A stretch of DNA of 64,000 bases, taken from assembly GCF_016584665.1 (NCBI RefSeq), contig NZ_BBJB01000090.1, positions 1 to 64,000 on the forward strand, given 5' to 3'. A program made the position numbers and the translations under genes. This document shows positions 1 to 64,000 of this stretch, piece after piece; position 1 is the stretch's first letter; the number at the start of each line of letters is the position of its first letter. Source of the DNA: Pseudanabaena sp. lw0831 (GTDB lineage Bacteria; Cyanobacteriota; Cyanobacteriia; Pseudanabaenales; Pseudanabaenaceae). The notes beneath the pieces are model-generated. The model was not told where the DNA came from, made no database searches, and saw only the letters and a list, made by a program, of their open reading frames with translations.

Positions 1-103
1 CCGCAACTCCCTGTTGGTTTTTGGTTTTGCCCTAACTTTTCTAGCTACCAAATCGCCTTAACCTATTTTTTAACAAATAATCTCGCTAAGGGAGGCTATT
101 TAT

Positions 104-1105
104 TTAATCTGGAGAATAGGCAAGTAATGTGCCATTTTGTCCAATTACAAAACCGCGATCGCTCGAAAAGAAATAAATCTGATAGAGATTAGCGCCGACG
201 TTCGCCGCAGACATATCACGTTTCCAAGTTTTGCCACCATCTTCACTATGGAGCAATCTTGAACTACCACCTGAGATCCAGATGTTATTTTCATCTTGAT
301 AAACAAGATCCAGCAGCCCAAATCCACCCCCTTCTCTAGGAGTTTGCTTTTTCTCCCATGTATCAAATTCACCAACTTCACTAAACTGGACTTGTCCGCC
401 ACGATTCAGCATCCAGAGGCGATTATCAGGGGTATACCCCATATTCTGCACGCGGCGAGAGCTATTACGATTGTGTTGAATCCAAGTCATATCACCTGGT
501 TGCCATGTGGAATAAAAGTTGCCATTTGCCGAGATCGCCACATAACGACCATCTTCACTACGGTTGAGGTTGCGAGCATTGCCAACGGCTTGGGTAACTA
601 AGGCTTTCCAATTTTGTCCAGCATCTTCGGTTGCATAGATCGCACCCAAGTCTGTGACCATTTCCGCAGAGTTTCGACCCGAAGCTACGATCGCAAAGGG
701 ATCGCCAGGGAGTTTAGAGCTAAGCCCAATCCGTGACCAAGATTTGCCGCTATCAGTGGTATGCAGCAATAGTGCAGGTTGCCCTGTAATCCAGCCTTCA
801 GACCCTGAGAAGCTAACCGATGAAAAGCGATAAATGCTATCACCAAGATCGAGTTTGCGCTCTTCCCAAGTGTTGCCGCCATCGGTGGATTCGAGCAAAG
901 TTGCATCAGTACCAACAAGCCAGCCATGATTAGGCTCAGACTTGTCAAACCATACATCAAGGGGGGTAATTGCAACTGGCAGATCGACTTTGTGCCAACT
1001 ACCGCTACTTGCAAAGGCAGTAGGCATATTGCCAAATAATGTTAAGCAAATAAGCAATAAACAAATCGAAAAGGAGCTAAGAAAGCGGTTTATGCTTTTT
1101 TTCAT
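104..1105 (-). CDS. ycf48: Photosystem II assembly factor Ycf48/HCF136
   Basis: This 333-aa protein matches Ycf48 (HCF136 in plants), the seven-bladed propeller that binds newly made D1 and helps build the PSII reaction centre on the lumenal side of the thylakoid. The first ~32 residues are a signal sequence with a basic start, a hydrophobic core and an AFA-SS cleavage site. I see no clean lipobox, although many cyanobacterial homologues are lipoproteins. Recurrent Asp-box-like motifs such as STDGGNTW and SEDGGKTW mark the propeller blades from about residue 65 to the end. The gene lies downstream of rubA on the same strand, the usual cyanobacterial order. psbEFLJ normally follows, which would be just beyond the left edge. 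Length is normal for the family. Confidence 0.95.
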   Translation of the reverse strand: MKKSINRFLSSFSICLLLICLTLFGNMPTAFASSGSWHKVDLPVAITPLDVWFDKSEPNHGWLVGTDATLLESTDGGNTWEERKLDLGDSIYRFSSVSFSGSEGWITGQPALLLHTTDSGKSWSRIGLSSKLPGDPFAIVASGRNSAEMVTDLGAIYATEDAGQNWKALVTQAVGNARNLNRSEDGRYVAISANGNFYSTWQPGDMTWIQHNRNSSRRVQNMGYTPDNRLWMLNRGGQVQFSEVGEFDTWEKKQTPREGGGFGLLDLVYQDENNIWISGGSSRLLHSEDGGKTWKRDMSAANVGANLYQIYFFSSDRGFVIGQNGTLLAYSPD

Positions 1106-1173
1106 AAAAATTGGTAAAAATAATGATGGTTGTAATGCTAATTAAAATTGCTAATGAATAGACTAGAAGAACC

Positions 1174-1214
1174 AATTTTTTTGTGGCGCGGCTTTGCCGC
1201 GCCACAAAAAAATT
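1174..1214. terminator. 19-bp perfect hairpin between rubA and ycf48
   Basis: Perfect inverted repeat, arms 1174-1192 and 1196-1214, loop TTT, GC-rich centre with A/T runs at both outer ends. It looks like an intrinsic terminator readable in both directions. It lies between two genes that are usually co-transcribed, so it may act as an attenuator or RNA-processing/stability element rather than a full stop. Confidence 0.65.
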
Positions 1215-1238
1215 AGTTTTTTATTTTAATGCTAGTCC

Positions 1239-1625
1239 CTAATCCAAGGCATATAAACTGATAAAGAATGCTACTGCTAAGGCTAAAGAGCCGAATATAA
1301 GTATATTTTTTTGACCTGGCGTGAGAACGTTAACACCAAATCCATAGCCGAGGTTTTCGGTAAAGCCTGAGGGCTTGGAGGCAATACCAATATCTGCGAA
1401 GGCTTTTTTCTTGGTGTTGCAGACGGGGCAACGCCAATCTTCACTTATGGCTTCAAAGGCTGTGCCAGCAGAGATATTGCGTTTAGGATCGCCGATGGAT
1501 GGTTCATATATATAGCCACATACCCCACATTCATGGCGGTGTAATTCTTCCTCTATGACTGGGGCAATTACTTCCGCGTTGATTGTTTCTATGTTTTCGG
1601 TTTCCGTAGTTATTTCGGGTTCCAT
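1239..1625 (-). CDS. rubA: Membrane-anchored rubredoxin RubA
   Basis: 128-aa rubredoxin with an extended acidic N-terminus, the iron-binding pairs C33-x2-C36 and C66-P-V-C69, and a single C-terminal transmembrane helix at about residues 106-127. This architecture is typical of the cyanobacterial and plastid RubA/RBD1 family, a thylakoid rubredoxin needed for assembly of photosystem reaction centres. The four cysteines bind one Fe; the membrane anchor places the domain at the thylakoid. ycf48 follows on the same strand, which supports a photosystem-biogenesis operon. The ATG start at 1625 fits the usual family N-terminus. Confidence 0.95.
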   Translation of the reverse strand: MEPEITTETENIETINAEVIAPVIEEELHRHECGVCGYIYEPSIGDPKRNISAGTAFEAISEDWRCPVCNTKKKAFADIGIASKPSGFTENLGYGFGVNVLTPGQKNILIFGSLALAVAFFISLYALD

Positions 1626-1809
1626 AAATTTGAGCGAGTTGATTGGTATATATGCGATCGCTTGTTAATTCTGTTACAAATTATTACATCTTTTTGACAG
1701 GCTTGCCTAGTTGCGAAAATCACACAGGTTGCCATAGCGATCGCCCAAAGCTAGCCCAAAGCTATTAGGGGATGTGGCATAATCGCTCTGGCGGGAATTT
1801 ACAGGTTTC

Positions 1810-2322
1810 ATGGATTTAAGCGCACAAAAAGAGAAATTTAGCGAGGCTTATGTCCTAGCCGTAGCCGCAACCGCAGGTTATGGCACTTATAAACCCAGTC
1901 CCGATGACGATAGTGTTGATTTTGGGATCGCGGCGCGGACTCGTCCTCAGCCTAATGGTGTTGTAACAATGCGATCGCCCAGATTGGAACTGCAACTAAA
2001 ATGCACCGCAGCCCCAACGCCGCTTGGTGATAGCCTCTCATTTCCGCTAAAACTTAAAAATTACGAAGAGCTGCGAGCCGATAATTTTGTCATTCCGCGC
2101 ATTCTCGTCGTCGTTCTCGTCCCCGATCTTGCTGATGACTGGCTGAAGCATTCTGAAACCGAGCTTTGTATGCGGCGTTGCGGCTATTGGGTATCATTGC
2201 GGGGCAAACCCGCGACAAGCAATACAAAAAGCGTTAAAATATCCATACCTCGTCAAAACCAGTTTACCGTTCAAGCTCTACAAGCAATAATGCAGAGACT
2301 CGCGAAGGGAGAATTGCCGTGA
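1810..2322 (+). CDS. DUF4365 nuclease-like protein
   Basis: 170-aa protein resembling the DUF4365 family, which has a PD-(D/E)XK-type fold and is common near defence and mobile genes. The visible candidate active site is D37 (VDFG) followed by a beta strand with L61-Q62-L-K64, the D...QxK form of the motif. There is no signal peptide. It overlaps the next gene by 4 nt (GTGA), so the two are translationally coupled and probably work together. The family assignment is from memory of the motif spacing; a target molecule cannot be inferred. Confidence 0.65.
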   Translation: MDLSAQKEKFSEAYVLAVAATAGYGTYKPSPDDDSVDFGIAARTRPQPNGVVTMRSPRLELQLKCTAAPTPLGDSLSFPLKLKNYEELRADNFVIPRILVVVLVPDLADDWLKHSETELCMRRCGYWVSLRGKPATSNTKSVKISIPRQNQFTVQALQAIMQRLAKGELP

Positions 2323-3449
2323 TCCTACAAACTCCAAAAGCGAATACGTTAGAATCCATCCGTCCTGAAACCCTCAGTCAATATCTCAGGGCTAGGGGTT
2401 GGCAAGAGTCTGGAGATTTTTTGGGGAATGCTTCTGTGTGGCATCGCGGCGAAGAATTAGAAGTACTGTTGCCCAAAAGCGATCGCCTTCGCGATTATAA
2501 AACTAGGGTTCGCGAAATAATCGATGTTTTAGAAATTTCCGAACATCGCGATCGCCAACAAATTTTGAACGATCTCCTCTTACAACCAACTGACCTAATT
2601 AAAATCCGTATCGACAGTCCAGATATTATTGGCGGCACGATTCCGATTGATGAAGCCGTACGGCTATATGAAGCAACTTCTAAAATCATGAAGTTTGTCG
2701 CTTCTGCAACTATCGAGCCGCGTTCCGTTTATCGCGGCGGCATGTTTGCCGAAGTAAGAGAATATCTGCACGAACTCCGCGTGGGCGAAACACAACAGGG
2801 TAGTTATATTATCAACGTTCTATCGCCAATCATGCGAGAGCATGAGAACTTCGGGCGCAAGGTTAATCTCTCTCTAAATAGAGCTTTAACTGCAATTAAC
2901 TCGACTACCAAAGATGTCTTGGCGGGAAGTAATATCGATATTTTTGAGCAGTCTGTCGAATCTGGGGTTAGTTCCAATTTGTGCGATGCTCTTTTGGAGG
3001 TTGGCAATTATACCGATCTACAAGATCTCAGCTTTCGCTGGCAATGGTCGCCGATGTGGGATGCGCCTGCGATCGCTAAGGAAAAGTTGGCTCTCTCTAA
3101 GCAAACTTTTCCTGTTCTCAAGGAGGCTAGCAAGCTTCTCAAAAGCAAAGATATCATTCGCAAACGTTCCGAAACTAAAATTCAATCACAGAGTAGCGAT
3201 CGCCTTACTCCGATCTCAGGTAAGGTGATTGGTTTGACGCGCCGTGATGATGCGACGGTGGCTAGCGTGACGATTTTGGCAAAAATAGAAGGAAGCGATC
3301 GCGAGTTGCAATTGGAACTGAGTGAAAGTTTTTACGCAAAAGCTGTTCACGCCCATTTAGCCCGACGCAAAATCTCTTTCTATGGTGAAGTTGTAATAAA
3401 CGGCGAGGCGATCGCAGTTCGTAACGTTCGAGATTTGCGTGTAGTGTAG
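2319..3449 (+). CDS. Hypothetical protein coupled to the DUF4365 gene
   Basis: 376-aa soluble protein that I cannot assign. The start is GTG at 2319, overlapping the stop of the DUF4365 gene as GTGA, which strongly suggests coupling. The N-terminal ~70 residues carry a short domain containing LSQYLRARGW and a WHRGEELEVLLP strand pair. The central ~200 residues look alpha-helical. The last ~75 residues are beta-rich (SGKVIGLTRRDDATV, then ISFYGEVVINGEAIAVRNV) and could be an OB- or SH3-like domain. Read with its neighbour, this could be a nuclease plus sensor or immunity pair, but that is inference only. Confidence 0.6.
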   Translation: MILQTPKANTLESIRPETLSQYLRARGWQESGDFLGNASVWHRGEELEVLLPKSDRLRDYKTRVREIIDVLEISEHRDRQQILNDLLLQPTDLIKIRIDSPDIIGGTIPIDEAVRLYEATSKIMKFVASATIEPRSVYRGGMFAEVREYLHELRVGETQQGSYIINVLSPIMREHENFGRKVNLSLNRALTAINSTTKDVLAGSNIDIFEQSVESGVSSNLCDALLEVGNYTDLQDLSFRWQWSPMWDAPAIAKEKLALSKQTFPVLKEASKLLKSKDIIRKRSETKIQSQSSDRLTPISGKVIGLTRRDDATVASVTILAKIEGSDRELQLELSESFYAKAVHAHLARRKISFYGEVVINGEAIAVRNVRDLRVV

Positions 3450-3543
3450 CTATAGATTTTTTGCTATTTAAAATCTATACAGATCTAGCGGGGTGATACA
3501 AAAGATCGCTTAAAGTAAGGCATGTCAAATTTATCCGCCTATC

Positions 3544-3735
3544 ATGCCAACTGTAGATCAAGCGATCGCCTGTGTTAGAGTTTGCCAAATGCTCTCAAAC
3601 GGCTATCAACCGATACATATATTTCGCTATAATACTAATACTAGTACAATTTTCATTTTGGCTGGCGTAACCGAAAGTCTAGAAGTTTTAATTTTTTCTG
3701 ATGGTCAATGGAGGTTTAATGATGATGAAGCCTGA
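3544..3735 (+). CDS. Small cyanobacterial protein, DUF6888-like
   Basis: 63-aa protein with the pattern QAI.C..VCQMLSNGYQPIHIFRY....IFILAG...LEVLIFSDGQWRF. I remember this as the cyanobacterial DUF6888 family, usually encoded directly before a DUF6887 protein, as here. No function is known to me. The adjacent, overlapping arrangement and tiny size are reminiscent of toxin-antitoxin or accessory pairs, but no toxin fold is recognisable. There is no strong ribosome-binding site before the ATG. Confidence 0.6.
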   Translation: MPTVDQAIACVRVCQMLSNGYQPIHIFRYNTNTSTIFILAGVTESLEVLIFSDGQWRFNDDEA

Positions 3736-3919
3736 CTTTAGTAAGATGACTCGTCAAGAATTACGAGCTTATATTTTGGCTAATCGCGAAGATGATGAGG
3801 CGATCGCGGCTTTAATTCAACGCGGAAATCCCAATAGTCCCAAATTCCCTTTCCCAAAAAACGACGTAGATTTAAAAGAAATGCAAGAAATTCTTAGAGA
3901 TAAATTGAGTCACAGATAA
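3719..3919 (+). CDS. Small cyanobacterial protein, DUF6887-like
   Basis: Short charged protein beginning with M-K-P-D-F-S-K-M-T-R-Q-E-L-R-A-Y and continuing ILANREDDEAI, the signature I associate with DUF6887, the usual partner of DUF6888. An upstream in-frame ATG exists at 3701, but the GGAGG at 3710-3714 points to one of three tandem ATG codons at 3719, 3722 or 3725. The gene overlaps the end of the preceding one, so the two are coupled. Function unknown. Confidence 0.6.
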   Translation: MMMKPDFSKMTRQELRAYILANREDDEAIAALIQRGNPNSPKFPFPKNDVDLKEMQEILRDKLSHR

Positions 3920-4022
3920 GTGTTTTGGAGGATAACAAAATAGCGGTCGTTTTGCACTAAAATCCTGTTGATATTTCTCAGTACGTCTTCTTTAACTAAT
4001 TGATTAAGCTCTCGCCTCAAGC

Positions 4023-4068
4023 GTGTAAAATCAAAATCTAGCGCTTTAGTAATTGAGAGCAGTAAATT
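4023..4068 (+). promoter_or_regulatory. Duplicated leader of Trypco1 operon, copy 1
   Basis: The 46 nt immediately before the Trypco1 start are identical, apart from one base, to 14025-14070 before the second Trypco1 gene. Similarity stops upstream of this point. Conservation of a non-coding leader together with the gene suggests shared promoter, ribosome-binding or regulatory information, or a recent duplication. Confidence 0.6.
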
Positions 4069-4404
4069 ATGGCAAATGATGACGATCTGACTCAGACTAT
4101 TCCTGTACAACTGGAAGATGGAACGACAATTCTGGTTGAGGTAACGCATACTGGACGGCAAGATGTGGCAAATGAAGCCAGTAAGTTTAAAGCGGTAACT
4201 GATGCGCTCGGCGGAATTGTCCAAGCGATCGCTGAGCCGATTAACCGCGCAAAACCGTCTAAGGCGACGGTGAAGTTTGGCATGGAGTTAGCGGTTGAGG
4301 TTGGTCAATTAACAGCCGTACTGGTCAAAGGCAGTGGTAAGGCAAATCTAGAAATTTCGCTGGAATGGACAAAGGAAGCAGGGACGGTGAAAACCATTGG
4401 CTAG
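4069..4404 (+). CDS. Trypco1 (CU044_2847) family protein, copy 1
   Basis: 111-aa protein of the CU044_2847 family, also called trypsin-co-occurring domain 1 (Trypco1): IPVQLEDGTTILVEV, then a helix with FKAVTDALGGIVQAI, then a beta hairpin ending NLEISLEW. As its name says, the family is found next to trypsin-like proteases, often fused to STAND NTPases, in predicted bacterial conflict or regulated-death systems. Here the protease-NTPase gene follows and overlaps by 8 nt, so the two products are probably made in a set ratio and interact. A paralogue, more than 80% identical by eye, lies at 14071-14445. Its role as sensor, scaffold or inhibitor is not established. Confidence 0.8.
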   Translation: MANDDDLTQTIPVQLEDGTTILVEVTHTGRQDVANEASKFKAVTDALGGIVQAIAEPINRAKPSKATVKFGMELAVEVGQLTAVLVKGSGKANLEISLEWTKEAGTVKTIG

Positions 4405-6976
4405 TCTCAATCCAGATAATCTCAAGACTTGTACTGTAAAGCTAAGTATTGATAATACTCACGGTACAGGTTTCTTTGTGGCGGCGGGGCTAATTTTGAC
4501 CTGTCATCATGTGGTTAAAAATGCTGGCGATCGCCCGATTAAGGTGAGATGGCAAAACCAAGAGGATTTTGCAGTGGCGAAGGTTTTGCAGTCCTTTCCC
4601 GATCCTGTCGATCTGGCTTTGTTGCAATTTGAGACGGTGGAAGCTTTAGCTTGTGTGGAGTTGGATGGGGCGATCGCAGCTTTTGACGATCTTTTTGCCT
4701 ATGGCTATCCTGATGTTGATCCAAATGGTGCGGGTGTGGTGTTGCGGTGCGATGGGCTGAATGGTGATCAGCCGCCGAAGATCAAGTTTAGTGATGGCAG
4801 AGTGCGCTCGGGGTTAAGTGGTGCGCCGTTGCTCAATCCTGCTACGGGTATGGTTTGCGGTGTTGTTAAGTATACAGAAGATCGCAGTTTGCCTTTGGGT
4901 GGTGGTGGGATTCCGATCGCGACAGTTTTTGAATATTTTCCCTATCTTGCTAATCTCAATCGTCAGTTTCACCAGCCGCAATGGGGAGATGTTAATCCTT
5001 ATAAGGGGCTTGCCTATTTTGAAGATGACGATGCGCGGTTCTTTTTTGGGCGGACAGCACTAACGGATTCATTACTGGATCACCTTGAGCAAAATAATTT
5101 TCTAGCCTTGTTGGGAGCTTCGGGTAGTGGCAAATCTTCGGTATTACGAGCAGGATTGCTGAACCAATTACGACAGGGGCAAATATCGGGCAGCGATCGC
5201 TGGGAATTGCAGGTGATGTTACCGACCGAGCGTCCACTCAACAGTTTGGCTAATACATTTGTCAGTCCAGAGTTAGAGCGTGAAGATCGTGCCATTAGCT
5301 TAAACAAGATAGAAGAACTAATTGCAAAACAAGGTGATAAAAAAGATGGGTTGCGGCAATTGGTACAAACATCAGCAGCGCCCCGTGTGATCTTGGTTAT
5401 CGATCAATTTGAGGAGTGCTTTACTCTGTGTCAAGATTTACAGGAGAGAGAACATTTCTTTGGTCTGCTATGGAAAGCTCTAGAACTTCCAAAGGATAAA
5501 TTTTGTCTAGCGATCGCTATGCGTGCAGATTTCTTTGGGAAATGTGTGGAACGGGAATATGGAGGACTATCGAAACGGATTGCGGAGCATTTAGTACCAG
5601 TGACTCCGATGAATGATGATGAGTTGCGAGAGGCGATCGATGAACCTGCGAAGACTGTCGGTTGCGAAGTGGAGCCAATTTTGAGAGAGGAGATCGTGCG
5701 TGATGTGGCGGGTGCGCCTGCGAATTTGCCTTTGATGCAGTTTGCGCTTTCGGAGCTGTGGCAGTCACGAGATGTCAATCGCTTGACTTTGCAAGCCTAT
5801 AAGCAGAAGTTAGGAGGGATTGCAGGGGCATTAGAGAAGAGGGCAAATGCGGTTTATGCTCAGTTTACGGATGAGTTAGACCAGAGGGCAGTGAAACATA
5901 TCTTTTTGTCGCTGACGCAGTTGGGTGAGGGTACGGAAGATACGCGCCGCCGTGCGGTTTTAAGAAATTTACCAACGGAAATGCTTCCTTTAGAGGTAAT
6001 TGAGAAGGCTGTCAAAAAACTTGCCGATGAGAAACTGGTGGTAACGACTACGCTGACTGAGAAAGATGGAAAACCACAAAAAGATGCGATCGTGGATGTA
6101 GCGCATGAGACGCTAATCCGTCGATGGACGCAGTTGCGAATGTGGCTAGATGAAAATCGGCAATCTTTGCGACAACAGAGGAAGCTTGAGGAGCGGGCTG
6201 AAGAATGGCAGCAACTAGGTAAACCCAAAGACTATTTGATTCAGGGCTTGCCTTTGCGAAATGCTATTCAATTTAGTCGAGAAACCACGTTGTCAAGCTT
6301 GTTACAAGAATTTATTAATCAAGGTCAACGGAAACAGATAATATCTCGTATCCTAACGATTGGTCTGTTAGGAGTTCCATCTATTATGCTTTTTATACTT
6401 TTACCCTTCTGGGTTGTCATTCAATCATCTTCTTTCATTACATCAAAAAGCTGTATTTCTAATCCTAATGCAAGAATTTACCTTCAGATTTTGATGTTAA
6501 CTGGTTTTAAAAAACAACTAAAAGGGGCAAACATTTGTAATCAAACATTATTTGGTATCAATCTAAGTGGCGCTAGATTAGAAGGAGCAAATCTTGATGA
6601 ATCAAACTTTTCTGGTGCTAATTTTAGAGGAGTTAGCTTGGAGGATGCTAGGCTTAGAAGAGCATATATTACAAAAGCTAATTTGGAAGGATCTTTTCTA
6701 GTAAGAGTAAATTTTGAAGGTACAGATCTCGAAGGTTCTTCTTTAGCAGGATCACACTTAGGGAAATCAAGTTTTAAAAATACCAATCTTAACAATGTCA
6801 ATCTTAAAGGTGCAATTCTTATGCAGACTGATCTCAAAAATGCTCTTAACCTAACTACAGAGCAAGTTAATCAAGCTGTACTTTGTCAAACTCAAATTCC
6901 AAGTTACATTAAGATAACTGACACAGACAGGGATTGTAATACTAAGGATTTTAAGAATTTTCGCTTGTTAGAGTGA
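4397..6976 (+). CDS. Trypsin-like protease + STAND NTPase + TM + pentapeptide repeats
   Basis: 859-aa multidomain protein. Residues ~10-185 are a trypsin/HtrA-like protease with triad H38 (TCHHVV), D72 (DPVDLALL) and S141 (GLSGAP). Residues ~200-620 form a STAND NTPase of the nSTAND1 kind, beginning NPYKGLAYF, with Walker A GASGSGKSS (240-248) and Walker B around VIDQFEE (D336). A hydrophobic helix at ~650-681 is followed by pentapeptide repeats of the A(N/D)LxG type at ~718-818. The start is TTG at 4397, 8 nt inside the Trypco1 gene; the second copy uses a non-ATG start with the same overlap. Probable role: NTP-gated membrane-bound protease of a conflict system, by family inference. The pentapeptide C-terminus, in place of the more usual WD40 or TPR array, is the variable sensor part. 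Confidence 0.85.
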   Translation: MASLNPDNLKTCTVKLSIDNTHGTGFFVAAGLILTCHHVVKNAGDRPIKVRWQNQEDFAVAKVLQSFPDPVDLALLQFETVEALACVELDGAIAAFDDLFAYGYPDVDPNGAGVVLRCDGLNGDQPPKIKFSDGRVRSGLSGAPLLNPATGMVCGVVKYTEDRSLPLGGGGIPIATVFEYFPYLANLNRQFHQPQWGDVNPYKGLAYFEDDDARFFFGRTALTDSLLDHLEQNNFLALLGASGSGKSSVLRAGLLNQLRQGQISGSDRWELQVMLPTERPLNSLANTFVSPELEREDRAISLNKIEELIAKQGDKKDGLRQLVQTSAAPRVILVIDQFEECFTLCQDLQEREHFFGLLWKALELPKDKFCLAIAMRADFFGKCVEREYGGLSKRIAEHLVPVTPMNDDELREAIDEPAKTVGCEVEPILREEIVRDVAGAPANLPLMQFALSELWQSRDVNRLTLQAYKQKLGGIAGALEKRANAVYAQFTDELDQRAVKHIFLSLTQLGEGTEDTRRRAVLRNLPTEMLPLEVIEKAVKKLADEKLVVTTTLTEKDGKPQKDAIVDVAHETLIRRWTQLRMWLDENRQSLRQQRKLEERAEEWQQLGKPKDYLIQGLPLRNAIQFSRETTLSSLLQEFINQGQRKQIISRILTIGLLGVPSIMLFILLPFWVVIQSSSFITSKSCISNPNARIYLQILMLTGFKKQLKGANICNQTLFGINLSGARLEGANLDESNFSGANFRGVSLEDARLRRAYITKANLEGSFLVRVNFEGTDLEGSSLAGSHLGKSSFKNTNLNNVNLKGAILMQTDLKNALNLTTEQVNQAVLCQTQIPSYIKITDTDRDCNTKDFKNFRLLE

Positions 6977-7350
6977 GTCAAGTTAATCTCTTGAAAATCA
7001 CTTAATAATTGCTTTTTCCCAATCAGGTAAGATGTTGTTTGTCTTAATCCCACATTCCGCTTTTGAAAATATGACAAAAAAATAATTGAAATTTAAAACG
7101 CAGATATAGTAATAATTTCATTATTTTATCTTCTCAAAATATAAATTATTTATTATACTTTGCACGGGCTTAACTTATACTTTTGCTGTCTATGTATAAT
7201 TGTATGTAATCACCTAAAAAAGCTCAGGCTTTACCCGTGCGAAGTATAGCGATAAGAACAGACTATTGCTAATAATATGATCTAAGGTCGCTGAAATCCT
7301 TATTATTTCGTTGTACTTTGAGATTCCATTACTAGCGGAATGCAGGTTAA
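6977..7350. other. AT-rich intergenic region with imperfect inverted repeat
   Basis: 374 nt without a credible gene, lying between two convergent genes. It contains an inverted repeat with arms at 7154-7169 and 7233-7248 (14 of 16 positions match, spacer 63 nt; arm core CCCGTGC). It could be the relic of a small mobile element or an extended terminator. No further structure is obvious. Confidence 0.4.
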
Positions 7351-9375
7351 TTAAAACTCAAATGTACAGTTGCCATATTCGTCACATCCGAACAAATTAA
7401 AATTCTTACCTTCTACTTTTCTACTAAATTCGCCCAGTGCTTCGATCGCTTGTTCTGCAATATCTTCATCAGTGCTACTCATTGCAATAATCAAGACTTT
7501 TGTAGCTAGTTCTTGCTGCTTTTGAATCTTGAGTAGACTTTTTGCTGCAAAAATATGTTTCTTAGTGATTTCTGAAATTTCTTCTTCTGCTACTTTGGCA
7601 GTAACCTTTGCAGTTTTCCTTTTAACAGCTTTTAAGCTCTTTAGAGAATTGGCAAGGGCTAAAATGGCATCTGTCTGTGGCGATCGTTCTACAAAGTTAG
7701 CCGTAGTAATTCTCAATTCAACAGCTTCTACTAGATCATTATCAATAAACTCCGATTTAAGAACTGCATCAAATCTTGCTTGAATCTCATCAAGTTTAGC
7801 TTGAAGTTTTGGGAATTGATTAGACATGGGTTTACTCTTTTTTATTTTTGAAGTTGTATTGGAAAAACTTGGATTTTGGGATGCACAGCGATCGCAGCAT
7901 TGACCAGTATCCAAAACTTTTGCTGCCCTCACTGCTGCCTCTGCATCCGCCAAACCGTAACCTGTCGCTAGATCCACTCCCACACGGGCAGATAAACCAC
8001 CACTAGCAGGATTACTCGTACCATCAACAACATCATTAGCAGTTTGTTGCAAAACTTGCTTTACTTGTGCTGGTGATAAGTTTGGTGCAACCTGTTTGAT
8101 TAAAGCGCAAATACCAGCTAACTGCGGTGCAGCAGCAGAAGTACCGCTAAACGCTGCCCATCCGTCTGTGGAATGCGTACCATCCTTAACATTAGCAAGA
8201 TCCCGATCAATTAAACTATTAGGAGGAACAGGCAACATAATATAAGTGCCGTATGGCAGTTGACCGACCAAACCGCAAACATCGGGAACACGACGACCCG
8301 CATAAATTGGACTGACAAACCCACTAGCATAGTTGCTTGCTTCCAATCTTCCCTTTAATGCACCATCTAAATGCTTATATGCACCTCCTGCGGCAATTAC
8401 ATCTGGATGCTGTGCAGGAAACCCCCAATGTCCATTCCCTGCCGAAAAAATGACAATGATTCCCTGCTTAACTGCATCTGCGATCGCGGCGGCTAGAGCT
8501 TGATGAGAAGCAAGCAATTGCGAATTTCTTAGATCCAATCCCCAACTACAGGAAATAATATCTGGTTGCAGAGCCACAGCTTTTTTAAAAGCAGCGATCG
8601 AGTTGATACCTTTAGGTTCACCATCAATTATTACGTCAGCTTTAACCATCGTTAGCTCAACCTCAGGCGCTAATGCAAATATATTTGCAGATTCACCAGT
8701 GCCATGACCACGATCATCTTGAAAAGGTTCATCTGAACCAAAAACAGGGATAACATTCACTTTGTAATTATTCTGTCTGAAAAACGGATGGGGATACCAA
8801 CCCGTGTCAACCATTGCAACTTTTACACCCTTACCTTTGATACCAGATCGATGGACTAAAGTTGCATTTAATTCTTGCGCGATCCCATCTGGGACAGATA
8901 AGTATTTTTTGCTTATCGGTGGTGGCAATGGGGAAGGAACACTATGAGAAAAATAGTATGTAGGTGAGTTGATAGCAATACCGTCTAAAAACTCGTCCCA
9001 TCTCGTAGTAGAGGTATCAATCTCGCCAAAGGGCTTGTCATCAAATGAATTAATAAAGGTCGCTGTTGATCGCAGTCCTAACTCTTTGATCACGTTACAC
9101 TCAACTGTCTCAAGTGTAGTCTGTAGTGATCGTTCATAGACCTCAGGCGCAGCCACAATACTGATCGAGGTTTTATCAATGGCTAAAACTTCAAATCCTG
9201 CATCCTGTAAACGTCTAGCTGCCGCAATCAGTAAGTTTGGCTCTGCATAAAATTGACTAACATTGGCACTAGTGACAAGATGAGACTGGGATAGTAGGCG
9301 TGCACCACTGCGCGATCGCACGATCGCCTCGGCATAGATTTTTGCAGGTAAGTTTGATGAAATTCTCTCAGTCAT
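7351..9375 (-). CDS. Subtilisin-like (S8) serine protease with helical C-terminal extension
   Basis: 674-aa protein. The catalytic domain (~175-490) shows all S8 motifs: D190 (AMVDTG), H224 (GHGTGE), oxyanion N314 (SAGNGH) and S413 (GTSAAAPQ). The first ~170 residues look like a pro- or regulatory domain. There is no signal peptide, which implies cytosolic action. After a Cys-containing linker (QCCDRCASQ, ~492-500) comes a basic linker and ~150 residues of helices rich in K, A and E, ending in GCDEYGNCTFEF. An internal Met (MSNQFPK, near 7826) could make the extension a separate product. The gene sits between the two Trypco1-trypsin modules and is convergent with the first; a proteolytic activation cascade is possible but speculative. 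Confidence 0.85.
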   Translation of the reverse strand: MTERISSNLPAKIYAEAIVRSRSGARLLSQSHLVTSANVSQFYAEPNLLIAAARRLQDAGFEVLAIDKTSISIVAAPEVYERSLQTTLETVECNVIKELGLRSTATFINSFDDKPFGEIDTSTTRWDEFLDGIAINSPTYYFSHSVPSPLPPPISKKYLSVPDGIAQELNATLVHRSGIKGKGVKVAMVDTGWYPHPFFRQNNYKVNVIPVFGSDEPFQDDRGHGTGESANIFALAPEVELTMVKADVIIDGEPKGINSIAAFKKAVALQPDIISCSWGLDLRNSQLLASHQALAAAIADAVKQGIIVIFSAGNGHWGFPAQHPDVIAAGGAYKHLDGALKGRLEASNYASGFVSPIYAGRRVPDVCGLVGQLPYGTYIMLPVPPNSLIDRDLANVKDGTHSTDGWAAFSGTSAAAPQLAGICALIKQVAPNLSPAQVKQVLQQTANDVVDGTSNPASGGLSARVGVDLATGYGLADAEAAVRAAKVLDTGQCCDRCASQNPSFSNTTSKIKKSKPMSNQFPKLQAKLDEIQARFDAVLKSEFIDNDLVEAVELRITTANFVERSPQTDAILALANSLKSLKAVKRKTAKVTAKVAEEEISEITKKHIFAAKSLLKIQKQQELATKVLIIAMSSTDEDIAEQAIEALGEFSRKVEGKNFNLFGCDEYGNCTFEF

Positions 9376-9515
9376 ATCAATGCCAAGGTTTTCATCATTA
9401 TTGTGGTTACCTAATAATAAACTACTTGAAGTAACCTCAATTATTTATTGAATTGAAATGGAAATACCATTGCATTCAGTGCCATATTCCCATGGACAAA
9501 AATTTCTCTCTGCCC

Positions 9516-9580
9516 AGATCGCCGACTTTTTCTTTGAGTTGCAGATCAATTTTGTAAGGTGTAGAAAAAGTCGGCGATCT
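9516..9580. repeat. 18-bp perfect inverted repeat upstream of the subtilase gene
   Basis: Arms 9516-9533 and 9563-9580 (arm core GATCGCCGACTTTTTC) separated by 29 nt. Could be a hairpin terminator for the flanking genes or an operator-like site. The 9376-9721 intergenic stretch otherwise shows no gene. Confidence 0.5.
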
Positions 9581-9721
9581 CAATCTCTGCATCCTCGACC
9601 ATCTGTTTCTGACTATGGCAAAATATGAAGTAGCGATCAATTTAGTTGATAAGTGAATATATGGTGATATTTTTTCGGGACAACGTAACAGAAAGCTCGA
9701 AAATATGAGGGCTTTTAACTT

Positions 9722-9909
9722 GTGAAGATGCGTGATGTATTAAAAACGTTAGAAGCAGATGATTGGGTTATTGTCAGAGCAAAAGGAAGCCATCGACAAC
9801 TAAACATTTAACAAAATCAGGTACAGCAACAGTTGCTGGTAAACCCAGCGTCGATGTACCAATTGGAACTTTAAAAAGTATTTGGAAACAAGCACAAATT
9901 GAGGAATAG
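9722..9909 (+). pseudogene. hicA: hicA toxin, frameshifted
   Basis: Frame 1 from GTG 9722 (or ATG 9728) reads MRDVLKTLEADDW, then RAKGSHRQL, the HicA double-stranded RNA-binding-like core with the catalytic-type G-S-H. It then hits TAA at 9809-9811. The adjacent frame continues the family sequence (KHLTKSGT, then AGKPSVDVPIGTLKSIW) to a TAG at 9907-9909, followed 3 nt later by hicB. One missing base around 9800-9805, close to an A run, explains the break. HicA is an mRNA-cleaving toxin; as read, the product would lack its second half and be inactive, while the antitoxin remains intact. A sequencing error in the A run is the main alternative. Confidence 0.8.
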
Positions 9910-9912
9910 ATT

Positions 9913-10134
9913 ATGAAATATGCAGTAGTAATTGAAACTGGTGAAACTAGCTATGGGGCTTATGTTCCCGATTTACCTGGTTGTGTAGCTGTCGCTGAAA
10001 CCGTCGATGAAGTCAGAACTCTGATCCAAGAAGCGATCGCTTTTCATTTAGAGTCTCTCGCTGAAGATGGGATGCTAATCCCAAAGCCAAAAACGCTATG
10101 CGAATATGTCGATCTTGACCTATTGATTGCTTAA
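9913..10134 (+). CDS. hicB: HicB-type antitoxin
   Basis: 73-aa partial-RNase-H-fold antitoxin with the HicB pattern YAVVIETGETSYGAYVPDLPG, then VRTLIQEAIAFHLE and a C-terminal strand. It normally neutralises HicA and autoregulates the operon. This short form lacks an added DNA-binding domain. It starts 3 nt after the hicA stop, the usual operon order, but its toxin is broken here, leaving a solitary antitoxin. Confidence 0.85.
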   Translation: MKYAVVIETGETSYGAYVPDLPGCVAVAETVDEVRTLIQEAIAFHLESLAEDGMLIPKPKTLCEYVDLDLLIA

Positions 10135-10153
10135 AAAAAGCACAGTAAAACTC

Positions 10154-10477
10154 ATGACTAAACCACCACTCCCCCAACCCCAACTCGATCGCACCCCAAT
10201 CACCTCCGATCAGTACTTTGAATACACACCCGAAAAGCTAGAACTATGGGACGGCTTCTATGAATATGGAGGTCAAGACTTCACAGGCTTTTATCTTGGC
10301 ATCTTGGCAAATATGGGACTACGCGAAGCCGTGCGTCATGTGCCGATGTCCAAATGGCTAGAAGCAATTCAAGAAGTTGCCTTACAAAACCCTAAACTCG
10401 ATGAAGCAATGCGCGATCGCCTCAACCGAGGCTTAGCAGATTTGCAGGCAGTTGCAGAGCATTTACAGGAAGGGTAA
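10154..10477 (+). CDS. Conserved hypothetical protein
   Basis: About 107 aa from ATG 10154 (an upstream TTG at 10127 overlaps hicB but has no obvious ribosome-binding site). The N-terminus ITSDQYFEYTPEKLELWDGFY resembles the opening of Uma2-type nuclease proteins, but the nuclease core is absent. The rest is helical (FYLGILANMGLREAVRHV, then LDEAMRDRLNRGLADLQAV). It may be a truncated or accessory relative of Uma2, or an unrelated cyanobacterial family. Function unknown. Confidence 0.5.
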   Translation: MTKPPLPQPQLDRTPITSDQYFEYTPEKLELWDGFYEYGGQDFTGFYLGILANMGLREAVRHVPMSKWLEAIQEVALQNPKLDEAMRDRLNRGLADLQAVAEHLQEG

Positions 10478-10567
10478 AAGACAAAATCAAATACCCGATT
10501 TTTATCAAGACATCTTATTCAATACTTCGGACATTTTTTGAAAAGTAGACAAAAAAGCTATTCATCT

Positions 10568-13099
10568 CTATAAACCATTGCCGATCGCTAAAAATGCTGA
10601 CCAATAATTGGGGTGGTCATACTCTTTAGAGCGGATTTGTGAAATTTGGGCTTTGCGTAATGCTTCTGTAATGGTTACATCTCCTTTTAGAAGCTCTCTA
10701 TAAAAGGCAGTCATTAGAGCTTGTGTCCCCTGATCCTTCACGCTCCAGAGAGAGGCGATCGCATTTTTTGCACCTGCTTTTTGAACTTGGTAGCCAAAGC
10801 CCAAAATCTCCACTCCATCTCCAAGTTTGCCAACTCCAGTTTGACAAGCACTCAACACAATTAAATCTAGATTTGGAATTTGCCAATTGGTGATTTCATT
10901 GAGGCTGATTTTGTCGCCATTACCAAAAATGATGTAGGAATTTTCTGGTGTACCAGTATTAAACTCAGCATGGGTCGCAAGGTGGAGAATATTGTGATTT
11001 TTGAATTTTGATTCGATGGCTTGGCGGCTAAAGTTTTCTTCAGTTAAAGTAATAGAATTTTTAAAGGGATCAATGATTGATTGGACTTCTTTAATCGTTG
11101 CTGGCAGAGCAATTTGCCCAAATTTTCGCTCACCTGTTTTACCGCCAAATGCTCCTGCAAGGATGCTAGGCTGAGATTTGGATCGCGGCGAAAAATCGGA
11201 CAGAATATAGGCAATGAGATTACTGATGCGATATTTTTCAATTAGCCACTGTTTGCCATCATACAGCGCCGCCAAAGGAACATAGCGTAGTCGTCCATCG
11301 GGGGCATAGAGGATTGTTTCGGCTTTTGCTTGGGTGAGTTCTGTCTCAATAGGTTTAATCAGCAAATTGTAGAGTTCTTTAGCAGGTTCCGTGACATCTT
11401 CAGAGCCAGCATCAAGGAGTCCACTTCTGAAATCAACAATTAGTCTTTCTAGCTTTTCTTGAGAGATTTTCACAGTGCGACTAATCGGTATAGTATTCGC
11501 AGAAAAGAGCACTAACTCTAAGCGATCGCTAAGAATTAGAGGATAGAGTAAGACAGTACCTTGAGGGATTTGTTTAAGATAATCGGGAACTTTATTAATC
11601 TCTGATTTAGGAAGTTGTTGAATCTGATTGGCAAGTTGGCGATTGAGTTCGGGGATTTGCTCTTTGCTAATGCCTGAGAGCTGAGCGCTAATCGTCTTTT
11701 CTGGCTCCAGCATCCTTATCCCTTGCGCGGTTTGATCGTTCCCTTTAATGTTTTTGAGATAGTCTTCCAGCTCTTGGACTTTGAGCAAGTCTAGAACTTG
11801 GATCGCCTCGATCACACGTCCTTGATTGAGCAGGAGAGCCGCGAGACTGCGATAGCGATCGCCTACTGTCTGCAAATAGGATTGACGTTCTTCTTTAGCT
11901 AAACCGCGAATATCTTTGCGAATTGCTTCCGTAATACTAATGGAAGACTTATAGAAAGCGATCGCTAAGCTAGACTGATTTAGATTAGTTAGGGCAGCAG
12001 CAATCTCTGCGTTTGCCTGTGCTTCACCTTTGCGTTCGCCAATTTGGCGGACAACTACGAGATGTTGCTGATATAAATCTAATGCTTTTTCGTATTGTTT
12101 AAGCGAATAGTAAGCATTACCAAGATTCCCTAATGTTGCGCCTTCCCCTTGACGGTCTTTAATGGTTTGCACAATCTCTAAGGTCTGCTGCAAATAATCA
12201 ATGGCTTTTTGATGTTGCCCGATCGCATTGAAAGCATTGCCAAGATTCCCTAATGCCGTGGCTTCTCCATTGCGATCGCCGATTTGCTTATAGATTACTA
12301 GAGCCTGTTGATAAACCTCAATCGCTTGCTGGTATTTGCTTAAGTATGTATAAGTATTACCTAAATTCTCTAGGGCTTTACCTTCACCGCGCCGATCGGC
12401 GATCGCTCTTACAAGAGTTAAGCTCTGCTGGAGCCAGTCTACAGCTTTTTGATATTGACCTAAATAGGCATAGGTATTACCAATGTTTCCAAGTGCATAA
12501 GCTTCTCCTTGACTATCTCTTATATTTTTTGTAGCTGCTAAGTATTGCTGATAGAAGTCTAGAGCCTTTTGATACTGCCCCAGAGCTACGTAGTCATTCC
12601 CTAAAAGACCAAGAATGAGGCTTTCACCTTGGCGATCGCTGATTTCGCGAGCAATTGCTAGTCCCCGTTGATGGCTATCAATTGCTTTTTGATATTGTCC
12701 TAAAGCAAAATAAGCTGCTCCTAGATTGTTGAGTAATTTAACTTCTAAAAGCGGAATGCCCAATTGCTTTGCAATTTCAAGGCTTTTACCAAAAGTATTA
12801 ATGGCATTATCAAATTGACCAAAAATCAAGTAGATATTCCCTATCAATAGTTGAGCATTGGCTTGACTGGGATAGTCGTTGATTTCTTGATAAATCTGTA
12901 ATGCTTGTTCTGCGGATTGCAAGGCTTCACGAAATTGGCTCACCTGAGCTTGTTGAAGTCCTTGATTGAATAACCGATCTGCTTCAATTTTGCGCGATTG
13001 AATAGGCTGAGCTTGCACAGTCATGGGCGACAGATCGGATGACCAACCCAAAGTCCCAGTTAAGGCAAAAATTGCGATCGCGTATAACCTAGAAGCCAT
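10568..13099 (-). CDS. TPR-repeat CHAT-domain (caspase-like) protein
   Basis: 843-aa protein. A signal-like N-terminus (residues ~1-31, ending VQAQP) is followed by about nine 40-residue tetratricopeptide repeats with recurring LGNLGNAY/YQKALDFYQQ patterns (~40-400). A helical linker then leads to a C-terminal CHAT domain with catalytic H710 (LHLATHAE) and C752 (LSACQTG). CHAT proteases belong to the caspase/gingipain clan and in several known systems are switched by TPR regions. The gene lies between the subtilase and the second Trypco1 operon, so three protease folds occur within 15 kb. Location (periplasm or membrane-anchored) is inferred from the N-terminus; the substrate is unknown. Confidence 0.9.
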   Translation of the reverse strand: MASRLYAIAIFALTGTLGWSSDLSPMTVQAQPIQSRKIEADRLFNQGLQQAQVSQFREALQSAEQALQIYQEINDYPSQANAQLLIGNIYLIFGQFDNAINTFGKSLEIAKQLGIPLLEVKLLNNLGAAYFALGQYQKAIDSHQRGLAIAREISDRQGESLILGLLGNDYVALGQYQKALDFYQQYLAATKNIRDSQGEAYALGNIGNTYAYLGQYQKAVDWLQQSLTLVRAIADRRGEGKALENLGNTYTYLSKYQQAIEVYQQALVIYKQIGDRNGEATALGNLGNAFNAIGQHQKAIDYLQQTLEIVQTIKDRQGEGATLGNLGNAYYSLKQYEKALDLYQQHLVVVRQIGERKGEAQANAEIAAALTNLNQSSLAIAFYKSSISITEAIRKDIRGLAKEERQSYLQTVGDRYRSLAALLLNQGRVIEAIQVLDLLKVQELEDYLKNIKGNDQTAQGIRMLEPEKTISAQLSGISKEQIPELNRQLANQIQQLPKSEINKVPDYLKQIPQGTVLLYPLILSDRLELVLFSANTIPISRTVKISQEKLERLIVDFRSGLLDAGSEDVTEPAKELYNLLIKPIETELTQAKAETILYAPDGRLRYVPLAALYDGKQWLIEKYRISNLIAYILSDFSPRSKSQPSILAGAFGGKTGERKFGQIALPATIKEVQSIIDPFKNSITLTEENFSRQAIESKFKNHNILHLATHAEFNTGTPENSYIIFGNGDKISLNEITNWQIPNLDLIVLSACQTGVGKLGDGVEILGFGYQVQKAGAKNAIASLWSVKDQGTQALMTAFYRELLKGDVTITEALRKAQISQIRSKEYDHPNYWSAFLAIGNGL

Positions 13100-13200
13100 A
13101 ACATCACCTTTATTCCTATAAAGAATTCTATCGCTGCTCCAGTAAATATGCGTGTAGATACAAGATTATTGTTTTTCATGAAGTATATTGGCTAATGAAA

Positions 13201-13251
13201 CCTCAAAAAAAGCAAAGCGTCTGCGTAGCAGCGCTTTGCTTTTTTTTGAGG
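13201..13251. repeat. Strong hairpin upstream of CHAT gene
   Basis: Arms 13201-13219 and 13232-13251, loop ~12 nt, with A and T tracts on the outside. It is readable as a terminator in either direction. A 65-codon open frame over this segment (13195-13392) is compositionally poor and not called a gene. Confidence 0.6.
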
Positions 13252-13258
13252 TTTGCCA

Positions 13259-13445
13259 AGTTACTTACTGATGTTACGCAGAACGCAGATGATGAATCTC
13301 TTGCTGCTAGCGAGGCAGGGCAACCACGGGGGGATTGCCCCTACCTAAAAAATTCGTGTTCTGTAGGGGCTGTGCCCCCGTGCCAGCCCTAAACCTCTGC
13401 TATCGCAGGAATTCAATCTGCGTAAGGTGAGTTACTTACTCATGT
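13259..13445. repeat. MITE-like segment with direct and inverted ends
   Basis: Near-identical 16-nt direct repeats at 13259-13274 and 13430-13445 (15 of 16 positions; core AGTTACTTACT) enclose 9-bp inverted repeats TTACGCAGA (13274-13282) and its complement (13417-13425). Between them lies a palindromic GTAGGGGC-type repeat (13313-13388) of a style common in cyanobacterial genomes. The whole looks like a non-coding insertion of about 170 bp. Confidence 0.5.
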
Positions 13446-13480
13446 AGGATTGCTGTAACCCTAAAATATAGTTAACGAGC

Positions 13481-13999
13481 GTGCAATCTTCTCATCCTAT
13501 TGCGATCGCATCAGATCATCTATCCGTAGCCGATCGCATCGAATCTTTTAAAGCAGGTTTTCTCGGTGCGATCGCTAGTGTGTTCGCATTTTTTGCGATC
13601 TCGACACTACATTACGTTTTGCATCATTTTTTGCAGAATTTTTTGACTGTGCAACTAATCAGCAGTTTTGAGCTTGGCAATCCTTTCATTTTGCTAATTA
13701 AGCTAGGTATGATTGGTTTTTCAGGTTTTTTGTTTGCAGTCACCTATCGCTACATTGTGCGGCGCGATCGCAACTCCCATCTCAAATCGGGGGCGATTTT
13801 AGCTTTTGCCTGTATCCGTGGTTTTGCCACAATTGATCGCGATCTCCCTGCACTAACGCTGTTGCCCTTAGTCCAAATGGCTTTAGCGATCGCGATCTTG
13901 TTACTCGAAAATATCTTCTGGCTTGCGATCGTGCAAAGTATTCTCGAAACTGCAATTCAGCACAAATGGATCGCTGCTTTTGGTTCAGCAAAAGATTGA
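13481..13999 (+). CDS. Four-helix integral membrane protein, cyanobacterial hypothetical
   Basis: 172-aa protein from a GTG at 13481. It has an N-terminal cytosolic stretch and about four transmembrane helices (LGAIASVFAFFAISTL; FILLIKLGMIGFSGFLFAV; a short one near GAILAFACIRGF; LLPLVQMALAIAILLLENIFW). Basic loops such as YRYIVRRDRN suggest orientation. No catalytic motif is visible and I do not recognise a named family. It precedes the second Trypco1 operon but is separated by ~70 nt and a leader shared with copy 1, so it is probably independent. Confidence 0.65.
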   Translation: MQSSHPIAIASDHLSVADRIESFKAGFLGAIASVFAFFAISTLHYVLHHFLQNFLTVQLISSFELGNPFILLIKLGMIGFSGFLFAVTYRYIVRRDRNSHLKSGAILAFACIRGFATIDRDLPALTLLPLVQMALAIAILLLENIFWLAIVQSILETAIQHKWIAAFGSAKD

Positions 14000-14024
14000 T
14001 TTACCGATATGCTAGTTCTCGAAA

Positions 14025-14070
14025 GTGTAAAATCAAAATCTAGCGCTTTAGTAATCGAGAGCAGTAAATT
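14025..14070 (+). promoter_or_regulatory. Duplicated leader of Trypco1 operon, copy 2
   Basis: 45 of 46 nt identical to 4023-4068. It ends directly at the ATG of the second Trypco1 gene and contains a GAGAG element ~10 nt before the start, a plausible ribosome-binding site. Confidence 0.6.
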
Positions 14071-14445
14071 ATGTCAAATGATAGCGATCGCATTCAGACT
14101 ATCCCCGTACAACTGGAAGATGGAACAACAATTCTGGTTGAAGTAACGCAAACTGGGCGTGAAGATGTGGCAAACGAAGCCAGTAAGTTTAAAGCGGTAA
14201 CTGATGCGCTCGGCGGAATTGTGCAGGCAATCGCTGAGCCGATTAACCGTGCAAGACCGACAAAGGCGACTGTCAAGTTTGGCATGGAGCTAGCCTTGGA
14301 ATCGGGCAAGTTAACAGCAATACTGGTGAAAGGTACGGGAAAAGCTAATCTGGAAATCACGCTGGAATGGAGTAAAGATACGTCGAGTCCCAAGTCGTCC
14401 AGTGAAACGCCTACAACTACTGGGGAAATAAAGCCAAGTGTTTAG
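14071..14445 (+). CDS. Trypco1 (CU044_2847) family protein, copy 2
   Basis: 124-aa paralogue of the protein at 4069-4404. The core is almost the same (QLEDGTTILVEVTQTGR, FKAVTDALGGIVQAI, ANLEITLEW), followed by a longer Ser/Thr/Pro-rich tail (SSPKSSSETPTTTGEIKP). The shared leader and high DNA similarity show a duplication within this locus. It overlaps the following protease gene by 8 nt, the same overlap as in copy 1. The specific partner is probably the protease-ATPase directly downstream; whether the two copies cross-talk is unknown. Confidence 0.8.
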   Translation: MSNDSDRIQTIPVQLEDGTTILVEVTQTGREDVANEASKFKAVTDALGGIVQAIAEPINRARPTKATVKFGMELALESGKLTAILVKGTGKANLEITLEWSKDTSSPKSSSETPTTTGEIKPSV

Positions 14446-15994
14446 CCAGAGAGCCGATGAAAGATTGCAAGCCTGTACTGTAAAGCTAAGCGTAAATGGC
14501 AGTCATGGTTCGGGCTTTTTTGTCGCGCCAAGATTGATTCTTACCTGTCATCATGTGGTGAAAAATGCAGGCAATCAACCGATCGCAGTACGGTGGCAAG
14601 ATCGAGATGACTTTACAACAGCAGATATTTTGTACGCTCATCCCGATCCTATCGATCTTGCTTTGCTGCAATTCCAGACTGAAGAATTGCATCCTTGTGT
14701 TGAGTTCGATGAGAATATTGAACCGTTTGACGATCTCCATATTTACGGCTATCCCAATGACTATCCTAATGGTGCACCTGTTGGACTGAGGTGTGATGGG
14801 TTTACGGGAGATTCACCACGTAAAGTTATTTTTAGCGGAGACAGAGTAGTTCGCCCCGGACTCAGTGGCTCACCGTTAATGAATTGGCGAACAGGGAAAG
14901 TTTGCGGTGTTGTTAAATATACAGAAGATCGTAGTTTGCCTTTGGGTGGTGGTGGAATTCCCATCAAGACAGTTTTGGAATATTTTCCCGATCTTGCGAC
15001 TCTAAATCGTGAGTTTCACCAGCAGCAACGGGGTGATGTCAATCCGTTTCAGTATGGTGCGCCTGTGTCGCCCGATCGCTTTTATGGTCGGGTGAGTGCG
15101 ATCGCGGATGTCAAAAATCGGATTGGGGCAATTTCGGCGCAATGTGTGAATATTGTCGGGTTGCGACGTAGTGGGAAGAGTTCGTTTTTGCGTTATATCA
15201 AGGAGCGTCCGCAGGTTTTCTTTCAGGATTCGCAACAGCCGTTAATTGTGTTGTTGGATTTGCAAGATGCTAGGTTTCATGAGCCATCAGGGATGATGGA
15301 GGGTTTGCGGCAAAACCTACGAAGACAGATGGGAATGGAGCCTTGGACAAAGGCTGATAATGACGATCCCTATGCGATCGAGGATGCTTTGTTGGCATTA
15401 AAAGAGCGCGGGTATCGGTTGATTGTGATGTTGGATGAGTTGGAGCGGATTGGGGTGCGGTTGGATAGGTTTCAAGATTGGGGTGAGGATTGGCGCTCAA
15501 AGGCTTCGGCAGGTTTGTTTGCTCTGGTGGTAGCGAGTCGGCATCCACTTAGTGAGATTTATGGCAATTTGGGGTTAACTTCGCCATTTGGGAATATTTT
15601 TAGTACGACGGTGTTGGGGGCGTTGGAGGTTGAGGTATGGGAGAAGTTATTGCGGGATGGGTTTTCTAGTTATGGGGCAGATATGCTGAGGTTGATTGAT
15701 GATTTGGCGGGGCGGTTGCCTTTTTATACGCAGATGGCGGCGGCGTTAATTTGGCAGCATGGTGATGTGGAATTGGTAAAAAGAGAGTTTTTGTTTCAGG
15801 TGGCTCCGCGTTGGGGGGAGCTTTGGGATGAACTGTCTGATTTGGAACGTCATGCTTTGAGAGTGGTGGTGGGGAAATCAGGAAGTGCGGCGGCTCCTGT
15901 GACGCGGGATTGGTTGCAACGGTATGGGTTATTGGGAACTAATGGGGAGTTGTTTAGTGATGTGTTTGCGGAGTTTGTGCGAGGTTTGCGATGA
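14438..15994 (+). CDS. Trypsin-like protease fused to STAND/Orc1-like ATPase
   Basis: 518-aa protein from a GTG at 14438 inside the Trypco1 gene. The N-terminal protease carries H39 (LTCHHVV), D73 (DPIDLALL) and S143 (GLSGSP), and is clearly homologous to the protease of the 4397 gene up to the GGGGIPI strand. After that the NTPase is of a different type: NPFQYG linker (~203), Walker A GLRRSGKSS (241-249), Walker B IVMLDELERI (D333-E334), then a helical and winged-helix-like end. So the duplicated protease has been joined to another ATPase class. There is no membrane segment. The next gene starts in the ATGA overlap of its stop codon and carries an ATPase with the same NPFQYG linker, which suggests the two assemble together. 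Confidence 0.85.
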   Translation: MFSQRADERLQACTVKLSVNGSHGSGFFVAPRLILTCHHVVKNAGNQPIAVRWQDRDDFTTADILYAHPDPIDLALLQFQTEELHPCVEFDENIEPFDDLHIYGYPNDYPNGAPVGLRCDGFTGDSPRKVIFSGDRVVRPGLSGSPLMNWRTGKVCGVVKYTEDRSLPLGGGGIPIKTVLEYFPDLATLNREFHQQQRGDVNPFQYGAPVSPDRFYGRVSAIADVKNRIGAISAQCVNIVGLRRSGKSSFLRYIKERPQVFFQDSQQPLIVLLDLQDARFHEPSGMMEGLRQNLRRQMGMEPWTKADNDDPYAIEDALLALKERGYRLIVMLDELERIGVRLDRFQDWGEDWRSKASAGLFALVVASRHPLSEIYGNLGLTSPFGNIFSTTVLGALEVEVWEKLLRDGFSSYGADMLRLIDDLAGRLPFYTQMAAALIWQHGDVELVKREFLFQVAPRWGELWDELSDLERHALRVVVGKSGSAAAPVTRDWLQRYGLLGTNGELFSDVFAEFVRGLR

Positions 15995-18918
15995 GTGATG
16001 CTCTGAAGTTGTGGCTGAGGGAGAGTTGGGAGTTATGGTATTGGGCGATGTTTTGTCCTTCTCGGTTGCAGGAGAGGATGAATGAGTGGAGTCCTGCTAA
16101 GGAGCGTGATGGTGTTCGACCAGATACAACTTTCCGAAATATTCTCTGGAATAGAATCAATTGGCGCTTTTCATTGCAATTTATCCAAGTTTCTTGCTGG
16201 TTCAGTTTGCCTCTTGTTGCCTTAATTCTCATCTATAGCCGATTTTGGGATTTGTTACTATTACCTATCATTTTTTTAACAGCTTATTGTAGTGGAGGGC
16301 TTTTGAATTTTCTCATTGGTTTAAATGTTCCATTAATTTTTATTCTAATTTATTTTTCAAAGCCTACTTTTTTTGTTACTGGACTGACTAAAGCTATGAC
16401 AACTTTGCCACCATTACCACAGATTGGCATAGGGCTATTAGTTGTCACTCTAGGACTAGTTATCACCAATTTTTTAGTGCCTTTGAGTTTAACCCGTAAT
16501 CTAATTTTAGCCAGAAGTTTATTGGTATTTGGATCTACCCTAAGTGTTTTCAGTGGTAGTTGGATCAGTAGTCAAAACTTGCTGTTTACTTCAGCAACTG
16601 CTGGTTTCGTAGGTTTATTTCTGTTTTTTATACGAGATAATATTGATATTAATATTAATTCAAAAAATGATGCTTTCGTCGTTCCTTTCGTCGGTGCGGT
16701 AGGCGTTGCTTTCGGCGTTGCTTTCGCAGTTGCTTACGGCGTTGCTTTCGGCGTTGCTGTCGACATTGCTGTCCTCGTTGGGGGTAAAGTTGACGACGTT
16801 GCTTTCGTCGCTGCTTTCGGCGTTGCTGTCCTCGTTGTGAGCGGCGTTGCTTTCGTCGTTGCTTTCGTCGTTGTGGGCGGCGTTGCTTTCGTCGTTGCGG
16901 TCATTGTGTTCAATGTCGGTGCGGGCGTTGTGAGCGTTATTTTTGGCGTTGGTCTCGTCGTTGTTTTCGTCGTTGCGGGCAGCGTTGCGGGCAGTGTTGC
17001 GGGCGGCGTTGCCAGTATAAGTACTATAGTTTTACCTATATTTTTATGCCTCTGCTGGCTAGTTGGGGCGAGTCTTTCTCCCAATAGACAAAGATGGTTA
17101 GGATTAATTGCTGCTGCTATGATGTGTGCTTTGAGAATAGAATATCAAGGTGGGGAAGCATTGTTATCCATCCCAATTACATTAATCGGTTACTATAGGT
17201 TCTTTCCCGACTTTAGCCTCTTTACAGCCTTGACCCTACCAACAATTTCTATCTTTCGCCGCATCAAACCTAATCCATTTCAACTTTTACGCCTATTACC
17301 CCCATTCACCAGCGAATTACTCTGGCTCCCCTTACCCAATCACGATCGCCTCATCATCACCGCCTTTCGTCAAAATCCCCTAGAAGCAATCCCAATTTTT
17401 CAATCCATCCAAAAACAACCCCTCTATGGATTTCAACAAACAATTAAAAATGCCTTACCACAACTAATCGCCGATCAATTAATCACCGTTCAAACCATTT
17501 CCGAACTCATCACCACAGCCACACCAAACCACGCCATCTTACCCCTACTCGTTCCATCCCTATACCAAACCGAATTAGTAGATCCCCAATCCCTCAATGT
17601 TGAACTTCTCCCCACCTTCCAAAAATATGCTCAAAATACCGATGCAGCCCTCCAAGCAGGAAGTATTGCCCTCCGCGAACGCGGCTTAGAACGCATCCTT
17701 GACCAACTATCCACATTAAATTCCCAACTCTCAGGACTAGTCAAAAGCAAATCCATCCCACGCTGGCAAAACGTAATCAAACAATGGCAAACCATCATCC
17801 AGCAAGAACTAGAACAACTCCAACGCCAATCCCAAGGCGAAATCCTTAACCCCTTTCAGTATGGCAATCCCCTCACCCGCGACAGAGCGCAACTATTTAA
17901 AGGACGTTCCGCCTTTGCCGATCAAATCGTCCGCCAAATCCTCGATCGCAACCGTCCCACCATTATCCTGCATGGTCCCCGACGCTGTGGCAAAAGCTCC
18001 TTCCTGCTCAACCTACCGCGCCTCCTAACCAGTGACGTTTTGCCCGTATACATCGACCTCCAAAGCCAATCCGCCAGCCAAAGCGAAGCCGACTTCTGCT
18101 TCACCATCGTTCGCGCCATCCACCGCGATGCCCGTAGCCAACAGGTACTCCTACCCGCCCCACCCAAACGCGAAGAATTTCGCCTCAGCCCCTACACCCA
18201 ACTCGAAGACTGGCTCGACACCGCCCTAACCCAATTAGGCGACAGACGTATCCTCCTGAATATCGATGAATTTGAAGCGATCGGCACAGCAATGGAACAG
18301 GGACGCATTAGCACCAATCTCTTTGATGAACTCCGCAGCCTCATCCAACATTGGGATCGCCTCAGTTTCCTCTTCTCTGGAGTCCAAACCCTAGACGAAC
18401 TCGGAACCAATTGGAGCAGCTACTTCATTAGCGCCATGCCCATCGAGATGACCTACCTCAACCCCAACGAAGCCAGAGAACTGCTCCTAAATCCCGATCC
18501 CGAATTCACCCTCGCATACGACACAGGCATCGTTGACCAAATCCTCACCCTCACTCGTTGCCATCCCTACCTCCTCCAACTCCTCGGCTGGGTACTCGTG
18601 CAACTAGCCAACACCACCCACACCCAACTCGTCACCCCCACCCTCCTCCAATCCGCCATTCCCGAAGCCTACATCAACGGCATCGGCTACTTCACCAACG
18701 TCTGGGAACAGTTCACAGGCACAACCCCCACCGAAATCACCGCAGGTCAACAACAACTCCTAGCCCTAGCCCAAGGACAACAACCCCACCCCACCAACGA
18801 GTCAGCCCAAAAATCCCTACAAAGAATGCTTCGCTATCACATCATCGAAAAAATCAATAACCAGTACAAATTTGAAGTCCCCTTAATCGAACGCTGGGTC
18901 AGAGAGAAGTCAATCTGA
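15991..18918 (+). CDS. Polytopic membrane protein with V/A/F/G repeats and C-terminal STAND-like ATPase
   Basis: 975-aa protein, start ATG at 15991 overlapping the previous stop (ATGA). Residues ~55-230 contain about five or six hydrophobic helices. Residues ~231-341 are a remarkable run of four-residue units of the VAFG/VAFV type, encoded by a degenerate 12-bp tandem repeat. More helices follow to ~420. The helical region to ~610 is soluble. The C-terminal ATPase starts at NPFQYG (N620) with Walker A GPRRCGKSS (~662) and Walker B LLNIDEFEAI (D759). The ATPase resembles the one in the gene before it. It probably anchors or gates the trypsin-ATPase at the membrane; this is inferred from operon structure only. 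Confidence 0.8.
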   Translation: MSDALKLWLRESWELWYWAMFCPSRLQERMNEWSPAKERDGVRPDTTFRNILWNRINWRFSLQFIQVSCWFSLPLVALILIYSRFWDLLLLPIIFLTAYCSGGLLNFLIGLNVPLIFILIYFSKPTFFVTGLTKAMTTLPPLPQIGIGLLVVTLGLVITNFLVPLSLTRNLILARSLLVFGSTLSVFSGSWISSQNLLFTSATAGFVGLFLFFIRDNIDININSKNDAFVVPFVGAVGVAFGVAFAVAYGVAFGVAVDIAVLVGGKVDDVAFVAAFGVAVLVVSGVAFVVAFVVVGGVAFVVAVIVFNVGAGVVSVIFGVGLVVVFVVAGSVAGSVAGGVASISTIVLPIFLCLCWLVGASLSPNRQRWLGLIAAAMMCALRIEYQGGEALLSIPITLIGYYRFFPDFSLFTALTLPTISIFRRIKPNPFQLLRLLPPFTSELLWLPLPNHDRLIITAFRQNPLEAIPIFQSIQKQPLYGFQQTIKNALPQLIADQLITVQTISELITTATPNHAILPLLVPSLYQTELVDPQSLNVELLPTFQKYAQNTDAALQAGSIALRERGLERILDQLSTLNSQLSGLVKSKSIPRWQNVIKQWQTIIQQELEQLQRQSQGEILNPFQYGNPLTRDRAQLFKGRSAFADQIVRQILDRNRPTIILHGPRRCGKSSFLLNLPRLLTSDVLPVYIDLQSQSASQSEADFCFTIVRAIHRDARSQQVLLPAPPKREEFRLSPYTQLEDWLDTALTQLGDRRILLNIDEFEAIGTAMEQGRISTNLFDELRSLIQHWDRLSFLFSGVQTLDELGTNWSSYFISAMPIEMTYLNPNEARELLLNPDPEFTLAYDTGIVDQILTLTRCHPYLLQLLGWVLVQLANTTHTQLVTPTLLQSAIPEAYINGIGYFTNVWEQFTGTTPTEITAGQQQLLALAQGQQPHPTNESAQKSLQRMLRYHIIEKINNQYKFEVPLIERWVREKSI
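16677..17015 (+). repeat. Degenerate 12-bp in-frame tandem repeat
   Basis: About 27 degenerate units close to GTTGCTTTCGGC/GTTGCTTTCGTC inside the 975-aa membrane protein. The unit length is a multiple of three, so copy-number changes keep the frame and would only alter the length of the hydrophobic V-A-F-G/V segment. Interrupted by a few non-repeat codons (for example near 16790 and 16905). Confidence 0.85.
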
Positions 18919-18985
18919 ATATTTGCTAGCCTATGGCAAAATGTGAAAGTAGCGATCGCCGTTGCAATATTCCATTCTCAGATTT

Positions 18986-20023
18986 ATGCCTAATCAAATT
19001 GTCCCCGCAGACTACGAGCAACTATTGCGAGAACTAAAAAATCGCATCCGTTCAGCACAAATTAAAGCAGCCTTAGCCGTAAACCGAGAATTGGTATTAC
19101 TCTATTGGCAAATAGGGCGCGAAATTTTGCAGCGACAGGGGCAAGAAGGATGGGGAAGCAAGGTAATCGATCGCCTAGCCAAAGATCTCAAACAAGAATT
19201 TCCCGAGATGAAGGGCTTTTCTCGTACAAACTTGCTTTATATGAGAGCTTTTGCTGAAGCTTGGGTAGACGAGCAAATAGTCCAACAGGTTGTTGGACAA
19301 ATTCCTTGGGGACACAATCTACGGTTGTTGGACAAAGCAACTGGTTACAAAGAAAGGCTTTGGTATGCTCAACAGGCGATCGCCAATGGTTGGAGTCGTG
19401 CCGTATTAGAACACCAGATTGAAACAAAACTCTATCAAAGACAAGGTAAAGCAATTACCAATTTTGATTTAACCTTGCCCCAGCCACAATCCGATTTAGC
19501 ACAACAACTGATTAAAGATCCCTACACATTTGATTTCTTAACTTTGGCGCAAAATGCTCAGGAGCGAGATCTAGAGAAAGCTTTACTTGAGCGCATTCGT
19601 AGTTTTCTATTGGAACTTGGGACAGGATTTGCTTTTGTTGGTAGTCAGTACCATTTGGAAGTAGGCGGCGATGATTTTTATATTGACCTGTTGTTTTACC
19701 ATCTGAAACTGCGCTGCTACATTGTCATTGACCTAAAGACGACAAATTTCAAACCTGAATATTCAGGCAAAATGAGCTTCTATGTATCTGTAGTCGATGA
19801 TTTGCTGCGGCATCCTGACGATAAACCGACAATTGGCATCATCTTGTGCAAGTCACGAAATCAAACAGTCGCGGAATACGCGCTACGAGATGTAAACAAA
19901 CCCATTGCAGTTTCTCAATACAAGCACGAGTTACCAGCATCTTTGCAGAATGTCTTACCAAGCATCGAACAATTAGAAGCAGAGTTAGCAACGATTGAAA
20001 TGATAGAAAGCGATCGCCTATGA
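18986..20023 (+). CDS. DUF1016/YhcG-type PDDEXK nuclease
   Basis: 345-aa protein from ATG 18986 (a TTG 24 nt upstream is less likely). The N-terminal DUF1016 helical domain is recognisable (LLRELKNRIRSAQIKAAL, VNRELVLLYWQIGREIL, GWGSKVIDRLAKDL, FSRTNLLYMRAF). The C-terminal PDDEXK nuclease domain has FYIDLLFYH, then LRCYIVIDLKT, giving D...D-x-K. Such proteins accompany restriction-modification and other defence loci and are thought to be DNA nucleases. It closes the 4-20 kb accessory island. The stop codon lies directly after a HIP1 site. Function in vivo is not established. Confidence 0.85.
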   Translation: MPNQIVPADYEQLLRELKNRIRSAQIKAALAVNRELVLLYWQIGREILQRQGQEGWGSKVIDRLAKDLKQEFPEMKGFSRTNLLYMRAFAEAWVDEQIVQQVVGQIPWGHNLRLLDKATGYKERLWYAQQAIANGWSRAVLEHQIETKLYQRQGKAITNFDLTLPQPQSDLAQQLIKDPYTFDFLTLAQNAQERDLEKALLERIRSFLLELGTGFAFVGSQYHLEVGGDDFYIDLLFYHLKLRCYIVIDLKTTNFKPEYSGKMSFYVSVVDDLLRHPDDKPTIGIILCKSRNQTVAEYALRDVNKPIAVSQYKHELPASLQNVLPSIEQLEAELATIEMIESDRL

Positions 20024-20065
20024 CAAAATTGACATAGCGACTTATATCTCACTCAATAATTAGCT

Positions 20066-20938
20066 TTGATATTTACACAAACACTCGCGCTACTATTTGC
20101 TCAACTTCCGATCTGGCAATGGATCGCTGAGCCGCTTGCGCTAGAATTTATGCGAAATGCCTTAATTGCAGGTGGCTTAGCAGGAATTATTTGTCCAGCG
20201 ATCGGCTGCTTTTTGATCGTGCAGCGGATGGCCTTACTAGGCGATGTGATGACCCATACAGTCATGCCAGGGATGGCGATCGCCTTTTTTTATAAAATTG
20301 ATGTGGCGATTGGCGCGTTTATATCGGGGATTGGTAGTGCATTTTTGATTGCATGGTTGCGATCGCAGACTCGCGTTAAGGTTGATGCGGCGATGGCGCT
20401 GACTTCTTCAAGCTTTTTTGCGATCGGGATCTTATTGATTTCATTGCTCAAAATCAAGATTGATTTGCATGGCTTTTTGTTTGGCGATATTCTCAGCGTT
20501 TCCCAGACTGATACGATTCGCGCAGGAATTATTACGGCGATTGTTTTGGTTGCGATCGCGATGTTTTATAAGCAATTATTGTTTTATACCTTTGATCGGA
20601 TTGGGGCACAGGCTTTGGGACTGCCAGTTAATCTGATCTATTTGGGATTGATGGCAGGGGTAACTTTGACGATTATTGCCAGTATGCAAACGATGGGCGT
20701 GGTGTTGGTGGTGTCACTATTAGTTGGCCCAGCGATTACCGCCTATTTATTAGTTAAGGAATTGCATCAGATGATTTTTGTGGGGTCAGGTTTAGGTGTT
20801 ACGGCAAGTGCTATCGGTTTATACGCTAGTTACTATTTGAATTTGCCTTCGGGCCCAGCGATCGTTTTAGCAGTGCTGCTCTTATTTTTACTGACTTTAG
20901 TTTTTAGTCCCAGCCAAGGCTTACTCACAGGCAAATAA
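20066..20938 (+). CDS. Metal (Zn/Mn) ABC transporter permease
   Basis: 290-aa, eight-helix permease of the ZnuB/MntB/TroC family: FMRNALIAGGLAGIICPAIG, QRMALLGDVMTHTVMPGMA, then FGDILSVS and VGPAITAYLLV are typical. It would form the membrane pore of a zinc, manganese or iron-type importer with an ATPase and a binding lipoprotein. Neither partner is next to it in this window, so it is an orphan here or works with distant genes. The TTG start at 20066 is accepted for lack of a nearby upstream ATG with a ribosome-binding site; an internal start is possible. It is followed by a clear terminator. Confidence 0.85.
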   Translation: MIFTQTLALLFAQLPIWQWIAEPLALEFMRNALIAGGLAGIICPAIGCFLIVQRMALLGDVMTHTVMPGMAIAFFYKIDVAIGAFISGIGSAFLIAWLRSQTRVKVDAAMALTSSSFFAIGILLISLLKIKIDLHGFLFGDILSVSQTDTIRAGIITAIVLVAIAMFYKQLLFYTFDRIGAQALGLPVNLIYLGLMAGVTLTIIASMQTMGVVLVVSLLVGPAITAYLLVKELHQMIFVGSGLGVTASAIGLYASYYLNLPSGPAIVLAVLLLFLLTLVFSPSQGLLTGK

Positions 20939-20963
20939 AAAGCGGCGCATCGCGCCGCTTTTT
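20937..20963 (+). terminator. Intrinsic terminator after ABC permease
   Basis: Stem AAAAAGCGGCGC / GCGCCGCTTTTT with a 3-nt loop and trailing T tract, beginning at the permease stop codon. Confidence 0.85.
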
Positions 20964-20969
20964 ATTTAT

Positions 20970-21004
20970 CTATAAAAGCTAGCGCGACGCGCTGCCTTTT
21001 ATAG
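20970..21004. repeat. Second hairpin before the small charged protein gene
   Basis: Outer arms CTATAAAAG (20970-20978) and CTTTTATAG (20996-21004) with a GC-rich inner stem. It likely terminates the minus-strand gene ending at 21012. Confidence 0.6.
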
Positions 21005-21011
21005 TTTTGAT

Positions 21012-21317
21012 TTATGCTTCGGTTGTTTCTTCAGGTGCGCTTTCTTCAGACGCTTCAGCTACTTCAGCAATGACTTCTTCCACGACTGGTTGTGGTTTGG
21101 TTGGCTTAGGACCTCTAACCAAAGCGAGATTTACGGGAGCTTTGACTTCTTCATCCCTTCCGCCTCTTTTATCTCTCTTGCCTTTACCACCATCACGACC
21201 ATCACGGCCAGAAGAACGCCTTTTGTCGGAGTCGTCAGACTGTCTAACGCTAGGAGTGGTTTCGTTGGTTTCGGGGTTTAGCTGACGATCTGCTTTTTTG
21301 ATAGGACGTTCTACCAT
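21012..21317 (-). CDS. Small charged disordered cyanobacterial protein
   Basis: 101-aa protein from ATG 21317. The N-terminus is basic (MVERPIKKADRQ). A central Gly/Arg/Lys/Asp run (SGRDGRDGGKGKRDKRGG) resembles RNA-binding RGG-like stretches. Then comes a short conserved-looking motif APVNLALVRGPKP, and an acidic Glu/Ala/Val tail. It is probably largely disordered. The NLALVRGPKP motif reminds me of a conserved cyanobacterial hypothetical family, without known function. RNA or ribosome association would fit composition but is speculation. Confidence 0.65.
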   Translation of the reverse strand: MVERPIKKADRQLNPETNETTPSVRQSDDSDKRRSSGRDGRDGGKGKRDKRGGRDEEVKAPVNLALVRGPKPTKPQPVVEEVIAEVAEASEESAPEETTEA

Positions 21318-21417
21318 TGTTAAATTCCTGATTAACTTGATGTATTTGTATCCTAGCCTGTTTGGGCATACTCTCACGAACAAAACTAGAAAGGGCGCAA
21401 AGCGCCCCTATAAAACC

Positions 21418-21458
21418 CTAAAAGTAGAGGCGGCGCGAAGTGCCACCTCTACTTTTAG
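21418..21458. repeat. 17-bp hairpin (TAGAGG type)
   Basis: Arms 21418-21434 and 21442-21458 (arm core AAAAGTAGAGG). A smaller hairpin GGGCG-CAAAG-CGCCC lies just before (~21393-21408). Together they separate the minus-strand gene from the following promoter. Confidence 0.6.
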
Positions 21459-21538
21459 TTAGAAGTTTAATTTGCGATCGCTTTAAAATTATGGATCTAT
21501 CTTCTATCACTAACGTTATCGATAGACTTAGAGATTCC

Positions 21539-21581
21539 GTAGTTAGGAATACAAAATCACAGTTTGACTAGCACTTAATCT
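21539..21581 (+). promoter_or_regulatory. NtcA-activated promoter upstream of the flavin monooxygenase
   Basis: Perfect GTA-N8-TAC at 21539-21552, a 23-nt spacer, then TAATCT at 21576-21581 as -10 box. This is the textbook class II NtcA promoter layout (spacing 22-24). Transcription would start near 21588 and drive the gene at 21617. The same layout and -10 box recur at 23035-23077. Confidence 0.85.
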
Positions 21582-21616
21582 CAAATCATTCTAAGCAATG
21601 ATTAAGAAGTTAGCCA

Positions 21617-22897
21617 ATGACAAATCACTATCCCGTTGTAATTGTTGGTGGTGGTCAGGCGGGTCTATCCATGAGCTATTGCTTAAAGGAAAGAGACTTA
21701 GACCATATAGTTTTTGAGAAGAATCAGATTGCGAATGCATGGCGATCGCAGCGTTGGGATTCCTTTTGTTTGGTAACTCCAAATTGGCAATGTCAGCTTC
21801 CCGGATATCCCTATAAAGGTAAGGAGCCAGAAGGTTTTATCAAAAGAGATGAAATCGTTGCCTATATTGAAAATTATGCGCGCTCCTTTAATCCGCCGAT
21901 TCAGGAAGGCGTAGAAGTGCTAAATTTGCGACGAGGCGATCGCGGTATTTTTGAAGTGACGACGAGTATTGGTGATTACACCGCCGATCAGGTCGTAGTA
22001 GCGGCAGGAGCCTACCATCATCCGAAGATTCCCAAAATTGCCGAGCGATTACCAGAACATATTTTGCAGGTGCATTCCTCGAAGTACAAAAATCCTGAGT
22101 CTCTTCCCGATGGCGCTGTTTTGGTGATTGGTACTGGTCAATCGGGCTGTCAAATTGCTGAAGATTTACATCTGGCTGGGCGAAAAGTGCATCTATGTGT
22201 CGGTAGTGCGCCGCGATCGCCCCGTCGTTATCGCGGTAAGGATGCAGTGGAATGGCTAGATCTAATGGGATATTATGACCTATCGATCGATCAACATCCA
22301 CAAAAAGAGAAGGTGCGCGGAAAAGCGAATCACTATCTCACAGGACGTGATGGTGGACGAGAAATTGATTTGCGGCGCTTTGCCTTAGAAGGAATGCAAC
22401 TCCACGGCAGATTGAAAAATATCTCCAGTAGTAAGTTAGAGTTTTTCAGCGATCTTAAGCAAAATCTTGATGGTGCTGATGCAGTTTCCGAGAGTATTAA
22501 GAAAACGATTGATAATTTTATTGCTAAAAATAATCTTGATGCACCCCTTGAGCCTCCCTATCAACCCGTCTGGCAACCAGCAATGGATATTCCCGATCTA
22601 GATTTGGCTGAGGCGAATATTACAACCGTGATCTGGTGTACAGGCTTTCAGTCTGACTTTAGCTGGATCGAGATTCCTGTATTTGATGGCAAGGGCTACC
22701 CCTGTCACGATCGCGGTGTCACGGATATCAAAGGGCTGTACTTTTTAGGATTACCTTGGCTCTATACATGGGGTTCGGGTAGATTCTCTGGAGTTGCTAG
22801 AGATGCTACTTATCTTGCTGATTACATCATGGCGCGACGCAAGGTTTCCCATGTGAGCGATTGGACTGTAGTTAACGAGTTTCTTCTGGGTTCGTAG
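21617..22897 (+). CDS. MSMEG_0569-family flavin-dependent oxidoreductase
   Basis: 426-aa FAD/NAD(P)-dependent monooxygenase-like protein. FAD-binding GxGxxG is at residues 8-14 (IVGGGQAGLS), and a second dinucleotide-binding loop is at IGTGQSGCQIAEDL in the middle. FCLVTPNWQCQLPGYPY near the N-terminus is the signature I associate with the MSMEG_0569 family of the conserved nitrilase (Nit1) gene cluster. Its substrate is unknown; oxidation of a nitrogen-containing metabolite fits. It has its own NtcA promoter and ends in a strong hairpin, so it forms a single-gene unit ahead of the main cluster. Confidence 0.9.
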   Translation: MTNHYPVVIVGGGQAGLSMSYCLKERDLDHIVFEKNQIANAWRSQRWDSFCLVTPNWQCQLPGYPYKGKEPEGFIKRDEIVAYIENYARSFNPPIQEGVEVLNLRRGDRGIFEVTTSIGDYTADQVVVAAGAYHHPKIPKIAERLPEHILQVHSSKYKNPESLPDGAVLVIGTGQSGCQIAEDLHLAGRKVHLCVGSAPRSPRRYRGKDAVEWLDLMGYYDLSIDQHPQKEKVRGKANHYLTGRDGGREIDLRRFALEGMQLHGRLKNISSSKLEFFSDLKQNLDGADAVSESIKKTIDNFIAKNNLDAPLEPPYQPVWQPAMDIPDLDLAEANITTVIWCTGFQSDFSWIEIPVFDGKGYPCHDRGVTDIKGLYFLGLPWLYTWGSGRFSGVARDATYLADYIMARRKVSHVSDWTVVNEFLLGS

Positions 22898-22943
22898 AAA
22901 TATTACAAAAGTGCGAAGCGCTTTTGTAATATTTCTACGAACC
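22889..22943 (+). terminator. 23-bp perfect hairpin over the stop codon
   Basis: Arms 22889-22911 and 22921-22943 with a short GC-rich loop. The oxidoreductase stop codon (22895-22897) lies inside the left arm. No long T tract follows. Confidence 0.75.
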
Positions 22944-23034
22944 TATCGATTTAGATAGGTAAGCGATCGCATTTTGATAATTTCATAAAGAAAGCGATCG
23001 CCTTCCTATCGATAAAGATAGAGTTCTCTTTTTC

Positions 23035-23077
23035 GTAACCAGAGATACAAAATAGAACCTTGTCTAACAACTAATCT
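23035..23077 (+). promoter_or_regulatory. NtcA-activated promoter of the nitrilase cluster
   Basis: Perfect GTA-N8-TAC at 23035-23048, 23-nt spacer, TAATCT at 23072-23077. It is followed by ~65 nt of leader before the first cluster gene at 23143. Same geometry as 21539-21581, including ATACAAAAT around the second half-site. Confidence 0.88.
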
Positions 23078-23142
23078 GGCTTCAAGTTCAGCTTTTAGCT
23101 TTTTGAGATTTTCTAATTTAAATATTACGTTGAGGAACAATA

Positions 23143-23625
23143 ATGCCTGAAGTAACTACTCCTGCCCATCAGACTGGCGATTTCTTTGTGAACTATGAAG
23201 AGAAAGTATTTGAAGATGTCAAAGCTGAACCAGGGGAGAAAGCCCTAGTAACATTCCATACAGTAGCTTTTGAAGGTTCAATCGGTTTTGTGAACCTCTT
23301 GCAAGCAACACGCTTACTTCGCAAAGGTTTTGAAACTTCGATTTTGCTTTATGGCCCTGGGGTGACTCTTGGCGTACAGCGCGGCTTCCCAAAACTAGGC
23401 GACGCAGCTTTCCCAGGACATCAGAATTTCAATGATCAAATCACTAAGTTCATGTCTGAAGGTGGCAAAGTCTACGCTTGTCGCTTTGCATTGCAAGCTC
23501 TCTATGGACATGGAGAACCTTCGCTGATTCCTGGTATTCGTCCGATTAGTCCTCTGGATGTATTGGATATCATTCTTTTACATCGTAAAGATAACGCCTT
23601 CATTCTTGATACTTGGACTCTCTAG
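23143..23625 (+). CDS. MSMEG_0572/Sll0783-family nitrogen starvation response protein
   Basis: 160-aa protein matching the Sll0783/MSMEG_0572 family, the first gene of the conserved nitrilase cluster. In Synechocystis the homologue is strongly induced under nitrogen starvation. The fold may be DsrE-like: [48 protein letters not shown]. No catalytic residues can be named. An NtcA promoter lies directly upstream and the nitrilase gene follows after 14 nt, so the genes are co-transcribed. Confidence 0.92.
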
Positions 23626-23639
23626 GAACTAGATAAATC

Positions 23640-24602
23640 GTGGATTACTCACGCAAAGTTAGAGCTGCCGCTGTCCAAATCAGTCCTGTGCTGTTTAGTC
23701 GTGATGGCACGACTGAGAAGGTCTTGCAAGCGATCGCAAACGCCGCTAAAGAAGGCGCTCAGATCGTCGTCTTCCCTGAGACCTTCGTTCCCTACTATCC
23801 CTACTTTTCCTTCGTACAGCCACCAGTAATGATGGGAAAAGAACATATGCGACTTTACGACGAAGCTGTGGTGGTTCCTAGTCCTGTGACGGATGCGGTT
23901 AGCCAAGCAGCGCGATCGCATGGCATCGTTGTCGTATTGGGTGTAAATGAGCGGGACGGAGGTTCTCTCTATAACGCACAATTGATTTTCGATGCTGATG
24001 GTTCTTTGTTACTGAAGCGACGTAAAATCACGCCGACCTATCATGAGCGGATGCTATGGGGACAGGGCGATGGCGCAGGTTTGAAGGTGGTAGATACTGC
24101 GGTTGGGAAAGTGGGCGCTCTTGCTTGTTGGGAACATTACAATCCTTTGGCGAGATTTGCGTTGATGTCTCAGCATGAGCAGATCCACTGCGCTCAGTTC
24201 CCAGGATCATTGGTTGGACAAATATTTGCTGACCAAATTGAAGTCACGATTCGCCATCACGCGCTGGAGTCTGGATGCTTTGTGATAAATGCTACTGGTT
24301 GGCTTTCGCCAGATCAAGTTGCGCAAATCACAACTGATGAGAAACTCCAAAAAGCTCTCAGTGGTGGTTGCAACACGGCACTCATTGGGCCAGAGGGCAA
24401 TCATCTCTGTCCACCAATTACGGAAGGCGAAGGTATGGCGATCGCAGATCTAGATTTCTCGCTGATCACAAAGCGGAAACGCATGATGGACTCAGTTGGA
24501 CATTATGCGCGTCCAGACCTGCTCCAAGCTCATTTAAATGCTGAACCATATTCAGGATTTCAGATCGCAAATTTTGATGAGAGCGTCACCCTTAATGAAT
24601 AA
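23640..24602 (+). CDS. Nit6803-family nitrilase
   Basis: 320-aa carbon-nitrogen hydrolase with the nitrilase triad E47 (VFPETF), K129 (RRKITPT) and C163 (LACWEHYNP), plus E136 in YHER. The sequence is typical of the cyanobacterial Nit6803 branch, which hydrolyses nitriles to acids and ammonia; the natural substrate in this cluster is not known. The start is GTG at 23640, 14 nt after the previous stop. The final codons overlap the next start (ATGAATAA), coupling it to the radical SAM gene. NtcA control suggests a role in nitrogen scavenging. Confidence 0.95.
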
Positions 24603-25704
24603 GCAACAACTGATTACCGAACTACAAACTAAGGGTTTGCAACTAGTCGATCGCCAAAATGATCGCGAAAGCGATCGCCAGATGGGAGCGAATGGTCGCA
24701 AAGGTGGTGCTGGCCCGTCAGATCACAAGGCGATCTCGATTGATGGTACGACGGTGATGGTTCCAGTTTTCAACAGTTCGGCAGCAAGCTCTCCTTACAC
24801 TGTGGAAATCAATGCCGAAACTAATGAGATGATCTTGGAATCGGGCAAAACTGCGATCGCGCCCATTTCTTTTCCGAAATCACCTAGTTTCTATAACCTC
24901 ACCACCAGCGATGGGATTCCCTATTGGAAAATCGCCCTCTTACATAGCCATGATGTACTAGCTACAACGGTTTTGCAAACCTGTATGCGCTATAACAATA
25001 CCGATACTTCCTGCCAATTCTGTGCGATCGGGCAATCTCTTGAAGCAGGGCGTACCATATCTCGGAAAACTCCTGCTCAACTCGCGGAAGTTGCGGAAGC
25101 TGCTGTGCGGCTGGATGGTGTCAAAAATATGGTGATGACCACAGGCACACCAAATACTAGCGATCGCGGTGCTGCTTATTTAACGGAATGCGCAAAAGCG
25201 ATTAAGGCAAAAGTGGTTATTCCGATTCAAGCCCAATGCGAACCTCCCGATGATTTCATCTGGTTTGAACGCATGAAAGCCGCTGGTATTGATACGTTAG
25301 GAATGCATCTGGAAGCTGCTGACCCAAAAGTTCGCGCCAAAATCATGGCTGGAAAAGCTAGCGTTCCTCTTGAATATTATTTTGAAGCTTTCGAGGCTGC
25401 TATGAAAGTATTTGGCTGGGGACAGGTCAGCACCTATCTCTTAGCTGGTCTAGGCGATAGTTTAGAAACTCTGGTGGAAACCTGCGATCGCCTAATTAAC
25501 ATCGGCGTTTATCCCTTTGTAGTTCCCTTTGTCCCAATTAGTGGCACACCCTTAGCTAATCATCCTGCACCAACAACCGAATTTATGTTTGCTGTTTACG
25601 AGCAGGTAGGTGCATTGCTAAGGCGATCGCATATGTCCTCTGCGGACATCAAAGCAGGATGCGCGAAATGTGGCGCTTGTTCAGCACTTTCTCTTTTTGA
25701 ATAA
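24595..25704 (+). CDS. MSMEG_0568-family radical SAM protein
   Basis: 369-aa protein, start chosen at ATG 24595 because it overlaps the nitrilase stop by 8 nt; an in-frame ATG at 24538 lies deep inside that gene. Radical SAM features: an N-terminal cysteine cluster [14 protein letters not shown], spaced C-x9-C-x2-C rather than the common C-x3-C-x2-C, and a TIM-barrel-like middle ([27 protein letters not shown]). A C-terminal CAKCGAC motif could bind a second iron-sulfur cluster. This is a standard member of the Nit1 cluster. The reaction is unknown. Confidence 0.92.
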
Positions 25705-25950
25705 GAATAAGCCCCTTGCCCCTCTCCCAGAGGGCTACTGTATACACAAGTCTTAAAAACCCCCTTTAATTCCCCCTTGCAAAGGGGGAAGACTAGAAAT
25801 CTTGTTCCCTCCCCTTGCAAAGGGGAGGGCTAGGGAGGGGTTATAGCTCCCGCAGGAGAAGGGGAACGAGAATTTAACTCACTCCCCTTCTCCTGCGGGA
25901 GAAGGGTTTGGGGGGATGAGGGCAGAATATTAAATTTAGGGATAATTATC
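25705..25950. repeat. Intergenic repeats with 19-bp perfect hairpin inside the nitrilase operon
   Basis: A G/C-tract-rich spacer interrupts the otherwise tight cluster. It holds a CCCCCTTGCAAAGGGGG palindrome, a CCCCTTGCAAAGGGG palindrome and a perfect 19-bp hairpin (arms 25847-25865 and 25883-25901, core CTCCCGCAGGAGAAGG). These are common cyanobacterial repeat styles. They could terminate or process the operon mRNA between the radical SAM and acetyltransferase genes. Confidence 0.65.
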
Positions 25951-26457
25951 ATGACTTCCGATTACATCTTCAAACTCGCATCTACACCACAAGAAATCGA
26001 CGCATACTTTGAACTTCGCAAAGCAATCTTTGTCGAAGAACAATATGTATTTGAAGAGAATGATGTTGATGATATCGATGCGATCGCCTATCCGATTGTT
26101 GCCATTAACCCTGAGAATAATCAAGTTGTGGGCGTTGTCCGCATCTATGAAACCGAAAAAGGCATCTGGTATGGTGGCAGACTAGGTACTCACAAAGATT
26201 ATCGACGGGGTTGGCAAATTGGCAAAGGCCTAATTTACAAAGCAGTGACTACTGCGAACACATGGGGCTGCGATCGCTTTTCCGCCACAGTCCAAATTCA
26301 GAATGTGCGCTTCTTCCAACGTCTACATTGGGAATCGCTTGAGGAAATGACGATCTGCGATCGCCCTCATCACTTTATGGAAGCTGACCTTAACTTCTAT
26401 CCTCCAAGCGATGAAATCCGTCCTGCATTTCCATCCCAAATCCGTGAGGCTTCATAG
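25951..26457 (+). CDS. MSMEG_0567/Sll0786-family N-acetyltransferase
   Basis: 168-aa GNAT-fold protein. AYFELRKAIFVEEQ is the typical GNAT opening, VVGVVRIYETEKGIWYGGRLG the central beta pair, and RRGWQIGKGLIYKAV the acetyl-CoA pyrophosphate-binding loop (Q/R-x-x-G-x-G/A). It matches the nitrogen-starvation acetyltransferase of the Nit1 cluster (Sll0786). The acceptor is unknown. The next gene begins at the base after its stop codon, so they are co-translated; in some species the two are fused. Confidence 0.92.
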   Translation: MTSDYIFKLASTPQEIDAYFELRKAIFVEEQYVFEENDVDDIDAIAYPIVAINPENNQVVGVVRIYETEKGIWYGGRLGTHKDYRRGWQIGKGLIYKAVTTANTWGCDRFSATVQIQNVRFFQRLHWESLEEMTICDRPHHFMEADLNFYPPSDEIRPAFPSQIREAS

Positions 26458-27441
26458 ATGCTAGCGGAACTCGCTGCTAAACTCAGGCAATCTATGGGTA
26501 TCTTGCATAAACAGGATATTCAGATTACGGCAAGAGGTTTAGGTGAGCAATGGAATGAAGCAATTCTATTAGGCGATGACTGTGCGGCGATTCCAGATCG
26601 TGATGGCTATTTGTTACTGGCTGCCGAGGGCATGTTACCGCAATTAATCGAGACCGATCCTTGGTTTGCGGGTTGGTGTGCTGTGATGGTCAATGTCAGT
26701 GACATTTACTCAATGGGGGGTGAGCCGATCGCCGTTGTTGATACTCTGTGGAGTCAATCGACCGACTCTATTTCAGAATTATTAGCAGGAATGAAAGCGG
26801 CAGCTATTGCCTATCAAGTACCAATTGTCGGCGGCCATACTAATTGCCGTAGTCCCTATAATGCTTTGTCAGTAGCGATTCTGGGACGTGCTCAGAAGTT
26901 ACTCACCAGTTTTAACGCCCAGCCTGATGATGTCTTGTTAGCTGCGATCGATATGCGCGGTCAATTCCATCCTGACTATCCATTTTGGAATGCGGCAACT
27001 AAAGCCGATCCGCAGCAACTACGCAAGAACCTCTCAATTTTGCCTTGTTTAGCCAAATCAGAATTATGTGACACCGCTAAAGATATCAGTATGGGCGGTA
27101 TTATCGGCACTTTGCTAATGCTCACAGAAACTTCTAATTGTGGTGCAATTCTGGAGCTTGATCAGATTCCTTGTCCTGAGAATGTGCCTTTTGAGCGTTG
27201 GCTGATTTCGTTCCCTAGCTATGGATTTTTATTGAGCGTGCGTCCTGAGAATGTAGAAGCAGTTCAATTCCTTTTTCATGCTCAAGATTTGGTTTGTGCT
27301 GTGGTCGGGGAGATTCAAGCTAATACTGAAGTGATCTTGCGATCGCAAGGTGAGTCAACTCTATTCTGGGACTTCTCTCAGCAATCTCTAACGGGGTTTA
27401 GCGATTCCTTTCAGGATGCGTCCCGCCGCAAAGACAAATAA
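26458..27441 (+). CDS. Sll0787-family AIR synthase-like protein
   Basis: 327-aa protein related to PurM/SelD-type ATP-binding enzymes (AIR synthase fold): LLGDDCAAIPDRDGYLLLA, WCAVMVNVSDIYSMGGEP, then KDISMGGIIGTLLML. It is the last standard gene of the Nit1 cluster (MSMEG_0567/sll0787). It is predicted to use ATP to phosphorylate or activate a cluster intermediate. The C-terminal residues (FQDASRRKDK) are encoded by a dispersed intergenic repeat (27401-27454), so this copy has a repeat-derived tail that homologues elsewhere should lack. Confidence 0.9.
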   Translation: MLAELAAKLRQSMGILHKQDIQITARGLGEQWNEAILLGDDCAAIPDRDGYLLLAAEGMLPQLIETDPWFAGWCAVMVNVSDIYSMGGEPIAVVDTLWSQSTDSISELLAGMKAAAIAYQVPIVGGHTNCRSPYNALSVAILGRAQKLLTSFNAQPDDVLLAAIDMRGQFHPDYPFWNAATKADPQQLRKNLSILPCLAKSELCDTAKDISMGGIIGTLLMLTETSNCGAILELDQIPCPENVPFERWLISFPSYGFLLSVRPENVEAVQFLFHAQDLVCAVVGEIQANTEVILRSQGESTLFWDFSQQSLTGFSDSFQDASRRKDK

Positions 27442-27454
27442 TTGTTAAGCGATC
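27401..27454 (+). repeat. Dispersed repeat C, copy 1 (inside gene end)
   Basis: GCGATTCCTTTCAGGATGCG followed by core CCGCCGCAAAGACAAATAAT and TTGTTAAGCGATC. Other copies at 28846-28930, 29850-29929, 37028-37112 (reverse) and 56215-56268 (reverse). It supplies the stop codon of the AIR synthase-like gene. Confidence 0.85.
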
Positions 27455-27470
27455 ACTAAACCCCCACTTT

Positions 27471-27550
27471 TTTCTGTATAACACCCCAAATTGGGTGTGT
27501 TATACGGAAAAATTCTGGATAGTACGCCAAATAGTTGTATTATCCAGAAT
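27471..27550. repeat. Two successive hairpins after the nitrilase cluster
   Basis: First: TTCTGTATAACACCC paired with GGGTGTGTTATACGGAA (27472-27508). Second: ATTCTGGATA paired with TATCCAGAAT (27512-27521, 27541-27550). TTTTCTGTAT recurs on both sides. Likely the operon terminator or a small insertion. Confidence 0.55.
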
Positions 27551-27613
27551 TTTTCTGTATGGTTAACTAATCAAGGTGATTTAGCAGGATTTTTCAGTAT
27601 AATTAGGAAGCTT

Positions 27614-28672
27614 ATGGCAGCAGTGGCACCGACCCATAGCATTACGGATGGTCAATTGCACAGAAGAGTGCGCGGACTGGACGCAATCCGTTTCTTTCTC
27701 GCTTTATGGGTTGTTTTTGGTCATCTCGGTTTCGTACCGCTGGAGCTAGATAAAAGCAACATTGTGGGGAAGATAATTGCTGGTATCTACGGCAACTCCT
27801 TCTCTGGCCCCACCGCAGTCATTGTATTTTTCGTTGTTTCAGGATTTTGTATTCATTATCCATTTCGGCACAACAAGCGGTTGTTTTTAATTCCGTATTT
27901 TTCTCGGCGACACCTGAGAATTTGGATACCAATCATCATTGCAGTTCTTGCTGGAAATCCACTCGGTGTCAAACTCACCTTGTTGCAAGACTCGATCTTA
28001 TGGAGCTTACTGGCTGAGGAAATTTACTACCTAATTTATCCCAGCTTATTATTTTTGAGAAGGAGAATTGGATGGCAAAAAATTCTCTTTGCTGCCTATA
28101 TTAGTGCTGTTTTAGTCATCTTGTCCAATCCAACGGCAGGTAATTATCCATCATATGGCCCATACCTAAATTGGCTATTGGGATTACCTTGCTGGTTGTT
28201 GGGTTGTTGTTTGGCAGAGAAAACAGATTACCTCTACGCTTCTGCTACGAATATCAATGTCCATATCTGGCGTTGGCGCTTTGCCGCTTGGCTTTTAAGT
28301 TTGATTTGCAGTGCGTTAAGGTTTCACTCGCCCATCAAATATCCTTGGACTCTTACTGTCTTTGCTATTTTTGCTTTCTTTTGGTTGGGGAAAGAGATTT
28401 TGCATTACCAAAACCATATTCCTTGGCCCATATTTGAGAATGCTGGGAAAGGTAGTTATTCTATTTATCTTGTTCATGTGCTTGGTCCTGCTCTTTACAA
28501 ATTTTTGTCACTTCCAACATTTACTCCAGTAATGCACTGGTTTGTTAATATTGTATTTACTTTTTTCCTTTGCTACATTTTTTACTTATTGGTAGAAAAG
28601 CCTTCTCACTCTCTGGCAAGGAAAGTAGCAGAAAAGCTTTCTCACAAAACAACTGTGCCACAAGCAGGGTAA
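27614..28672 (+). CDS. Acyltransferase 3 family membrane protein (OafA/YrhL-like)
   Basis: 352-aa integral membrane protein from ATG 27614, preceded by AGGAAG; a longer reading frame from 27491 runs through the hairpins and is not used. LDAIRFFLALWVVFGHLGF is the family opening with its conserved His, and FFVVSGFCIHYPF and SRRHLRIWIP follow. About ten hydrophobic helices are visible, and the end is FLLCY..YLLVEKPSHSLARK-like. Such proteins transfer acyl groups to cell-surface glycans or lipids. It is not a usual nitrilase-cluster member. It is bracketed by repeat C copies 1 and 2. Confidence 0.85.
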   Translation: MAAVAPTHSITDGQLHRRVRGLDAIRFFLALWVVFGHLGFVPLELDKSNIVGKIIAGIYGNSFSGPTAVIVFFVVSGFCIHYPFRHNKRLFLIPYFSRRHLRIWIPIIIAVLAGNPLGVKLTLLQDSILWSLLAEEIYYLIYPSLLFLRRRIGWQKILFAAYISAVLVILSNPTAGNYPSYGPYLNWLLGLPCWLLGCCLAEKTDYLYASATNINVHIWRWRFAAWLLSLICSALRFHSPIKYPWTLTVFAIFAFFWLGKEILHYQNHIPWPIFENAGKGSYSIYLVHVLGPALYKFLSLPTFTPVMHWFVNIVFTFFLCYIFYLLVEKPSHSLARKVAEKLSHKTTVPQAG

Positions 28673-28845
28673 GTTAAAAGGCTTACAGAAAACATTATTA
28701 CGTCAAATAGCAAGGGAACAGAGGTGTACGCTATCGGTTATGATACAAACATTATCGCCGTCCGATGAAGCGCAAACCGTTACGCAAAAACGATACCCCC
28801 GTTAAGATTGACTGTTTCTAGCCGAGATTGGGCAAGCAAAGATAC

Positions 28846-28930
28846 TCAACTTCGCTGTTGAGTTCGGAGAAGTTAATTGCGATTCCTTTCTGGATGCATC
28901 CTGCCGCAAAGACAAATAATTATTAAGCGA
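28846..28930 (+). repeat. Dispersed repeat C, copy 2
   Basis: Longer form. An upstream part with GTTGAGTTCGGAGAAGTTAA is shared with copy 3, then GCGATTCC and the core with changes (CTGCCGCAAAGACAAATAAT). It lies in the 28673-29141 gene-free stretch, where nothing else coding is visible. Confidence 0.8.
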
Positions 28931-29141
28931 TTATCATGTAATAAATCTCTGGAGCAGATAAAAAGCTACGATTTTGGTCAAGCTAAAGATATCCAATTCA
29001 GCAGAGGGAAGAGAGCTTAACGAGCTTCTATACTTATGTATTTCGACTTTCTTATTTCTAAGCGTTCAGTATCCTTGCAAACAAGAAAAACCTCAAATTT
29101 ACAAGCATGGAAACAATATCTAAACCCTTGAAGGACTACTT

Positions 29142-29804
29142 ATGACTGTTAATTCTCAATTAACTGAAAAAGGTTTAGGCGCTAAAATTGCAGAAAAGTA
29201 TAGATTGCAGGGGTTTGAAGTTGTAATCAAGCCTTCTAAATCCTTGATTCCCTTTGACTTAGGAAATTATCATCCAGATCTTATTGCTAGAAAGTCATCA
29301 GATGAAGGCTACATAATCGAACTCAAAAATTCAACTTCTAGAATCTCAGTTGATCGCTATCGAGAAATTGCGGAAATAGTTGCTCAGCATCATGGTTGGC
29401 GATTTTTACTGATAACTGGGGATGATATTTCTCTAGAGGATGCGAAAGGCAATGACGAATTATTGACTTGGGAACAAATGTTACAACGAAAAGAACAGGC
29501 TCAAAGATTTTTAGCGATCGGCGAAGTGGAAGTAGCATTTTTGTACCTATGGGGAATTTTAGAAGCTGCCATACGTCAACAAGCTAAGCAAGTTGCAATT
29601 CCGATAGAACGATTTCCTGCAAACTCATTAATTAATCATCTATATTCTCAAGGCGAACTTTCGATGGAGCAGTTTGATCAAGCAAGGGGAATTCAAACTG
29701 TTCGCGATCGCATTGCCCATGGCTATCAGTCTTCCGATTTGACAGAACCAACAAAGCAACTTCTAGAGCTTATAACTGAATTAATCACAATGTGGAAACT
29801 ATAA
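29142..29804 (+). CDS. PD-(D/E)XK nuclease-like domain fused to HEPN-like domain
   Basis: 220-aa protein. N-terminal half: a restriction-endonuclease-like motif D46 (HPDLIAR), then E60-L-K62 (YIIELKN), the classical D...ExK arrangement, followed by QHHGWRFLLITGDD. C-terminal half: helical, with R188-x4-H193 (RDRIAHG), the HEPN RNase-type signature. This resembles the AHJR-like REase plus HEPN proteins found in defence contexts. It stands alone, between directly repeated copies 2 and 3 of repeat C, so it may be a one-gene acquired cassette. DNA or RNA target unknown. Confidence 0.7.
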   Translation: MTVNSQLTEKGLGAKIAEKYRLQGFEVVIKPSKSLIPFDLGNYHPDLIARKSSDEGYIIELKNSTSRISVDRYREIAEIVAQHHGWRFLLITGDDISLEDAKGNDELLTWEQMLQRKEQAQRFLAIGEVEVAFLYLWGILEAAIRQQAKQVAIPIERFPANSLINHLYSQGELSMEQFDQARGIQTVRDRIAHGYQSSDLTEPTKQLLELITELITMWKL

Positions 29805-29849
29805 ATGTTATGACCACCACAAGATTAAGCAAGCAGCAATGGGCTAACT

Positions 29850-29929
29850 TAATTTTTGAGTTCGGAGAAGTTATTGAAAATTCCTTTTAGGATACGTCCC
29901 GCCGCAAAGACAAATAATTGTTAAGAGAT
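29850..29929 (+). repeat. Dispersed repeat C, copy 3
   Basis: Contains GAGTTCGGAGAAGTTA, ATTCCTTTTAGGATACGTC and the core CCGCCGCAAAGACAAATAAT. Direct orientation relative to copies 1 and 2. Confidence 0.8.
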
Positions 29930-30103
29930 CGGGGCATAACACAATAATTAAAGCTTTTTTAAGAATAACTTTGTTAAGCTTCGTTATTACTATGAGATCG
30001 CCCAGAAAAAACTGATATTGCTAGATTTATGCTGTTAGCTATTTGTTTGTCGGTTTAGTAGTCTTAATTCATCTTTACAAATACTCTCTTAGCGAGATTA
30101 ATT

Positions 30104-30778
30104 ATGGAACTTGGCTTATTGATTCTTGCCTACTTTATATGCTCGATACCAACAGGTTATCTGGTGGGTCAAAGTGCAGGTATTGACATTAGAGAACATG
30201 GTTCTGGTTCAACGGGAGCTGCAAATGTCTGGCGCACAATTGGCAAAGATAAAGGGCTTTTTGTGTTTGGGGTTGATTTAATCAAAGGCACAACAACTAT
30301 CTTATTAATACAATCTGTTAGTGAACTCAAAAACACTTCAAACTCATTGTTTTTCAACAGCTTCGAGACGAATATTCAGCCTCTAAATGAATGGTTTGTA
30401 GTATGCGCGGCATTACTAGTGATTTTGGGACATAGTTACTCATGTTGGATTAATTTTAAGGGAGGTAAATCTGTAGCTACAGGTTTGGGAATTCTATTGG
30501 CTATTAATTGGATCGTAGGATTAGGAGCATTTAGTCTTTGGTTGGCGACAGTCGCTATATGGCGAACGACATCGATTGGTTCTATATTGGCAGCGATCGC
30601 AGCTTCAAGTCTGATGCTTTGCACTCACTCACCCTTTGCCTATAAATTGATGGTTTGTGTCGGCTGTCTCCTCGTAATTTATCGACATCATAGCAACCTC
30701 GATCGCCTATGGCATGGTAAAGAGCTAAAAATCAACTTTTTTGAGAGCGATCGCCATGAAAGTATATCCACGGATTGA
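30104..30778 (+). CDS. plsY: Glycerol-3-phosphate acyltransferase PlsY
   Basis: 224-aa membrane enzyme that transfers an acyl group from acyl-phosphate to glycerol 3-phosphate, the first step of phospholipid synthesis in cyanobacteria. Conserved PlsY motifs are present: REHGSGSTGAANVWRTIGK (~31-49), GHSYSCWINFKGGKSVATG (~108-126) and YRHHSNLDRLWHG near the C-terminus, with the expected hydrophobic helices between. A longer non-conserved loop with NTSNSLFFNSFETN lies after helix 2. The last 23 nt overlap the next gene. It may be a second, accessory plsY, since cyanobacteria often carry more than one; this cannot be told from the window. Confidence 0.92.
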   Translation: MELGLLILAYFICSIPTGYLVGQSAGIDIREHGSGSTGAANVWRTIGKDKGLFVFGVDLIKGTTTILLIQSVSELKNTSNSLFFNSFETNIQPLNEWFVVCAALLVILGHSYSCWINFKGGKSVATGLGILLAINWIVGLGAFSLWLATVAIWRTTSIGSILAAIAASSLMLCTHSPFAYKLMVCVGCLLVIYRHHSNLDRLWHGKELKINFFESDRHESISTD

Positions 30779-31964
30779 GTTAGATATCACGATTAAGGAT
30801 TTAAGTGTAAGCCTGATTTCTTCCTTCGCAAGGTCTGAGAGAGCAAAAATAATTACGCAGATTCAATCCTATTGGCATACACCAAAAGAAGTTCTAGTTA
30901 CACTCTGCGTTAGAACTTCTTTTGATCTACTACTACAAGCATTATGCTTACCTGCTGGCTCTGAAATTATGATGAGCGCAGTGAACATAGCTCACATGGA
31001 AGAGATTGTCAAAAAGCATCATTGTATTCCTGTTCCCATAGATATTGACTTAGAGACACTAGCGCCCTCTTTAGAATTGCTCAAAAACTCTATTTCCCAT
31101 CAAAGCCGCATATTTGTTGTAGCGCATCTGTTTGGCGCGATCGCACCCCTCGATCCTTATGTAGAGATATGCAAAAGCCATAATATCTTACTTGTAGAAG
31201 ACTGCGCTCAAGCCTTCGATGGTCTGCGTTATCTTGGACATCCTCATGCTGATATCAGTCTTTTTAGTTTTGGTCCAATCAAATCCTGTACAGCTTTAGG
31301 GGGTTCTGTAACCATAGTTCAAGATCCAAATTTAGCCCAGAAAATGCGAGATGTCGAGCAAACCTATCTTGTCAAGACTGATTTTTGGTTCTTTAAAAGA
31401 TTACTCAAATATCTCTGTCTTAAAGTTCTTTCTACCCCTACGATCTTTGGGGTTCTTATCGCTTGTTTAAATTTACTAAAATTAGATGCAAATAATTTTA
31501 TTAGTATGCTAACCCGTGGTTTTGGGAAAGGAGACATCCAGACTCAATTGCGATATTGTCCTCCTAATGGAATGCTTAGGCTTTTGCTCCATAGACTAGA
31601 ACATCTTGATGCGACCTATTACGATCGCCGAAAGCAGGCAGCCATTGTCTTTTTTGATTTATTGAAGAAGCCAGACTATCACCTTGGAAATGGTGCAATA
31701 CTTCATTCGTACTGGGTAGTTCCTTTGATGACAGAAAATCCAGAGATGCTCATGCAGAAGTTGAGGAAGGCAGGATTTGACTCGACCACAGGAACAACTA
31801 GTTTGAAATCACTGGCAGAGGAATCATCATTTGCAACTAAGTTAATGCGTAGCGTACTTTACTTACCGATATATCCTACTGTCCCTTTGGAAGAAGTGAC
31901 TCGCCTTGCCCAATTAATCAATCTGACTACCTATAGCAATTTCCGATCAAACGAACCACAATAA
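30756..31964 (+). CDS. DegT/DnrJ/EryC1-family PLP-dependent aminotransferase-like protein
   Basis: 402-aa protein, ATG 30756 inside plsY. Fold-type I PLP enzyme of the DegT/StrS family: D149 in VEDCAQAF contacts the PLP ring, and K176 in FSFGPIKSCTALGG is the expected Schiff-base lysine, with the typical F-S-F-x-x-x-K pattern. The usual substrate of the family is a nucleotide ketosugar. An unusual hydrophobic middle (FKRLLKYLCLKVLSTPTIFGVLIACLN region, ~215-240) suggests membrane association. Overlap with plsY implies co-translation and a lipid or surface-glycan role, by inference. Confidence 0.8.
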   Translation: MKVYPRIELDITIKDLSVSLISSFARSERAKIITQIQSYWHTPKEVLVTLCVRTSFDLLLQALCLPAGSEIMMSAVNIAHMEEIVKKHHCIPVPIDIDLETLAPSLELLKNSISHQSRIFVVAHLFGAIAPLDPYVEICKSHNILLVEDCAQAFDGLRYLGHPHADISLFSFGPIKSCTALGGSVTIVQDPNLAQKMRDVEQTYLVKTDFWFFKRLLKYLCLKVLSTPTIFGVLIACLNLLKLDANNFISMLTRGFGKGDIQTQLRYCPPNGMLRLLLHRLEHLDATYYDRRKQAAIVFFDLLKKPDYHLGNGAILHSYWVVPLMTENPEMLMQKLRKAGFDSTTGTTSLKSLAEESSFATKLMRSVLYLPIYPTVPLEEVTRLAQLINLTTYSNFRSNEPQ

Positions 31965-32007
31965 ATCCCCTAAAAGTGTTGCTTTGCAACACTTTTAGGG
32001 GATTTAT
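31961..32007 (+). terminator. 22-bp perfect hairpin over the stop codon
   Basis: Arms 31961-31982 and 31986-32007, loop TTT (arm core CCCCTAAAAGTGTTGC). The aminotransferase stop codon lies in the left arm. A hairpin with the same AAAAGTGTTGC centre occurs at 53601-53641. Confidence 0.8.
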
Positions 32008-32045
32008 TGCTTCGTAGAAAGCTGTCCAACCATCTCAGTCCGAGA

Positions 32046-32180
32046 TTAGACCTCAAGCTTAAAGAACATTCGCTTCAAAGCTTGCTTTACCGAATTTTCT
32101 GTAATCCAAAACTCAATCCCAATTTGGACATTTGTTCGACCAAGAGCAACCAGTTCTGCAATTTGGAACTCGCGAGGCAT
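32046..32180 (-). pseudogene. LuxR-type HTH fragment
   Basis: The minus strand reads 44 codons that match the C-terminal LuxR/GerE DNA-binding helix-turn-helix: PREFQIAELVALGRTN, then WITENSVKQALKRMFFKLEV, then stop. The DNA-binding domain survives from just after its first conserved residues; the upstream sensor part is gone. It could still give a tiny protein, but there is no ribosome-binding site and the family normally needs an N-terminal domain, so a remnant is the better reading. Confidence 0.7.
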
Positions 32181-32185
32181 TAAGC

Positions 32186-32329
32186 GATCGCTAGTGTAGG
32201 TCTGAAAATTTGCAAGTAATCCTCAAGGATTATCAGCCCATATCCCTGCCAAGGTGCGTTGTTTTATCGAATATTTCACAAATGGATTCAAGCTTAATCC
32301 TTGGGCATCAGACTATGGCGTTAAGTAGT
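32186..32329 (+). pseudogene. LysR regulator remnant with two internal deletions
   Basis: Plus-strand sequence matches parts of the LysR genes at 41246-42208 and 46676-47641: GCGATCGCTAGTGTAGGT (as in 46949-46966), then a jump to the codons for LQVILKDYQPISLP, then a jump to the segment around KVRCFIEYF and the C-terminus. The second jump removes about 40 nt and lies between two CTGCC copies, as expected for a short-homology deletion. The result is out of frame and non-functional. Confidence 0.75.
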
Positions 32330-32405
32330 GCATCTAACGGCTTTGTCATGAAATTTAGTGTTAGGAGTATGCGATCAATCGCTTCTGCTCATGTGTGCCT
32401 TTTAG

Positions 32406-33398
32406 CTATCGAGATAGATTTGGTGTCACAACGGCAGGAAAATTCTCAAAATTTCTTTTCACCCAATCCATTCCCACTTCATTATTGAGCCTAATTTTCT
32501 GTGGCGAATTGGGATAAATTTTGCCGAGAATATCTGCATCTTGATCAACTACAACTTTGGCGAAATTCAAAAAAATACTACCAAATATTTTAAAGATTGG
32601 ATGCTTGGGTTGATAAAAAAATATAACATAGGTTCGAGTAATATTTTCAGCTTCGGGCACAAAAAAATGACATTGAGCGGCTTTGCCGACGGAAGTCTCT
32701 CCATGAAAAATGATAAAAAATGGAAAGTGATTCTCTAGATGAGCATTAAATTTGGTGGGTAGAAGCAATAAATCTGGCTTTTTAATTTTTTCGATCAAAC
32801 TATAGGGAGCCGTAGGCATCTCATAGAAAGCATGAGAGACATGACCTTCGTCAACAAATTGCTGAAACTGTACTTCTGTAATCCGAAACAATTCTCGATG
32901 AGTTCCATTTTGATGATTGTAGTCATGCATATTCAACAACATCGTCAATAAGTCAGTCTCGACACTGCGATCGGCTGTATGACCGACAAATTGACAGGTT
33001 TGAGCAATCTCATTCAAGATAGATGGGATTTCTATTTTCGGCTCATAGCCTCCATACGTCCAGATAAATTTATCCTGAACGATTAGCTCTAATGGTTTTA
33101 AGAGAGAGATATTTTTTTTGTTTGCCCCAGGTAGAACCGTACAGCCTGATGCATCAAACTGCAAAGCATGAAACGGACAAGAAATCGCGCTTTCACCATT
33201 ACTCGACACCTCACACCATCCCTCTGACAACATCGCTCCCATATGAGGACAAGCATTCGGCAAAGCATGAATACTGCCCTGAACATCTTTCCATATTACA
33301 TAATCATTACCATACAGAGAAATCTTGCGTGGCTGATTGATTGGTAGCATAGAACTATGTGCTAATAACCAAGGCGCACCCTGAAGCATAGATGTCAT
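32406..33398 (-). CDS. Rieske [2Fe-2S] oxygenase-like protein
   Basis: 330-aa protein. The N-terminal Rieske domain has C50-P-H52 and C74-P-F-H77, binding a 2Fe-2S cluster (NACPHMGAMLSEG, SCPFHALQF). The catalytic half contains D159-Y-N-H162-x4-H167, matching the mononuclear iron site of Rieske non-heme oxygenases. The closest types are the ring-hydroxylating or oxidative demethylase-like families; the substrate is unknown. The TetR-type gene at 33464 is divergent with only 65 nt between, so it is the likely regulator. A reductase partner is not nearby. Confidence 0.85.
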   Translation of the reverse strand: MTSMLQGAPWLLAHSSMLPINQPRKISLYGNDYVIWKDVQGSIHALPNACPHMGAMLSEGWCEVSSNGESAISCPFHALQFDASGCTVLPGANKKNISLLKPLELIVQDKFIWTYGGYEPKIEIPSILNEIAQTCQFVGHTADRSVETDLLTMLLNMHDYNHQNGTHRELFRITEVQFQQFVDEGHVSHAFYEMPTAPYSLIEKIKKPDLLLLPTKFNAHLENHFPFFIIFHGETSVGKAAQCHFFVPEAENITRTYVIFFYQPKHPIFKIFGSIFLNFAKVVVDQDADILGKIYPNSPQKIRLNNEVGMDWVKRNFENFPAVVTPNLSR

Positions 33399-33463
33399 AA
33401 TGCCGTCCTTTTGATATAATTAAATTTTTATAAAATCATGAAAAAATTGTCGCTTTTAAATAT

Positions 33464-34261
33464 ATGACGAATGATTCGTATTTGTCAACCCATCAATCTA
33501 ATGATGGTTTACGCCGTCAACCCAGCCAAAAACGAGGTAAAGATCGCGTTGAAAAAATTTTAGAAGCCGCCGCCGCTGTATTTGATGAGGTGGGTTATGA
33601 GGCGGCGACAACACATCAGATTGCAACAAAAGCTGGGACAGCGATCGGTTCGCTCTACCAATTCTTTCCCGATAAGGCAAGTATTTTCAACACTATGGAA
33701 TTACGTCATGCCGAGAGTGTAAAGGCTATGTATGCCCAATCAAATACACCTGAAATCATTTTGTTACCACTTCGACAGATGATACATTTGCTTGTGTCAG
33801 CTATTACGCAACTATTTGAACATCCTGTATCGAGAGTGATGTTCGTGCAGTTTTATACTAACCGTCAAGTTTTTCAGTCGATTGATGAAAGTATGACTCA
33901 GGAGGCGATTAATTTTCTGGCTGGTATTTTGAAGCAAAGGAACCCGTTGTTAAATGACTTGCAGTTAAGTTTGTTAGCTGAGGTTTGTGTGCATAGTAGC
34001 AATGCCGTAATTTTGTCCGCACTTCGCAACCCAGATTTACAACGCCGACAAATGCTAACTCAGGAAATTGAAGATTTGCTAGTGGCTTATTTAGAGCTTT
34101 ATGTCGGCGATACAGTTGGGGATAAACTGCATAATGTAATGAAGGTAATGATATGCCCTCATTGTTACTCTAAGCAGGTGTCAAAAAATGGACATCGCAG
34201 AGGCAGTCAATGTTATCTATGCAAAGATTGTAGAAAACAATTTATAAAAAGTGATGATTAG
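33464..34261 (+). CDS. TetR-family regulator with transposase-derived C-terminal tail
   Basis: 265-aa protein. Residues ~25-75 are a TetR HTH (ILEAAAAVFDEVGYEAATTHQIATKAGTA with IGSLYQFFPDK). A helical ligand domain follows to about residue 220. The last 37 residues (from MICPHC at 229) are a zinc ribbon, CPHC...CKDC, with KNGHRRGSQCYLCKDCRKQF. This is not TetR sequence but resembles the InsA-type N-terminus of IS1-like transposases. An insertion event has therefore replaced or extended the end of the regulator. It may still bind DNA. Likely target: the divergent Rieske gene. Confidence 0.8.
   Translation: MTNDSYLSTHQSNDGLRRQPSQKRGKDRVEKILEAAAAVFDEVGYEAATTHQIATKAGTAIGSLYQFFPDKASIFNTMELRHAESVKAMYAQSNTPEIILLPLRQMIHLLVSAITQLFEHPVSRVMFVQFYTNRQVFQSIDESMTQEAINFLAGILKQRNPLLNDLQLSLLAEVCVHSSNAVILSALRNPDLQRRQMLTQEIEDLLVAYLELYVGDTVGDKLHNVMKVMICPHCYSKQVSKNGHRRGSQCYLCKDCRKQFIKSDD
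33467..33479. promoter_or_regulatory. Candidate TetR operator overlapping start codon
   Basis: Palindrome ACGAAT-G-ATTCGT directly after the TetR ATG in the divergent Rieske/TetR intergenic region. Position and symmetry fit autoregulation. Confidence 0.4.
34148..34258 (+). mobile_element. IS1-type transposase (InsA zinc ribbon) remnant
   Basis: About 37 codons of an InsA-like zinc ribbon fused in frame to the TetR gene. The rest of the element (InsB, inverted ends) is missing; repeat unit R1 begins about 30 nt downstream. Confidence 0.6.
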
Positions 34262-34288
34262 GCTCAAGCCTAATTTTTTCTGCAAATT

Positions 34289-34365
34289 AGCGATCACATT
34301 AACAATCCATCTCAATAAAGGTGATCGCTATTACTGTGAGTCGCGCTTTCTAGGCGATCTCATTG
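34289..34365. repeat. HIP1-bounded modular repeat R1
   Basis: Reads B module (ATTAACAATCCATCTCAATAAAGG), HIP-like GTGATCGC, A module (ATTACTGTGAGTCGCGCTTTC), GGCGATCTC. See the finding on this repeat family. Confidence 0.8.
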
Positions 34366-34392
34366 CAACGATGTCTTCTTAATGACCCTCGC

Positions 34393-34734
34393 TCATTTAT
34401 CAGCATGTACACCTAGTAGCAGAACCTTGGCATTGCCATTTGCCTTATATGTCGCGAACAACAAATAAGGACATCCGAACATAAAACCCAATAACAAGAA
34501 CAGAAAGCCGAATAGAAATCCCTTAGTGGTAAAGCCCTCTCGCCACATCACCCAAATCAAGAATAGACATAGAGCAATCAAAAGATCTGTGTTGAACTGC
34601 GATCGCCAATTAAGTTCTAATAAATCACCAAAATAGACTGCTGGCCAATTGATACCCATGCTCACGATGACATAAATTGATACGGAAAAAATTAGCACTG
34701 TTGCAGCAATTAAAAAAGCACGTAGTAAGGTCAT
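34393..34734 (-). CDS. Small integral membrane protein
   Basis: 113-aa protein with three hydrophobic helices: residues ~5-27 (AFLIAATVLIFSVSIYVIV), ~50-62 (LLIALCLFLIWVMW) and ~70-92 (GFLFGFLFLLLGFMFGCPYLLF). The arrangement and WREGFTTK loop recall DUF1475-like small membrane proteins, but the call is tentative. No function can be assigned. The next gene on the other strand is an MmyB-type regulator starting 57 nt away, which might control it. Confidence 0.55.
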   Translation of the reverse strand: MTLLRAFLIAATVLIFSVSIYVIVSMGINWPAVYFGDLLELNWRSQFNTDLLIALCLFLIWVMWREGFTTKGFLFGFLFLLLGFMFGCPYLLFATYKANGNAKVLLLGVHADK

Positions 34735-34791
34735 GTTGTTGCTCCTGTTAGCCGAATAGAGGGCTGACTTCGGGATGTCATTGCGATTATC

Positions 34792-35709
34792 ATGTCAAAG
34801 AGAGATAATCAAAGCAATTACCTCACAGGTAATCAAACTCATTTTCCCGAAAGATTTACCATGCAGCAGCGAGCGATCTCGTATCAACCAAATTCTTTTG
34901 GAACCATACTGAAGCTATGGCGCGATCGCCGTAACCTCAGTCAGCTTGAACTCGCACTGAGTAGTCAAGTTTCTCAACGTCACATCAGTTTTCTAGAATC
35001 GGGACGAGCAAAACCAAGTCAGGAGATGGTATTGCAATTGGCAATGGTTTTAGAAATTCCGCTCAGACAACAAAATCTAATGCTTAGTTCTGCTGGCTTT
35101 GCGCCAATTCATGCAGAAACTGATTTGTCGGCTCCTGAGATGGCCCCAGTTTGCAAAGCGATCGATTTTATGTTGCGTCAGCAAGATCCATATCCAGCGA
35201 TCGTCATCGATCGCTACTGGAATTTACTCCTCACCAATCAAGGGGCTGCCAGACTGCTTAATACCTTCATCGATCCTAACAAGTTGCAAGCTCTTTTTTG
35301 TGTTGATGGGAAAATCAATTTGATGCGAGTTGTTTTCGATCCACTGGGTCTACGTCCCTTTATTGCTAATTGGGAAGAAGTGGCTGGACATTTACTTCAG
35401 CGAACACACCGCGAGGCTAATTCATCAATTGAGAGCGAACAGTCTGCTTTGTTGTTTAACGAACTCATGAATTATCCTGATGTTTCCGAATTGTGGAATA
35501 ACTCAAGTCATTCTGCGCAACATACTTTGCTGCTTACTATGCACTTAAGGAAAAGCAATCTAAATTGGCAGTTTTTCTCAACGATCGCAACTCTTGGCAC
35601 TCCCTACGACATCACTCTTCAGGAAATTAGAATTGAATGTTTCTTTCCAGCAGATGCGGAGACTGAAAACTACTGGAGAAAGGAAAACCCAACGCAGGTG
35701 GGACTGTAG
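34792..35709 (+). CDS. XRE-family regulator with MmyB-like ligand domain
   Basis: 305-aa protein, with ATG 34861 as an alternative start. The HTH_XRE is at ~40-95 (LKLWRDRRNLSQLELAL, SQRHISFLESGRAKPSQEM). A C-terminal MmyB-like PAS domain is marked by YPAIVIDRYWNLLLTNQGAARLL and LTMHLRKSNLNWQFFSTIATLGTP. MmyB-type regulators are thought to sense fatty-acid-like ligands and commonly control adjacent short-chain dehydrogenases. Here an SDR gene follows convergently at 35764. The stop codon TAG is shared with the first bases of repeat R2. Confidence 0.85.
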   Translation: MSKRDNQSNYLTGNQTHFPERFTMQQRAISYQPNSFGTILKLWRDRRNLSQLELALSSQVSQRHISFLESGRAKPSQEMVLQLAMVLEIPLRQQNLMLSSAGFAPIHAETDLSAPEMAPVCKAIDFMLRQQDPYPAIVIDRYWNLLLTNQGAARLLNTFIDPNKLQALFCVDGKINLMRVVFDPLGLRPFIANWEEVAGHLLQRTHREANSSIESEQSALLFNELMNYPDVSELWNNSSHSAQHTLLLTMHLRKSNLNWQFFSTIATLGTPYDITLQEIRIECFFPADAETENYWRKENPTQVGL

Positions 35710-35757
35710 GCGATCTCAATTATTGTGAGGCGTGATTTCTAGGCGATCACATTAACT
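35707..35757. repeat. HIP1-bounded modular repeat R2
   Basis: TAGGCGATCTC, A-module variant (ATTATTGTGAGGCGTGATTTC), TAGGCGATCAC. Sits between two convergent genes and contributes the stop codon of the MmyB-type regulator. Confidence 0.75.
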
Positions 35758-35763
35758 TTTATT

Positions 35764-36537
35764 TCAAGAATTACGTCCCGCCATAACTCCACCATCAACA
35801 TCCCATACCGCACCTGTGACCCAAGATGTTTGATTAGAGAGTAGAAATACCACGGTTTCAGCGACATCAATTGGTAGACCCACTCGACCAATGGGATGAA
35901 AACCATTGAAGCCTTGTAAAGTTGAATGAATCTCGTCAGGCTTAATAAATGCGCCATAGATAGGCGTTTCCACCACGGCAGGGGCGACAGCATTTACGCG
36001 GATATTATATTGAGCTAGTTCCATTGCTAAATGTTGCGTAAGAGAATGTAGCCCCGCCTTCGCCATCGAATAAGCCGAAGATGGAGTAGCGGCGATCGCC
36101 TGATGTGCCCACATCGATCCAATATTGACAATAGCTCCACCCCCAGATTTAGTCGTATTTCCCGCCACTTTCTGCGTTGCAAAAAATGTACCGCGATTTA
36201 GATCTAGATAGCGATCGTAATCTTCACCACCATGATCTAAGAATGATTTTGGTGAAAACACTCCTGCCGAATTGACGAGATAGCGAACTTCAGGCAATTT
36301 GTCAGCAATGCGATCTGCAAGTTGATTAACCTGATGGCGATCGCTAAGATCGGATTGCCAAGTTTTAATATCCCCAAATTGGCTAAGAAAAGATGACGCT
36401 TCTTCAAGCTTAGAAACATTGCGTCCCACGATGGTTACGATTGCCCCTTGATTGAGAAGGATTTTGGTAACTTCTAGACCGATGCCGCTATTTCCACCGA
36501 TTACTAATGCTTGCTGATTCTTAAATTCCGAATACAT
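35764..36537 (-). CDS. Short-chain dehydrogenase/reductase
   Basis: 257-aa SDR from ATG 36537; the 51 codons upstream belong to the promoter region shared with the HxlR gene and are not used. NAD(P)-binding VIGGNSGIG is at the N-terminus, NSAG in the middle, and catalytic S...Y-S-M-A-K in NIGSMWAHQ...[10 protein letters not shown]. The C-terminus ends [16 protein letters not shown], typical for classical SDRs. Substrate unknown. It is divergent from an HxlR-type regulator 138 nt away, a common redox-responsive pairing. Confidence 0.88.
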
Positions 36538-36675
36538 AATAATTTCCGTTTGAGTTAATGAGAGCATAATAGAGATAATCAATAAAGATGAAAAGTAAGC
36601 ACTTTCGGGAAAGGTACGTACTTTTTGGTGCAAATTGAGTAGCAGCATTACTAATTTTTTTTTACCACGATTGAT

Positions 36676-36990
36676 ATGCCAACCACTCAAACTTCAGTTT
36701 CGGAAATGCTCGAATATATTGTTGGCTGCAAGTGGTCAATGCGGATACTAGGCTTAATTCAAGAAGGTGTCGATCGCCCTGGTGCTATTACGCGATCGCT
36801 AGATGGACTCACCACTAAGGTATTGAATGCTTGTTTACACAAAATGGTGGATTTTGACATTCTAGAGCGCATAGCATTCCCAGAAGTGCCACCAAGAGTA
36901 GAGTACAAATTTACGCAGTTTGGATTACTATTCCTTGAAATCTTGGATAAAGTAAGAGAACTCGAAAAAAAACGACATATATCTTCATAA
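36676..36990 (+). CDS. HxlR-family transcriptional regulator
   Basis: 104-aa winged-helix protein with HxlR features: the N-terminal Cys in [13 protein letters not shown] (C18, the position that in some members senses quinones or aldehydes), [21 protein letters not shown] as recognition helix region, and [14 protein letters not shown] as wing. Divergent from the SDR gene, which it probably controls. The gene end runs into repeat R3. Confidence 0.88.
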
Positions 36991-37034
36991 AAGCGATCGC
37001 AATTATTGTGAGTCATAATTTCTAGGTGATCGCT
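36991..37034. repeat. HIP1-bounded modular repeat R3, joined to repeat C
   Basis: AAGCGATCGC, A-module variant (ATTATTGTGAGTCATAATTTC), TAGGTGATCGC, directly continued by repeat C in reverse orientation. Confidence 0.75.
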
Positions 37035-37112
37035 TAGCTATTATTTGTCTTTGCGGCGAGACGTATCTTGAAAGGAATCGCCGATAAACTCTCTAAACTC
37101 AACAACGAAGTG
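37028..37112 (-). repeat. Dispersed repeat C, copy 4
   Basis: Reverse complement reads GTTGAGTTTAGAGAG, GCGATTCCTTTCAAGATACG, CTCGCCGCAAAGACAAATAA. Long form like copies 2 and 3, fused to module A as at 56.2 kb. Confidence 0.8.
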
Positions 37113-37175
37113 AACCATTTTTGAGAGCCTAATCTTGGATCGAAACAGACAACCTCAATAAGCGCATCGCTAAGG

Positions 37176-37895
37176 TTAGGCTGCTCCAAGACTGCTGCCA
37201 CCATCTACAAATAAGGTTTGCCCAGTAATATACGATGTATCTTCCGAAGCAAAGAACGCGATCGCCGCTGCAATCTCATCGGGTTGGGCAAGGCGTTGCA
37301 TGGGTACTCGTTGGAGAAACTGCTGTTCGGATGCACTGCCGACTGGGCTGTTGGCTCGAAAGAGTTCTGTCTCAGTAGGTCCTGGGGCGATCGCATTCAC
37401 TGTAATGCCAGTAGTTGCCAATTCACTAGCCCAAGTTCGGGTCATGCTGATCAGTCCGGCTTTTGCGGCGGCATAACTGGTGCGAAGTGGTAGCCCCACA
37501 ACCACCAAGCTGGAAATATTAATGATGCGACCATAATGACGTGCTTTCATAGCAGGCAGAAAAGCTTGAGTGAGTTGAATCGCAGGGCGCAGATTTAGGT
37601 CAATGATGGAGGCAAATTGAGTGATATCAACGTCCTCTAAAGATTCTGATCGACTGATCCCAACATTGTTAATCAGATGACTGACTGAATATTGACAGGC
37701 AACAATATCTGCAACTTGTTTTGTTGCTTCAGAATCTGCTAAATCTACTTCAAAAAACTCACCAGGAAACAGTTGATCGGGTTTACGCCGTGCGAGACCG
37801 ATTACCTCATGCCCCATTGCCTTCAGGCGCTTTGCTGTAGCAAAACCAATTCCCTTTGAGGCTCCAGTAATTACGGTTGTGTAGGTTTGTGACAT
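37176..37895 (-). CDS. FabG-like short-chain dehydrogenase/reductase
   Basis: 239-aa SDR. Cofactor motif VITGASKGIG (residues 8-17; the Arg pair ARRK after strand 2 favours NADP), NNVG in place of NNAG, catalytic INISSL and Y-A-A-A-K (SYAAAKAGLISM), C-terminal GQTLFVDGGSSL. It resembles 3-oxoacyl-ACP reductases and related small-molecule reductases; no specific substrate can be given. Followed on the same strand by a DUF606 transporter-like gene, transcribed upstream to downstream as DUF606 first. Confidence 0.88.
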   Translation of the reverse strand: MSQTYTTVITGASKGIGFATAKRLKAMGHEVIGLARRKPDQLFPGEFFEVDLADSEATKQVADIVACQYSVSHLINNVGISRSESLEDVDITQFASIIDLNLRPAIQLTQAFLPAMKARHYGRIINISSLVVVGLPLRTSYAAAKAGLISMTRTWASELATTGITVNAIAPGPTETELFRANSPVGSASEQQFLQRVPMQRLAQPDEIAAAIAFFASEDTSYITGQTLFVDGGSSLGAA

Positions 37896-37932
37896 TATTA
37901 ATCTCCATTAATCTTCTAATGTGTTTGGTTGT

Positions 37933-38379
37933 TTATTGAGTGGCAAGCACTACTCCAATGAGCAGTAAGATTGCACCGAATACTTTTTTTAGGGTGATGG
38001 GATCTTGAGGCGAGTCCAGAAGTCCAAAATGGCTAACTGCTAGTGCCATCAGAATTTGTCCTGCCACAAATAGAACGAAAAACCGTCCAGCGCCTAACCG
38101 AGGAATCAAAAATGTAGACCCAAAGACGAGAAAGGCACTGATAAAGCCACTCAGGTAAAGATAGCTAGGAACCTCTCGAAACCGAGAAACAGCGCTAAAA
38201 TTGCCCGTGAGTGAATAGAGTAAAAGCGTGGTAATTGCACCCAGCAGATAAAACGGAATATTTGCTAACAGGGCCGAGCCAACATATCTGGCGACAACTC
38301 CATTCATCGGCAAATAGACTGACGTAATCACACCCATGACGAAGGCGATTAGCCAAAACAGAAGGGATTGCATTGACAT
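37933..38379 (-). CDS. DMT-superfamily DUF606 (YdcZ) membrane protein
   Basis: 148-aa protein with five hydrophobic helices, including LLFWLIAFVMGVITSVYLPMNGVVARYVGSALLANIPFYLLG-type features (quoted in parts: FVMGVITSVYLPMNG, LLANIPFYLLGAI), then LSGFISAFLVFGSTFLIPRLG and KVFGAILLLIGVVLA. The half-size EamA-like fold functions as a dimer or as paired half transporters. Substrate unknown. It lies 37 nt upstream of the SDR gene, so the two are likely an operon. Confidence 0.8.
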   Translation of the reverse strand: MSMQSLLFWLIAFVMGVITSVYLPMNGVVARYVGSALLANIPFYLLGAITTLLLYSLTGNFSAVSRFREVPSYLYLSGFISAFLVFGSTFLIPRLGAGRFFVLFVAGQILMALAVSHFGLLDSPQDPITLKKVFGAILLLIGVVLATQ

Positions 38380-38439
38380 TGAGATACCCTCATAGAATTA
38401 GGGACGAGCAAATAAATAAAGTACCATTCCAGATTTTAG

Positions 38440-38475
38440 AGAATTGTTGGGCGGCTTCGCCGCCCCAACAATTCT
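38440..38475. terminator. Bidirectional hairpin
   Basis: AGAATTGTTGG-GCGGC paired with GCCGCCCCAACAATTCT around a TTC loop (one bulged base), between a gene end at 38513 (minus strand) and the start region at 38379. Confidence 0.7.
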
Positions 38476-38512
38476 GGTTTTATATTTGGTGCTTTATTAA
38501 ATCGCACAGCCC

Positions 38513-39607
38513 TTACCATGCTCTTTGATATTGTTTAGGATACTGGTGATGATCGACCTGTAATTCCTTAGCAGCGCGATGGGGCCAGTATGGATCGCGC
38601 AACAGCTCACGAGCCAGCAGCACGATATCGGCTTGACCGCTACGGATTATCTGATCGGCTTGTATGGGAGTGGTAATCATCCCCACAGCAGCAGTTGCGA
38701 TCCCTGTTTTCTGCCGAATGCGATCGCTAAACGGAACTTGATAACCCGATCCAGTCGGAATTTTAACGCTAGGAATCAGACCTCCCGTCGAACAATCCAC
38801 CAGATCAACGCCAGCATTTTTAAGAATTTGGCTCAGGGCAATACTTTGCTCTAAATCCCATCCCCCTTCTGCCCAGTCTGTGGCTGAAATTCTGACCCAG
38901 AGAGGTAGTTGGTCGGGAAGGATAGCTCGCACTGCTTGGACAATTTCGGTCAGCAGGCGAATGCGCCCTTCAAAACTATCGCCATAGCGGTCTGTGCGGT
39001 GGTTACTCAATGGCGACAGAAATTCGTGCAATAGATAACCGTGGGCAGCATGAATTTCGATCGCCTGAAAGCCTGCTTCAATACTTCTTTGCGCCGCTTG
39101 GATAAAGGATTGCTTAATTGATTCAATCCCTTCAAGTGTGAGCACGGTTGGGACTGGACTCTCGTCATTAAAGGCGATCGCACTTGGGGCTAAGGGTTGC
39201 CATCCTCCTTCAGCTTTGGTGAGCGGACTACCTCCAGCCCAAGGAGTAGCACTACTGGCTTTTCGCCCCGCATGAGCCAGTTGTATCCCTGCAACCGCAC
39301 CTGCTTCCTGAATCAGCTTGGCAATTTTGGCGAGCATCGGAATCTGTTCATCAGCCCAGATGCCCAAATCGCCAAGGGAGATTCTGCCCAGAGGCTCAAC
39401 TGCTGCCGCTTCTGTAAAGACTAGCCCTGCGCCTCCCACAGCACGACTGACTAAATGAACTAAATGCCAGTCACTCGCCAATCCATCTTGGCTAGAGTAT
39501 TGACACATGGGGGAGACCCCAATGCGATTGCGAAAGGTCACGCCTCGTTGTTGAAAAGAATCGAATAGAGCGTTCATAACTAAATTCTCTCCAAAAGGAA
39601 TATTCAT
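38513..39607 (-). CDS. Old yellow enzyme family NADH:flavin oxidoreductase (YqjM-like)
   Basis: 364-aa FMN-dependent ene-reductase. Features: NRIGVSPMCQYS with the Cys that tunes flavin potential in YqjM-type OYEs, QLAHAGRKAS, EIHAAHGYLLHEFLSP containing the H-x-x-x-H/G active-site region, and RISATDW, then VGMITTPIQADQIIRSGQAD for phosphate binding. It reduces activated C=C bonds and is often part of the oxidative or electrophile stress response. An internal ATG at 39577 is an alternative start. It is co-directional with the peroxiredoxin-like gene upstream of it (18 nt gap). Confidence 0.92.
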   Translation of the reverse strand: MNIPFGENLVMNALFDSFQQRGVTFRNRIGVSPMCQYSSQDGLASDWHLVHLVSRAVGGAGLVFTEAAAVEPLGRISLGDLGIWADEQIPMLAKIAKLIQEAGAVAGIQLAHAGRKASSATPWAGGSPLTKAEGGWQPLAPSAIAFNDESPVPTVLTLEGIESIKQSFIQAAQRSIEAGFQAIEIHAAHGYLLHEFLSPLSNHRTDRYGDSFEGRIRLLTEIVQAVRAILPDQLPLWVRISATDWAEGGWDLEQSIALSQILKNAGVDLVDCSTGGLIPSVKIPTGSGYQVPFSDRIRQKTGIATAAVGMITTPIQADQIIRSGQADIVLLARELLRDPYWPHRAAKELQVDHHQYPKQYQRAW

Positions 39608-39625
39608 GGTCAGGGAAACTTTAAA

Positions 39626-40288
39626 TCAATAACTCAACGCTAGTGTTTTAGCGACGATCGCTGTCAAGGCTTCACTCGGCTCTAGACGTTTGCGATAATC
39701 AGTATCAATGTGAGCAAGCAAAATCTCACCATTGGGAGCGATCGCAAATGTAGCAGGAATTGGTAGTTGCCAGTCTTCAGTGTCATTGATATGAGGTAAA
39801 GCATGACCGAATTGGCTATAGATACGCTTTAGTTCAACTGGCAATTGGAAGGCAATTTTGTAAGCTTGAGCAACTTTCGATTCCCGATCGCTCAGGACAT
39901 CAAAGTCCAGTTGATTTTTCTCAGCGGTACTCAGAGATGCATCTGGAGTTTGGGGGGAGATGGCGATCAGACTGGCTCCGACAGCTTGGATTTGGGGCAG
40001 AATTCGCTGATAGGCCCGCAGTTCCAGATTGCAGTAAGGACACCATCCACCCCGATAAAAGGTCAGAATCACAGCACCTTGTTGGAGGCGATCGCTCAGT
40101 CGAATATTTTTTCCAAGGGCATTCGGCAACTCAAAATCAGGGGCGAGATCGCCAATTTGTAGGAGCGGCTTGGAGGCATAGTCTTGGGTGAGTTGTAAGG
40201 TTGCTTGTTCCATCGCTGTAGCAATCTCTGCGGGAACCTTGGTTAAAAATTCAGCGCGGAACTCATCAAGAGCAGTTTTAAGGGGCAC
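39626..40288 (-). CDS. AhpC/TSA-type peroxiredoxin-like protein
   Basis: 220-aa thioredoxin-fold protein. An N-terminal helical extension is followed by IGDLAPDFELPNALG and the active site GGWCPYCNLELRAYQ, with C-P-Y-C in place of the usual single peroxidatic Cys loop, typical of the peroxiredoxin-like DUF899/AhpC-related group. It is expected to reduce peroxides or disulfides in the cytosol. Predicted operon with the downstream old yellow enzyme gene, giving a plausible electrophile/peroxide-response pair. Confidence 0.85.
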   Translation of the reverse strand: MPLKTALDEFRAEFLTKVPAEIATAMEQATLQLTQDYASKPLLQIGDLAPDFELPNALGKNIRLSDRLQQGAVILTFYRGGWCPYCNLELRAYQRILPQIQAVGASLIAISPQTPDASLSTAEKNQLDFDVLSDRESKVAQAYKIAFQLPVELKRIYSQFGHALPHINDTEDWQLPIPATFAIAPNGEILLAHIDTDYRKRLEPSEALTAIVAKTLALSY

Positions 40289-40383
40289 AGCGTTAATTCC
40301 TTTGAGAGAGATGGGTGAGATTGAGGGAAGTGATTTCCCTCAATCTAGAAATAATGGCGGGTAAAAAAGCATTCATTAATGTC

Positions 40384-41121
40384 TTATTGAGGCATCCAAC
40401 CCGCAAACATTTTTTCAACGGCTTTCAATGGTTCGGCGATCGCCGAAAATGCACTCTGAGAAACTGGATCGGGATAGACATCCTCAAGCCCTGCTTCAAC
40501 TGCTTGTAAGGTTGTCTTCGCAACTGCGATCGGTGTAGCTTTATCGATCGACATCCCTTCAGTCATGGCAGTATCTACGGGACCTGGAAAGACCCCCACC
40601 ACCTGTGTACCTTGATTTGCCAATTCAGCCCGAATGTCTTGGGTTAAAGAATTAAGGGCAGCTTTAGAAGCACTGTAGGAACCAAAAACAGGGGCACTTG
40701 CAATGGATACCACGGACAGCATATTGACGATCGCTCCGCCACTATGACGTTGCAAAATCGGAGCAAAAGCCCGCACCATCGAAAGCGTACCAAAGTAGTT
40801 TGTATTCATCTCCCACTGAGCCGTTTCCACGCTGTTAGGGGCAAATAACCCGCCAGAGCCAATGACACCCGCGTTGTTAATAAGCAATGTGACATCTTGG
40901 GCAGTTTGGGCAGCCGCATTCACTTGTTCAATATTGGTCACATCCAAAGCGATGGGGATAATGAGATCGGGTGCGATCGCAACGACTTCATTCAACGTAT
41001 CAAGGCTTCGAGCCGCAGCATAAATGCGGCGAACCCCAGCTTGAACTAGTGCTTCCACAAAAGCTTTGCCAATACCGCGATTAGCACCTGTAACAAAAGC
41101 AACGGATTCTTGAATGTTCAT
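40384..41121 (-). CDS. Short-chain dehydrogenase, paralogue 1
   Basis: 245-aa SDR from ATG 41121. NAD(P) motif VTGANRGIGKA, LLINNAGV, catalytic S and Y in NMLSVVSIAS...SYSASKAAL, and a PGPVDTAM loop. It is a close paralogue of the 245-aa protein at 45763-46500; both start MNIQ and end FAGWMPQ. Each has a divergent LysR gene next to it, also paralogous, so the whole regulator-enzyme pair was duplicated. Probably a carbonyl reductase under LysR control; substrate unknown. Confidence 0.9.
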   Translation of the reverse strand: MNIQESVAFVTGANRGIGKAFVEALVQAGVRRIYAAARSLDTLNEVVAIAPDLIIPIALDVTNIEQVNAAAQTAQDVTLLINNAGVIGSGGLFAPNSVETAQWEMNTNYFGTLSMVRAFAPILQRHSGGAIVNMLSVVSIASAPVFGSYSASKAALNSLTQDIRAELANQGTQVVGVFPGPVDTAMTEGMSIDKATPIAVAKTTLQAVEAGLEDVYPDPVSQSAFSAIAEPLKAVEKMFAGWMPQ

Positions 41122-41245
41122 AACAATCTCCTGAGTTAACAATGAAAACTTGTAACGAAAAGCCTTGAGCCGTTTAAAGTTTGACTGATTTGCTTTCCAT
41201 GTCTCTTATCATGACTTATTTCAATCTGTTTGAGAAGACGACAAA

Positions 41246-42208
41246 ATGGAATATGATTTATTCGTATTTAGAATAAATTTAACTATGGATCGCCTCGACT
41301 GCATACAAAGTTTTGTTCGGGTCGTTGAAACAGGAAGCTTTTCTGCTGTCGCCCGCGAACGTGACACCACCCAGCCCACCATCAGTAAGCAAATTGCCGC
41401 ACTGGAAGACTACTTGGATGTGCAGCTATTAACCCGCTCTACCCGTAAGCTACAGTTGACGCAAGAGGGAGAACGATTTTTTGAGCATTGCCAAGGAGTA
41501 TTGGAGGCAGCTGCCGAAGCCGAAGCCAGTGTTGGGCAACGTCAAAAACCCATCGGAACCTTGCGGGTAAGCTGCCCTGTGGCGTTTGGACAGATTCAGG
41601 TGATGCCCTATGTGAAAGGTTTTCTAGCGCGTTACCCGAATATTCGGTTAGATCTGAGCCTGAGCGATCGCTTTGTTGATCTTGTCGAAGATGGAACAGA
41701 TATTGCCATTAGGATCGGGCAGGTGAACGATCCAGCACTAATCGTCCACCGCATTGGACTCACCCGCCGAGTCACGGTGGCGGCGAAATCCTATTTCTGC
41801 GATCGTTCAGAACCACAAACTCCAGACGAATTAGTTGAGCATAACTGTATTGTGTATACTCGCTTGGCAACCGGCAACGAGTGGCACTTTCAATGTCCGA
41901 CAGGTGGCACAACTCAGGTCGTTGTCAGAGGCAATCTACAGGTTGATAATTCTTCAGCCATTCGGGAAGCCGTACTGTCGGGTGTAGGGATTGCAGTTTG
42001 CCCCGTTTGGCTATTTGGTGAACTGCTCACATCTAACTGTCTCAGCGTGATTCTCAAGGATTACCAACCCATCCCGTTGCCGATTCATGCAGTCTATCGT
42101 CGCGGGAGATTTATTCCCGCAAAAGTGCGTTGTTTTATCGAATATCTCACAAATGAATTCAAGCTCGATCCGTGGGTATCAGACTATGGCATTAAACAGT
42201 CAGCCTAA
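41246..42208 (+). CDS. LysR-family regulator, paralogue 1
   Basis: 320-aa LTTR. The HTH is in MDRLDCIQSFVRVVETGSFS with TQPTISKQIAALEDYL; the effector-binding domain covers the remainder (LRVSCPVAFG, LSDRFVDLVEDGTDIAIRIG). Codons before MDRLD (ATG 41285) are also conserved in the paralogue at 46676, so either start is possible; ATG 41285 is the more typical LTTR N-terminus. It is divergent from the SDR at 40384 and is its likely regulator. About three quarters identical to paralogue 2 by eye. Confidence 0.9.
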   Translation: MEYDLFVFRINLTMDRLDCIQSFVRVVETGSFSAVARERDTTQPTISKQIAALEDYLDVQLLTRSTRKLQLTQEGERFFEHCQGVLEAAAEAEASVGQRQKPIGTLRVSCPVAFGQIQVMPYVKGFLARYPNIRLDLSLSDRFVDLVEDGTDIAIRIGQVNDPALIVHRIGLTRRVTVAAKSYFCDRSEPQTPDELVEHNCIVYTRLATGNEWHFQCPTGGTTQVVVRGNLQVDNSSAIREAVLSGVGIAVCPVWLFGELLTSNCLSVILKDYQPIPLPIHAVYRRGRFIPAKVRCFIEYLTNEFKLDPWVSDYGIKQSA

Positions 42209-42323
42209 CGGCACAGTTGAGCTGACGCAGATAATACCCCAATACTAACCGATAATCTTTCGCGTTCGTCTCCAACGCAGTGTTCTGCTGCTGGCAACTA
42301 CGATCCTTATCTATTCTTCATTC

Positions 42324-42803
42324 CTAATCGGATTTTTTAAACAGTTTGGATGCAACGCCTTTCAAGATATGCGGCAATAATTTTGGACCAGGCAAGAAAA
42401 TAACTCCAAGCTGCTGCATCAATCCAAGAGCATCGCCCTGCCCCCAATGCTCTACAATTTTTCCGTCCTCAATGCGATCAATATGCATGATCGATAAGCT
42501 GATTTGCTTGCCCGTTGGTGGAAGACCTTGAAATTCTCCAAGATGCGTCGCTGTGAATGTTCCGCACGTTACAACCCTATCGCCTGAAACAATGACCTCA
42601 TCAAAATTGTGTTGCCCCTGACTGAAGGCTAAATAAAACGCCATCCCAAACTGCTTGAACTCTTCTCCATCCAATGCCTTTGGCATCCCTGCCATATGAG
42701 CAATAAAATTTGGAGCCAAAAGATCTAAAGCCCGATCTATCTGGCGATCATCAAAGGCTTTGTAGAACTGGAGAACGAGAGCTTTGTTTTGTTCAGTCAG
42801 CAT
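42324..42803 (-). CDS. SnoaL-like ester cyclase family protein
   Basis: 159-aa NTF2-fold protein: LVLQFYKAFDDRQIDRALDLL, FIAHMAGMP, then EVIVSGDRVVTCGTFTATHLGEFQGLPPTGK and HIDRIEDGKIVEHWGQGD. These are typical of the SnoaL-like polyketide cyclase / ester cyclase group, which is mostly of unknown function outside polyketide pathways. There is no polyketide synthase nearby, so a role in binding or converting a small hydrophobic molecule is the most one can say. Confidence 0.85.
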   Translation of the reverse strand: MLTEQNKALVLQFYKAFDDRQIDRALDLLAPNFIAHMAGMPKALDGEEFKQFGMAFYLAFSQGQHNFDEVIVSGDRVVTCGTFTATHLGEFQGLPPTGKQISLSIMHIDRIEDGKIVEHWGQGDALGLMQQLGVIFLPGPKLLPHILKGVASKLFKKSD

Positions 42804-42960
42804 ACAGAATTTCGTTAAAAGCTAAATTGTATCGTGGTGGCTGGGAGGAGATGACCGATAAGGTTTCAACTATGCCCACGACCTATAACCGAAGCGGCAT
42901 AACTATGTATTAGACGGAAACATTCATGTATTATTTAGTTATATAAACCTCATCCACTTA

Positions 42961-43058
42961 GGGACTTCCAAGGAATTAATCGTCCCAACCTCAAACCTAA
43001 ATGCGTGTCCTTGCTTGGAGCTTCAACATATTGGGACGATTTAAAGATTGGAAATCCC
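42961..43058. repeat. 98-bp MITE-like element with 28-bp inverted ends
   Basis: Ends 42961-42988 and 43031-43058 match in 22 of 28 positions after reverse complementing (AATCGTCCCAA perfectly). Spacer 42 nt. It lies in the 42804-43313 gene-free stretch. Short open frames crossing it on both strands (42950-43171, 43005-43211) are not supported as genes. Confidence 0.55.
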
Positions 43059-43155
43059 TTATACAAAAATAAGCAAGTTGAGCCAGAACCTCGCAAATTT
43101 TTAGATCTGATCCCAGACTTAGCTAGAGGGATTATTTTACTCTTGGGCTTTGTTT

Positions 43156-43249
43156 GCGATCGCATTAACAATCTATCTCCTAAAGCCGATCGCTATTACT
43201 GTGAGGCGTGATTTCTAGGCGATCGCGTCAACAATCCGTTTCGTAAAGA
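43156..43249. repeat. HIP1-bounded modular repeat R4
   Basis: GCGATCGC, B module (CAATCTATCTCCTAAAG), CGATCGC, A module (ATTACTGTGAGGCGTGATTTC), TAGGCGATCGC, partial degenerate B. Another HIP1 site follows at ~43272. Confidence 0.85.
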
Positions 43250-43313
43250 CGAACATCAATCTCTACAACTGGCGATCGCCTCAATCCTATTCCATCAAAC
43301 ACAATAAATATAA

Positions 43314-43796
43314 TTATCGTTTAATTTGCTTCGGGAAATCAGGAACTAACAAAGATTGCTCTAATTCCCCTTGCTCATTATAAAATCTTATTTCACCTTT
43401 TTCATTACATAGCCATACCTCAAGAGCTTGGGCTTCAAAATACAACTTTTTCTTGAATTCCATTTCACTCAAAGTATTCCCAATAGATTTAACTTCTATA
43501 CAAATTTCTGGAGCAATAGATGCTGATACTTCATCCTGAATTTTGTCAAATCTTTCCGCAGAACACCAGACAACATCAGCAACTTTAACACCATCTGCTG
43601 TGTCGATCGCACATTCTGGCATCACTTCCCCATTACTCAACAAAGACTCCAATAAACGTTGGAGTCTTCCTTGGTGAAAAGAATGTTTGATTTTGACTGG
43701 ACTCATTATGATTTGCCCCCACTTATTTAATTCAATTTTGAAGGGTAAATCTTGTAGCTGTTTATTCTCACAAACTTCTTCCCATTTCATAATCAA
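43314..43796 (-). CDS. Uma2 family (DUF820) nuclease-like protein
   Basis: 160-aa protein with the Uma2 restriction-endonuclease-like fold: HSFHQGRLQRLLESLL, the conserved D in VKVADVVWCS, PEICIEVKS giving the E-x-K pair, and FKKKLYFEAQALEVWLC with the family's conserved E and W. Uma2 proteins are enormously expanded in cyanobacteria; function remains unclear (possibly nuclease remnants tied to mobile DNA). A second ATG six nt into the frame is an equal start candidate. Confidence 0.88.
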   Translation of the reverse strand: MIMKWEEVCENKQLQDLPFKIELNKWGQIIMSPVKIKHSFHQGRLQRLLESLLSNGEVMPECAIDTADGVKVADVVWCSAERFDKIQDEVSASIAPEICIEVKSIGNTLSEMEFKKKLYFEAQALEVWLCNEKGEIRFYNEQGELEQSLLVPDFPKQIKR

Positions 43797-43850
43797 TTAC
43801 CTAAAGCAATCAATATGATAATAACTCACTTGTCAATACTAGGCTTGATC

Positions 43851-43983
43851 GCGATCGCCTCAACCTAACCTTAAAAACCCGCGATCGCTAGTATTGTAAG
43901 CCCTGATTTATAGGCGATCGCATTAACAATCTATCTCCTAAAGGCGATCGCTACTACTATGAGTCGTGATTTTTAGGCGATCA
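43851..43983. repeat. HIP1-bounded modular repeat R5 (A-B-A)
   Basis: GCGATCGC, spacer, GCGATCGC, A variant (AGTATTGTAAGCCCTGATTTA), TAGGCGATCGC, B (CAATCTATCTCCTAAAGG), CGATCGC, A (TACTATGAGTCGTGATTTT), TAGGCGATC. Occupies most of the 43797-44043 spacer. Confidence 0.85.
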
Positions 43984-44043
43984 AACTCAAAAAATCTCAA
44001 CTTAGGAACTTTTTTGTTTAACCTTTAACCTTTAACCTATTAC

Positions 44044-44397
44044 TCATTCCTTATTCCCCACAAATTCTTTAATAATTTTTTCGATCGCATTATTCTCTAT
44101 ATCTGATGTGTCGGATTTAGAATAAATCGTCACCAAAACCACACTGGTTTCAGTTTTCACATAATAAATAACCCGATAACCCGCACTTTTCCCCTTTTGA
44201 ATATTGCTGTTTTTGAGACGAACCTTAAATACTTGATTATTCAAACCAGAAATTTGATCGCCTAGAACTTCTCCTGATTTTAGTTGCTCAACCAGAGGTT
44301 CTAGATCCTTACGAATTGAACGATAACGTTTAGCTAATTGACTAAGATCTTTTTTAAAACGGGAAGTCAAAAAAATTTCGATGGAATTACTCGACAT
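44044..44397 (-). CDS. RelE/ParE-superfamily toxin
   Basis: 117-aa protein from ATG 44397, overlapping its antitoxin by 11 nt. RelE-type core: IEIFLTSRFKKDLSQLAKRYRSI, VFKVRLKNSN, then SAGYRVIYYVKTETSVVLVTIYSKSD. Toxins of this fold cleave mRNA at the ribosome or inhibit gyrase; which one cannot be told from sequence. It is encoded after its antitoxin, the standard order. The frame upstream of 44397 is inside the antitoxin gene and not used. Confidence 0.85.
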   Translation of the reverse strand: MSSNSIEIFLTSRFKKDLSQLAKRYRSIRKDLEPLVEQLKSGEVLGDQISGLNNQVFKVRLKNSNIQKGKSAGYRVIYYVKTETSVVLVTIYSKSDTSDIENNAIEKIIKEFVGNKE

Positions 44398-44623
44398 CAA
44401 TCCCCTCCCACATCTGAGATAGAGGAATAGTTTGACCACTCATCGCCTCTTTGAGTCCTTGTCTAATACCCTCGACAACAATATCATCAGGGGTATCATC
44501 AAGATCCTCACGGGTTTTTTCGACTAAGTATTCTAAAACTTCTTGTTGTTCATTAAGTGAAAGTTGATCGATCAAAGTAAAAACCTGATCTTTTGTAATC
44601 TGCAAAGTTAGCATAAGTGTCAA
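44387..44623 (-). CDS. Antitoxin of the RelE-type pair
   Basis: 78-aa protein: an LTLQITKDQVFTLIDQLS start with LSLNEQQEVLEYLVEKTRED, a helical segment typical of cyanobacterial antitoxins beside RelE/ParE toxins, and an acidic, flexible C-terminus (PLSQMWEGIDVE) that would wrap the toxin. No clear DNA-binding fold is seen in the first half, though it probably autoregulates the operon. Confidence 0.8.
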   Translation of the reverse strand: MTLMLTLQITKDQVFTLIDQLSLNEQQEVLEYLVEKTREDLDDTPDDIVVEGIRQGLKEAMSGQTIPLSQMWEGIDVE

Positions 44624-44724
44624 TTTCCTTAAGTGTTATTCATAAATTTAGCAAAATATTATTTTCTATTGCCTAAATTATAACGGCACATCAATCCCCA
44701 ACTCTTCACAAATCCTCCGAATCA

Positions 44725-44841
44725 GGCGATCTCATCAACAATCTATCTTCTCAAGGCGATCGCTAATACTGTGAGGCGTGATTTATAGGCGATCGCCTCT
44801 CAATCATCTATCTGCTAGAGGGTTTGCTGAAGGCGATTGCT
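44725..44841. repeat. HIP1-bounded modular repeat R6 (B-A-B)
   Basis: GGCGATCTC, B (CAATCTATCTTCTCAAGG), CGATCGC, A (AATACTGTGAGGCGTGATTTA), TAGGCGATCGC, long B (ATCTATCTGCTAGAGGGTTT + GCTGAAGG), CGATTGC. Fills the spacer before the chlorite-dismutase-like gene. Confidence 0.85.
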
Positions 44842-44857
44842 GGGGTTTTAGACCAAT

Positions 44858-45418
44858 TTATAAGATGCCATCTCGAATCAAGCGAACCTCAACTTCTCGT
44901 TCGACATACTCCCACTCTTTGCTTGCGCGCATCCGTAGCAGTAATTCATCAAAATCCTTGGTGTGCTCAGGCGCAAATTCAAACCAAGTGAGAAAATCAA
45001 ATGGTTCTCCGAGATCGCGACAATGAAGCAGCCGCCGTGCAACCCCTGGAAGATACTCCAAGCCAACAGTCGTATGATGCGACTCTTCCTCAAAAATTGC
45101 CCGCCGCTCATCTTGTGCCATTTCCCACCACTGGACAGTTTTTTTAATCGGAATCAGCACCGCAGAAATGGCTTCCGAGCGATTCAGTACAGGTTGCACT
45201 GCCCGAAGAGCAGTAACTTCATCACGCATAGCATAGCGAATATTGCTGGTAAAACTTTGTAAAACCCATGAACTATCCAATGGCAATTCCGCGACAGCAT
45301 CATTTACTACATTTACTCTTTTAACGAGTTCTAAAGAAGATCCAGCAATGCCCCGCACATCTATTACCTGCCATAGACCTTCCTTGCCGCCAACAAACGA
45401 GTATCTATTATCCATCAT
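44858..45418 (-). CDS. Chlorite dismutase family heme protein
   Basis: 186-aa protein of the small (dimeric) chlorite-dismutase-like family: WEMAQDERRAIFEEESHHT, then YLPGVARRLLHCRDLGE and FDFLTWFEFAPEHTKDFDELL, WEYVEREVEVRL. The H114-H115 pair (probably H115 or H114 as proximal heme ligand) and R128/R129 (possible distal Arg) are in the right region. Dimeric cyanobacterial Clds degrade chlorite slowly; the real role is thought to be in heme or reactive-species chemistry. No neighbours clarify it. Confidence 0.82.
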   Translation of the reverse strand: MMDNRYSFVGGKEGLWQVIDVRGIAGSSLELVKRVNVVNDAVAELPLDSSWVLQSFTSNIRYAMRDEVTALRAVQPVLNRSEAISAVLIPIKKTVQWWEMAQDERRAIFEEESHHTTVGLEYLPGVARRLLHCRDLGEPFDFLTWFEFAPEHTKDFDELLLRMRASKEWEYVEREVEVRLIRDGIL

Positions 45419-45440
45419 ATCCTCTTATAATTTTGTTCTT

Positions 45441-45477
45441 GACTAGCAAGTTCTTCTAGATGAAGAACTTGCTAGTC
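45441..45477. repeat. 15-bp perfect hairpin
   Basis: GACTAGCAAGTTCTT (45441-45455) and its complement (45463-45477), directly before the start of the chlorite-dismutase-like gene on the minus strand. Confidence 0.6.
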
Positions 45478-45496
45478 AGTTTAAACTGCCAAAATG

Positions 45497-45553
45497 AGTT
45501 GCGGCTGAAAAATTTTATCAAATACGATGAATTGCGGCTGAAAAATTCTATCT
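45497..45553. repeat. Two 24-bp direct repeats and gene-free spacer
   Basis: TTGCGGCTGAAAAATT with flanks occurs at 45497-45520 and 45530-45553 (spacing 33 nt, two differences). Could be an operator pair; no gene covers it. The 45419-45762 spacer also holds a partial B module (45626-45672) and a hairpin. Confidence 0.5.
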
Positions 45554-45625
45554 GTCTGGAGTTTATGACGTAACTGCGGTTTGGTTTCGATATTTAAGTA
45601 CAAATTAACGCATATCCTATTTTTA

Positions 45626-45672
45626 GATCACCTCAATTACCCATCAGCTAAAGGTTTGCTGATGGAGATCGC
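45626..45672. repeat. HIP1-bounded modular repeat R7 (partial)
   Basis: GATCACCTCAATTACCCATC, AGCTAAAGGTTTGCTGATGG, AGATCGC: a long B module without A. Confidence 0.6.
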
Positions 45673-45694
45673 TAACATGTCTAGTAAGATCTTT

Positions 45695-45729
45695 TAAAAG
45701 ACAAAATGGCTACGCCATTTTGTCTTTTA
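45695..45729 (-). terminator. 16-bp hairpin after SDR paralogue 2
   Basis: TAAAAGACAAAATGGC and its complement around a TAC loop, 33 nt past the end of the minus-strand SDR gene. Confidence 0.7.
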
Positions 45730-45762
45730 GTGTAATTCAAAATCTAGAACACGATCGCAGTT

Positions 45763-46500
45763 TTATTGAGGCATCCAACCAGCAAACTGCTTCTCGACTG
45801 CCTTGAGAGGAGCCTGAATCTCAGAAAATACTCCTTGAGAAACAGGATCGGGATAGACATCTTCAATGCCCTGCTCGACTGCTTGCAAAATCAAATTAGC
45901 AACTTCGAGCGGAGAAACCTTATCCATGGGAATTGCTTCAGCCATATCTGTATCCACTGGACCAGGGAATACACCAATCACTTGCGTTCCTTGTGAAGCA
46001 AGTTCGGCGCGAATGCCTTGAGTCAAAGAATTGAGGGCAGCTTTAGAAGCGCTATAGGAGCTAAATACAGGGGCATTCGCAACAGATACCACCGATAGAA
46101 TGTTGACGATCGCACCGCCACCATTACTTTTCAAAATTGGCGCGAAAGCACGAACCATTGAGAGAGTGCCGAAGTAATTGGTATTCATCTCCCACTGAGC
46201 TGTTTCTACACTGCTATCAACGAACAAGCCTCCAGCACCCAATACACCAGCATTGTTAATCAAGAGGGTGACATCTTGAGCCTTTTGAGCCGCTTCTATC
46301 ACTTGTTCGGGATTGGTAATGTCCAAGGCAATGGGAATAATTCGATCTGGAGCGATCGCGACGATATCCTTGAGCGATTCAATCGAACGGGCTGTAGCGT
46401 AAATGCGGCCTGCACCTGCTTTGACTAAAGCTTCGACATCAGCTTTGCCAATGCCTCGATTTGCGCCTGTCACAAATGCGATCGATCCTTGAATGTTCAT
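45763..46500 (-). CDS. Short-chain dehydrogenase, paralogue 2
   Basis: 245-aa SDR, same length and about 80% identical by eye to the protein at 40384-41121 (VTGANRGIGKA, LLINNAGVLGAGGLF, SYSASKAALNSL, FPGPVDTDM, FAGWMPQ). It is divergent from LysR paralogue 2. The intergenic region has a GT-rich tandem repeat absent from paralogue 1. The conserved gene layout shows duplication of a complete regulator-enzyme unit, probably with diverged ligand or substrate. Confidence 0.9.
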   Translation of the reverse strand: MNIQGSIAFVTGANRGIGKADVEALVKAGAGRIYATARSIESLKDIVAIAPDRIIPIALDITNPEQVIEAAQKAQDVTLLINNAGVLGAGGLFVDSSVETAQWEMNTNYFGTLSMVRAFAPILKSNGGGAIVNILSVVSVANAPVFSSYSASKAALNSLTQGIRAELASQGTQVIGVFPGPVDTDMAEAIPMDKVSPLEVANLILQAVEQGIEDVYPDPVSQGVFSEIQAPLKAVEKQFAGWMPQ

Positions 46501-46518
46501 AATAATCTCCAGTTTTGT

Positions 46519-46562
46519 ATGGTTTGGGTTTGGTCTGTTTGGGTTTGGTCTGTTTGGGTTTG
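46519..46562. repeat. 15-bp tandem repeat in SDR-LysR intergenic region
   Basis: About 2.7 units of TTTGGGTTTGGTCTG between the divergent SDR and LysR genes. May alter spacing of promoter or operator elements. Confidence 0.7.
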
Positions 46563-46675
46563 CTTAATTTGAATAAAGCAATTTGCTTTTTGGGCGTTCT
46601 TAGCTGGTGTTTGACTCACCCGCTTTCTATGTCTCTAATATTGACCTATTCTAATTCGTTTGATAAGACAGTAAA

Positions 46676-47641
46676 ATGGAATATGATTTATCCTTATTTG
46701 GCATAGATCAACCTATGGATCGCCTCGACTGCATTAAAAGCTTTGTGCGTGTTGTGGAAACTGGTAGCTTTTCAGCAGTGGCAAAGGAACTCGACACCAC
46801 TCAACCTGCGATTAGCAAACAAATTGCTGCCCTAGAAGAGTATTTGGACGTGCAGCTCCTAACCCGTTCGACGCGCAAGCTCCAGCTAACGCAGGAGGGA
46901 GAGCGCTTCTTAGAGCATTGCCAATTGCTTTTGGATGCTGCTGCGGAGGCGATCGCTAGTGTAGGTAAGCGCCAAAACCTAGTTGGCAAGTTGCGCGTAA
47001 ATTGCTCCGTTGCCTTTGGACAGTACCAAATCATTCCTTATCTAAAGGGATTTCTCAGTCGCTATCCCGATCTGCAACTAGATTTATCAATGAGCGATCG
47101 CTTTGTCGATTTTCTCGAAGAGGGCATCGATCTTGCCATTCGAGTCGGAGAAGTACGCGATCCGAGCTTAATCGTGCATCGGATTGGTGTCACGCGGCGA
47201 GTGACGGTTGCTTCTGTTGATTATTTTCGCGAGCGCGAAGTGCCGAAAACACCTGCCGATTTGGTCAATTACAACTGCATCGTCTATTCCAATCTGACAA
47301 CAGGCAATAATTGGCACTTTCAACTTCCATCGGGTGGGACGACCCAAGTCCTTGTGAAGGGGAATCTGCAAGTGGATAGTTCTAATGGGATTCGGGAGGC
47401 GATTTTATCAGGTTTAGGAATTGCGGTTTGCCCTGTTTGGGTACTGGGCGATCTGATCCATTCTGAAGATTTGCAAGTAATCCTGAAGGATTATCAGCCC
47501 ATATCTCTGCCAATTTATGCTGTCTATCGCCGAGGTCGATTTATTCCTGCCAAGGTGCGTTGTTTCATCGAGTACTTCACCAATGAATTCACGCTTAATC
47601 CTTGGGTGTCGGACTCAATAATTAGTAGTGGCAATTCATGA
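46676..47641 (+). CDS. LysR-family regulator, paralogue 2
   Basis: 321-aa LTTR paralogous to the one at 41246 (MDRLDCIKSFVRVVETGSFS, then TQPAISKQIAALEEYL; the effector domain includes LRVNCSVAFGQYQIIPYLKG). ATG 46715 (MDRLD) is an alternative start. The last three codons and stop lie in a 28-nt perfect palindrome (47625-47652). It is also the best match for the LysR remnant at 32.2 kb. Confidence 0.9.
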   Translation: MEYDLSLFGIDQPMDRLDCIKSFVRVVETGSFSAVAKELDTTQPAISKQIAALEEYLDVQLLTRSTRKLQLTQEGERFLEHCQLLLDAAAEAIASVGKRQNLVGKLRVNCSVAFGQYQIIPYLKGFLSRYPDLQLDLSMSDRFVDFLEEGIDLAIRVGEVRDPSLIVHRIGVTRRVTVASVDYFREREVPKTPADLVNYNCIVYSNLTTGNNWHFQLPSGGTTQVLVKGNLQVDSSNGIREAILSGLGIAVCPVWVLGDLIHSEDLQVILKDYQPISLPIYAVYRRGRFIPAKVRCFIEYFTNEFTLNPWVSDSIISSGNS

Positions 47642-47652
47642 ATTGCCACTAC
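47625..47652 (+). terminator. 28-nt perfect palindrome over LysR stop codon
   Basis: GTAGTGGCAATTCA followed immediately by its reverse complement, containing the stop TGA. No loop; as RNA it would fold with a small loop. Confidence 0.65.
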
Positions 47653-47685
47653 ATTAGATTCTTTTGTGTAAGCCCTAATTTCAAT

Positions 47686-48549
47686 TTACTGAAATGCGAT
47701 ATTAGCTGGAAGGAAGCGACGGATATGGGATGCGATCGCTTCTCCTTCTTCATCTAGGGCAAAATGTCCTGTATCGAGAAGATGCACTTCGGCATTCTTT
47801 AGATCCCGTTTAAAAGCATTTGCTCCCTCTGGACCAAAAAACGGATCGTTCTTACCCCAAACAATCAAAGTTGGTGGTTGATGGGTGCGGAAATATTCAT
47901 GCCATTGAGGATAGCGATCCAAGTTGGCGCGATAGTTGTAAAACAATTCCATTTGTGCAGCCGCATTTTCTGGGCGATCTAAAAAGGATTGGTCGAGATT
48001 CCAGTTGTCAGGGTTGATATTCTGAGCAGATTTAGTGCCAGCGGTATAGAAGAAAACGGTTGTATCTCTTGTCAGGAATCCCCGCACTGGGGCTTCAGTT
48101 GCTTCGCTGCGATCGCTCCACAAATCACGAAAAGCTTGCCAAGCTGGAGTCAAACCTTCTTCGTAGGCATTGCCATTCTGGACGATCAAGGCTTGAATCC
48201 AATCGGGATGTTGAGATGCAATTCTAAAGCCGACGGGCGCACCGTAATCTTGCACGTACAGGCTAAAGCGATTCAATCCCAATGCTTGAAGAAAGTGCTC
48301 AGTAATTTCGGCGAGGCGATCGAAGCTGTATTCAAATTTGTCGATCGCTGGCGTTTCGCTATTGCCAAATCCAGGGTAGTCGGGGGCAATCAAATGAAAT
48401 TGGTCGGACAACTCGTTCATCAAATCCCGATACATATGAGAAGAAGCGGGATATCCATGCAGTAAAACGATTGTAGGCTTATCCTTTGCCCCTGCTTCAC
48501 GATAAAAGATATTCAAACCGTCAATGGAGATGTTGTTGTAAGTAGTCAT
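47686..48549 (-). CDS. Alpha/beta hydrolase (haloalkane dehalogenase/epoxide hydrolase-like)
   Basis: 287-aa hydrolase. Oxyanion region LLHGYPASSHMY, APDYPGFGNSE, and a nucleophile elbow YVQDYGAPVG with Asp rather than Ser as nucleophile. That places it with epoxide hydrolases and haloalkane dehalogenases. Acid and His appear near WGKNDPFFGPEGA and LDTGHFALDEE. Substrate unknown. A palindromic operator 35 nt upstream and a TetR gene farther upstream (49006) suggest a repressible detoxification unit. Confidence 0.88.
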   Translation of the reverse strand: MTTYNNISIDGLNIFYREAGAKDKPTIVLLHGYPASSHMYRDLMNELSDQFHLIAPDYPGFGNSETPAIDKFEYSFDRLAEITEHFLQALGLNRFSLYVQDYGAPVGFRIASQHPDWIQALIVQNGNAYEEGLTPAWQAFRDLWSDRSEATEAPVRGFLTRDTTVFFYTAGTKSAQNINPDNWNLDQSFLDRPENAAAQMELFYNYRANLDRYPQWHEYFRTHQPPTLIVWGKNDPFFGPEGANAFKRDLKNAEVHLLDTGHFALDEEGEAIASHIRRFLPANIAFQ

Positions 48550-48583
48550 GGAAGTAATCCTTTAATTTGTTTTGTGTACTGAA

Positions 48584-48610
48584 CGTTCGATATATTTATC
48601 ATATCGAACG
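48584..48610. promoter_or_regulatory. Palindromic operator upstream of hydrolase
   Basis: CGTTCGATAT and ATATCGAACG as perfect 10-bp arms separated by 7 nt. Typical size for a TetR-family dimer site. It lies just before the hydrolase start, with the TetR gene 400 nt away on the other strand. Confidence 0.6.
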
Positions 48611-48686
48611 ATCGGTTTATTGTCAACACCTTTTTTGATTTTTTGTTTGGGCTTGAATCGATGCATACAGCCTAAGTAGGTAGGCT

Positions 48687-48744
48687 AAAAACCCAAAGAA
48701 GCTGATTCGCCCGCTTTGCGGGCGAATCAGCTTCTTTGGGTTTT
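48687..48744. terminator. 27-bp perfect hairpin
   Basis: Arms 48688-48714 and 48718-48744, loop TTT (core AAGAAGCTGATTCGCCCGC), T-rich right flank. Lies in the 48550-49005 gene-free stretch. Confidence 0.7.
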
Positions 48745-48788
48745 GATTTTTATTAAGCTAAAGTACTTATTCAACCTTTAAGTAGTAC

Positions 48789-48837
48789 AGAGAAGTTCAT
48801 GAAAGCACCGCAAAGCGGTGCTTTCATGAACTTCTCT
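48789..48837. repeat. 23-bp perfect hairpin
   Basis: Arms 48789-48811 and 48815-48837, loop AAA (core GTTCATGAAAGCACCGC). A TATAAT-like box follows at ~48881-48888, probably part of the TetR gene promoter. Confidence 0.65.
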
Positions 48838-49005
48838 AGGTTTTAAATTAACGCAAGGTGCTGTATGCACCGAACATTTGGTATAATATTAAAATGTGTT
48901 ACTAAGTTTGTAGCTAAAATTAGATAAAAGACTATCCTGCGGGGGTGTTTTTTAATTTGAATAACAAAAGAACTTGCCTTGTAACACTTACGCAGAGGTA
49001 ATTAA

Positions 49006-49548
49006 ATGTCTAAAGATACTATCGTTGCTAAATTAAGTGACGTGTTCCGCCAACATGGATATGAAGGCGCATCCCTTTCTAAAATTTCGGAAGCAACTGG
49101 GCTGGGTAGGGCTAGCTTGTACCATTACTTCCCTAAAGGAAAAGAGGAGATGGCGGCGACCGTACTCGATCGTCTACATGCAAATTTAGAAGTAAATTTA
49201 TTGAAACCACTACAAGGGAAGGGCAAACCCTTAGATCGGATTCGTGCTATGGGTAAAACCATCGATCTGTTTTACGACAGCGGTAACGCATCTTGTTTTA
49301 TAGAGCTTCTATCAATTGGGGAGTCACAACCTTTATTTCAGTCTCCGATTCAACAAACTCTATCTATATGGATCGATGCCGTAGCTGATGTTCTAGTTGA
49401 GGCAGGGCAGGATACAAAAGTTGCTCATTATAATTCTGAAGATGCGATCGCCCAGATTGAGGGATCATTGATTTTATCTAGATGTTTGGGTAATAACGAG
49501 CCATTTAAACGAGCGATCGCTAACTTGCCAAAGATTTTAGGACTTTGA
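49006..49548 (+). CDS. TetR-family regulator (LmrA/YxaF-like)
   Basis: 180-aa regulator. N-terminal HTH: LSDVFRQHGYEGASLSKISEATGLGRASLYHYFPKGKEEM, quoted here as the LSDVFRQHGYEGASL and GRASLYHYFPKGKEEM halves; the KGKEEM variant is typical of the LmrA/YxaF branch. Its ligand-binding half is helical (ASCFIELLSIGESQPLF). Likely represses the alpha/beta hydrolase at 47686 via the palindrome at 48584-48610, and perhaps itself. The stop codon abuts repeat R8. Confidence 0.88.
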   Translation: MSKDTIVAKLSDVFRQHGYEGASLSKISEATGLGRASLYHYFPKGKEEMAATVLDRLHANLEVNLLKPLQGKGKPLDRIRAMGKTIDLFYDSGNASCFIELLSIGESQPLFQSPIQQTLSIWIDAVADVLVEAGQDTKVAHYNSEDAIAQIEGSLILSRCLGNNEPFKRAIANLPKILGL

Positions 49549-49650
49549 TTATGAGTCGTGATTTCTAGGCGATCGCATCAATAATCTATCGGCTAAAGGT
49601 TTGCTGAAGGCGATCGCTATTACTGTGAGGCGTGATTTCTAGGCGATCGC
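49548..49650. repeat. HIP1-bounded modular repeat R8 (A-B-A)
   Basis: A (ATTATGAGTCGTGATTTC), TAGGCGATCGC, long B (ATCTATCGGCTAAAGGTTTG), CTGAAGGCGATCGC, A (ATTACTGTGAGGCGTGATTT), CTAGGCGATCGC. The right A module encodes the C-terminus of the DUF2721 gene in reverse. Confidence 0.9.
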
Positions 49651-50210
49651 TTGCTCTTGTATGACTTTTGCTTGCATTGCTGGCAATTATGATGGGTTTC
49701 AAGCTGAATCGATTCATGGGATGTACGTAATTCGTAGGAAACAAGCACAATGCCCGCAAACAAAATCCCAATCCCAATTAGGAAAACCCCCAATACAAGT
49801 TGAGATAACCAGCCAACATCTGTTGTAACTGCGATTGCAATCACAAGCATATCCAATATTTGTGTCAGAATAGCAAGATAAACCAATCCCAAAACGTCAT
49901 GCAGTATGTGATGACGATGGAATAAATGTGGTAAGAGATGGTGCTCTAGATGATGTAAGCGATCGGCTTTAAGCGCTAGTTGAGAATCTAAATTTTCAGG
50001 AAGTTCAGTTTTAATGCTATTTTGGCTCAAATCTGTTTCTAATAAACTGATAATCTTGTGATTCACCTGGCGTATACGTTCCTCTAGGGAATTATAGTGA
50101 GCAATTAATCCATTCTGCATAATGCTACAAGCTGTAATCATTACAACAGGGGCAATAATCAGTCCTATAGTTTTAACAACTGCTTCGCTTGGCATGGTTT
50201 GAACTTTCAA
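49620..50210 (-). CDS. DUF2721 membrane protein with repeat-encoded tail
   Basis: 196-aa membrane protein of the DUF2721 type: an N-terminal helix IGLIIAPVVMITACSIM, a charged region HYNSLEERIRQVNHKI and LEHHLLPHLFHRHHILHDV, then two helices (LVYLAILTQILDMLVIAIAV; LSQLVLGVFLIGIGILFAGIVL). Function unknown. A His-rich end (THHNCQQCKQKS) could bind metal. The last residues RSPRNHASQ and the stop are read from module A of repeat R8, so the original C-terminus was probably lost. Confidence 0.82.
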   Translation of the reverse strand: MKVQTMPSEAVVKTIGLIIAPVVMITACSIMQNGLIAHYNSLEERIRQVNHKIISLLETDLSQNSIKTELPENLDSQLALKADRLHHLEHHLLPHLFHRHHILHDVLGLVYLAILTQILDMLVIAIAVTTDVGWLSQLVLGVFLIGIGILFAGIVLVSYELRTSHESIQLETHHNCQQCKQKSYKSKRSPRNHASQ

Positions 50211-50486
50211 TCGAGATTAATATTTGGCTAAGATTTTAGCGTGGGTGGAACAAATTTCATTTAATTGAGCCAATGTCAACCGAAAAGCTCATAGCGTTTA
50301 CATCACTTGATAGTTCTAAGAGAGCAAACACATTTAGTCAAAAAAGCCCTGCTGAGCAAGGCTTTGGTTTTCTGGCTTCAAAATCCAAAAATGGGTTAAA
50401 CCTTTTTTCAGCAAGCGTTTTAAAAATAAGATGTGGTTACCCTGTTGTATATGTCACCACCTATTCTTGTAATTAGATCTTGAAGT
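50211..50486. other. Gene-free spacer
   Basis: 276 nt. A 67-codon plus-strand frame (50273-50476) has no recognisable domain or good start signal and is not called. Contains AAAAAGCC..GGCTTT type short inverted segments around 50340-50365. Confidence 0.3.
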
Positions 50487-50861
50487 TTAACGATTTCCCA
50501 CTCTTGAAATTCGAGGATCGGTGACGAGGATCAGAAGCAGCACGATCGCACCGTTAACAAAGTAAAACCAACGAATTAATCCCTCAAACCCAAACAAAAA
50601 TGGTGCAACGAGAAAATCAAACCCAGCAACTGCATCTAGGATTAAATGAATGTTAAAAGGAATCCACTTCACAAGACTCAGACCATAATCTGTAATAAGA
50701 CTGTAGGTGACTAGTAGGATTCCAGCCGCAACTGATAACCAAAAAGCCAGTGGTGATGTTGTTTGGAAGTTAAGCGCTAATGGGACTGCAATTAGAACAA
50801 TGGCAGCAGCTTAGTCTAAAATTCCGTGAAAAGAACCGAGGATGAAACGAATGGTATCCAT
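50487..50861 (-). pseudogene. Small membrane protein gene with a nonsense codon
   Basis: Reading from ATG 50861 (good GGAGG upstream) gives MDTIRFILGSFHGILD, an in-frame TAA at 50811-50813, then AAAIVLIAVPLALNF and two or three more helices through VTYSLITDYGLSL, LDAVAGFDFLVAPFLFG and WFYFVNGAIVLLLILVTDP to a stop at 50487. The single stop replaces what is probably Tyr (HGILD-Y-AAAI). The total of 125 codons resembles small SPW-type four-helix membrane proteins. A downstream restart at 50672 would give only the last helices. Confidence 0.8.
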
Positions 50862-51021
50862 AATAAATCCTCCAGAATTCTGGTTTGCCATAAAGTTAAA
50901 GAAATAAAAGCTGGGTAGTGTCCTAGAAAAATGTGGAGAACCCCGTAGCGATCGCAGCTATTCCACAATTCACGCAAATGATAAGAAGGGGAAGTTTTCC
51001 TCCCCTTTCCATATTGATCGA

Positions 51022-51567
51022 TTACCACTCAGTTCCACGGAATGGATAGTCATGGTGAACGATGTAGTCCAATCCTCGTAAGAGAATACTCAAATCAGGA
51101 CGAGCAAAAGGATGCGTGCCAATATTGGCATAGTAAAGACGACCGTCAGGCTTGATGATGAAAGTGGCAGGTTCGCTGAAGATCGCTGGCTCGTTCTCAA
51201 AGTGTCCCTTACTGATATAGAGACCCCAGCGGTGCATATCATCTTGAGTCAGCCCATAACCGATCGCCAGATTCTCGATTTTTGTGACGGCTTTGAATTC
51301 CTGCGCCCGTTCTAATGTATCGCCACTGATGGCAATTACATTTACGCCAAGCTGATTGAATTCAGCCAGTTTCTTGTCTACATTAACAACATATTCTTGA
51401 CAGAAAGGGCAATGAAGTCCGCGATAAAACACGATCGCAGTGTATTTGTCAGTAGGTTGTTTCGCTAAGCTCCAAACATTGTCATCAAGGGTTTTCACCT
51501 CTAGGCTAGGCGCAATATGCCCTGGGATTAGTTTGGGCGAGGTCGCTCTTTCGGTTTGTATGGTCAC
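51022..51567 (-). CDS. Peroxiredoxin-like (AhpC/TSA) protein
   Basis: 181-aa thioredoxin-fold protein: IPGHIAPSLEVKTLDDNVW, the active site FYRGLHCPFCQEYV with C-P-F-C, INVIAISGDTLERAQEF and a FSEPATFIIKPDGRLYYAN segment. It belongs with the redoxin/peroxiredoxin-like group, likely reducing peroxides or disulfides. The LysR gene at 51720 is divergent with 152 nt between and is the probable regulator; such pairs often respond to oxidative stress. It is a different branch from the peroxiredoxin at 39626. Confidence 0.88.
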   Translation of the reverse strand: MTIQTERATSPKLIPGHIAPSLEVKTLDDNVWSLAKQPTDKYTAIVFYRGLHCPFCQEYVVNVDKKLAEFNQLGVNVIAISGDTLERAQEFKAVTKIENLAIGYGLTQDDMHRWGLYISKGHFENEPAIFSEPATFIIKPDGRLYYANIGTHPFARPDLSILLRGLDYIVHHDYPFRGTEW

Positions 51568-51719
51568 GATCTAATCTCCAATTGCATTTAAATAACTGTT
51601 TTTGAAGACGTGGGTTCAATAGATTTCTCATTTGCCCTAGTCAATGTATTCATACTGCGGGATGTTAAACTATTTAGCAAGGCTATATTAATGATAGAAG
51701 CTATAAAGGATGTCAATAG

Positions 51720-52586
51720 ATGGATTTATATCAGGTACGTTACTTTTTGACGATCGCCGAGACTGGAAATTTTTCACGAGCAGCCGAGCGCCTATATTTA
51801 TCCCAACCTTCTCTGTCAACGGGCATCAAGAAACTAGAGCAAGAATTAGGCGTTGCCCTCTTTGAGCGCGGTGGGCGACGCACGGTTTTAACGCAAGCAG
51901 GGCGTTCTTTCTTAGAGAAAGCGACAATTATCATGGCGCAGTATCAAGCGGCGCTACACGAGCTGAAGGGATTTCACGAACAGCCAACCTTAAGGCTCGG
52001 TGCGCTTACAACCTTACGTGTGGCAGAGTTAGCCGATTTAGTCAGCCGATTTCAGCAAGATTCCCCTAGCGTAACTATTGAATTACGGGATGGGACGCAA
52101 GAAAAATTGCGGGACTGGTTAGAAGAAGGAGAAGTTGATGTGGCGATAACGGTTTTGGGCGATCGCGAAGAATCGCAATCCTCGCTCGCGCTTTTTAGTC
52201 AACCTTTACTGTTAGCAGTACCGCTTAATCATCCCTTTGCCCAACGTACATCTGTCCGCTTGATGGAATTGGACGGATACCCATTTATCGATCGCATCAA
52301 TTGCGAATTTGCCGAAAGGGAATGCGATATTCTGGAAGCGAAGAATATTCATCCCAAGGTAATATATCGCGCTAGTCGAGAGGAGTGGGTAATCTCTTGG
52401 ATAAAGGCGGGGCTGGGAATTAGCGTTATGCCAAAATGGCGCGGTCTAACTGGTATTGTCTATATTCCAATTGTCGATTTAGATTTTCAACGAACCATTG
52501 GTATCAAGTGGCGACAGCAGCAAAGTTCGGAAATTGTGGAGCGGTTTTGTCATTATGCAGCAAGTCATAATTGGGAGGTGGATTAG
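51720..52586 (+). CDS. LysR-family regulator (OxyR/CynR-like)
   Basis: 288-aa LTTR: MDLYQVRYFLTIAETGNFSR with LSQPSLSTGIKKLEQELG as HTH, and an effector domain LRLGALTTLRVAELADLV, EGEVDVAITVLGDREE. INCEFAERECDIL contains two Cys that might be redox active, but spacing differs from OxyR. It is divergent from the peroxiredoxin-like gene, its probable target. Unrelated in detail to the two paralogous LysR genes at 41 and 47 kb. The stop codon touches repeat R9. Confidence 0.88.
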   Translation: MDLYQVRYFLTIAETGNFSRAAERLYLSQPSLSTGIKKLEQELGVALFERGGRRTVLTQAGRSFLEKATIIMAQYQAALHELKGFHEQPTLRLGALTTLRVAELADLVSRFQQDSPSVTIELRDGTQEKLRDWLEEGEVDVAITVLGDREESQSSLALFSQPLLLAVPLNHPFAQRTSVRLMELDGYPFIDRINCEFAERECDILEAKNIHPKVIYRASREEWVISWIKAGLGISVMPKWRGLTGIVYIPIVDLDFQRTIGIKWRQQQSSEIVERFCHYAASHNWEVD

Positions 52587-52588
52587 GT

Positions 52589-52712
52589 GCGATCACCCCA
52601 ATTATCTATCTACTAAAGGGGTTGTGAAGGTGATCGTTATTATTGTGAGTCGTGAGTTTTAGGCGATCGCCTAAACAATCTATCTGTTAAAGGTTTGCTG
52701 AAGGCGATCGCG
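52589..52712. repeat. HIP1-bounded modular repeat R9 (B-A-B)
   Basis: GCGATCAC, B (TTATCTATCTACTAAAGGGG + TTGTGAAGG), TGATCG, A (ATTATTGTGAGTCGTGAGTT), TTAGGCGATCGC, long B (CAATCTATCTGTTAAAGG + TTTGCTGAAGG), CGATCGC. The right B module encodes the last codons of the sterol desaturase-like gene in reverse. Confidence 0.88.
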
Positions 52713-53565
52713 TCTTAACATTACGAGATTTCACCCAACCATCACCACTTGGAGAGCCTAAAGCGATCGCTAGGCGATCGCGCCAAGATGCATTCATCTG
52801 CATATCGCGAAACATTCTTGCCCACTCATGTAGCGCAATTATAATTGGATTATGCGAACGAACTGGCTTAGTTAAACCGTAGATAGGGGGATTGGCAAGA
52901 TTTTCTTCAGTGAATGTGCCAAATAAGCGATCAAAGATAATTAAAACCCCGCCATAGTTGCGATCGATATAGGCTCGATTAGAAGCATGATGGACGCGAT
53001 GGTGTGATGGAGTATTCAATATCCATTCTAAAATGCCGAGTTTTGGTATCAATTCGCTGTGAATCCAAAATTGATAAAGCAGATTTAGTGATAGACCAAC
53101 CCCGACTGCGATCGGATGAAATCCTAACCAAACAGGGGGTAAAAAGAATAGGAAATTCCCTGATATCCAGCCAGTCCATGCCAAGCGATAAGCCGCCGAA
53201 AGGTTGAGATGATTAACTGAGTGATGCACAGCATGGCTTGCCCAAATCCAACGAATGCGATGGGAAGCGCGATGTTGCCAGTAATAAAAAAACTCGATCG
53301 CTAAAAACAACAAAAAGATTCCCCACCAAGTATCAAGCGGGACGGTCAGTAATCTATGTTCCCAAATCCATATCGACAAACCGACTAGAAATATTTTGGA
53401 AATGCTTCCTGATGCGACATAGCCAAGAAATACGCCAAGCGAGGCGAGGCTTTCTTTCCAAGAATAATATCGAGGCAATTTGTGATACCAGAATAGAAAA
53501 GTTAACTCGATCGCGATCGCTGCTGCTATAAATGGGGCAACCTTGAGAATGAATAGGTCTTGCAT
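52687..53565 (-). CDS. Fatty acid hydroxylase / sterol desaturase-like membrane protein
   Basis: 292-aa diiron membrane enzyme. Histidine boxes are present: YWQHRASHRIRWIW, SHAVHHS, HSELIPK and TPSHHRVHHASN. Several helices surround them, and GVLIIFDRLFGTF is typical near the end. Members hydroxylate or desaturate sterols, fatty acids or carotenoids; the substrate here is unknown. The C-terminal residues RSPSANL and stop are encoded by the B module of repeat R9. Confidence 0.9.
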   Translation of the reverse strand: MQDLFILKVAPFIAAAIAIELTFLFWYHKLPRYYSWKESLASLGVFLGYVASGSISKIFLVGLSIWIWEHRLLTVPLDTWWGIFLLFLAIEFFYYWQHRASHRIRWIWASHAVHHSVNHLNLSAAYRLAWTGWISGNFLFFLPPVWLGFHPIAVGVGLSLNLLYQFWIHSELIPKLGILEWILNTPSHHRVHHASNRAYIDRNYGGVLIIFDRLFGTFTEENLANPPIYGLTKPVRSHNPIIIALHEWARMFRDMQMNASWRDRLAIALGSPSGDGWVKSRNVKTRSPSANL

Positions 53566-53600
53566 AGAAGTTTATCCAAATGAAATAACGAACCAGAATG

Positions 53601-53641
53601 AAATCTTCAAAAGTGTTGCCAAGCAACACTTTTGAAGATTT
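53601..53641. repeat. 19-bp perfect hairpin (AAAAGTGTTGC type)
   Basis: Arms 53601-53619 and 53623-53641. Shares the AAAAGTGTTGC centre with the hairpin at 31961-32007. It lies between two minus-strand genes; it could terminate the one at 53659. Confidence 0.7.
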
Positions 53642-53658
53642 ATTTGGGCTAAAGCTAA

Positions 53659-54117
53659 TTAGCGGCGACGAGTGAACGTTTTGCTGGTTGTTGGAGTAGT
53701 AACTGTAGTTGAACCGTCTTGAGTAGAAGTTGAATAAGTACTGTCGTTGACTGTGGTGGTGTTATTGCCGCTATATCCAGTAGTGGAGTTATAGCTGGAG
53801 GTTCCAGTGGTTGTACCTGTGTAGGTGTTACCATCCTTGGTGGTTACTGAGCCGCTACCTGTATAATTAGCAGTTCCATTGCCATCGGTTGTCACTTTCC
53901 CTTTTCTGTTCGCAGTAGTACCATTAACTCCATTAACATTACCTTCGGCGGTTCCAGTATATCCACCTTGACGGTTGGGAACAACTACACCGCTAGCAGT
54001 TGCTGTAGAACCTTTGATACCTGTAACTGTTTTTGCATTGGCAGGAGTAGATATCCCCATCGTGGCAAGCCCTAAGGCTAATGTGAAGCTCAATATTAAT
54101 TTCTGTGGTTTCTGCAT
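53659..54117 (-). CDS. Secreted Gly/Thr/Ser-rich low-complexity protein
   Basis: 152-aa protein with a signal peptide (LILSFTLALGLATMGISTPANA, quoted as parts LILSFTLALGL and STPANAKT; cleavage after ANA). The mature part is rich in Gly, Thr, Ser, Asn and Tyr, with recurring motifs such as YTGTAEGNVNG, YTGSGSVTT, YTGTTTG. It ends with basic FTRRR. It looks like a beta-rich or disordered extracellular protein. Similar small exported proteins are common in cyanobacteria; no function is assigned. Confidence 0.75.
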   Translation of the reverse strand: MQKPQKLILSFTLALGLATMGISTPANAKTVTGIKGSTATASGVVVPNRQGGYTGTAEGNVNGVNGTTANRKGKVTTDGNGTANYTGSGSVTTKDGNTYTGTTTGTSSYNSTTGYSGNNTTTVNDSTYSTSTQDGSTTVTTPTTSKTFTRRR

Positions 54118-54233
54118 GACTAACTCCAGATAGTTGTGATTGGAAGTAACCTGTTTTCAAGTAGCAAGTGTTTGTTGCTTTCTTTGATGCTTTACAATCT
54201 ATGTCAAACACCAGTAGTTATGCCAGTGATGTT

Positions 54234-54254
54234 TGTCCCGATCTGTTCGGGACA
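54234..54254. promoter_or_regulatory. Palindrome TGTCCCGA / TCGGGACA
   Basis: Perfect 8-bp arms separated by 5 nt, 34 nt before the histidine kinase start; TTTGTCCC recurs just downstream at 54255-54262. Possible binding site of the co-encoded response regulator. Confidence 0.4.
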
Positions 54255-54287
54255 TTTGTCCCAATTCGTCAAGCGGAAAAATGCTGT

Positions 54288-55500
54288 ATGCAAATTCGGA
54301 TAAAAACGCGATTAAATACGCGATCGCCTTTATTGCAGCTTTTACTAATCCTAGAATGGATTTTGCTTGGTCTAGTCGCGATTACGCAAATTCTCGTCGC
54401 GAATAAATTCAACTCTCCAACTGATGTTATTTCTAACGAAATTGGAATATTGATATTTGCAGTCCTTGGAGTCGCATTTCCGCAGACTCCATTACATAAA
54501 TTGTTTTATATCATTGCTGAATTCGCTTTGATTTTTTGGTTGACGCTCAAGGGCAATATTTCACTTTTTCAATTACTATTCATTGTGTTAGTGATTCGCA
54601 ATTGCGTGATGCTAGAAGGGCGATCGCGATCGAGTGTGACTGGACTTGCCCTATTCTCAGTACTGATCTGCATTACAGATCGGATGAGAAGTCAGAGCCT
54701 ATTGGTGCAAATTGATCCCGATCGCACCCTACTCTATTGGGTTGGATTTTTGATTATGCTGGGATTAGTATTTCTGTTTTTACAACTATTGGTTGAGTCA
54801 GCTTTATCCGAACGCAAAAGTCGAGAAGAACTGTTAATTGCGAACAAGAGATTGAGAGAATATGCGATTCAGATAGAAGAACTTGCCACTGTGCAGGAGC
54901 GTAACCGCATAGCCCGTGAGATCCATGACTCTTTGGGACATTCGCTCACAGGCTTTAATTTGCATCTAGAAGCAGCTTTGCGATTATTGCAATCCGATCC
55001 TGATGAAGCAAAACAACTTTTATTGGAAGCAAAACAACTTGGATCAACTGCATTAAAAGAGGTTCGAGTATCAGTGAGCGCGTTACGAGGTGAGCCATTA
55101 GAGGGGGCGATCGCTTAAATCAGCAATTCAATCGCTAGTTGAAGAGTTTCAGCGATCGACGGGGATTGCTTCTCAGACTGACATAGACGATTTCATCGAT
55201 AGCGATCGCCAAATTTCACCACAACTAAAAACCATCGTTTATCGCATTGTTCAAGAATCACTGACGAATATTAGCAAGCATTCTGAAGCAAGCTTTGTAA
55301 ATATCTCCTGTCATGCAAAAAATCAAGAGCTAGAAATAGCGATCGAAGATAATGGCAAAGGATTCGATATTACTCAAAATGCATCAGGATTTGGACTGCA
55401 AGGGATGCAGGAACGAGTAATGGCAGTATCTGGCAACTTAGAAATTAAGACATCACAGGGTAATGGTTGTAAAATCATTGCTAGGTTCAGAAATATATAG
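54288..55500 (+). pseudogene. NarL-type sensor histidine kinase, frameshifted
   Basis: Start ATG 54288. Five or six N-terminal transmembrane helices form the sensor. The dimerisation domain is intact, with the phospho-acceptor His in REIHDSLGHSLTG. The frame then stops at TAA 55116-55118. From 55117 in the next frame (no stop until TAG 55498) the ATPase domain follows: IVQESLTNISKHSEA (N box), IEDNGKGFDI, GFGLQGMQERV. A single extra T at 55116 separates the halves. Either the gene is dead, expression needs frameshifting, or there is a sequence error. The response regulator gene follows at 55541. Confidence 0.85.
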
Positions 55501-55540
55501 CAGGTTTCATTTTGCCCACAAATGAAAATTATAATTTGCG

Positions 55541-56173
55541 ATGATACAGATTCTTTTAATTGACGATCAAGACTTAATTCGGCGCGGCATGAAAGCGCTA
55601 TTGAAGTCTGATGCAGAGTTACAAGTAGTTGGTGAAGGTAAAAATGGGATTGAGGCGATCGCTCTAGTTAAAACGCTACAACCTGATGTCGTATTGATGG
55701 ATGTGCGAATGCCTGAAATGGATGGTGTCGCCGCAACAAAAGAGATTTGTCAGCTTTTTCCACAGGTTAAAGTGCTGATTATGACAACCTTTGACGATCG
55801 CGAATATATCACTCAAGCTTTGCGCTTCGATGCGGCTGGATATTTGCTCAAAGATACTCCCTTTGAGGAACTCACCCAAGCAATTCGCTTAGTACATAAA
55901 GGCTATATGCAGCTATCACCAGGATTAGCGACTAAGTTGCTTGCTCCTGAACCTCCCAGCCAAGTTCCATCGGAATTTGCAAAATTAACACCTAGAGAAC
56001 AGGAAATTTTGAGGCTAATTGCCAAAGGTGCTAATAATCGTGAAATCGCCGATACCTTATTTATTTCCGAGAAGACAGTGAGAAATAATATTACTAATAT
56101 TTTTAGTCAGTTGGGTTTGCGCGATCGCACCCAAGCAGCGATCTGGATGAACAATCATCTAGATTTTGCCTAA
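55541..56173 (+). CDS. NarL/FixJ-family response regulator
   Basis: 210-aa regulator. Receiver domain with D9-D10, phospho-acceptor D54 (VVLMDVRMPEMDG), and conserved T and K in TTFDD and LLKD. Linker, then a LuxR-type HTH (LTPREQEILRLIAKGANN, LFISEKTVRNNITNIFSQL). It is the cognate partner of the kinase at 54288-55500, 40 nt upstream, whose frame is interrupted. If the kinase is inactive, this regulator depends on other phosphodonors. Targets unknown; the palindrome at 54234 is a candidate. Confidence 0.92.
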   Translation: MIQILLIDDQDLIRRGMKALLKSDAELQVVGEGKNGIEAIALVKTLQPDVVLMDVRMPEMDGVAATKEICQLFPQVKVLIMTTFDDREYITQALRFDAAGYLLKDTPFEELTQAIRLVHKGYMQLSPGLATKLLAPEPPSQVPSEFAKLTPREQEILRLIAKGANNREIADTLFISEKTVRNNITNIFSQLGLRDRTQAAIWMNNHLDFA

Positions 56174-56181
56174 CCATCACA

Positions 56182-56222
56182 GCGATCGCTCTTACTGTGA
56201 GTCGTGATTTCTAGGCGATCGC
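56182..56222. repeat. HIP1-bounded modular repeat R10 joined to repeat C
   Basis: GCGATCGC, A (CTTACTGTGAGTCGTGATTT), CTAGGCGATCGC, continued by repeat C in reverse. Confidence 0.8.
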
Positions 56223-56268
56223 TTAATAATTATTTGTCTTTGCGGCGGGACACATTCTGAAAGAAATC
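56215..56268 (-). repeat. Dispersed repeat C, copy 5
   Basis: Reverse complement: GATTTCTTTCAGAATGTG then CCCGCCGCAAAGACAAATAA. Short form, same junction with module A as copy 4. Confidence 0.75.
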
Positions 56269-56277
56269 CCTTCTGCG

Positions 56278-56706
56278 CTACACAGTCCAATCTTCGGTTA
56301 TTAAACTCGGAACTTTACTGAAGTCACCAGTATTTCGGGTAAGTAATACCAAGTTGTTAGAAATGGCGATCGCTGCAATTCGCAAGTCCATTGTAGACAC
56401 ACGAACTTTCTGATTTCGCATCTCATCAAATATGGCGATCGCCTTAGCATCAAATGGTAGAACTGGAGCCTTTGCAAAACTGTTGAGAGTTTCTAACAAC
56501 AGCGCATATCCACGAGCCATATCTGTATTTGTTTGGGCGCGATTGATGAAGCTATGAGCGCCAATTACTTGCTCATGAAAACTAATAACTGATAAAGCAA
56601 AGTCAGAGAGCGAATGTTGTGACATCCGCAAAGTTAATCGAATAAACTCTGAACTGGAACGGCGCTGAAGAAAACTGATGTGGTCGGTATCGAGCAAATA
56701 TTTCAC
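56278..56706 (-). CDS. VapC-like PIN-domain toxin
   Basis: 142-aa PIN ribonuclease. Acidic active-site residues: D6 and D8 in YLLDTDHIS, Glu in SFHEQVIGA, Asp in STMDLRIAAIAI and NTGDF near the end. It is typical of VapC-type toxins that cut tRNA or rRNA. The upstream gene (56709-56921), 2 nt away, encodes the presumed antitoxin. Confidence 0.87.
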   Translation of the reverse strand: MKYLLDTDHISFLQRRSSSEFIRLTLRMSQHSLSDFALSVISFHEQVIGAHSFINRAQTNTDMARGYALLLETLNSFAKAPVLPFDAKAIAIFDEMRNQKVRVSTMDLRIAAIAISNNLVLLTRNTGDFSKVPSLITEDWTV

Positions 56707-56708
56707 GA

Positions 56709-56921
56709 TTATTTGTCAGTGTCATCAATAGGTTTGTCAGACTGCCGAAAAGCACGTCCATATTCTAGAGATTCAAGAAAAGCTGAGTCGTCAGAGATTG
56801 AGCCTACGAGACTATCGAGCCAATTGTCAGAGTTAGGATTACTTTCAAATTTATGTTGAAGATCGAATACTACTTGTTCAAGGTTTATCAAGCGTTGCTC
56901 AAATGTTGCTGTGTCTAGCAT
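56709..56921 (-). CDS. Presumed antitoxin of the VapC-like toxin
   Basis: 70-aa protein beginning with a helical stretch FEQRLINLEQVVFDLQHKF that resembles a coiled coil, followed by an acidic region (SISDDSAFLESLEYGRAF) and a basic/acidic end. No AbrB or RHH DNA-binding fold is apparent. Called antitoxin by position (2 nt before the toxin) and by the coiled-coil plus flexible-tail layout seen in some cyanobacterial PIN partners. Confidence 0.65.
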   Translation of the reverse strand: MLDTATFEQRLINLEQVVFDLQHKFESNPNSDNWLDSLVGSISDDSAFLESLEYGRAFRQSDKPIDDTDK

Positions 56922-57064
56922 GGCTGCTCCTAGATTGAAAGTTATTACTCAGTAGCGGAAGAACTTACTCTAGTCTAACTAAAAATTTGTATCTGTGTTC
57001 AACTCAGTATCGGTATAAACAAAAATAAGGTACGTCGCACTTCATTAATGCAGCAGACAAGATC

Positions 57065-57136
57065 GGCGATCGCATCAGCAATCTATCTCCTAAAGGCGAT
57101 CGCTATTACTGAGAGTCGTGATTTTTAGGCGATCGC
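57065..57136. repeat. HIP1-bounded modular repeat R11 (B-A)
   Basis: GGCGATCGC, B (CAATCTATCTCCTAAAGG), CGATCGC, A (ATTACTGAGAGTCGTGATTT), TTAGGCGATCGC. Lies in the 56922-57206 spacer. Confidence 0.88.
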
Positions 57137-57206
57137 TCTTCATGAATATTCTAATTCTATCGGTTTTGGTTTACCGTTAATAAACCTAGTTAGGTTAATA
57201 ATTACC

Positions 57207-58505
57207 TTACCTAGGAGTTTTCTGATTATCTTTCCATGCATTAGCTTTAATATCTTCAATAGCTTCCACAAAACTCTGTGTTCCTATTTCGTAGCAACGG
57301 GTAAAACTTTCGTTTCGATTTTCATTGAATACAAATAAGCGCCATAACTTCACACGATAACCCTTAGAATACTGACCACAAGCAAAAATATTTTTAGAAT
57401 GCCGCTCAAATGCCCAAATACTCGACTTAGAAGACTCTTCTATATACATTGCTGGTCGGGGATGATCATCTGCAAAATCTGCACCAATAAAGCTTGAACA
57501 ATTCGGAATACCTTTAGGACACTGATGTGTAATTGGACTAGGCTTATCCATTACATTGAGACTTGGTAGAATTTCCTCCCAGTCTTCAATGATAAGTGAG
57601 CCGCAAACGCCTTGTGCAGTCATATTCATAAACTCTCGATACACATCAATAGATGATTCTCTGTGTCCAGCAGCTTCAGCAGCAGATTGGGAAAGATGTA
57701 ACACTATATCTCTTTCAAAAACACCAAATGAGGTTTCAATATTAGGCTCGTTTGCATAAGCAATATACCTAATAACACTCTTATTACCCACAGATTCTAT
57801 TTTGCCTTTAATTAACCCTTGATCTAGTATACAAATTGAGTCAAGAAAACTAGATAGTGCAACTGGATAAGCCCGAAGATGTTGATTTCTGAAAATTCCA
57901 TATCTAAATAATATAGGTATTGTTGATTGGAAGAGATAGAATCTTTCTAAATATTGTAAAAAATATTTCATCTGAGTCTTAGATTTCGACTTAAGTTTAG
58001 ATGAAAAAGATAATATAGCGGTGTATGGTCTAAAAAGCTGACGTTCAGGAGAATATAATTCATATAAATCTTCAAATTTGTCTAAGTCTCCCCACAATTT
58101 GTCATCATCTAAAGTCTTAGTTATTTCGATGATGACTTTTACCGACTCTGGGACGACAATCACAAAATCATCGGCACGAAATAGGGGTGGGAAAGTACCT
58201 GCATCCCAAATTATGATGTCAAACTGTCGAGATACTTTTCTAGTAACTTTTGCTTCTTTATCAACTTGCCTATTAATTTCAAGTGTAGATATAAATCCAG
58301 TAGATATTTCAAAACGTCGAGGGATTCTTCGCCGAAGGTAAGATCGAACTGCATACTCTAAATTTTGTCCTTCTGATGGACAATGTACCCCATCCATCCA
58401 AAATGAAAGAGTTCGAGCCATCTCACGTAGCTCATTTGTTTGTTGGGAGGCAGAATCCCTTATATCTTGGATGTTAATATCTCGTTCATTCATAATTACA
58501 ATCAC
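57207..58505 (-). CDS. DUF6602 nuclease-like protein
   Basis: 432-aa protein with the DUF6602 pattern: GQNLEYAVRSYLRRRIPRRF, a TGFIST strand, RQFDIIIWDAGTFPPLF with the conserved Asp, and VPESVKVIIEITKTL, in which the usual E-x-K of the PD-(D/E)XK-like fold appears as E-I-T-K. If that Lys position matters, catalysis may be altered. A C-terminal part of ~250 residues has no match I know (HQCPKGIPNCSSFIGADF, WRLFVFNENRNESF). Start ATG 58493 (MNERDIN) is equally likely. Two co-directional DUF4145 genes lie upstream (29-42 nt gaps), forming a probable three-gene operon. Confidence 0.72.
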   Translation of the reverse strand: MIVIMNERDINIQDIRDSASQQTNELREMARTLSFWMDGVHCPSEGQNLEYAVRSYLRRRIPRRFEISTGFISTLEINRQVDKEAKVTRKVSRQFDIIIWDAGTFPPLFRADDFVIVVPESVKVIIEITKTLDDDKLWGDLDKFEDLYELYSPERQLFRPYTAILSFSSKLKSKSKTQMKYFLQYLERFYLFQSTIPILFRYGIFRNQHLRAYPVALSSFLDSICILDQGLIKGKIESVGNKSVIRYIAYANEPNIETSFGVFERDIVLHLSQSAAEAAGHRESSIDVYREFMNMTAQGVCGSLIIEDWEEILPSLNVMDKPSPITHQCPKGIPNCSSFIGADFADDHPRPAMYIEESSKSSIWAFERHSKNIFACGQYSKGYRVKLWRLFVFNENRNESFTRCYEIGTQSFVEAIEDIKANAWKDNQKTPR

Positions 58506-58534
58506 ATAACCATAGAAAGGTAAACTTATTTATT

Positions 58535-59233
58535 TCATTCAATGTTGTCTTGTTTATTTAACTTTTTTTCTTTTAAAAGATTTAGACTTTGTTCTGCTTT
58601 TTTAGCAAGATATGGAGCATTGTATATATACTCTAAAATGGCTTTGCACAAGTCATCTAATATAGGAATCTCATCACTAGTCAATTCTCCTAGATCAGCA
58701 TGAGCGCCATAGTTTCTTAACTGCCTTAGACTATGAGCTACATTTACTAACTTCTCTGGAATTTCACCTTTATCGGCTAAGCATTTTAGTTTTTTATTTA
58801 AAGTATCCCCTGATGCTTTACGATCTTCGCAGATCATATCTAATATCCGTCCTAATAGAACTGCATACGCATTAGCATCAATAAATCTCACCTTAATTGC
58901 TATGTCATATGCTTTTTGAATCTGATTAGGTAATCCAGATAGTTTGTGTGGTTCTGATGGATAAAAGATTTCTTCTTCGTAGCATTCTAAATATTCAGCA
59001 TCAAAATACCTCCAGTAAGTTACCTCCTTACAAACTAAACAGAGCAACAATTTATGGTGGTAGCCTTCTTTTGCATAAATGCTCCCATTGCAGTAGTCAT
59101 AATTCGCATCATCTGGATCGTCATAAGTATGCTCTGTGGATAGGTAGTATTCAGCTACAATTTTCATAGGTGCGCGGTTTCCACAATGTCCACATTGTAT
59201 AAACCCGTGAGTTAGATTCTTTTCATTAGCCAT
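58535..59233 (-). CDS. DUF4145 protein with zinc ribbon and HEPN-like motif, copy A
   Basis: 232-aa protein. N-terminal C14-G-H-C17 and C65-L-V-C68 are two knuckles of a zinc ribbon. The C-terminal helical DUF4145 domain (NQIQKAYDIAIKVRFIDANAYAVLLGRILDMICEDR, quoted in parts; VLLGRILDMICED is the hallmark) ends with R170-x-L-x-N-x-G-A-H178, the HEPN-like signature R-x-L-x-N-x-G-A-H. DUF4145 proteins are frequent in defence islands. The second copy upstream has the same design but low identity, so the two may form a heterodimer. Confidence 0.8.
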   Translation of the reverse strand: MANEKNLTHGFIQCGHCGNRAPMKIVAEYYLSTEHTYDDPDDANYDYCNGSIYAKEGYHHKLLLCLVCKEVTYWRYFDAEYLECYEEEIFYPSEPHKLSGLPNQIQKAYDIAIKVRFIDANAYAVLLGRILDMICEDRKASGDTLNKKLKCLADKGEIPEKLVNVAHSLRQLRNYGAHADLGELTSDEIPILDDLCKAILEYIYNAPYLAKKAEQSLNLLKEKKLNKQDNIE

Positions 59234-59275
59234 AAAATTAATCTTATAGTATGTTATGTCTTAGACTATTATTTG

Positions 59276-59995
59276 CTACTCTGATGTCAAAATTTTCTCT
59301 TTCAGTTTGATCAACTCCTCTTCCGCCTCCTGCTGTCGGTACTTATCAACATATAGACGCTCAACAACATAATTTACGAGCATTAATAGACTGTTTGCAT
59401 CTTCAACTTTTACCTGCTTAGCAAATGTTAGGTGATCCGAATGTGCTCCCTCATTACCAAGATCTCTAATCCCTTGAATAATATCTACTAAATCTTCTGA
59501 AATTTTTTCCTGTTCAAATAATTGAGTAAGTCTTTCTTTAAGATTGATAAAGTTACTCTTTCCTTTTTTATTTACCCCCTCGGAAGGAATCTTAAAATCG
59601 TTGCAAATCTCCTCTAATACTGCTCTACATAAAATAAAGCTTGCACGTGAAGACTTAGATAAAACTGATTGTGCTTGATAAGTTACTTCGGCAATATATC
59701 GAGGAACTGCATAATGAAGTTGCTTGCGAGGAGCATGTAAAACTGTTCGACGATAATCTCGATAGAATTCACTCTCCATGTTATCTCTATTCATTTCATC
59801 TTCTTCATCATTCCCTAGAGTGGAATAACATATGATAGTAGCCTTACTGCAAGATGGACAAGTAAAAATCTCAAAAATTTCGATTGTGTAGTAAGGAGTT
59901 TCATCCTCTCCACTTTGATGTCGAAATGTAGTTTCAGACTTCATTAAATTTCCACAATTGCAAAATTCTCTTCCTGCCTCAAGTTCGTATAGCAT
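59276..59995 (-). CDS. DUF4145 protein with zinc ribbon and HEPN-like motif, copy B
   Basis: 239-aa protein, first gene of the three-gene set. Zinc-ligand candidates are C12-N-C14 and C46-P-S-C49. The DUF4145 domain contains AVPRYIAEVTYQAQSVL, ASFILCRAVLEEICNDF and the motif R177-x-L-x-N-x-G-A-H185. Its C-terminus is a charged helix (YRQQEAEEELIKLKEKI) that could form a coiled coil. The resemblance to copy A is structural rather than by close identity, consistent with an old duplication or independent recruitment. Confidence 0.8.
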   Translation of the reverse strand: MLYELEAGREFCNCGNLMKSETTFRHQSGEDETPYYTIEIFEIFTCPSCSKATIICYSTLGNDEEDEMNRDNMESEFYRDYRRTVLHAPRKQLHYAVPRYIAEVTYQAQSVLSKSSRASFILCRAVLEEICNDFKIPSEGVNKKGKSNFINLKERLTQLFEQEKISEDLVDIIQGIRDLGNEGAHSDHLTFAKQVKVEDANSLLMLVNYVVERLYVDKYRQQEAEEELIKLKEKILTSE

Positions 59996-60061
59996 TTGTG
60001 TTCATTTCTTTCTTTGTTAGGACAAATTATCTCAGATCATAATCTAAGTCAAATATGCTCA

Positions 60062-60168
60062 CATCAACATCTATCTTCATAAAGGCGATCGCTATTACCG
60101 TGAGTCGTGATTTTGGGGCGATCGCTTCAATGATATATTTTCTATAGGTTTGCTGAAGGCGATCGCTG
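60062..60168. repeat. HIP1-bounded modular repeat R12 (B-A-B)
   Basis: Partial B (CAACATCTATCTTCATAAAGG), CGATCGC, A (ATTACCGTGAGTCGTGATTT), TGGGGCGATCGC, long B variant (ATATTTTCTATAGGTTTGC + TGAAGG), CGATCGC. Confidence 0.85.
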
Positions 60169-60229
60169 TTTGATTTTTGTAAAGTGGCGATCGTGTTAAT
60201 CTATAAAATATAACTTAAGGAATAAAGCT

Positions 60230-60421
60230 ATGACTGCGGTAGTACAAGAGCTTCTAAACACCTTTGACAACCTAACGTACTCAGAAAGATTAGATTTATT
60301 GTCAGAAATTCTGAGGCGTACTGTTTATTTAGACTTTGAACCATTATCTGACGAAGAATTAACGCTAAATGCCGAGGATATCTTCCTAACACTAGATGAA
60401 GAAGAATTAGCTCATGAATAG
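60230..60421 (+). CDS. Antitoxin of a MazF-like pair
   Basis: 63-aa acidic protein: VVQELLNTFDNLTYSERLDLLSEILRR, a helical addiction-module-like segment, then an acidic tail LSDEELTLNAEDIFLTLDEEE. The stop overlaps the toxin start by 8 nt. It resembles cyanobacterial antitoxins that pair with MazF or RelE toxins; DNA-binding ability is not evident. Confidence 0.78.
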   Translation: MTAVVQELLNTFDNLTYSERLDLLSEILRRTVYLDFEPLSDEELTLNAEDIFLTLDEEELAHE

Positions 60422-60749
60422 CCCCTATCGTGGAGAAGTTTGGCTAGTCGATCTTGGCTATGTCGCCAAAGTCAGACCATGTTTAGTTGTTAGCATCCCA
60501 GCACTAGATAGGGATCGAGCATTAGTAACCCTAGTTCCACATACAACAAGTTTACGCGATTCCAGATTTGAAGTGAAAGTGAAAGCTAAATTTTTACGAG
60601 AAGGCGCTTTTGACATGCAAAATCTCATCACAATCCCTCATGCCAAACTTTTACGCAAACTGGGAGATCTAACATCAGAGCAAATGGAAGACTTAGAAGA
60701 TGTCTTACTCGTATGGTTGGGATTTGAGTCTGAAGAAGATGAAGACTAA
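60414..60749 (+). CDS. MazF/PemK-family toxin
   Basis: 111-aa endoribonuclease-type toxin: YRGEVWLVDLGYVAKVRPCLVVS is the family start with catalytic-region R in VRPCLVV, then VTLVPHTTSLRDSRFEV and AFDMQNLITIPHAKLLRKLGDL. The family cleaves mRNA at short sequence motifs. A standard two-gene operon with the antitoxin at 60230. Followed directly by repeat R13. Confidence 0.92.
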   Translation: MNSPYRGEVWLVDLGYVAKVRPCLVVSIPALDRDRALVTLVPHTTSLRDSRFEVKVKAKFLREGAFDMQNLITIPHAKLLRKLGDLTSEQMEDLEDVLLVWLGFESEEDED

Positions 60750-60770
60750 GCATAGAAAACTTTGAGACAG

Positions 60771-60853
60771 GCGATCGCTATTACTGTGAGTTGTGATTTT
60801 TAGGCGATCGCCTCAATTATCTATCTGTTAAAGGGTTTGTTGTAGGCGATCGC
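60771..60853. repeat. HIP1-bounded modular repeat R13 (A-B)
   Basis: GCGATCGC, A (ATTACTGTGAGTTGTGATTT), TTAGGCGATCGC, long B (TTATCTATCTGTTAAAGGG + TTTGTTGTAGG), CGATCGC. Confidence 0.88.
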
Positions 60854-60949
60854 TCTAAAATGTTGTCATAGCAAAGGATTGCAAAGTTTCGCCATCTTTA
60901 TTGCTCACTCCATTCTTCCAGAGTTCGTTTTGATACAGCTTAGCCCATT

Positions 60950-62464
60950 CTATACAAGCCCTAATGACGATGCAACCAAATGCCCACAGGCAAAACCCGA
61001 AAAGGCAACGGCATTTAAACCCTGTCCTGGGAAAGTACTATCACCGACACAATATAAATCGGGAATAGAAGTACGATTAAAAGGCATTCCCAAAAGACCT
61101 AAAGGCTTACCCGCAGGAATTGGTCCATAGGTTCCATCCGCACGACCGAGGAAGCGTCGATGGCTGCGGGGTGTACCGATTTCTTGATAGTCGAGACAAT
61201 CTTCTAGTTTAGGGAAAATCGCTAACAGGCGATCGCATAGCTTCTCTGCCGCCGCATTTTTCTTCTGTTCATATTCCGAAGCAGATAAACCTTCCCATTC
61301 ACGCATCCAGCTAGGCGTGAAGGTATGCACAATATGATAGCCTTCAGGCGCAAGGGAGCGATCGAGCAGCGTGGGAATCGACACAAAAATCGTACCTTGC
61401 TCTTTCTGCATATCGTTCCAATCTTCCAACAAAATATGGTGACAAGCTGCATCATCAGGAATTGCGGAAGCTTCAACGCCAAGATGTAAGCTGAGGAAAC
61501 TAGGGGATTTTTGATAACGTGATTGCCAACCTTTTTCACCACTGGGCAGAGGTTCATCCTTGAGCAAGTTCCCAAAGGTATCCCAGCGAGTGGCATTGGA
61601 AACGACTTTCTTGGCATAGAGAACTTCGCCATTCGCCAGTTTGACCCCGATCGCACCTTTACCCGACTTTGCTTTGGGAATAATCTGAGTAACCCTTGCC
61701 CCATAGCGAATTTCGCCACCCGCTTTGTCCAAACCTTCCGCTAGCTTTTCAGCAATCTTACCCACGCCACCAACTGGGTAGTTAATTCCTCCATAATGGC
61801 GATCGCTAAAGACCATCCCTGCATTAATTGCTGGCGTGCGATCGGCGGGAACCACTGACCAGCAATAGCATTCCATATCGATGAATTGCAACAACTTAGG
61901 ATCGCGAATATATTTCTTGGCGATATCACCTGCATTTTGAGGTAGATAGGCGGCTAAACCCAAACAAGCAAAGGGATTCTGAAAAAACACCCGCATCAAG
62001 TAGCGCCATTCTTCGAGGGACAGCAACTCGATCGCATTTAAGCAATTAAAAATCTTCCAACATTCATCGTAAAATTTACGAATCCCCTCACGCTCATGGG
62101 GAAAGCGATCGCCTAATTCTTTAATAAACTGCTCATAATCACGATGCACCTCAATTTCCAGATTATTCGGCAAATGATAATGGATCTGCACAGGGTCGGG
62201 AATCGTCTCCATTTTCATATTCACCGCCGCCAGTGCACGGGTGAGGAGATTTGTCGTACCGCGATCGCCAAAACCAAAGATCATCGATGCGCCCACATCA
62301 AAGCGGTAACCATTGCGCTCAAAATAGCCACCACTCCCACCCGCAATCAAATAGCGCTCTAGGACAATTACACTTGCCCCCTTCGCCGCCAACTGCGTCG
62401 CCGTGACCAGTCCGCCCAATCCTGAGCCAATTACAATTACATCCGCATCAAGTGTTTGCGCCAT
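60950..62464 (-). CDS. crtH: Carotenoid cis-trans isomerase CrtH (CrtISO)
   Basis: 504-aa FAD-dependent enzyme of the CrtI/CrtISO family: dinucleotide-binding [18 protein letters not shown] at ~9-26, [56 protein letters not shown] and C-terminal [20 protein letters not shown]. These motifs distinguish CrtH from phytoene desaturases. It converts poly-cis lycopene to all-trans lycopene in thylakoid or envelope membranes. Full length. Divergent from accA with a 119-nt gap; both are housekeeping genes, bounding the accessory region on the right. Confidence 0.94.
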
Positions 62465-62583
62465 TACATTTCTTAGTCAAGACCTTCATTTACTATAGCG
62501 CCATCATGAGTAACTCATCTCGCTATAACTAGCCCTTTGTCTGCTAATCTGAGAATTGGTATCTACTATACAAAAATTGCATC

Positions 62584-63549
62584 ATGGCCGATCGCCAAAT
62601 CCTGCTTGACTTTGAAAAGCCTATCGTTGAACTAGAAACCCGCATCGCTCAAATCCGCGAACTCGCGAATGACAACGATGTGGATATGGTTGAGCAGATT
62701 CACCTTTTAGAGCAACGAGCCGAGCTTTTGCGGCGTGAGATTTTTTCGGGACTAGGTGCGATGCAACGGATGCAGATCGCAAGGCATCCCCGTCGTCCTA
62801 GTACGCTTGACTATGTGCAAGCGATTACCGATGAGTGGATGGAGCTACATGGCGATCGCAGAGGTAATGACGACCCTGCATTAGTGGGTGGTATCGCCCG
62901 CATCAATGATCGCCCTGTGGTAATTTTGGGGCATCAAAAGGGGCGTGACACCAAGGACAACATGACCCGCAACTTTGGTATGGCTTCTCCTGGGGGATAT
63001 CGCAAAGCAGCGCGTCTGATGGATCATGCTAATCGGTTTAAATTGCCGATTATTACTCTGATTGATACGCCTGGGGCATATCCTGGAGTGTCGGCAGAAG
63101 AGCAAGGACAAGGCGAGGCGATCGCGGCAAATTTACGACAAATGTTTGGGTTAGGCGTGCCGATTATTTGCACGGTCATTGGTGAAGGCGGATCTGGTGG
63201 AGCCTTGGGGATCGGCATTGGCGATCACATTATGATGTTTGAAAACTCGGTTTATACAGTAGCAACGCCTGAGGCTTGTGCGGCGATTTTGTGGCGCGAC
63301 TCGGCAAAGGCTGGCAAGGCTGCCGAAGCTTTAAAAATTACGGCTCCCGATCTTAAGCGTCTAGGCATTGTCGATTATGTGATTGATGAACCATTGGGTG
63401 GGGCGCATCGATTGCCATTAAAGGCTGCTGAAAACCTGAAAGCAGCGATCGTTGAAAATCTTGATCACTTAAGTAAATTACCAGTAGAAGATTTACAAGA
63501 AATGCGTTATCAAAAATTCCGCAAGATCGGCGTTTTTCTGGAATCGTGA
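62584..63549 (+). CDS. accA: Acetyl-CoA carboxylase carboxyltransferase subunit alpha
   Basis: 321-aa enzyme subunit for malonyl-CoA synthesis, the first committed step of fatty acid synthesis. Features: an N-terminal helical hairpin ([17 protein letters not shown]), [47 protein letters not shown], the oxyanion-hole regions [20 protein letters not shown] and [16 protein letters not shown], and [12 protein letters not shown]. Acts with AccB, AccC and AccD, which are not in the window. The ATG start at 62584 fits the family. Confidence 0.97.
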
Positions 63550-63556
63550 AGTTTGA

Positions 63557-63595
63557 GGCGATCGCACCAATAATCTCTACAAAAGGCGATCTCGA
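63557..63595. repeat. HIP1-bounded modular repeat R14 (short B)
   Basis: GGCGATCGC, B fragment (ACCAATAATCTCTACAAAAGG), CGATCTC. The rightmost copy seen. Confidence 0.65.
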
Positions 63596-63612
63596 TTTGA
63601 TGTATATGCTAC

Positions 63613-63650
63613 TATGAGTAGCATTATGAGTAGTATTATGAGTAGTATAA
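63613..63650 (+). repeat. Three tandem 12-bp units before MazE-like gene
   Basis: TATGAGTAGYAT repeated three times, ending at TATAAAAT just before the GTG start of the MazE-like gene. Expansion or loss of units would move the promoter region. Confidence 0.7.
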
Positions 63651-63657
63651 AATAGTT

Positions 63658-63867
63658 GTGAAAGTATCTATTTCTCTTCCAGAAGAGTTAGTTCGCTACG
63701 TTGACGATCGCGTAGAAAATCGCAGTCGGCTTATTGAGGGGTTACTGCAAGCATGGCGGAAGCAGCAGGAAAAGCAGGCGATGGTTGAGGCTTGTTTGTT
63801 GCTGGATGAATTAGATGGATTAAATGATGAGGACAGGGCATGGCAGCAAGCAGCAATTATCGATTAG
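63658..63867 (+). CDS. MazE-like ribbon-helix-helix antitoxin
   Basis: 69-aa protein from GTG 63658: MKVSISLPEELVRYVDDRV is a ribbon-helix-helix start, ENRSRLIEGLLQAW the second helix, and the acidic tail (LLLDELDGLNDEDRAW) would bind the toxin. The toxin gene begins inside its end (63840). It probably autorepresses, perhaps at the ATGAGTAG repeats just upstream. Confidence 0.85.
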   Translation: MKVSISLPEELVRYVDDRVENRSRLIEGLLQAWRKQQEKQAMVEACLLLDELDGLNDEDRAWQQAAIID

Positions 63868-64000
63868 GAAGTATCTGGCAAGTGTGTTTCGATCCTTCGA
63901 TTGGTACAGAAATTCTCAAAACTCGTCCTGCGGTAATTATTTCTGGAACTGCTTTTAATCAGCGCAGTAGGGTAACTGTGTTACCGATAACTTCTGCTAA
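63840..64000 (+). CDS. MazF-like toxin, cut by the window end
   Basis: ATG 63840, overlapping the antitoxin by 28 nt. 53 codons are visible: NYRLGSIWQVCFDPSIGTEI, then KTRPAVIISGTAFNQRSRVTVLPITS. This is the N-terminal half of a MazF/PemK endoribonuclease (G-x-I-W...DP..G.E..K.RP.vv). The rest lies beyond position 64000. This is the second MazF-type toxin in the window; it is not closely similar to the one at 60414. Confidence 0.85.
   Translation, partial: MAASSNYRLGSIWQVCFDPSIGTEILKTRPAVIISGTAFNQRSRVTVLPITSA

Follow-up and report, generated by a model that had tools for sequence, protein, structure and literature searches.

The operon at 14071-18918 of the window, the 64,000-nucleotide stretch of Pseudanabaena sp. 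lw0831 DNA that was analysed, encodes two related STAND-like ATPases, A and B, whose genes are co-encoded, have co-diversified and are naturally fused in some genomes. The ATPase motifs of both proteins and the protease triad of A are intact, and the N-terminal output of A is exchanged among homologues. The operon is read with moderate confidence as one case of a two-ATPase relay in which B would be the membrane sensor and A the relay that fires whichever output is attached to it.

The operon and the conserved ATPase pair

The features of the operon, and of a separate system in the window that carries the same Trypco1-trypsin cassette, are as follows.

4069-6976, plus strand: separate system with the same cassette, identified by Pfam (Trypco1, 4069-4404; trypsin-nSTAND1-pentapeptide protein, 4397-6976)
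14071-14445, plus strand: Trypco1 gene, 124 aa (PF19493, 3e-19), which goes with the trypsin domain
14438-15994, plus strand: gene A, the second gene, soluble trypsin-ATPase, 518 aa, GTG start
14438-15042, plus strand: N-terminal HtrA/trypsin-like protease module of A, exchangeable output (Trypsin_2; DegS fold; triad H39, D73 and S143; swapped in the sister species)
15043-15994, plus strand: STAND-like ATPase of A with C-terminal helical/winged part, the constant, putative relay module (homology to the B ATPase; 2QEN fold; mirroring of the B tree)
15991-18918, plus strand: gene B, the third gene, membrane ATPase, 975 aa
15991-17280 (end approximate), plus strand: polytopic, hypervariable membrane region of B (hydropathy; AlphaFold helices; dS and dN jump relative to locus L183)
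16671-17012, plus strand: 12/36-bp tandem repeats within B, coding for a hydrophobic Gly/Ala-rich stretch (TRF), variable among relatives
17281-17847, plus strand: helical middle region of B, kept in B homologues of subfamilies I-III (AlphaFold)
17848-18918, plus strand: STAND-like ATPase of B with C-terminal winged helix (AAA_22; SSO1545/PABY2304 fold; invariant Walker motifs)

A preliminary description of this DNA had all three genes overlapping, and the open reading frames, their coordinates and the overlaps of 8 nt (Trypco1 and A) and 4 nt (A and B, ATGA) were verified exactly. The NPFQYG opening that it ascribed to both ATPase domains was likewise found in each, with the Walker A loops GLRRSGKSS in A and GPRRCGKSS in B, and the polytopic nature of the third gene product was backed by hydropathy and the AlphaFold model. 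Pfam searches returned Trypsin_2 (5e-16) and weak ATPase_2/AAA_22 matches for the second gene, and AAA_22 (1e-8) and nSTAND1 (1e-7) for the third. The model of the A monomer (pLDDT 86) begins with one short helix (residues 6-13) followed by the protease domain, which matched the DegS/HtrA fold, while the predicted ATPase matched 2QEN, the archaeal ATPase PABY2304. The model of the B monomer (pLDDT 80, with low confidence in the repeat stretch) yielded fold matches of the ATPase to 2QEN, 2FNA (SSO1545), Cdc6/Orc1 and MalT (8BOB); profile searches with the ATPases also matched 2FNA and 2QEN. The possibility that the two domains belong to unrelated families is answered by their 32% identity (E=3e-10) and common 2QEN match. 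The Walker A lysine and Walker B aspartate are invariant in A and B homologues, and the H39/D73/S143 triad is kept in 19 of the 20 trypsin-type A proteins, the remaining one being truncated.

Gene neighbourhoods were surveyed in a set of 291 genomes together with 80 named loci, leaving 97 informative B loci after 10 that ended at a contig or region edge were left out. An A-type ATPase gene lies upstream on the same strand in 92 of them, many from close strains and reducible to 43 representatives at below 80% identity, and two more (L054 and L069) encode a single-chain A-B fusion. B without A was found in three loci (L066, L100 and L144), so that third-gene homologues lacking the second gene are rare. 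B homologues, some of them more distant STAND proteins, occur in 40 of the 291 cyanobacterial genomes and also in Chloroflexota; the plasmid collection held no match to B. A search of the 291 genomes with the A ATPase recovered seven true A genes, each adjoining B or a decayed form of it, and a solitary match in genome G125 was rejected as a B-type remnant without the membrane part.

Placed together in one tree, the A and B sequences formed separate groups, with support of 94 for B and only 16 for A. The same four subfamilies (I-IV) were recovered in the A tree and in the B tree; these trees were built by quick methods, with the subfamilies well supported and the inner branching weaker. The mirror-tree correlation between A and B reached 0.90 for the whole set, a value attained in 0 of 2000 permutations; within subfamilies I to IV it was 0.85, 0.85, 0.92 and 0.64, the window's own subfamily giving 0.85 (0 of 5000). 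Since B nearly always adjoins A and both ATPase domains are of one family, the hetero-oligomeric ATPase envisaged in the preliminary description, which would link membrane part and output, is plausible from the sequences.

Further observations concern related and flanking loci. The genome of the window holds another A-B pair (L053, 7723-11282 of contig C69), which belongs to subfamily IV and has a short A with an unassigned N-terminus. Five Nostoc loci (L114, L119, L122, L129 and L147) hold two small genes between A and B, one coding for 72-73 aa and the other for 135 aa, the 135-aa protein resembling a PIN toxin by eye. In two close Pseudanabaena relatives (L074/L184 and L075/L185) the system is decayed, with a longest remaining B frame of 208 residues, and one of these loci has an A gene cut shortly past the start of the ATPase. 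The C-terminal part of B is 95-98% identical to that of Pseudanabaena relatives, and its last 75 nt together with about 40 nt beyond (18844-18959) form a roughly 115-nt direct repeat found elsewhere in the genus. Two or three copies lie by PIN and HepT/nucleotidyltransferase toxin-antitoxin genes (L183, L187 and L188), even without A and B, and the repeat resembles a site of insertion or recombination. A DUF1016/YhcG PDDEXK nuclease gene (18962-20023; PADLOC candidate family PDC-S02) lies 43 nt downstream of B; it was rejected as a fourth gene of the operon, because matching sequence in sister species is split off from the operon by toxin-antitoxin genes or is present without A and B. A TPR-CHAT protein is encoded on the minus strand at 10568-13099, a caspase-like gene of conflict type near the operon.

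Exchangeable outputs and the Trypco1-trypsin cassette

Rather than a fixed component, the protease is one of many exchangeable N-termini of A. Trypsin was found on A in 20 loci, in two distant subfamilies (the window clade and L062), and its distribution on the B tree requires at least two changes and most simply three. Other A proteins carry CHAT (L098, 7e-30; L104, weak; and in L097, 3e-27, on another A lying farther upstream), a protein kinase (L107, 4e-49), EAD1 (L109, 2e-10), EAD4 (L051, 8e-36), EAD7 (L106, 4e-8) or NNH2 (L102, below the cut-off), and a TIR domain starts the fused A-B protein of L054 (9e-40). DNA-binding types comprise BTAD/SARP in 11 Chloroflexota loci (2e-21 in L110), sigma/LuxR-like HTH in seven loci (significant in L055 only) and XRE-like HTH in 30 loci, the largest group, for which Pfam support is weak. 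Nine loci encode an A without any added N-terminal part. The EAD4-type genome encodes a second EAD4 protein elsewhere, EAD4-NACHT-HEAT, an arrangement that fits homotypic recruitment but does not prove it.

Outside the window, all 19 trypsin-type A-B loci have a Trypco1 gene and none of the 72 remaining A-B loci does. The preliminary description had treated Trypco1, protease-ATPase and membrane ATPase as a unit, a view that did not hold given that 72 of these 91 loci are without protease and Trypco1. The Trypco1 and trypsin trees also mirror each other over the various host systems (r=0.92; 0 of 2000 permutations). Trypco1 is therefore the companion of the protease and not of the ATPase pair. 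Within the genome of the window, Trypco1-trypsin cassettes are joined to the A-B pair (14071), to the nSTAND1-pentapeptide protein (4069-6976), to an NB-ARC-TPR protein (contig C85) and to two NACHT proteins (C113 and C108). Lying 10 kb upstream of the operon, the system at 4069-6976 is a complete conflict-type system in its own right, and its 73% nucleotide identity to the operon is limited to the cassette. Trypco1 genes without an obvious adjoining trypsin were also seen (G000, C44:111715-112026 and C54:19609-19896), one next to a uvrA-like gene and the other oriented divergently to a caspase-nSTAND1 gene.

The A gene is chimeric in a sister species (genome G301, locus L183). In nucleotide sequence, the Trypco1 and protease of this locus mostly show 85-98% identity to those of the window's nSTAND1 system (4069-4998), and the protease is mostly 60-77% identical to that of the window's own A. 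Near 15040, where protease and ATPase join, identity to the window's A climbs to 94-99% and the nSTAND1 system drops to about 40% identity. In the protease tree the proteases of both systems from the genus form one clade (100/99), apart from most other A proteases (99/97). The chimera shows an output swap between co-resident systems at the domain junction, which may have proceeded in either direction. Output swapping is usually inferred only over deep time, and this chimera catches it within a genus.

The membrane region of B and the proposed relay

Comparison of the window with L183 gave dN of 0.018 and dS of 0.14 for the B ATPase, dN of 0.31 and dS of 0.85 for the first 200 residues, and values of about 0.8 for each in the stretch after residue 200, where the alignment is uncertain. 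Because dS jumps six-fold, the sequences point to replacement of the membrane region by recombination besides fast change. In Nostoc relatives with B ATPases that are 94-96% identical, the repeat stretch spans 57-127 residues and is 43-75% identical, and several of these stretches contain long period-4 Gly/Ala runs. Intact B proteins retain the membrane domain save for the two fused A-B forms, and in L051 WD40 repeats are inserted within the membrane part.

Input was assigned to B and output to A because the N-terminus of A varies among enzymes, adaptors and DNA-binding domains while intact B keeps its membrane domain. In the proposed relay the membrane domain of B would detect an event at the membrane or envelope, most likely phage entry or envelope damage, upon which B and A would assemble through their ATPase domains into a mixed ring or pair that depends on ATP. 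As A clusters, its attached N-terminal output would be switched on. Where that output is the protease, it may cleave Trypco1, or a target held by Trypco1, and so set off defence or regulated death. The nuclease-trypsin pairs of Hachiman and Avs (PMC12799240) offer an analogy, by which Trypco1 would most simply be a substrate, gate or substrate-holder of the protease. The outputs of A are among those listed in surveys of NTP-dependent conflict systems (PMC7159879, PMC8195603).

Two features tell against this relay: the HTH-like N-termini on many A proteins suit a stress-response regulator equally well, and the Gly/Ala repeats of B would suit a pore too. B could itself be the effector, its repeat-rich membrane region acting as a pore or depolariser that the module on A triggers by cleaving or recruiting B, much as caspases do gasdermin. 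Period-4 Gly/Ala runs do exceed those of shuffled sequences in the membrane repeats of several B proteins, and protease-activated membrane effectors are known, as in CARD-NLR/gasdermin (PMC13236601). A pore on B is disfavoured because the membrane part is kept where A bears BTAD or a sigma-like HTH, DNA-binding versions with which a pore output makes little sense; the WD40 repeats in one membrane part are a feature of sensors, and the membrane region varies faster than would be expected for a pore. An effector role for B is accordingly doubtful.

It also seems improbable that the pair is a housekeeping or envelope-stress regulator of the MalT/IniR type, sensing a metabolite or the state of the envelope and controlling gene expression or regulated proteolysis. 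Such a role would agree with the HTH-like or BTAD N-termini of the largest A groups, with the MalT match of the B fold and with the SSO1545-like ATPase of IniR, a mycobacterial envelope-stress regulator (PMC5760070), but it is at odds with the patchy distribution and decay in close relatives, with the exchange of outputs between co-resident systems and with the conflict-system output domains in the window's subfamily. The overlapping genes and the strict co-occurrence of Trypco1 and trypsin could further be taken to indicate a dedicated three-component system whose design depends on the protease; against the many A-B loci that have neither, and a cassette that this genome also carries on unrelated NTPases, this is very improbable.

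If the two-ATPase relay is correct, the pair may, more tentatively, represent widespread and undescribed membrane-anchored two-subunit STAND immune receptors of cyanobacteria and Chloroflexota, having a fast-evolving sensor B, an obligate paralogous relay A, plug-in outputs exchanged by recombination and Trypco1 as an obligate substrate or gate. One ATPase pair with many outputs, together with one cassette on several ATPase systems in a single genome, constitutes a natural experiment in modular immunity. Two questions are thereby opened to testing, namely the role of Trypco1 for its protease and that of a membrane-bound STAND partner in sensing infection.

Comparison with known systems

No named system for A plus B was found in PADLOC or NCBIfam. 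The predicted folds resemble those of SSO1545/PABY2304/MalT-like (MNS-type) STAND ATPases, B through 2QEN, 2FNA and 8BOB and A through 2QEN. PMC8195603, following Leipe et al. 2004, names an Npun2340/2341 family of MNS clade STAND ATPases. These adjacent Nostoc gene numbers may be an A-B pair, which is the main risk to the claim of novelty; neither a membrane partner nor an interchangeable N-terminus is described for them in PMC8195603 or PMC7159879. With a constant A-B core and shared variable effectors and adaptors (trypsin, CHAT, kinase, TIR, EAD1/4/7), the pair would belong by domain content to the NTP-dependent conflict systems of the Kaur/Aravind class. The search of the accessible literature returned only general surveys and no account of a membrane STAND paired with a STAND of interchangeable output.

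The preliminary description knew of no system with this three-part split, a claim to novelty that has to be narrowed in two respects. A two-STAND operon with a variable effector is already present in the nSTAND2 two-gene system (Kaur et al. 2021, PMC8195603), which likewise has adjacent STAND genes, a predicted hetero-multimer and the effector on one partner. In nSTAND2 the partner that bears the effector, GT4 or HEPN, has eroded motifs, whereas here the Walker motifs are intact in both ATPases, the second ATPase is polytopic and the effectors differ. Membership was rejected since the motifs of A are not eroded and nSTAND2 (PF20702) gave no match in either ATPase protein of the window at E up to 1. 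A trypsin-like protease fused to an ATPase with a second ATPase co-encoded is likewise found in CARD-NLR/LypABC (PMC13236601), where protease and second ATPase are both required for lysis. LypA has an N-terminal CARD and is without Walker residues, LypB has TPR repeats and no Trypco1 is described, in contrast to an A without CARD and with intact Walker motifs and a B that is a membrane protein. Pfam gave no TPR match in B, in which membrane and helical regions precede the ATPase, and membership was rejected for want of an N-terminal CARD on A and TPR-like repeats on B. Avs1 (AVAST type 1) was also rejected, only residues 7-106 of the protease matching Avs1b with 19.8 bits against a cut-off of 1500.

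The cassette itself resembles the nuclease-trypsin cassettes of Hachiman, Avs, Lamassu and DRT (PMC12799240), in which trypsin is N-terminal on unrelated defence proteins, a dedicated upstream gene is constant, and the pair co-evolves and has been acquired repeatedly. The partner there is a proenzyme of a metallo-beta-lactamase-fold nuclease activated by cleavage, whereas here it is Trypco1. In the VMAP ternary systems (Kaur et al. 2020, PMC7159879), where Trypco1 was named as a neighbour of trypsin, its gene likewise adjoins a trypsin fused to a core component; that core is MoxR-vWA-VMAP, in place of which the present operon has a STAND pair and no MoxR or vWA gene. Overall, the A-B pair departs from nSTAND2 and CARD-NLR in the features tested, and the elements that it shares with known systems are neighbouring Trypco1 and trypsin, two-STAND operons and a trypsin-ATPase encoded with a second ATPase.

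What the first reader, a model, noticed from the sequence alone, without database searches (positions are those of the whole stretch)
34289..63595. Modular intergenic repeat whose pieces are joined by HIP1 octamers
Fourteen loci (34289, 35707, 36991, 43156, 43851, 44725, 45626, 49548, 52589, 56182, 57065, 60062, 60771, 63557) contain two alternating cores: A, ACTGTGAGTCGTGATTTCTA, and B, CAATCTATCTCCTAAAGG with an optional TTTGCTGAAGG extension. The joints are GGCGATCGC or a one-base variant. Orders A-B, B-A, A-B-A and B-A-B all occur. By eye the family is absent from the first 34 kb apart from one weak match near 29990. The cores are conserved while the HIP1 joints vary, so this is more than chance HIP1 density. 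It may be a mobile palindromic element, a recombination product, or a processed RNA structure.
Basis: seen in the sequence. Interest (0 to 1): 0.72.

Follow-up and report, generated by a model that had tools for sequence, protein, structure and literature searches.

The report
Cyanobacterial gene cassettes joined by HIP1
Short paired repeats joined by the cyanobacterial octamer GCGATCGC (HIP1) mark the edges of gene cassettes that have been reshuffled among Pseudanabaena genomes and passed to Nostoc, Planktothrix, Spirulina and others, much as in integrons but with no integrase site or linked integrase found.

Summary
The window is nearly a whole contig (64,196 bp) of a Pseudanabaena genome. 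Core A (25 nt between HIP1s) and core B (22 or 33-34 nt) alternate strictly (424 A-B/B-A neighbours, 17 A-A/B-B) and lie on one strand within each array. The genome has about 45 A copies in about ten clusters. A occurs in 24 of 26 sampled Pseudanabaena genomes, on plasmids, and sporadically in distant cyanobacteria.

The elements are the joints of a gene-cassette array. In 119 loci from many genomes, 310 pairs of element blocks share the left gene segment but not the right, 295 the reverse, and only 9 share both. Complete element-gene-element units are shared at about 91% identity between Pseudanabaena and seven Nostocaceae.

attC motifs are absent. Integron integrase is present in the genus but neither linked to the arrays nor correlated with them. 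No conserved hairpin was found. Breakpoint mapping puts the switch at the HIP1 next to the shared cassette. Some cassettes are joined by a single HIP1 without A or B, and one interrupted gene has a HIP1-like octamer at exactly that point in its intact homologue.

Best reading: HIP1-jointed, orientation-locked cassette arrays, exchanged mainly by host recombination. The enzyme is not identified.

The parts
34290..34361 (+). element block B-A between convergent genes (TetR-type regulator, + ; 113-aa ORF, -)
35707..35750 (+). element block A; the upstream + gene ends inside its first HIP1 (stop at 35,709)
36992..37034 (+). element block A followed by a second recurrent module (TTAGCTATTATTTGTCTTTGCGGCG..., 'C module')
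43156..43253 (+). element block B-A-B (last B weak)
43851..43983 (+). element block: degenerate 22-nt module, then A-B-A, all joined by HIP1
44725..44836 (+). element block B-A-B
45626..45672 (+). element B alone, with TTTGCTGATGG extension
49543..49650 (+). element block A-B-A (first A lacks its upstream HIP1; the + gene ends at 49,548)
52589..52711 (+). element block B-A-B
56182..56222 (+). element block A followed by C module
57066..57136 (+). element block B-A
60057..60166 (+). element block (weak B)-A-B
60771..60853 (+). element block A-B
63557..63595 (+). degenerate B after accA, 600 bp before the contig end
29629..29658 (+). degenerate B-like remnant outside the main array
34362..35706 (.). 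cassette: 113-aa ORF (-) and HTH/MLTR_LBD regulator (+)
35751..36991 (.). cassette: short-chain dehydrogenase (-) and HxlR regulator (+)
37035..43155 (.). cassette(s): two short-chain dehydrogenases, YdcZ exporter, FMN oxidoreductase, AhpC/TSA protein, LysR regulator, SnoaL protein
43254..43850 (-). cassette: Uma2-family gene
43984..44724 (-). cassette: RelE/ParE-type toxin gene
44837..45625 (-). cassette: chlorite-dismutase-like gene
45673..49542 (.). cassette(s): short-chain dehydrogenase, LysR, alpha/beta hydrolase, TetR
49651..52588 (.). cassette: DUF2721, AhpC/TSA protein, LysR
52712..56181 (.). cassette: fatty-acid hydroxylase, histidine kinase and response regulator
56223..57065 (-). 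cassette: PIN-domain gene
57137..60056 (-). cassette: DUF6602 and two DUF4145 genes
60167..60770 (+). cassette: PemK/MazF-type toxin gene
60854..63556 (.). segment: FAD amine oxidoreductase (-) and accA (+), a housekeeping gene

Best explanation
The repeat is the joint of a mobile gene-cassette array. Each cassette (mostly 0.5-4 kb, one to a few genes, often a whole divergent pair) is bounded by HIP1-A-HIP1-B-HIP1 blocks in one orientation, and the gene 3' of the block usually reads towards it. Cassettes are gained, lost and reshuffled at these blocks within Pseudanabaena and between cyanobacterial orders. Shown here: element-bounded homology, independent reassortment of left and right neighbours, fixed orientation, and junction switches at HIP1. 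Inferred: the repeated A/B units give direct-repeat homology, so host (RecA-type) recombination can excise circles or swap whole segments and keep orientation and A/B phase. Also inferred: HIP1-anchored joining founds new junctions, either by illegitimate recombination or by the HIP1 site-specific recombination that Elhai 2015 (PMC4390886) cites for Synechococcus PCC 7002. Not shown: the enzyme, and any event in real time.
For: Adjacent blocks share orientation 280 to 8. A and B alternate 424 to 17. Of ends of between-genome homologies >=300 bp, 30% fall in blocks against 3.2% under shifted positions; 82% of element-bearing gaps contain an end against 29% of element-free gaps, with 3.4- to 4.6-fold more ends per kb at equal gap length. 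Same left/different right 310, same right/different left 295, same both 9. Orientation of recurrent genes relative to the element is nearly constant, e.g. 11/11, 9/9, 8/8, 7/7. Whole units of ~820 bp with both ends in elements are shared at ~91% between P. biceps O153 and Nostocaceae. For flanks >=93% identical the switch maps to the HIP1 next to the shared cassette (0.70-0.78 left, 0.63-0.77 right). When both flanks are shared and recent the block is 95-98% identical, so A is not simply hypermutable. Ten junctions join two cassette ends through one HIP1-like octamer with no A/B (two of the ten are shifted readings of the same place). A truncated gene in Nostoc LEGE 12450 and WHI ends in A exactly where the intact homologue in Nostoc FACHB-892 has ACGATCGC.
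Against: Most loci were fetched because they carry the element, so end-enrichment is partly ascertained; inside arrays alone the density of ends is 8.8 against 5.5 per kb. Isolated HIP1 is only weakly linked to breakpoints (1.5-fold), so HIP1 alone is not enough. HIP1 is a palindrome and cannot by itself set orientation. RecA recombination over 40-100 bp with ~19% divergence between copies would be inefficient. Some genomes hold only a few units, so resident homology may be lacking there. Flat-prior breakpoint estimates are more spread out (0.40-0.43 in the HIP1).
Confidence: 0.5

Rival explanations
1. A dedicated, unidentified site-specific recombinase recognises the asymmetric A (or A-B) unit and cuts at the neighbouring HIP1; the arrays are an integron-like system with a new site.
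For: Fixed A length of 25 nt and B of 22 or 33-34 nt, A-B periods of 63 and 74 bp (near 6 and 7 helical turns), strict phase, uniform orientation, junction switches at HIP1, cargo typical of integron cassettes (GNAT, toxin-antitoxin, regulators).
Against: No recombinase family stood out among 139 cassette proteins. The genome with most elements (G008, 59 A) has no serine recombinase at the threshold used and only two unlinked tyrosine recombinases of types seen in most sampled genomes. A is inherited with neither neighbour, unlike a site carried by its cassette.
Confidence: 0.25
2. Small dispersed repeats (like the SDRs of Nostoc) that insert into HIP1 sites in intergenic DNA and hitch-hike with genes; the cassette look is secondary.
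For: Elhai 2015 (PMC4390886) cites SDR5 as inserted precisely within HIP1 and discusses directed cutting at HIP1. A and B are 22-34 nt and flanked by HIP1. Some cassette junctions exist with and without A/B.
Against: Random insertion does not explain 280:8 orientation agreement, strict alternation, clustering in about ten regions or neighbour reassortment at the blocks.
Confidence: 0.13
3. Ordinary integron cassettes: A/B are attC sites moved by the IntI found in the genus.
For: Integrase over the curated cut-off in 13 of 26 Pseudanabaena genomes, including this one; array anatomy and cargo resemble chromosomal integrons.
Against: attC core motifs are rarer in blocks than in the loci as a whole and only 5 of 395 blocks hold both. 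intI is never next to an array in the places compared; G008, G017, G004 and G001 (28-59 A) have none at E<=1e-30, G023 with two has one A. No fixed crossover inside the element.
Confidence: 0.05
4. A transcribed 3'-end structure (terminator or processing site) kept by selection, with cassettes breaking there only because 3' ends are safe places.
For: Blocks sit just after stop codons and 281 of 354 have the downstream gene reading towards them; fold z-scores are -1.6 to -2.9.
Against: No compensatory change, no match above Rfam's curated thresholds, no T-run, and element-free gaps of equal length have 3-4 times fewer breakpoints.
Confidence: 0.07

Closest known systems
Integron cassette arrays and CALINs (IntI, attC)
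   Same: Genes bounded by repeated, same-orientation sites at their 3' ends; cargo of acetyltransferases, toxin-antitoxin, regulators; neighbours reassort; cross-species sharing.
   Different: No attC core motifs, no linked IntI, often whole transcription units instead of single promoterless genes, the joint is HIP1 and the site is inherited with neither cassette.
Small dispersed repeats of cyanobacteria (SDR5; Elhai 2008, cited in PMC4390886)
   Same: Tiny repeats associated with HIP1.
   Different: SDR5 is described as splitting HIP1 between bases 3 and 4; A and B lie between complete HIP1s, alternate, are orientation-locked and bound exchanged gene segments. The 2008 paper is not in the library, so sequences were not compared.
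HIP1-associated recombination (Akiyama 1998 and Robinson 1997, cited in PMC4390886)
   Same: Joints at GCGATCGC / GGCGATCGCC.
   Different: Known for plasmids and cloned sequences; not, as far as found here, for natural gene-cassette arrays.
Xer-dependent pdif modules (from general knowledge)
   Same: Small genes, often toxin-antitoxin, bounded by short recombination sites.
   Different: No dif-like paired arms in A or B by eye; unit orientation does not alternate.
REP/REPIN elements (PMC3116915)
   Same: Short intergenic repeats in many copies.
   Different: No palindromic hairpin; arrays instead of dispersed copies; not tested for a RAYT partner.

Membership tests
Integron cassette (attC) | RYYYAAC ... 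GTTRRRY core sites in each element | tested here: not met
   5 of 395 blocks have both; motif density 1.29/kb against 1.81/kb over all loci
Integron cassette (attC) | Linked integron integrase intI | tested here: not met
   intI of this genome lies on contig C55, beside core genes; array-rich G008, G017 and G004 have none at E<=1e-30
Integron cassette (attC) | Folded single-strand hairpin conserved by compensation | tested here: not met
   12 of 278 HIP1 variant positions compensated; no arm covariation
Integron cassette (attC) | Site stays with its own cassette, fixed crossover | tested here: not met
   A inherited with neither side; switch maps to flanking HIP1
Integron cassette (attC) | Same-orientation arrays of exchanged genes | tested here: met
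SDR (small dispersed repeats) | 21-27 nt repeat associated with HIP1 | tested here: inconclusive
   A is 25 nt and short B 22 nt between HIP1s, long B 33-34 nt; the size range is from memory of the 2008 abstract
SDR (small dispersed repeats) | Insertion splitting HIP1 between bases 3 and 4 (SDR5) | tested here: inconclusive
   complete HIP1 on both sides; a 33-nt unit beginning ATCGC and ending GCG would look the same
SDR (small dispersed repeats) | Sequence identity with SDR1-8 | not testable with these tools
   Elhai 2008 not held
Structured RNA | Rfam match or covariation | tested here: not met
Serine-recombinase or phage-integrase array | Recombinase present in array-rich genomes or inside arrays | tested here: not met
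   (only PF00589 and PF00239 tested; the Pfam tally shows only the 25 commonest families)

The most novel reading that the evidence does not exclude
A second, integron-independent class of gene-cassette platform in cyanobacteria: a dedicated recombination machinery uses HIP1 plus the asymmetric A/B core as its site, giving the overabundant HIP1 octamer a role as the joint of horizontally exchanged cassettes.
Probability: 0.25. Interest if true: 0.92.

Novelty: new variant of a known kind. Interest (0 to 1): 0.75.

Why it matters
It would be an integron-like gene-exchange system without attC or a linked integrase, working across cyanobacterial orders and carrying defence-type, toxin-antitoxin and metabolic genes. 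It also gives HIP1, whose function has been open since 1995, a natural setting in which HIP1-linked recombination can be tested directly: does exchange need HIP1, A/B, RecA or an unknown enzyme?

Tried and rejected
attC/integron site: rejected on motif, linkage, inheritance and covariation. Conserved hairpin or Rfam RNA: rejected. Serine recombinase: absent at the threshold used in this genome, G004, G008, G014 and G017. Linked phage-type integrase: none found beside the arrays of the eight genomes scanned, by comparing positions. Phages: no match to the element. HIP1 alone as the breakpoint: only 1.5-fold enrichment, in genes as between genes. Replication-strand bias as the cause of orientation: not tested formally; G020 changes orientation within 20 kb and G024 keeps one orientation at four widely spaced places. 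My first breakpoint model over-penalised mismatches and was replaced by the corrected one. Within-genome homogenisation of A: not seen, about 0.81 within as between Pseudanabaena genomes. C module as control repeat: too few isolated copies to judge.
Full report
WHAT IS THERE. The window is bases 1-64,000 of a 64,196-bp contig (C90) of a 5.26-Mb, 118-contig genome. Cores A and B are present as described, all on the + strand, far above chance. Each lies between complete or near-complete HIP1 octamers at fixed spacing: A 25 nt, B 22 nt or 33-34 nt with the TTTGCTGAAGG extension, giving A-B periods of 63 and 74 bp. Over 119 loci (1.79 Mb, 499 A, 367 B) A and B alternate in 424 of 441 close neighbours. 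No other inter-HIP1 segment recurs at a comparable level: A 366 and B 263 segments, the next family 9.

GENOME AND TAXON DISTRIBUTION. The own genome has about 45 A and 40 B units in about ten clusters, each in one orientation. A was found in 24 of 26 Pseudanabaena genomes (this one included; the two without are incomplete), with up to 59 copies; in 35 of 291 cyanobacterial genomes drawn from the class; on plasmids of Pseudanabaena and Planktothrix; and in none of 50,697 phage records. Exact matches occur in Nostoc, Anabaena, Microcystis, Planktothrix, Tychonema, Spirulina, Snowella and Microcoleus, where they mostly form small clusters.

THE ELEMENTS BOUND GENE CASSETTES. Orientation agrees between adjacent blocks 280 to 8. 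The gene on the 3' side of a block reads towards it in 281 of 354 cases, and its end lies about 36-54 bp away (medians for the two classes). Recurrent genes keep their orientation relative to the element. Ends of homologies between genomes fall in blocks about nine times more often than by shifted positions. They also do so more than three times as often per kb as in element-free intergenic gaps of equal length. Inside arrays the excess is smaller (8.8 against 5.5 ends per kb). Block pairs share the left segment only 310 times, the right only 295 times, and both 9 times. One ~640-bp gene (213 aa) with elements at both ends is shared at about 91% between P. biceps O153 and seven Nostocaceae, mostly next to different neighbours. 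Cargo includes GNAT acetyltransferases, short-chain dehydrogenases, TetR/LysR/AraC regulators, methyltransferases, Uma2, ParE-type toxins and some defence-type proteins. The window array also includes accA, a housekeeping gene, so not every bounded segment is accessory.

WHERE THE JOINTS BREAK. For pairs with flanks at least 93% identical, a likelihood model places the change-over at the HIP1 next to the shared cassette: 0.70-0.78 for left-shared and 0.63-0.77 for right-shared pairs. A flat prior gives 0.40-0.43 there and the rest spread through A and the flank. A is therefore inherited mostly with neither neighbour, although the type of the first unit is kept with the left cassette (0.91 against 0.52 by chance). 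Where both flanks are shared and recent, the block is 95-98% identical, so the element is not hypermutable. Homologues of cassette ends that lack A/B end their homology at or just past HIP1 about two- to threefold more often per base than at neighbouring positions. Ten junction readings (two of them shifted readings of the same places) join two known cassette ends through one HIP1-like octamer. In Nostoc LEGE 12450 and WHI a gene is cut at a HIP1 and runs into A; the intact homologue in Nostoc FACHB-892 continues through ACGATCGC at that point.

MECHANISM. Steps shown: bounded segments, reassortment, fixed orientation and phase, HIP1 at the switch. Steps inferred: recombination between direct A/B repeats (excision, insertion, replacement) by host enzymes, and occasional HIP1-anchored joining that founds new junctions. 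HIP1 alone is not enough: isolated HIP1s show only 1.5-fold breakpoint enrichment, and a palindrome cannot set orientation. A dedicated recombinase is not excluded. None stood out in the cassettes, no serine recombinase was found in several array-rich genomes, and phage-type integrases are not beside the arrays.

AGAINST THE KNOWN FAMILIES. It works like an integron cassette array but fails the tested defining features of attC. It resembles the SDR5/HIP1 association cited by Elhai 2015 (PMC4390886), but the 2008 SDR paper is not held. Prior art could not be searched completely: the literature searches made found no description of these repeats, and the core sequence turned up in no held paper on bacteria.

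LIMITS. Loci were chosen because they contain the element. Gene calls in the scripts are longest-ORF calls. Pairs within a cassette family are not independent; breakpoint results were weighted by family (14 and 18 families at the strict cut-off). No experiment supports movement in real time.

Noticed in passing
C55:21211-22152 of this genome (L096 1208-2194): A full-length integron integrase (TIGR02249, 450 bits) beside core genes (cobW-like, HupE-like by eye) without an evident cassette array; found over the cut-off in 13 of 26 Pseudanabaena genomes.
   Followed up: partly
window 28848-28931 (-), 29846-29929 (-), 36986-37079 (+), 56175-56268 (+); upstream of intI in L096 about 2435-2470: A second recurrent intergenic sequence ('C module', TTAATAATTATTTGTCTTTGCGGCGGGACG...), also joined by HIP1 and shared between genera; next to element blocks it has their orientation 12 of 12 times.
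   Followed up: partly
L113 about 4235-4262, L132 about 250-275, L150, L167: A further short module (ACTTAACCTACAAGATC) bounded by HIP1 after A in Nostoc, Microcoleus, Tychonema and USR001.
   Followed up: no
L034 (C43): Tandem HIP1-rich sequence (GCGATCGCTGTTTGATTTGGGGAAATAGGCGATCGGGTTT...) in many imperfect copies.
   Followed up: no
window 40384-42208 and 45763-47641: Two 67-77% identical copies of a short-chain dehydrogenase / LysR divergent pair 5.4 kb apart.
   Followed up: no
C101:30967-31215: C-terminal fragment of a second integron integrase near a contig end.
   Followed up: no
A-B periods of 63 and 74 bp in all arrays: HIP1-to-HIP1 spacing (30, 33, 41-42 bp) and the A-B period lie close to whole helical turns, as if a protein met HIP1s on one face of the helix.
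   Followed up: no
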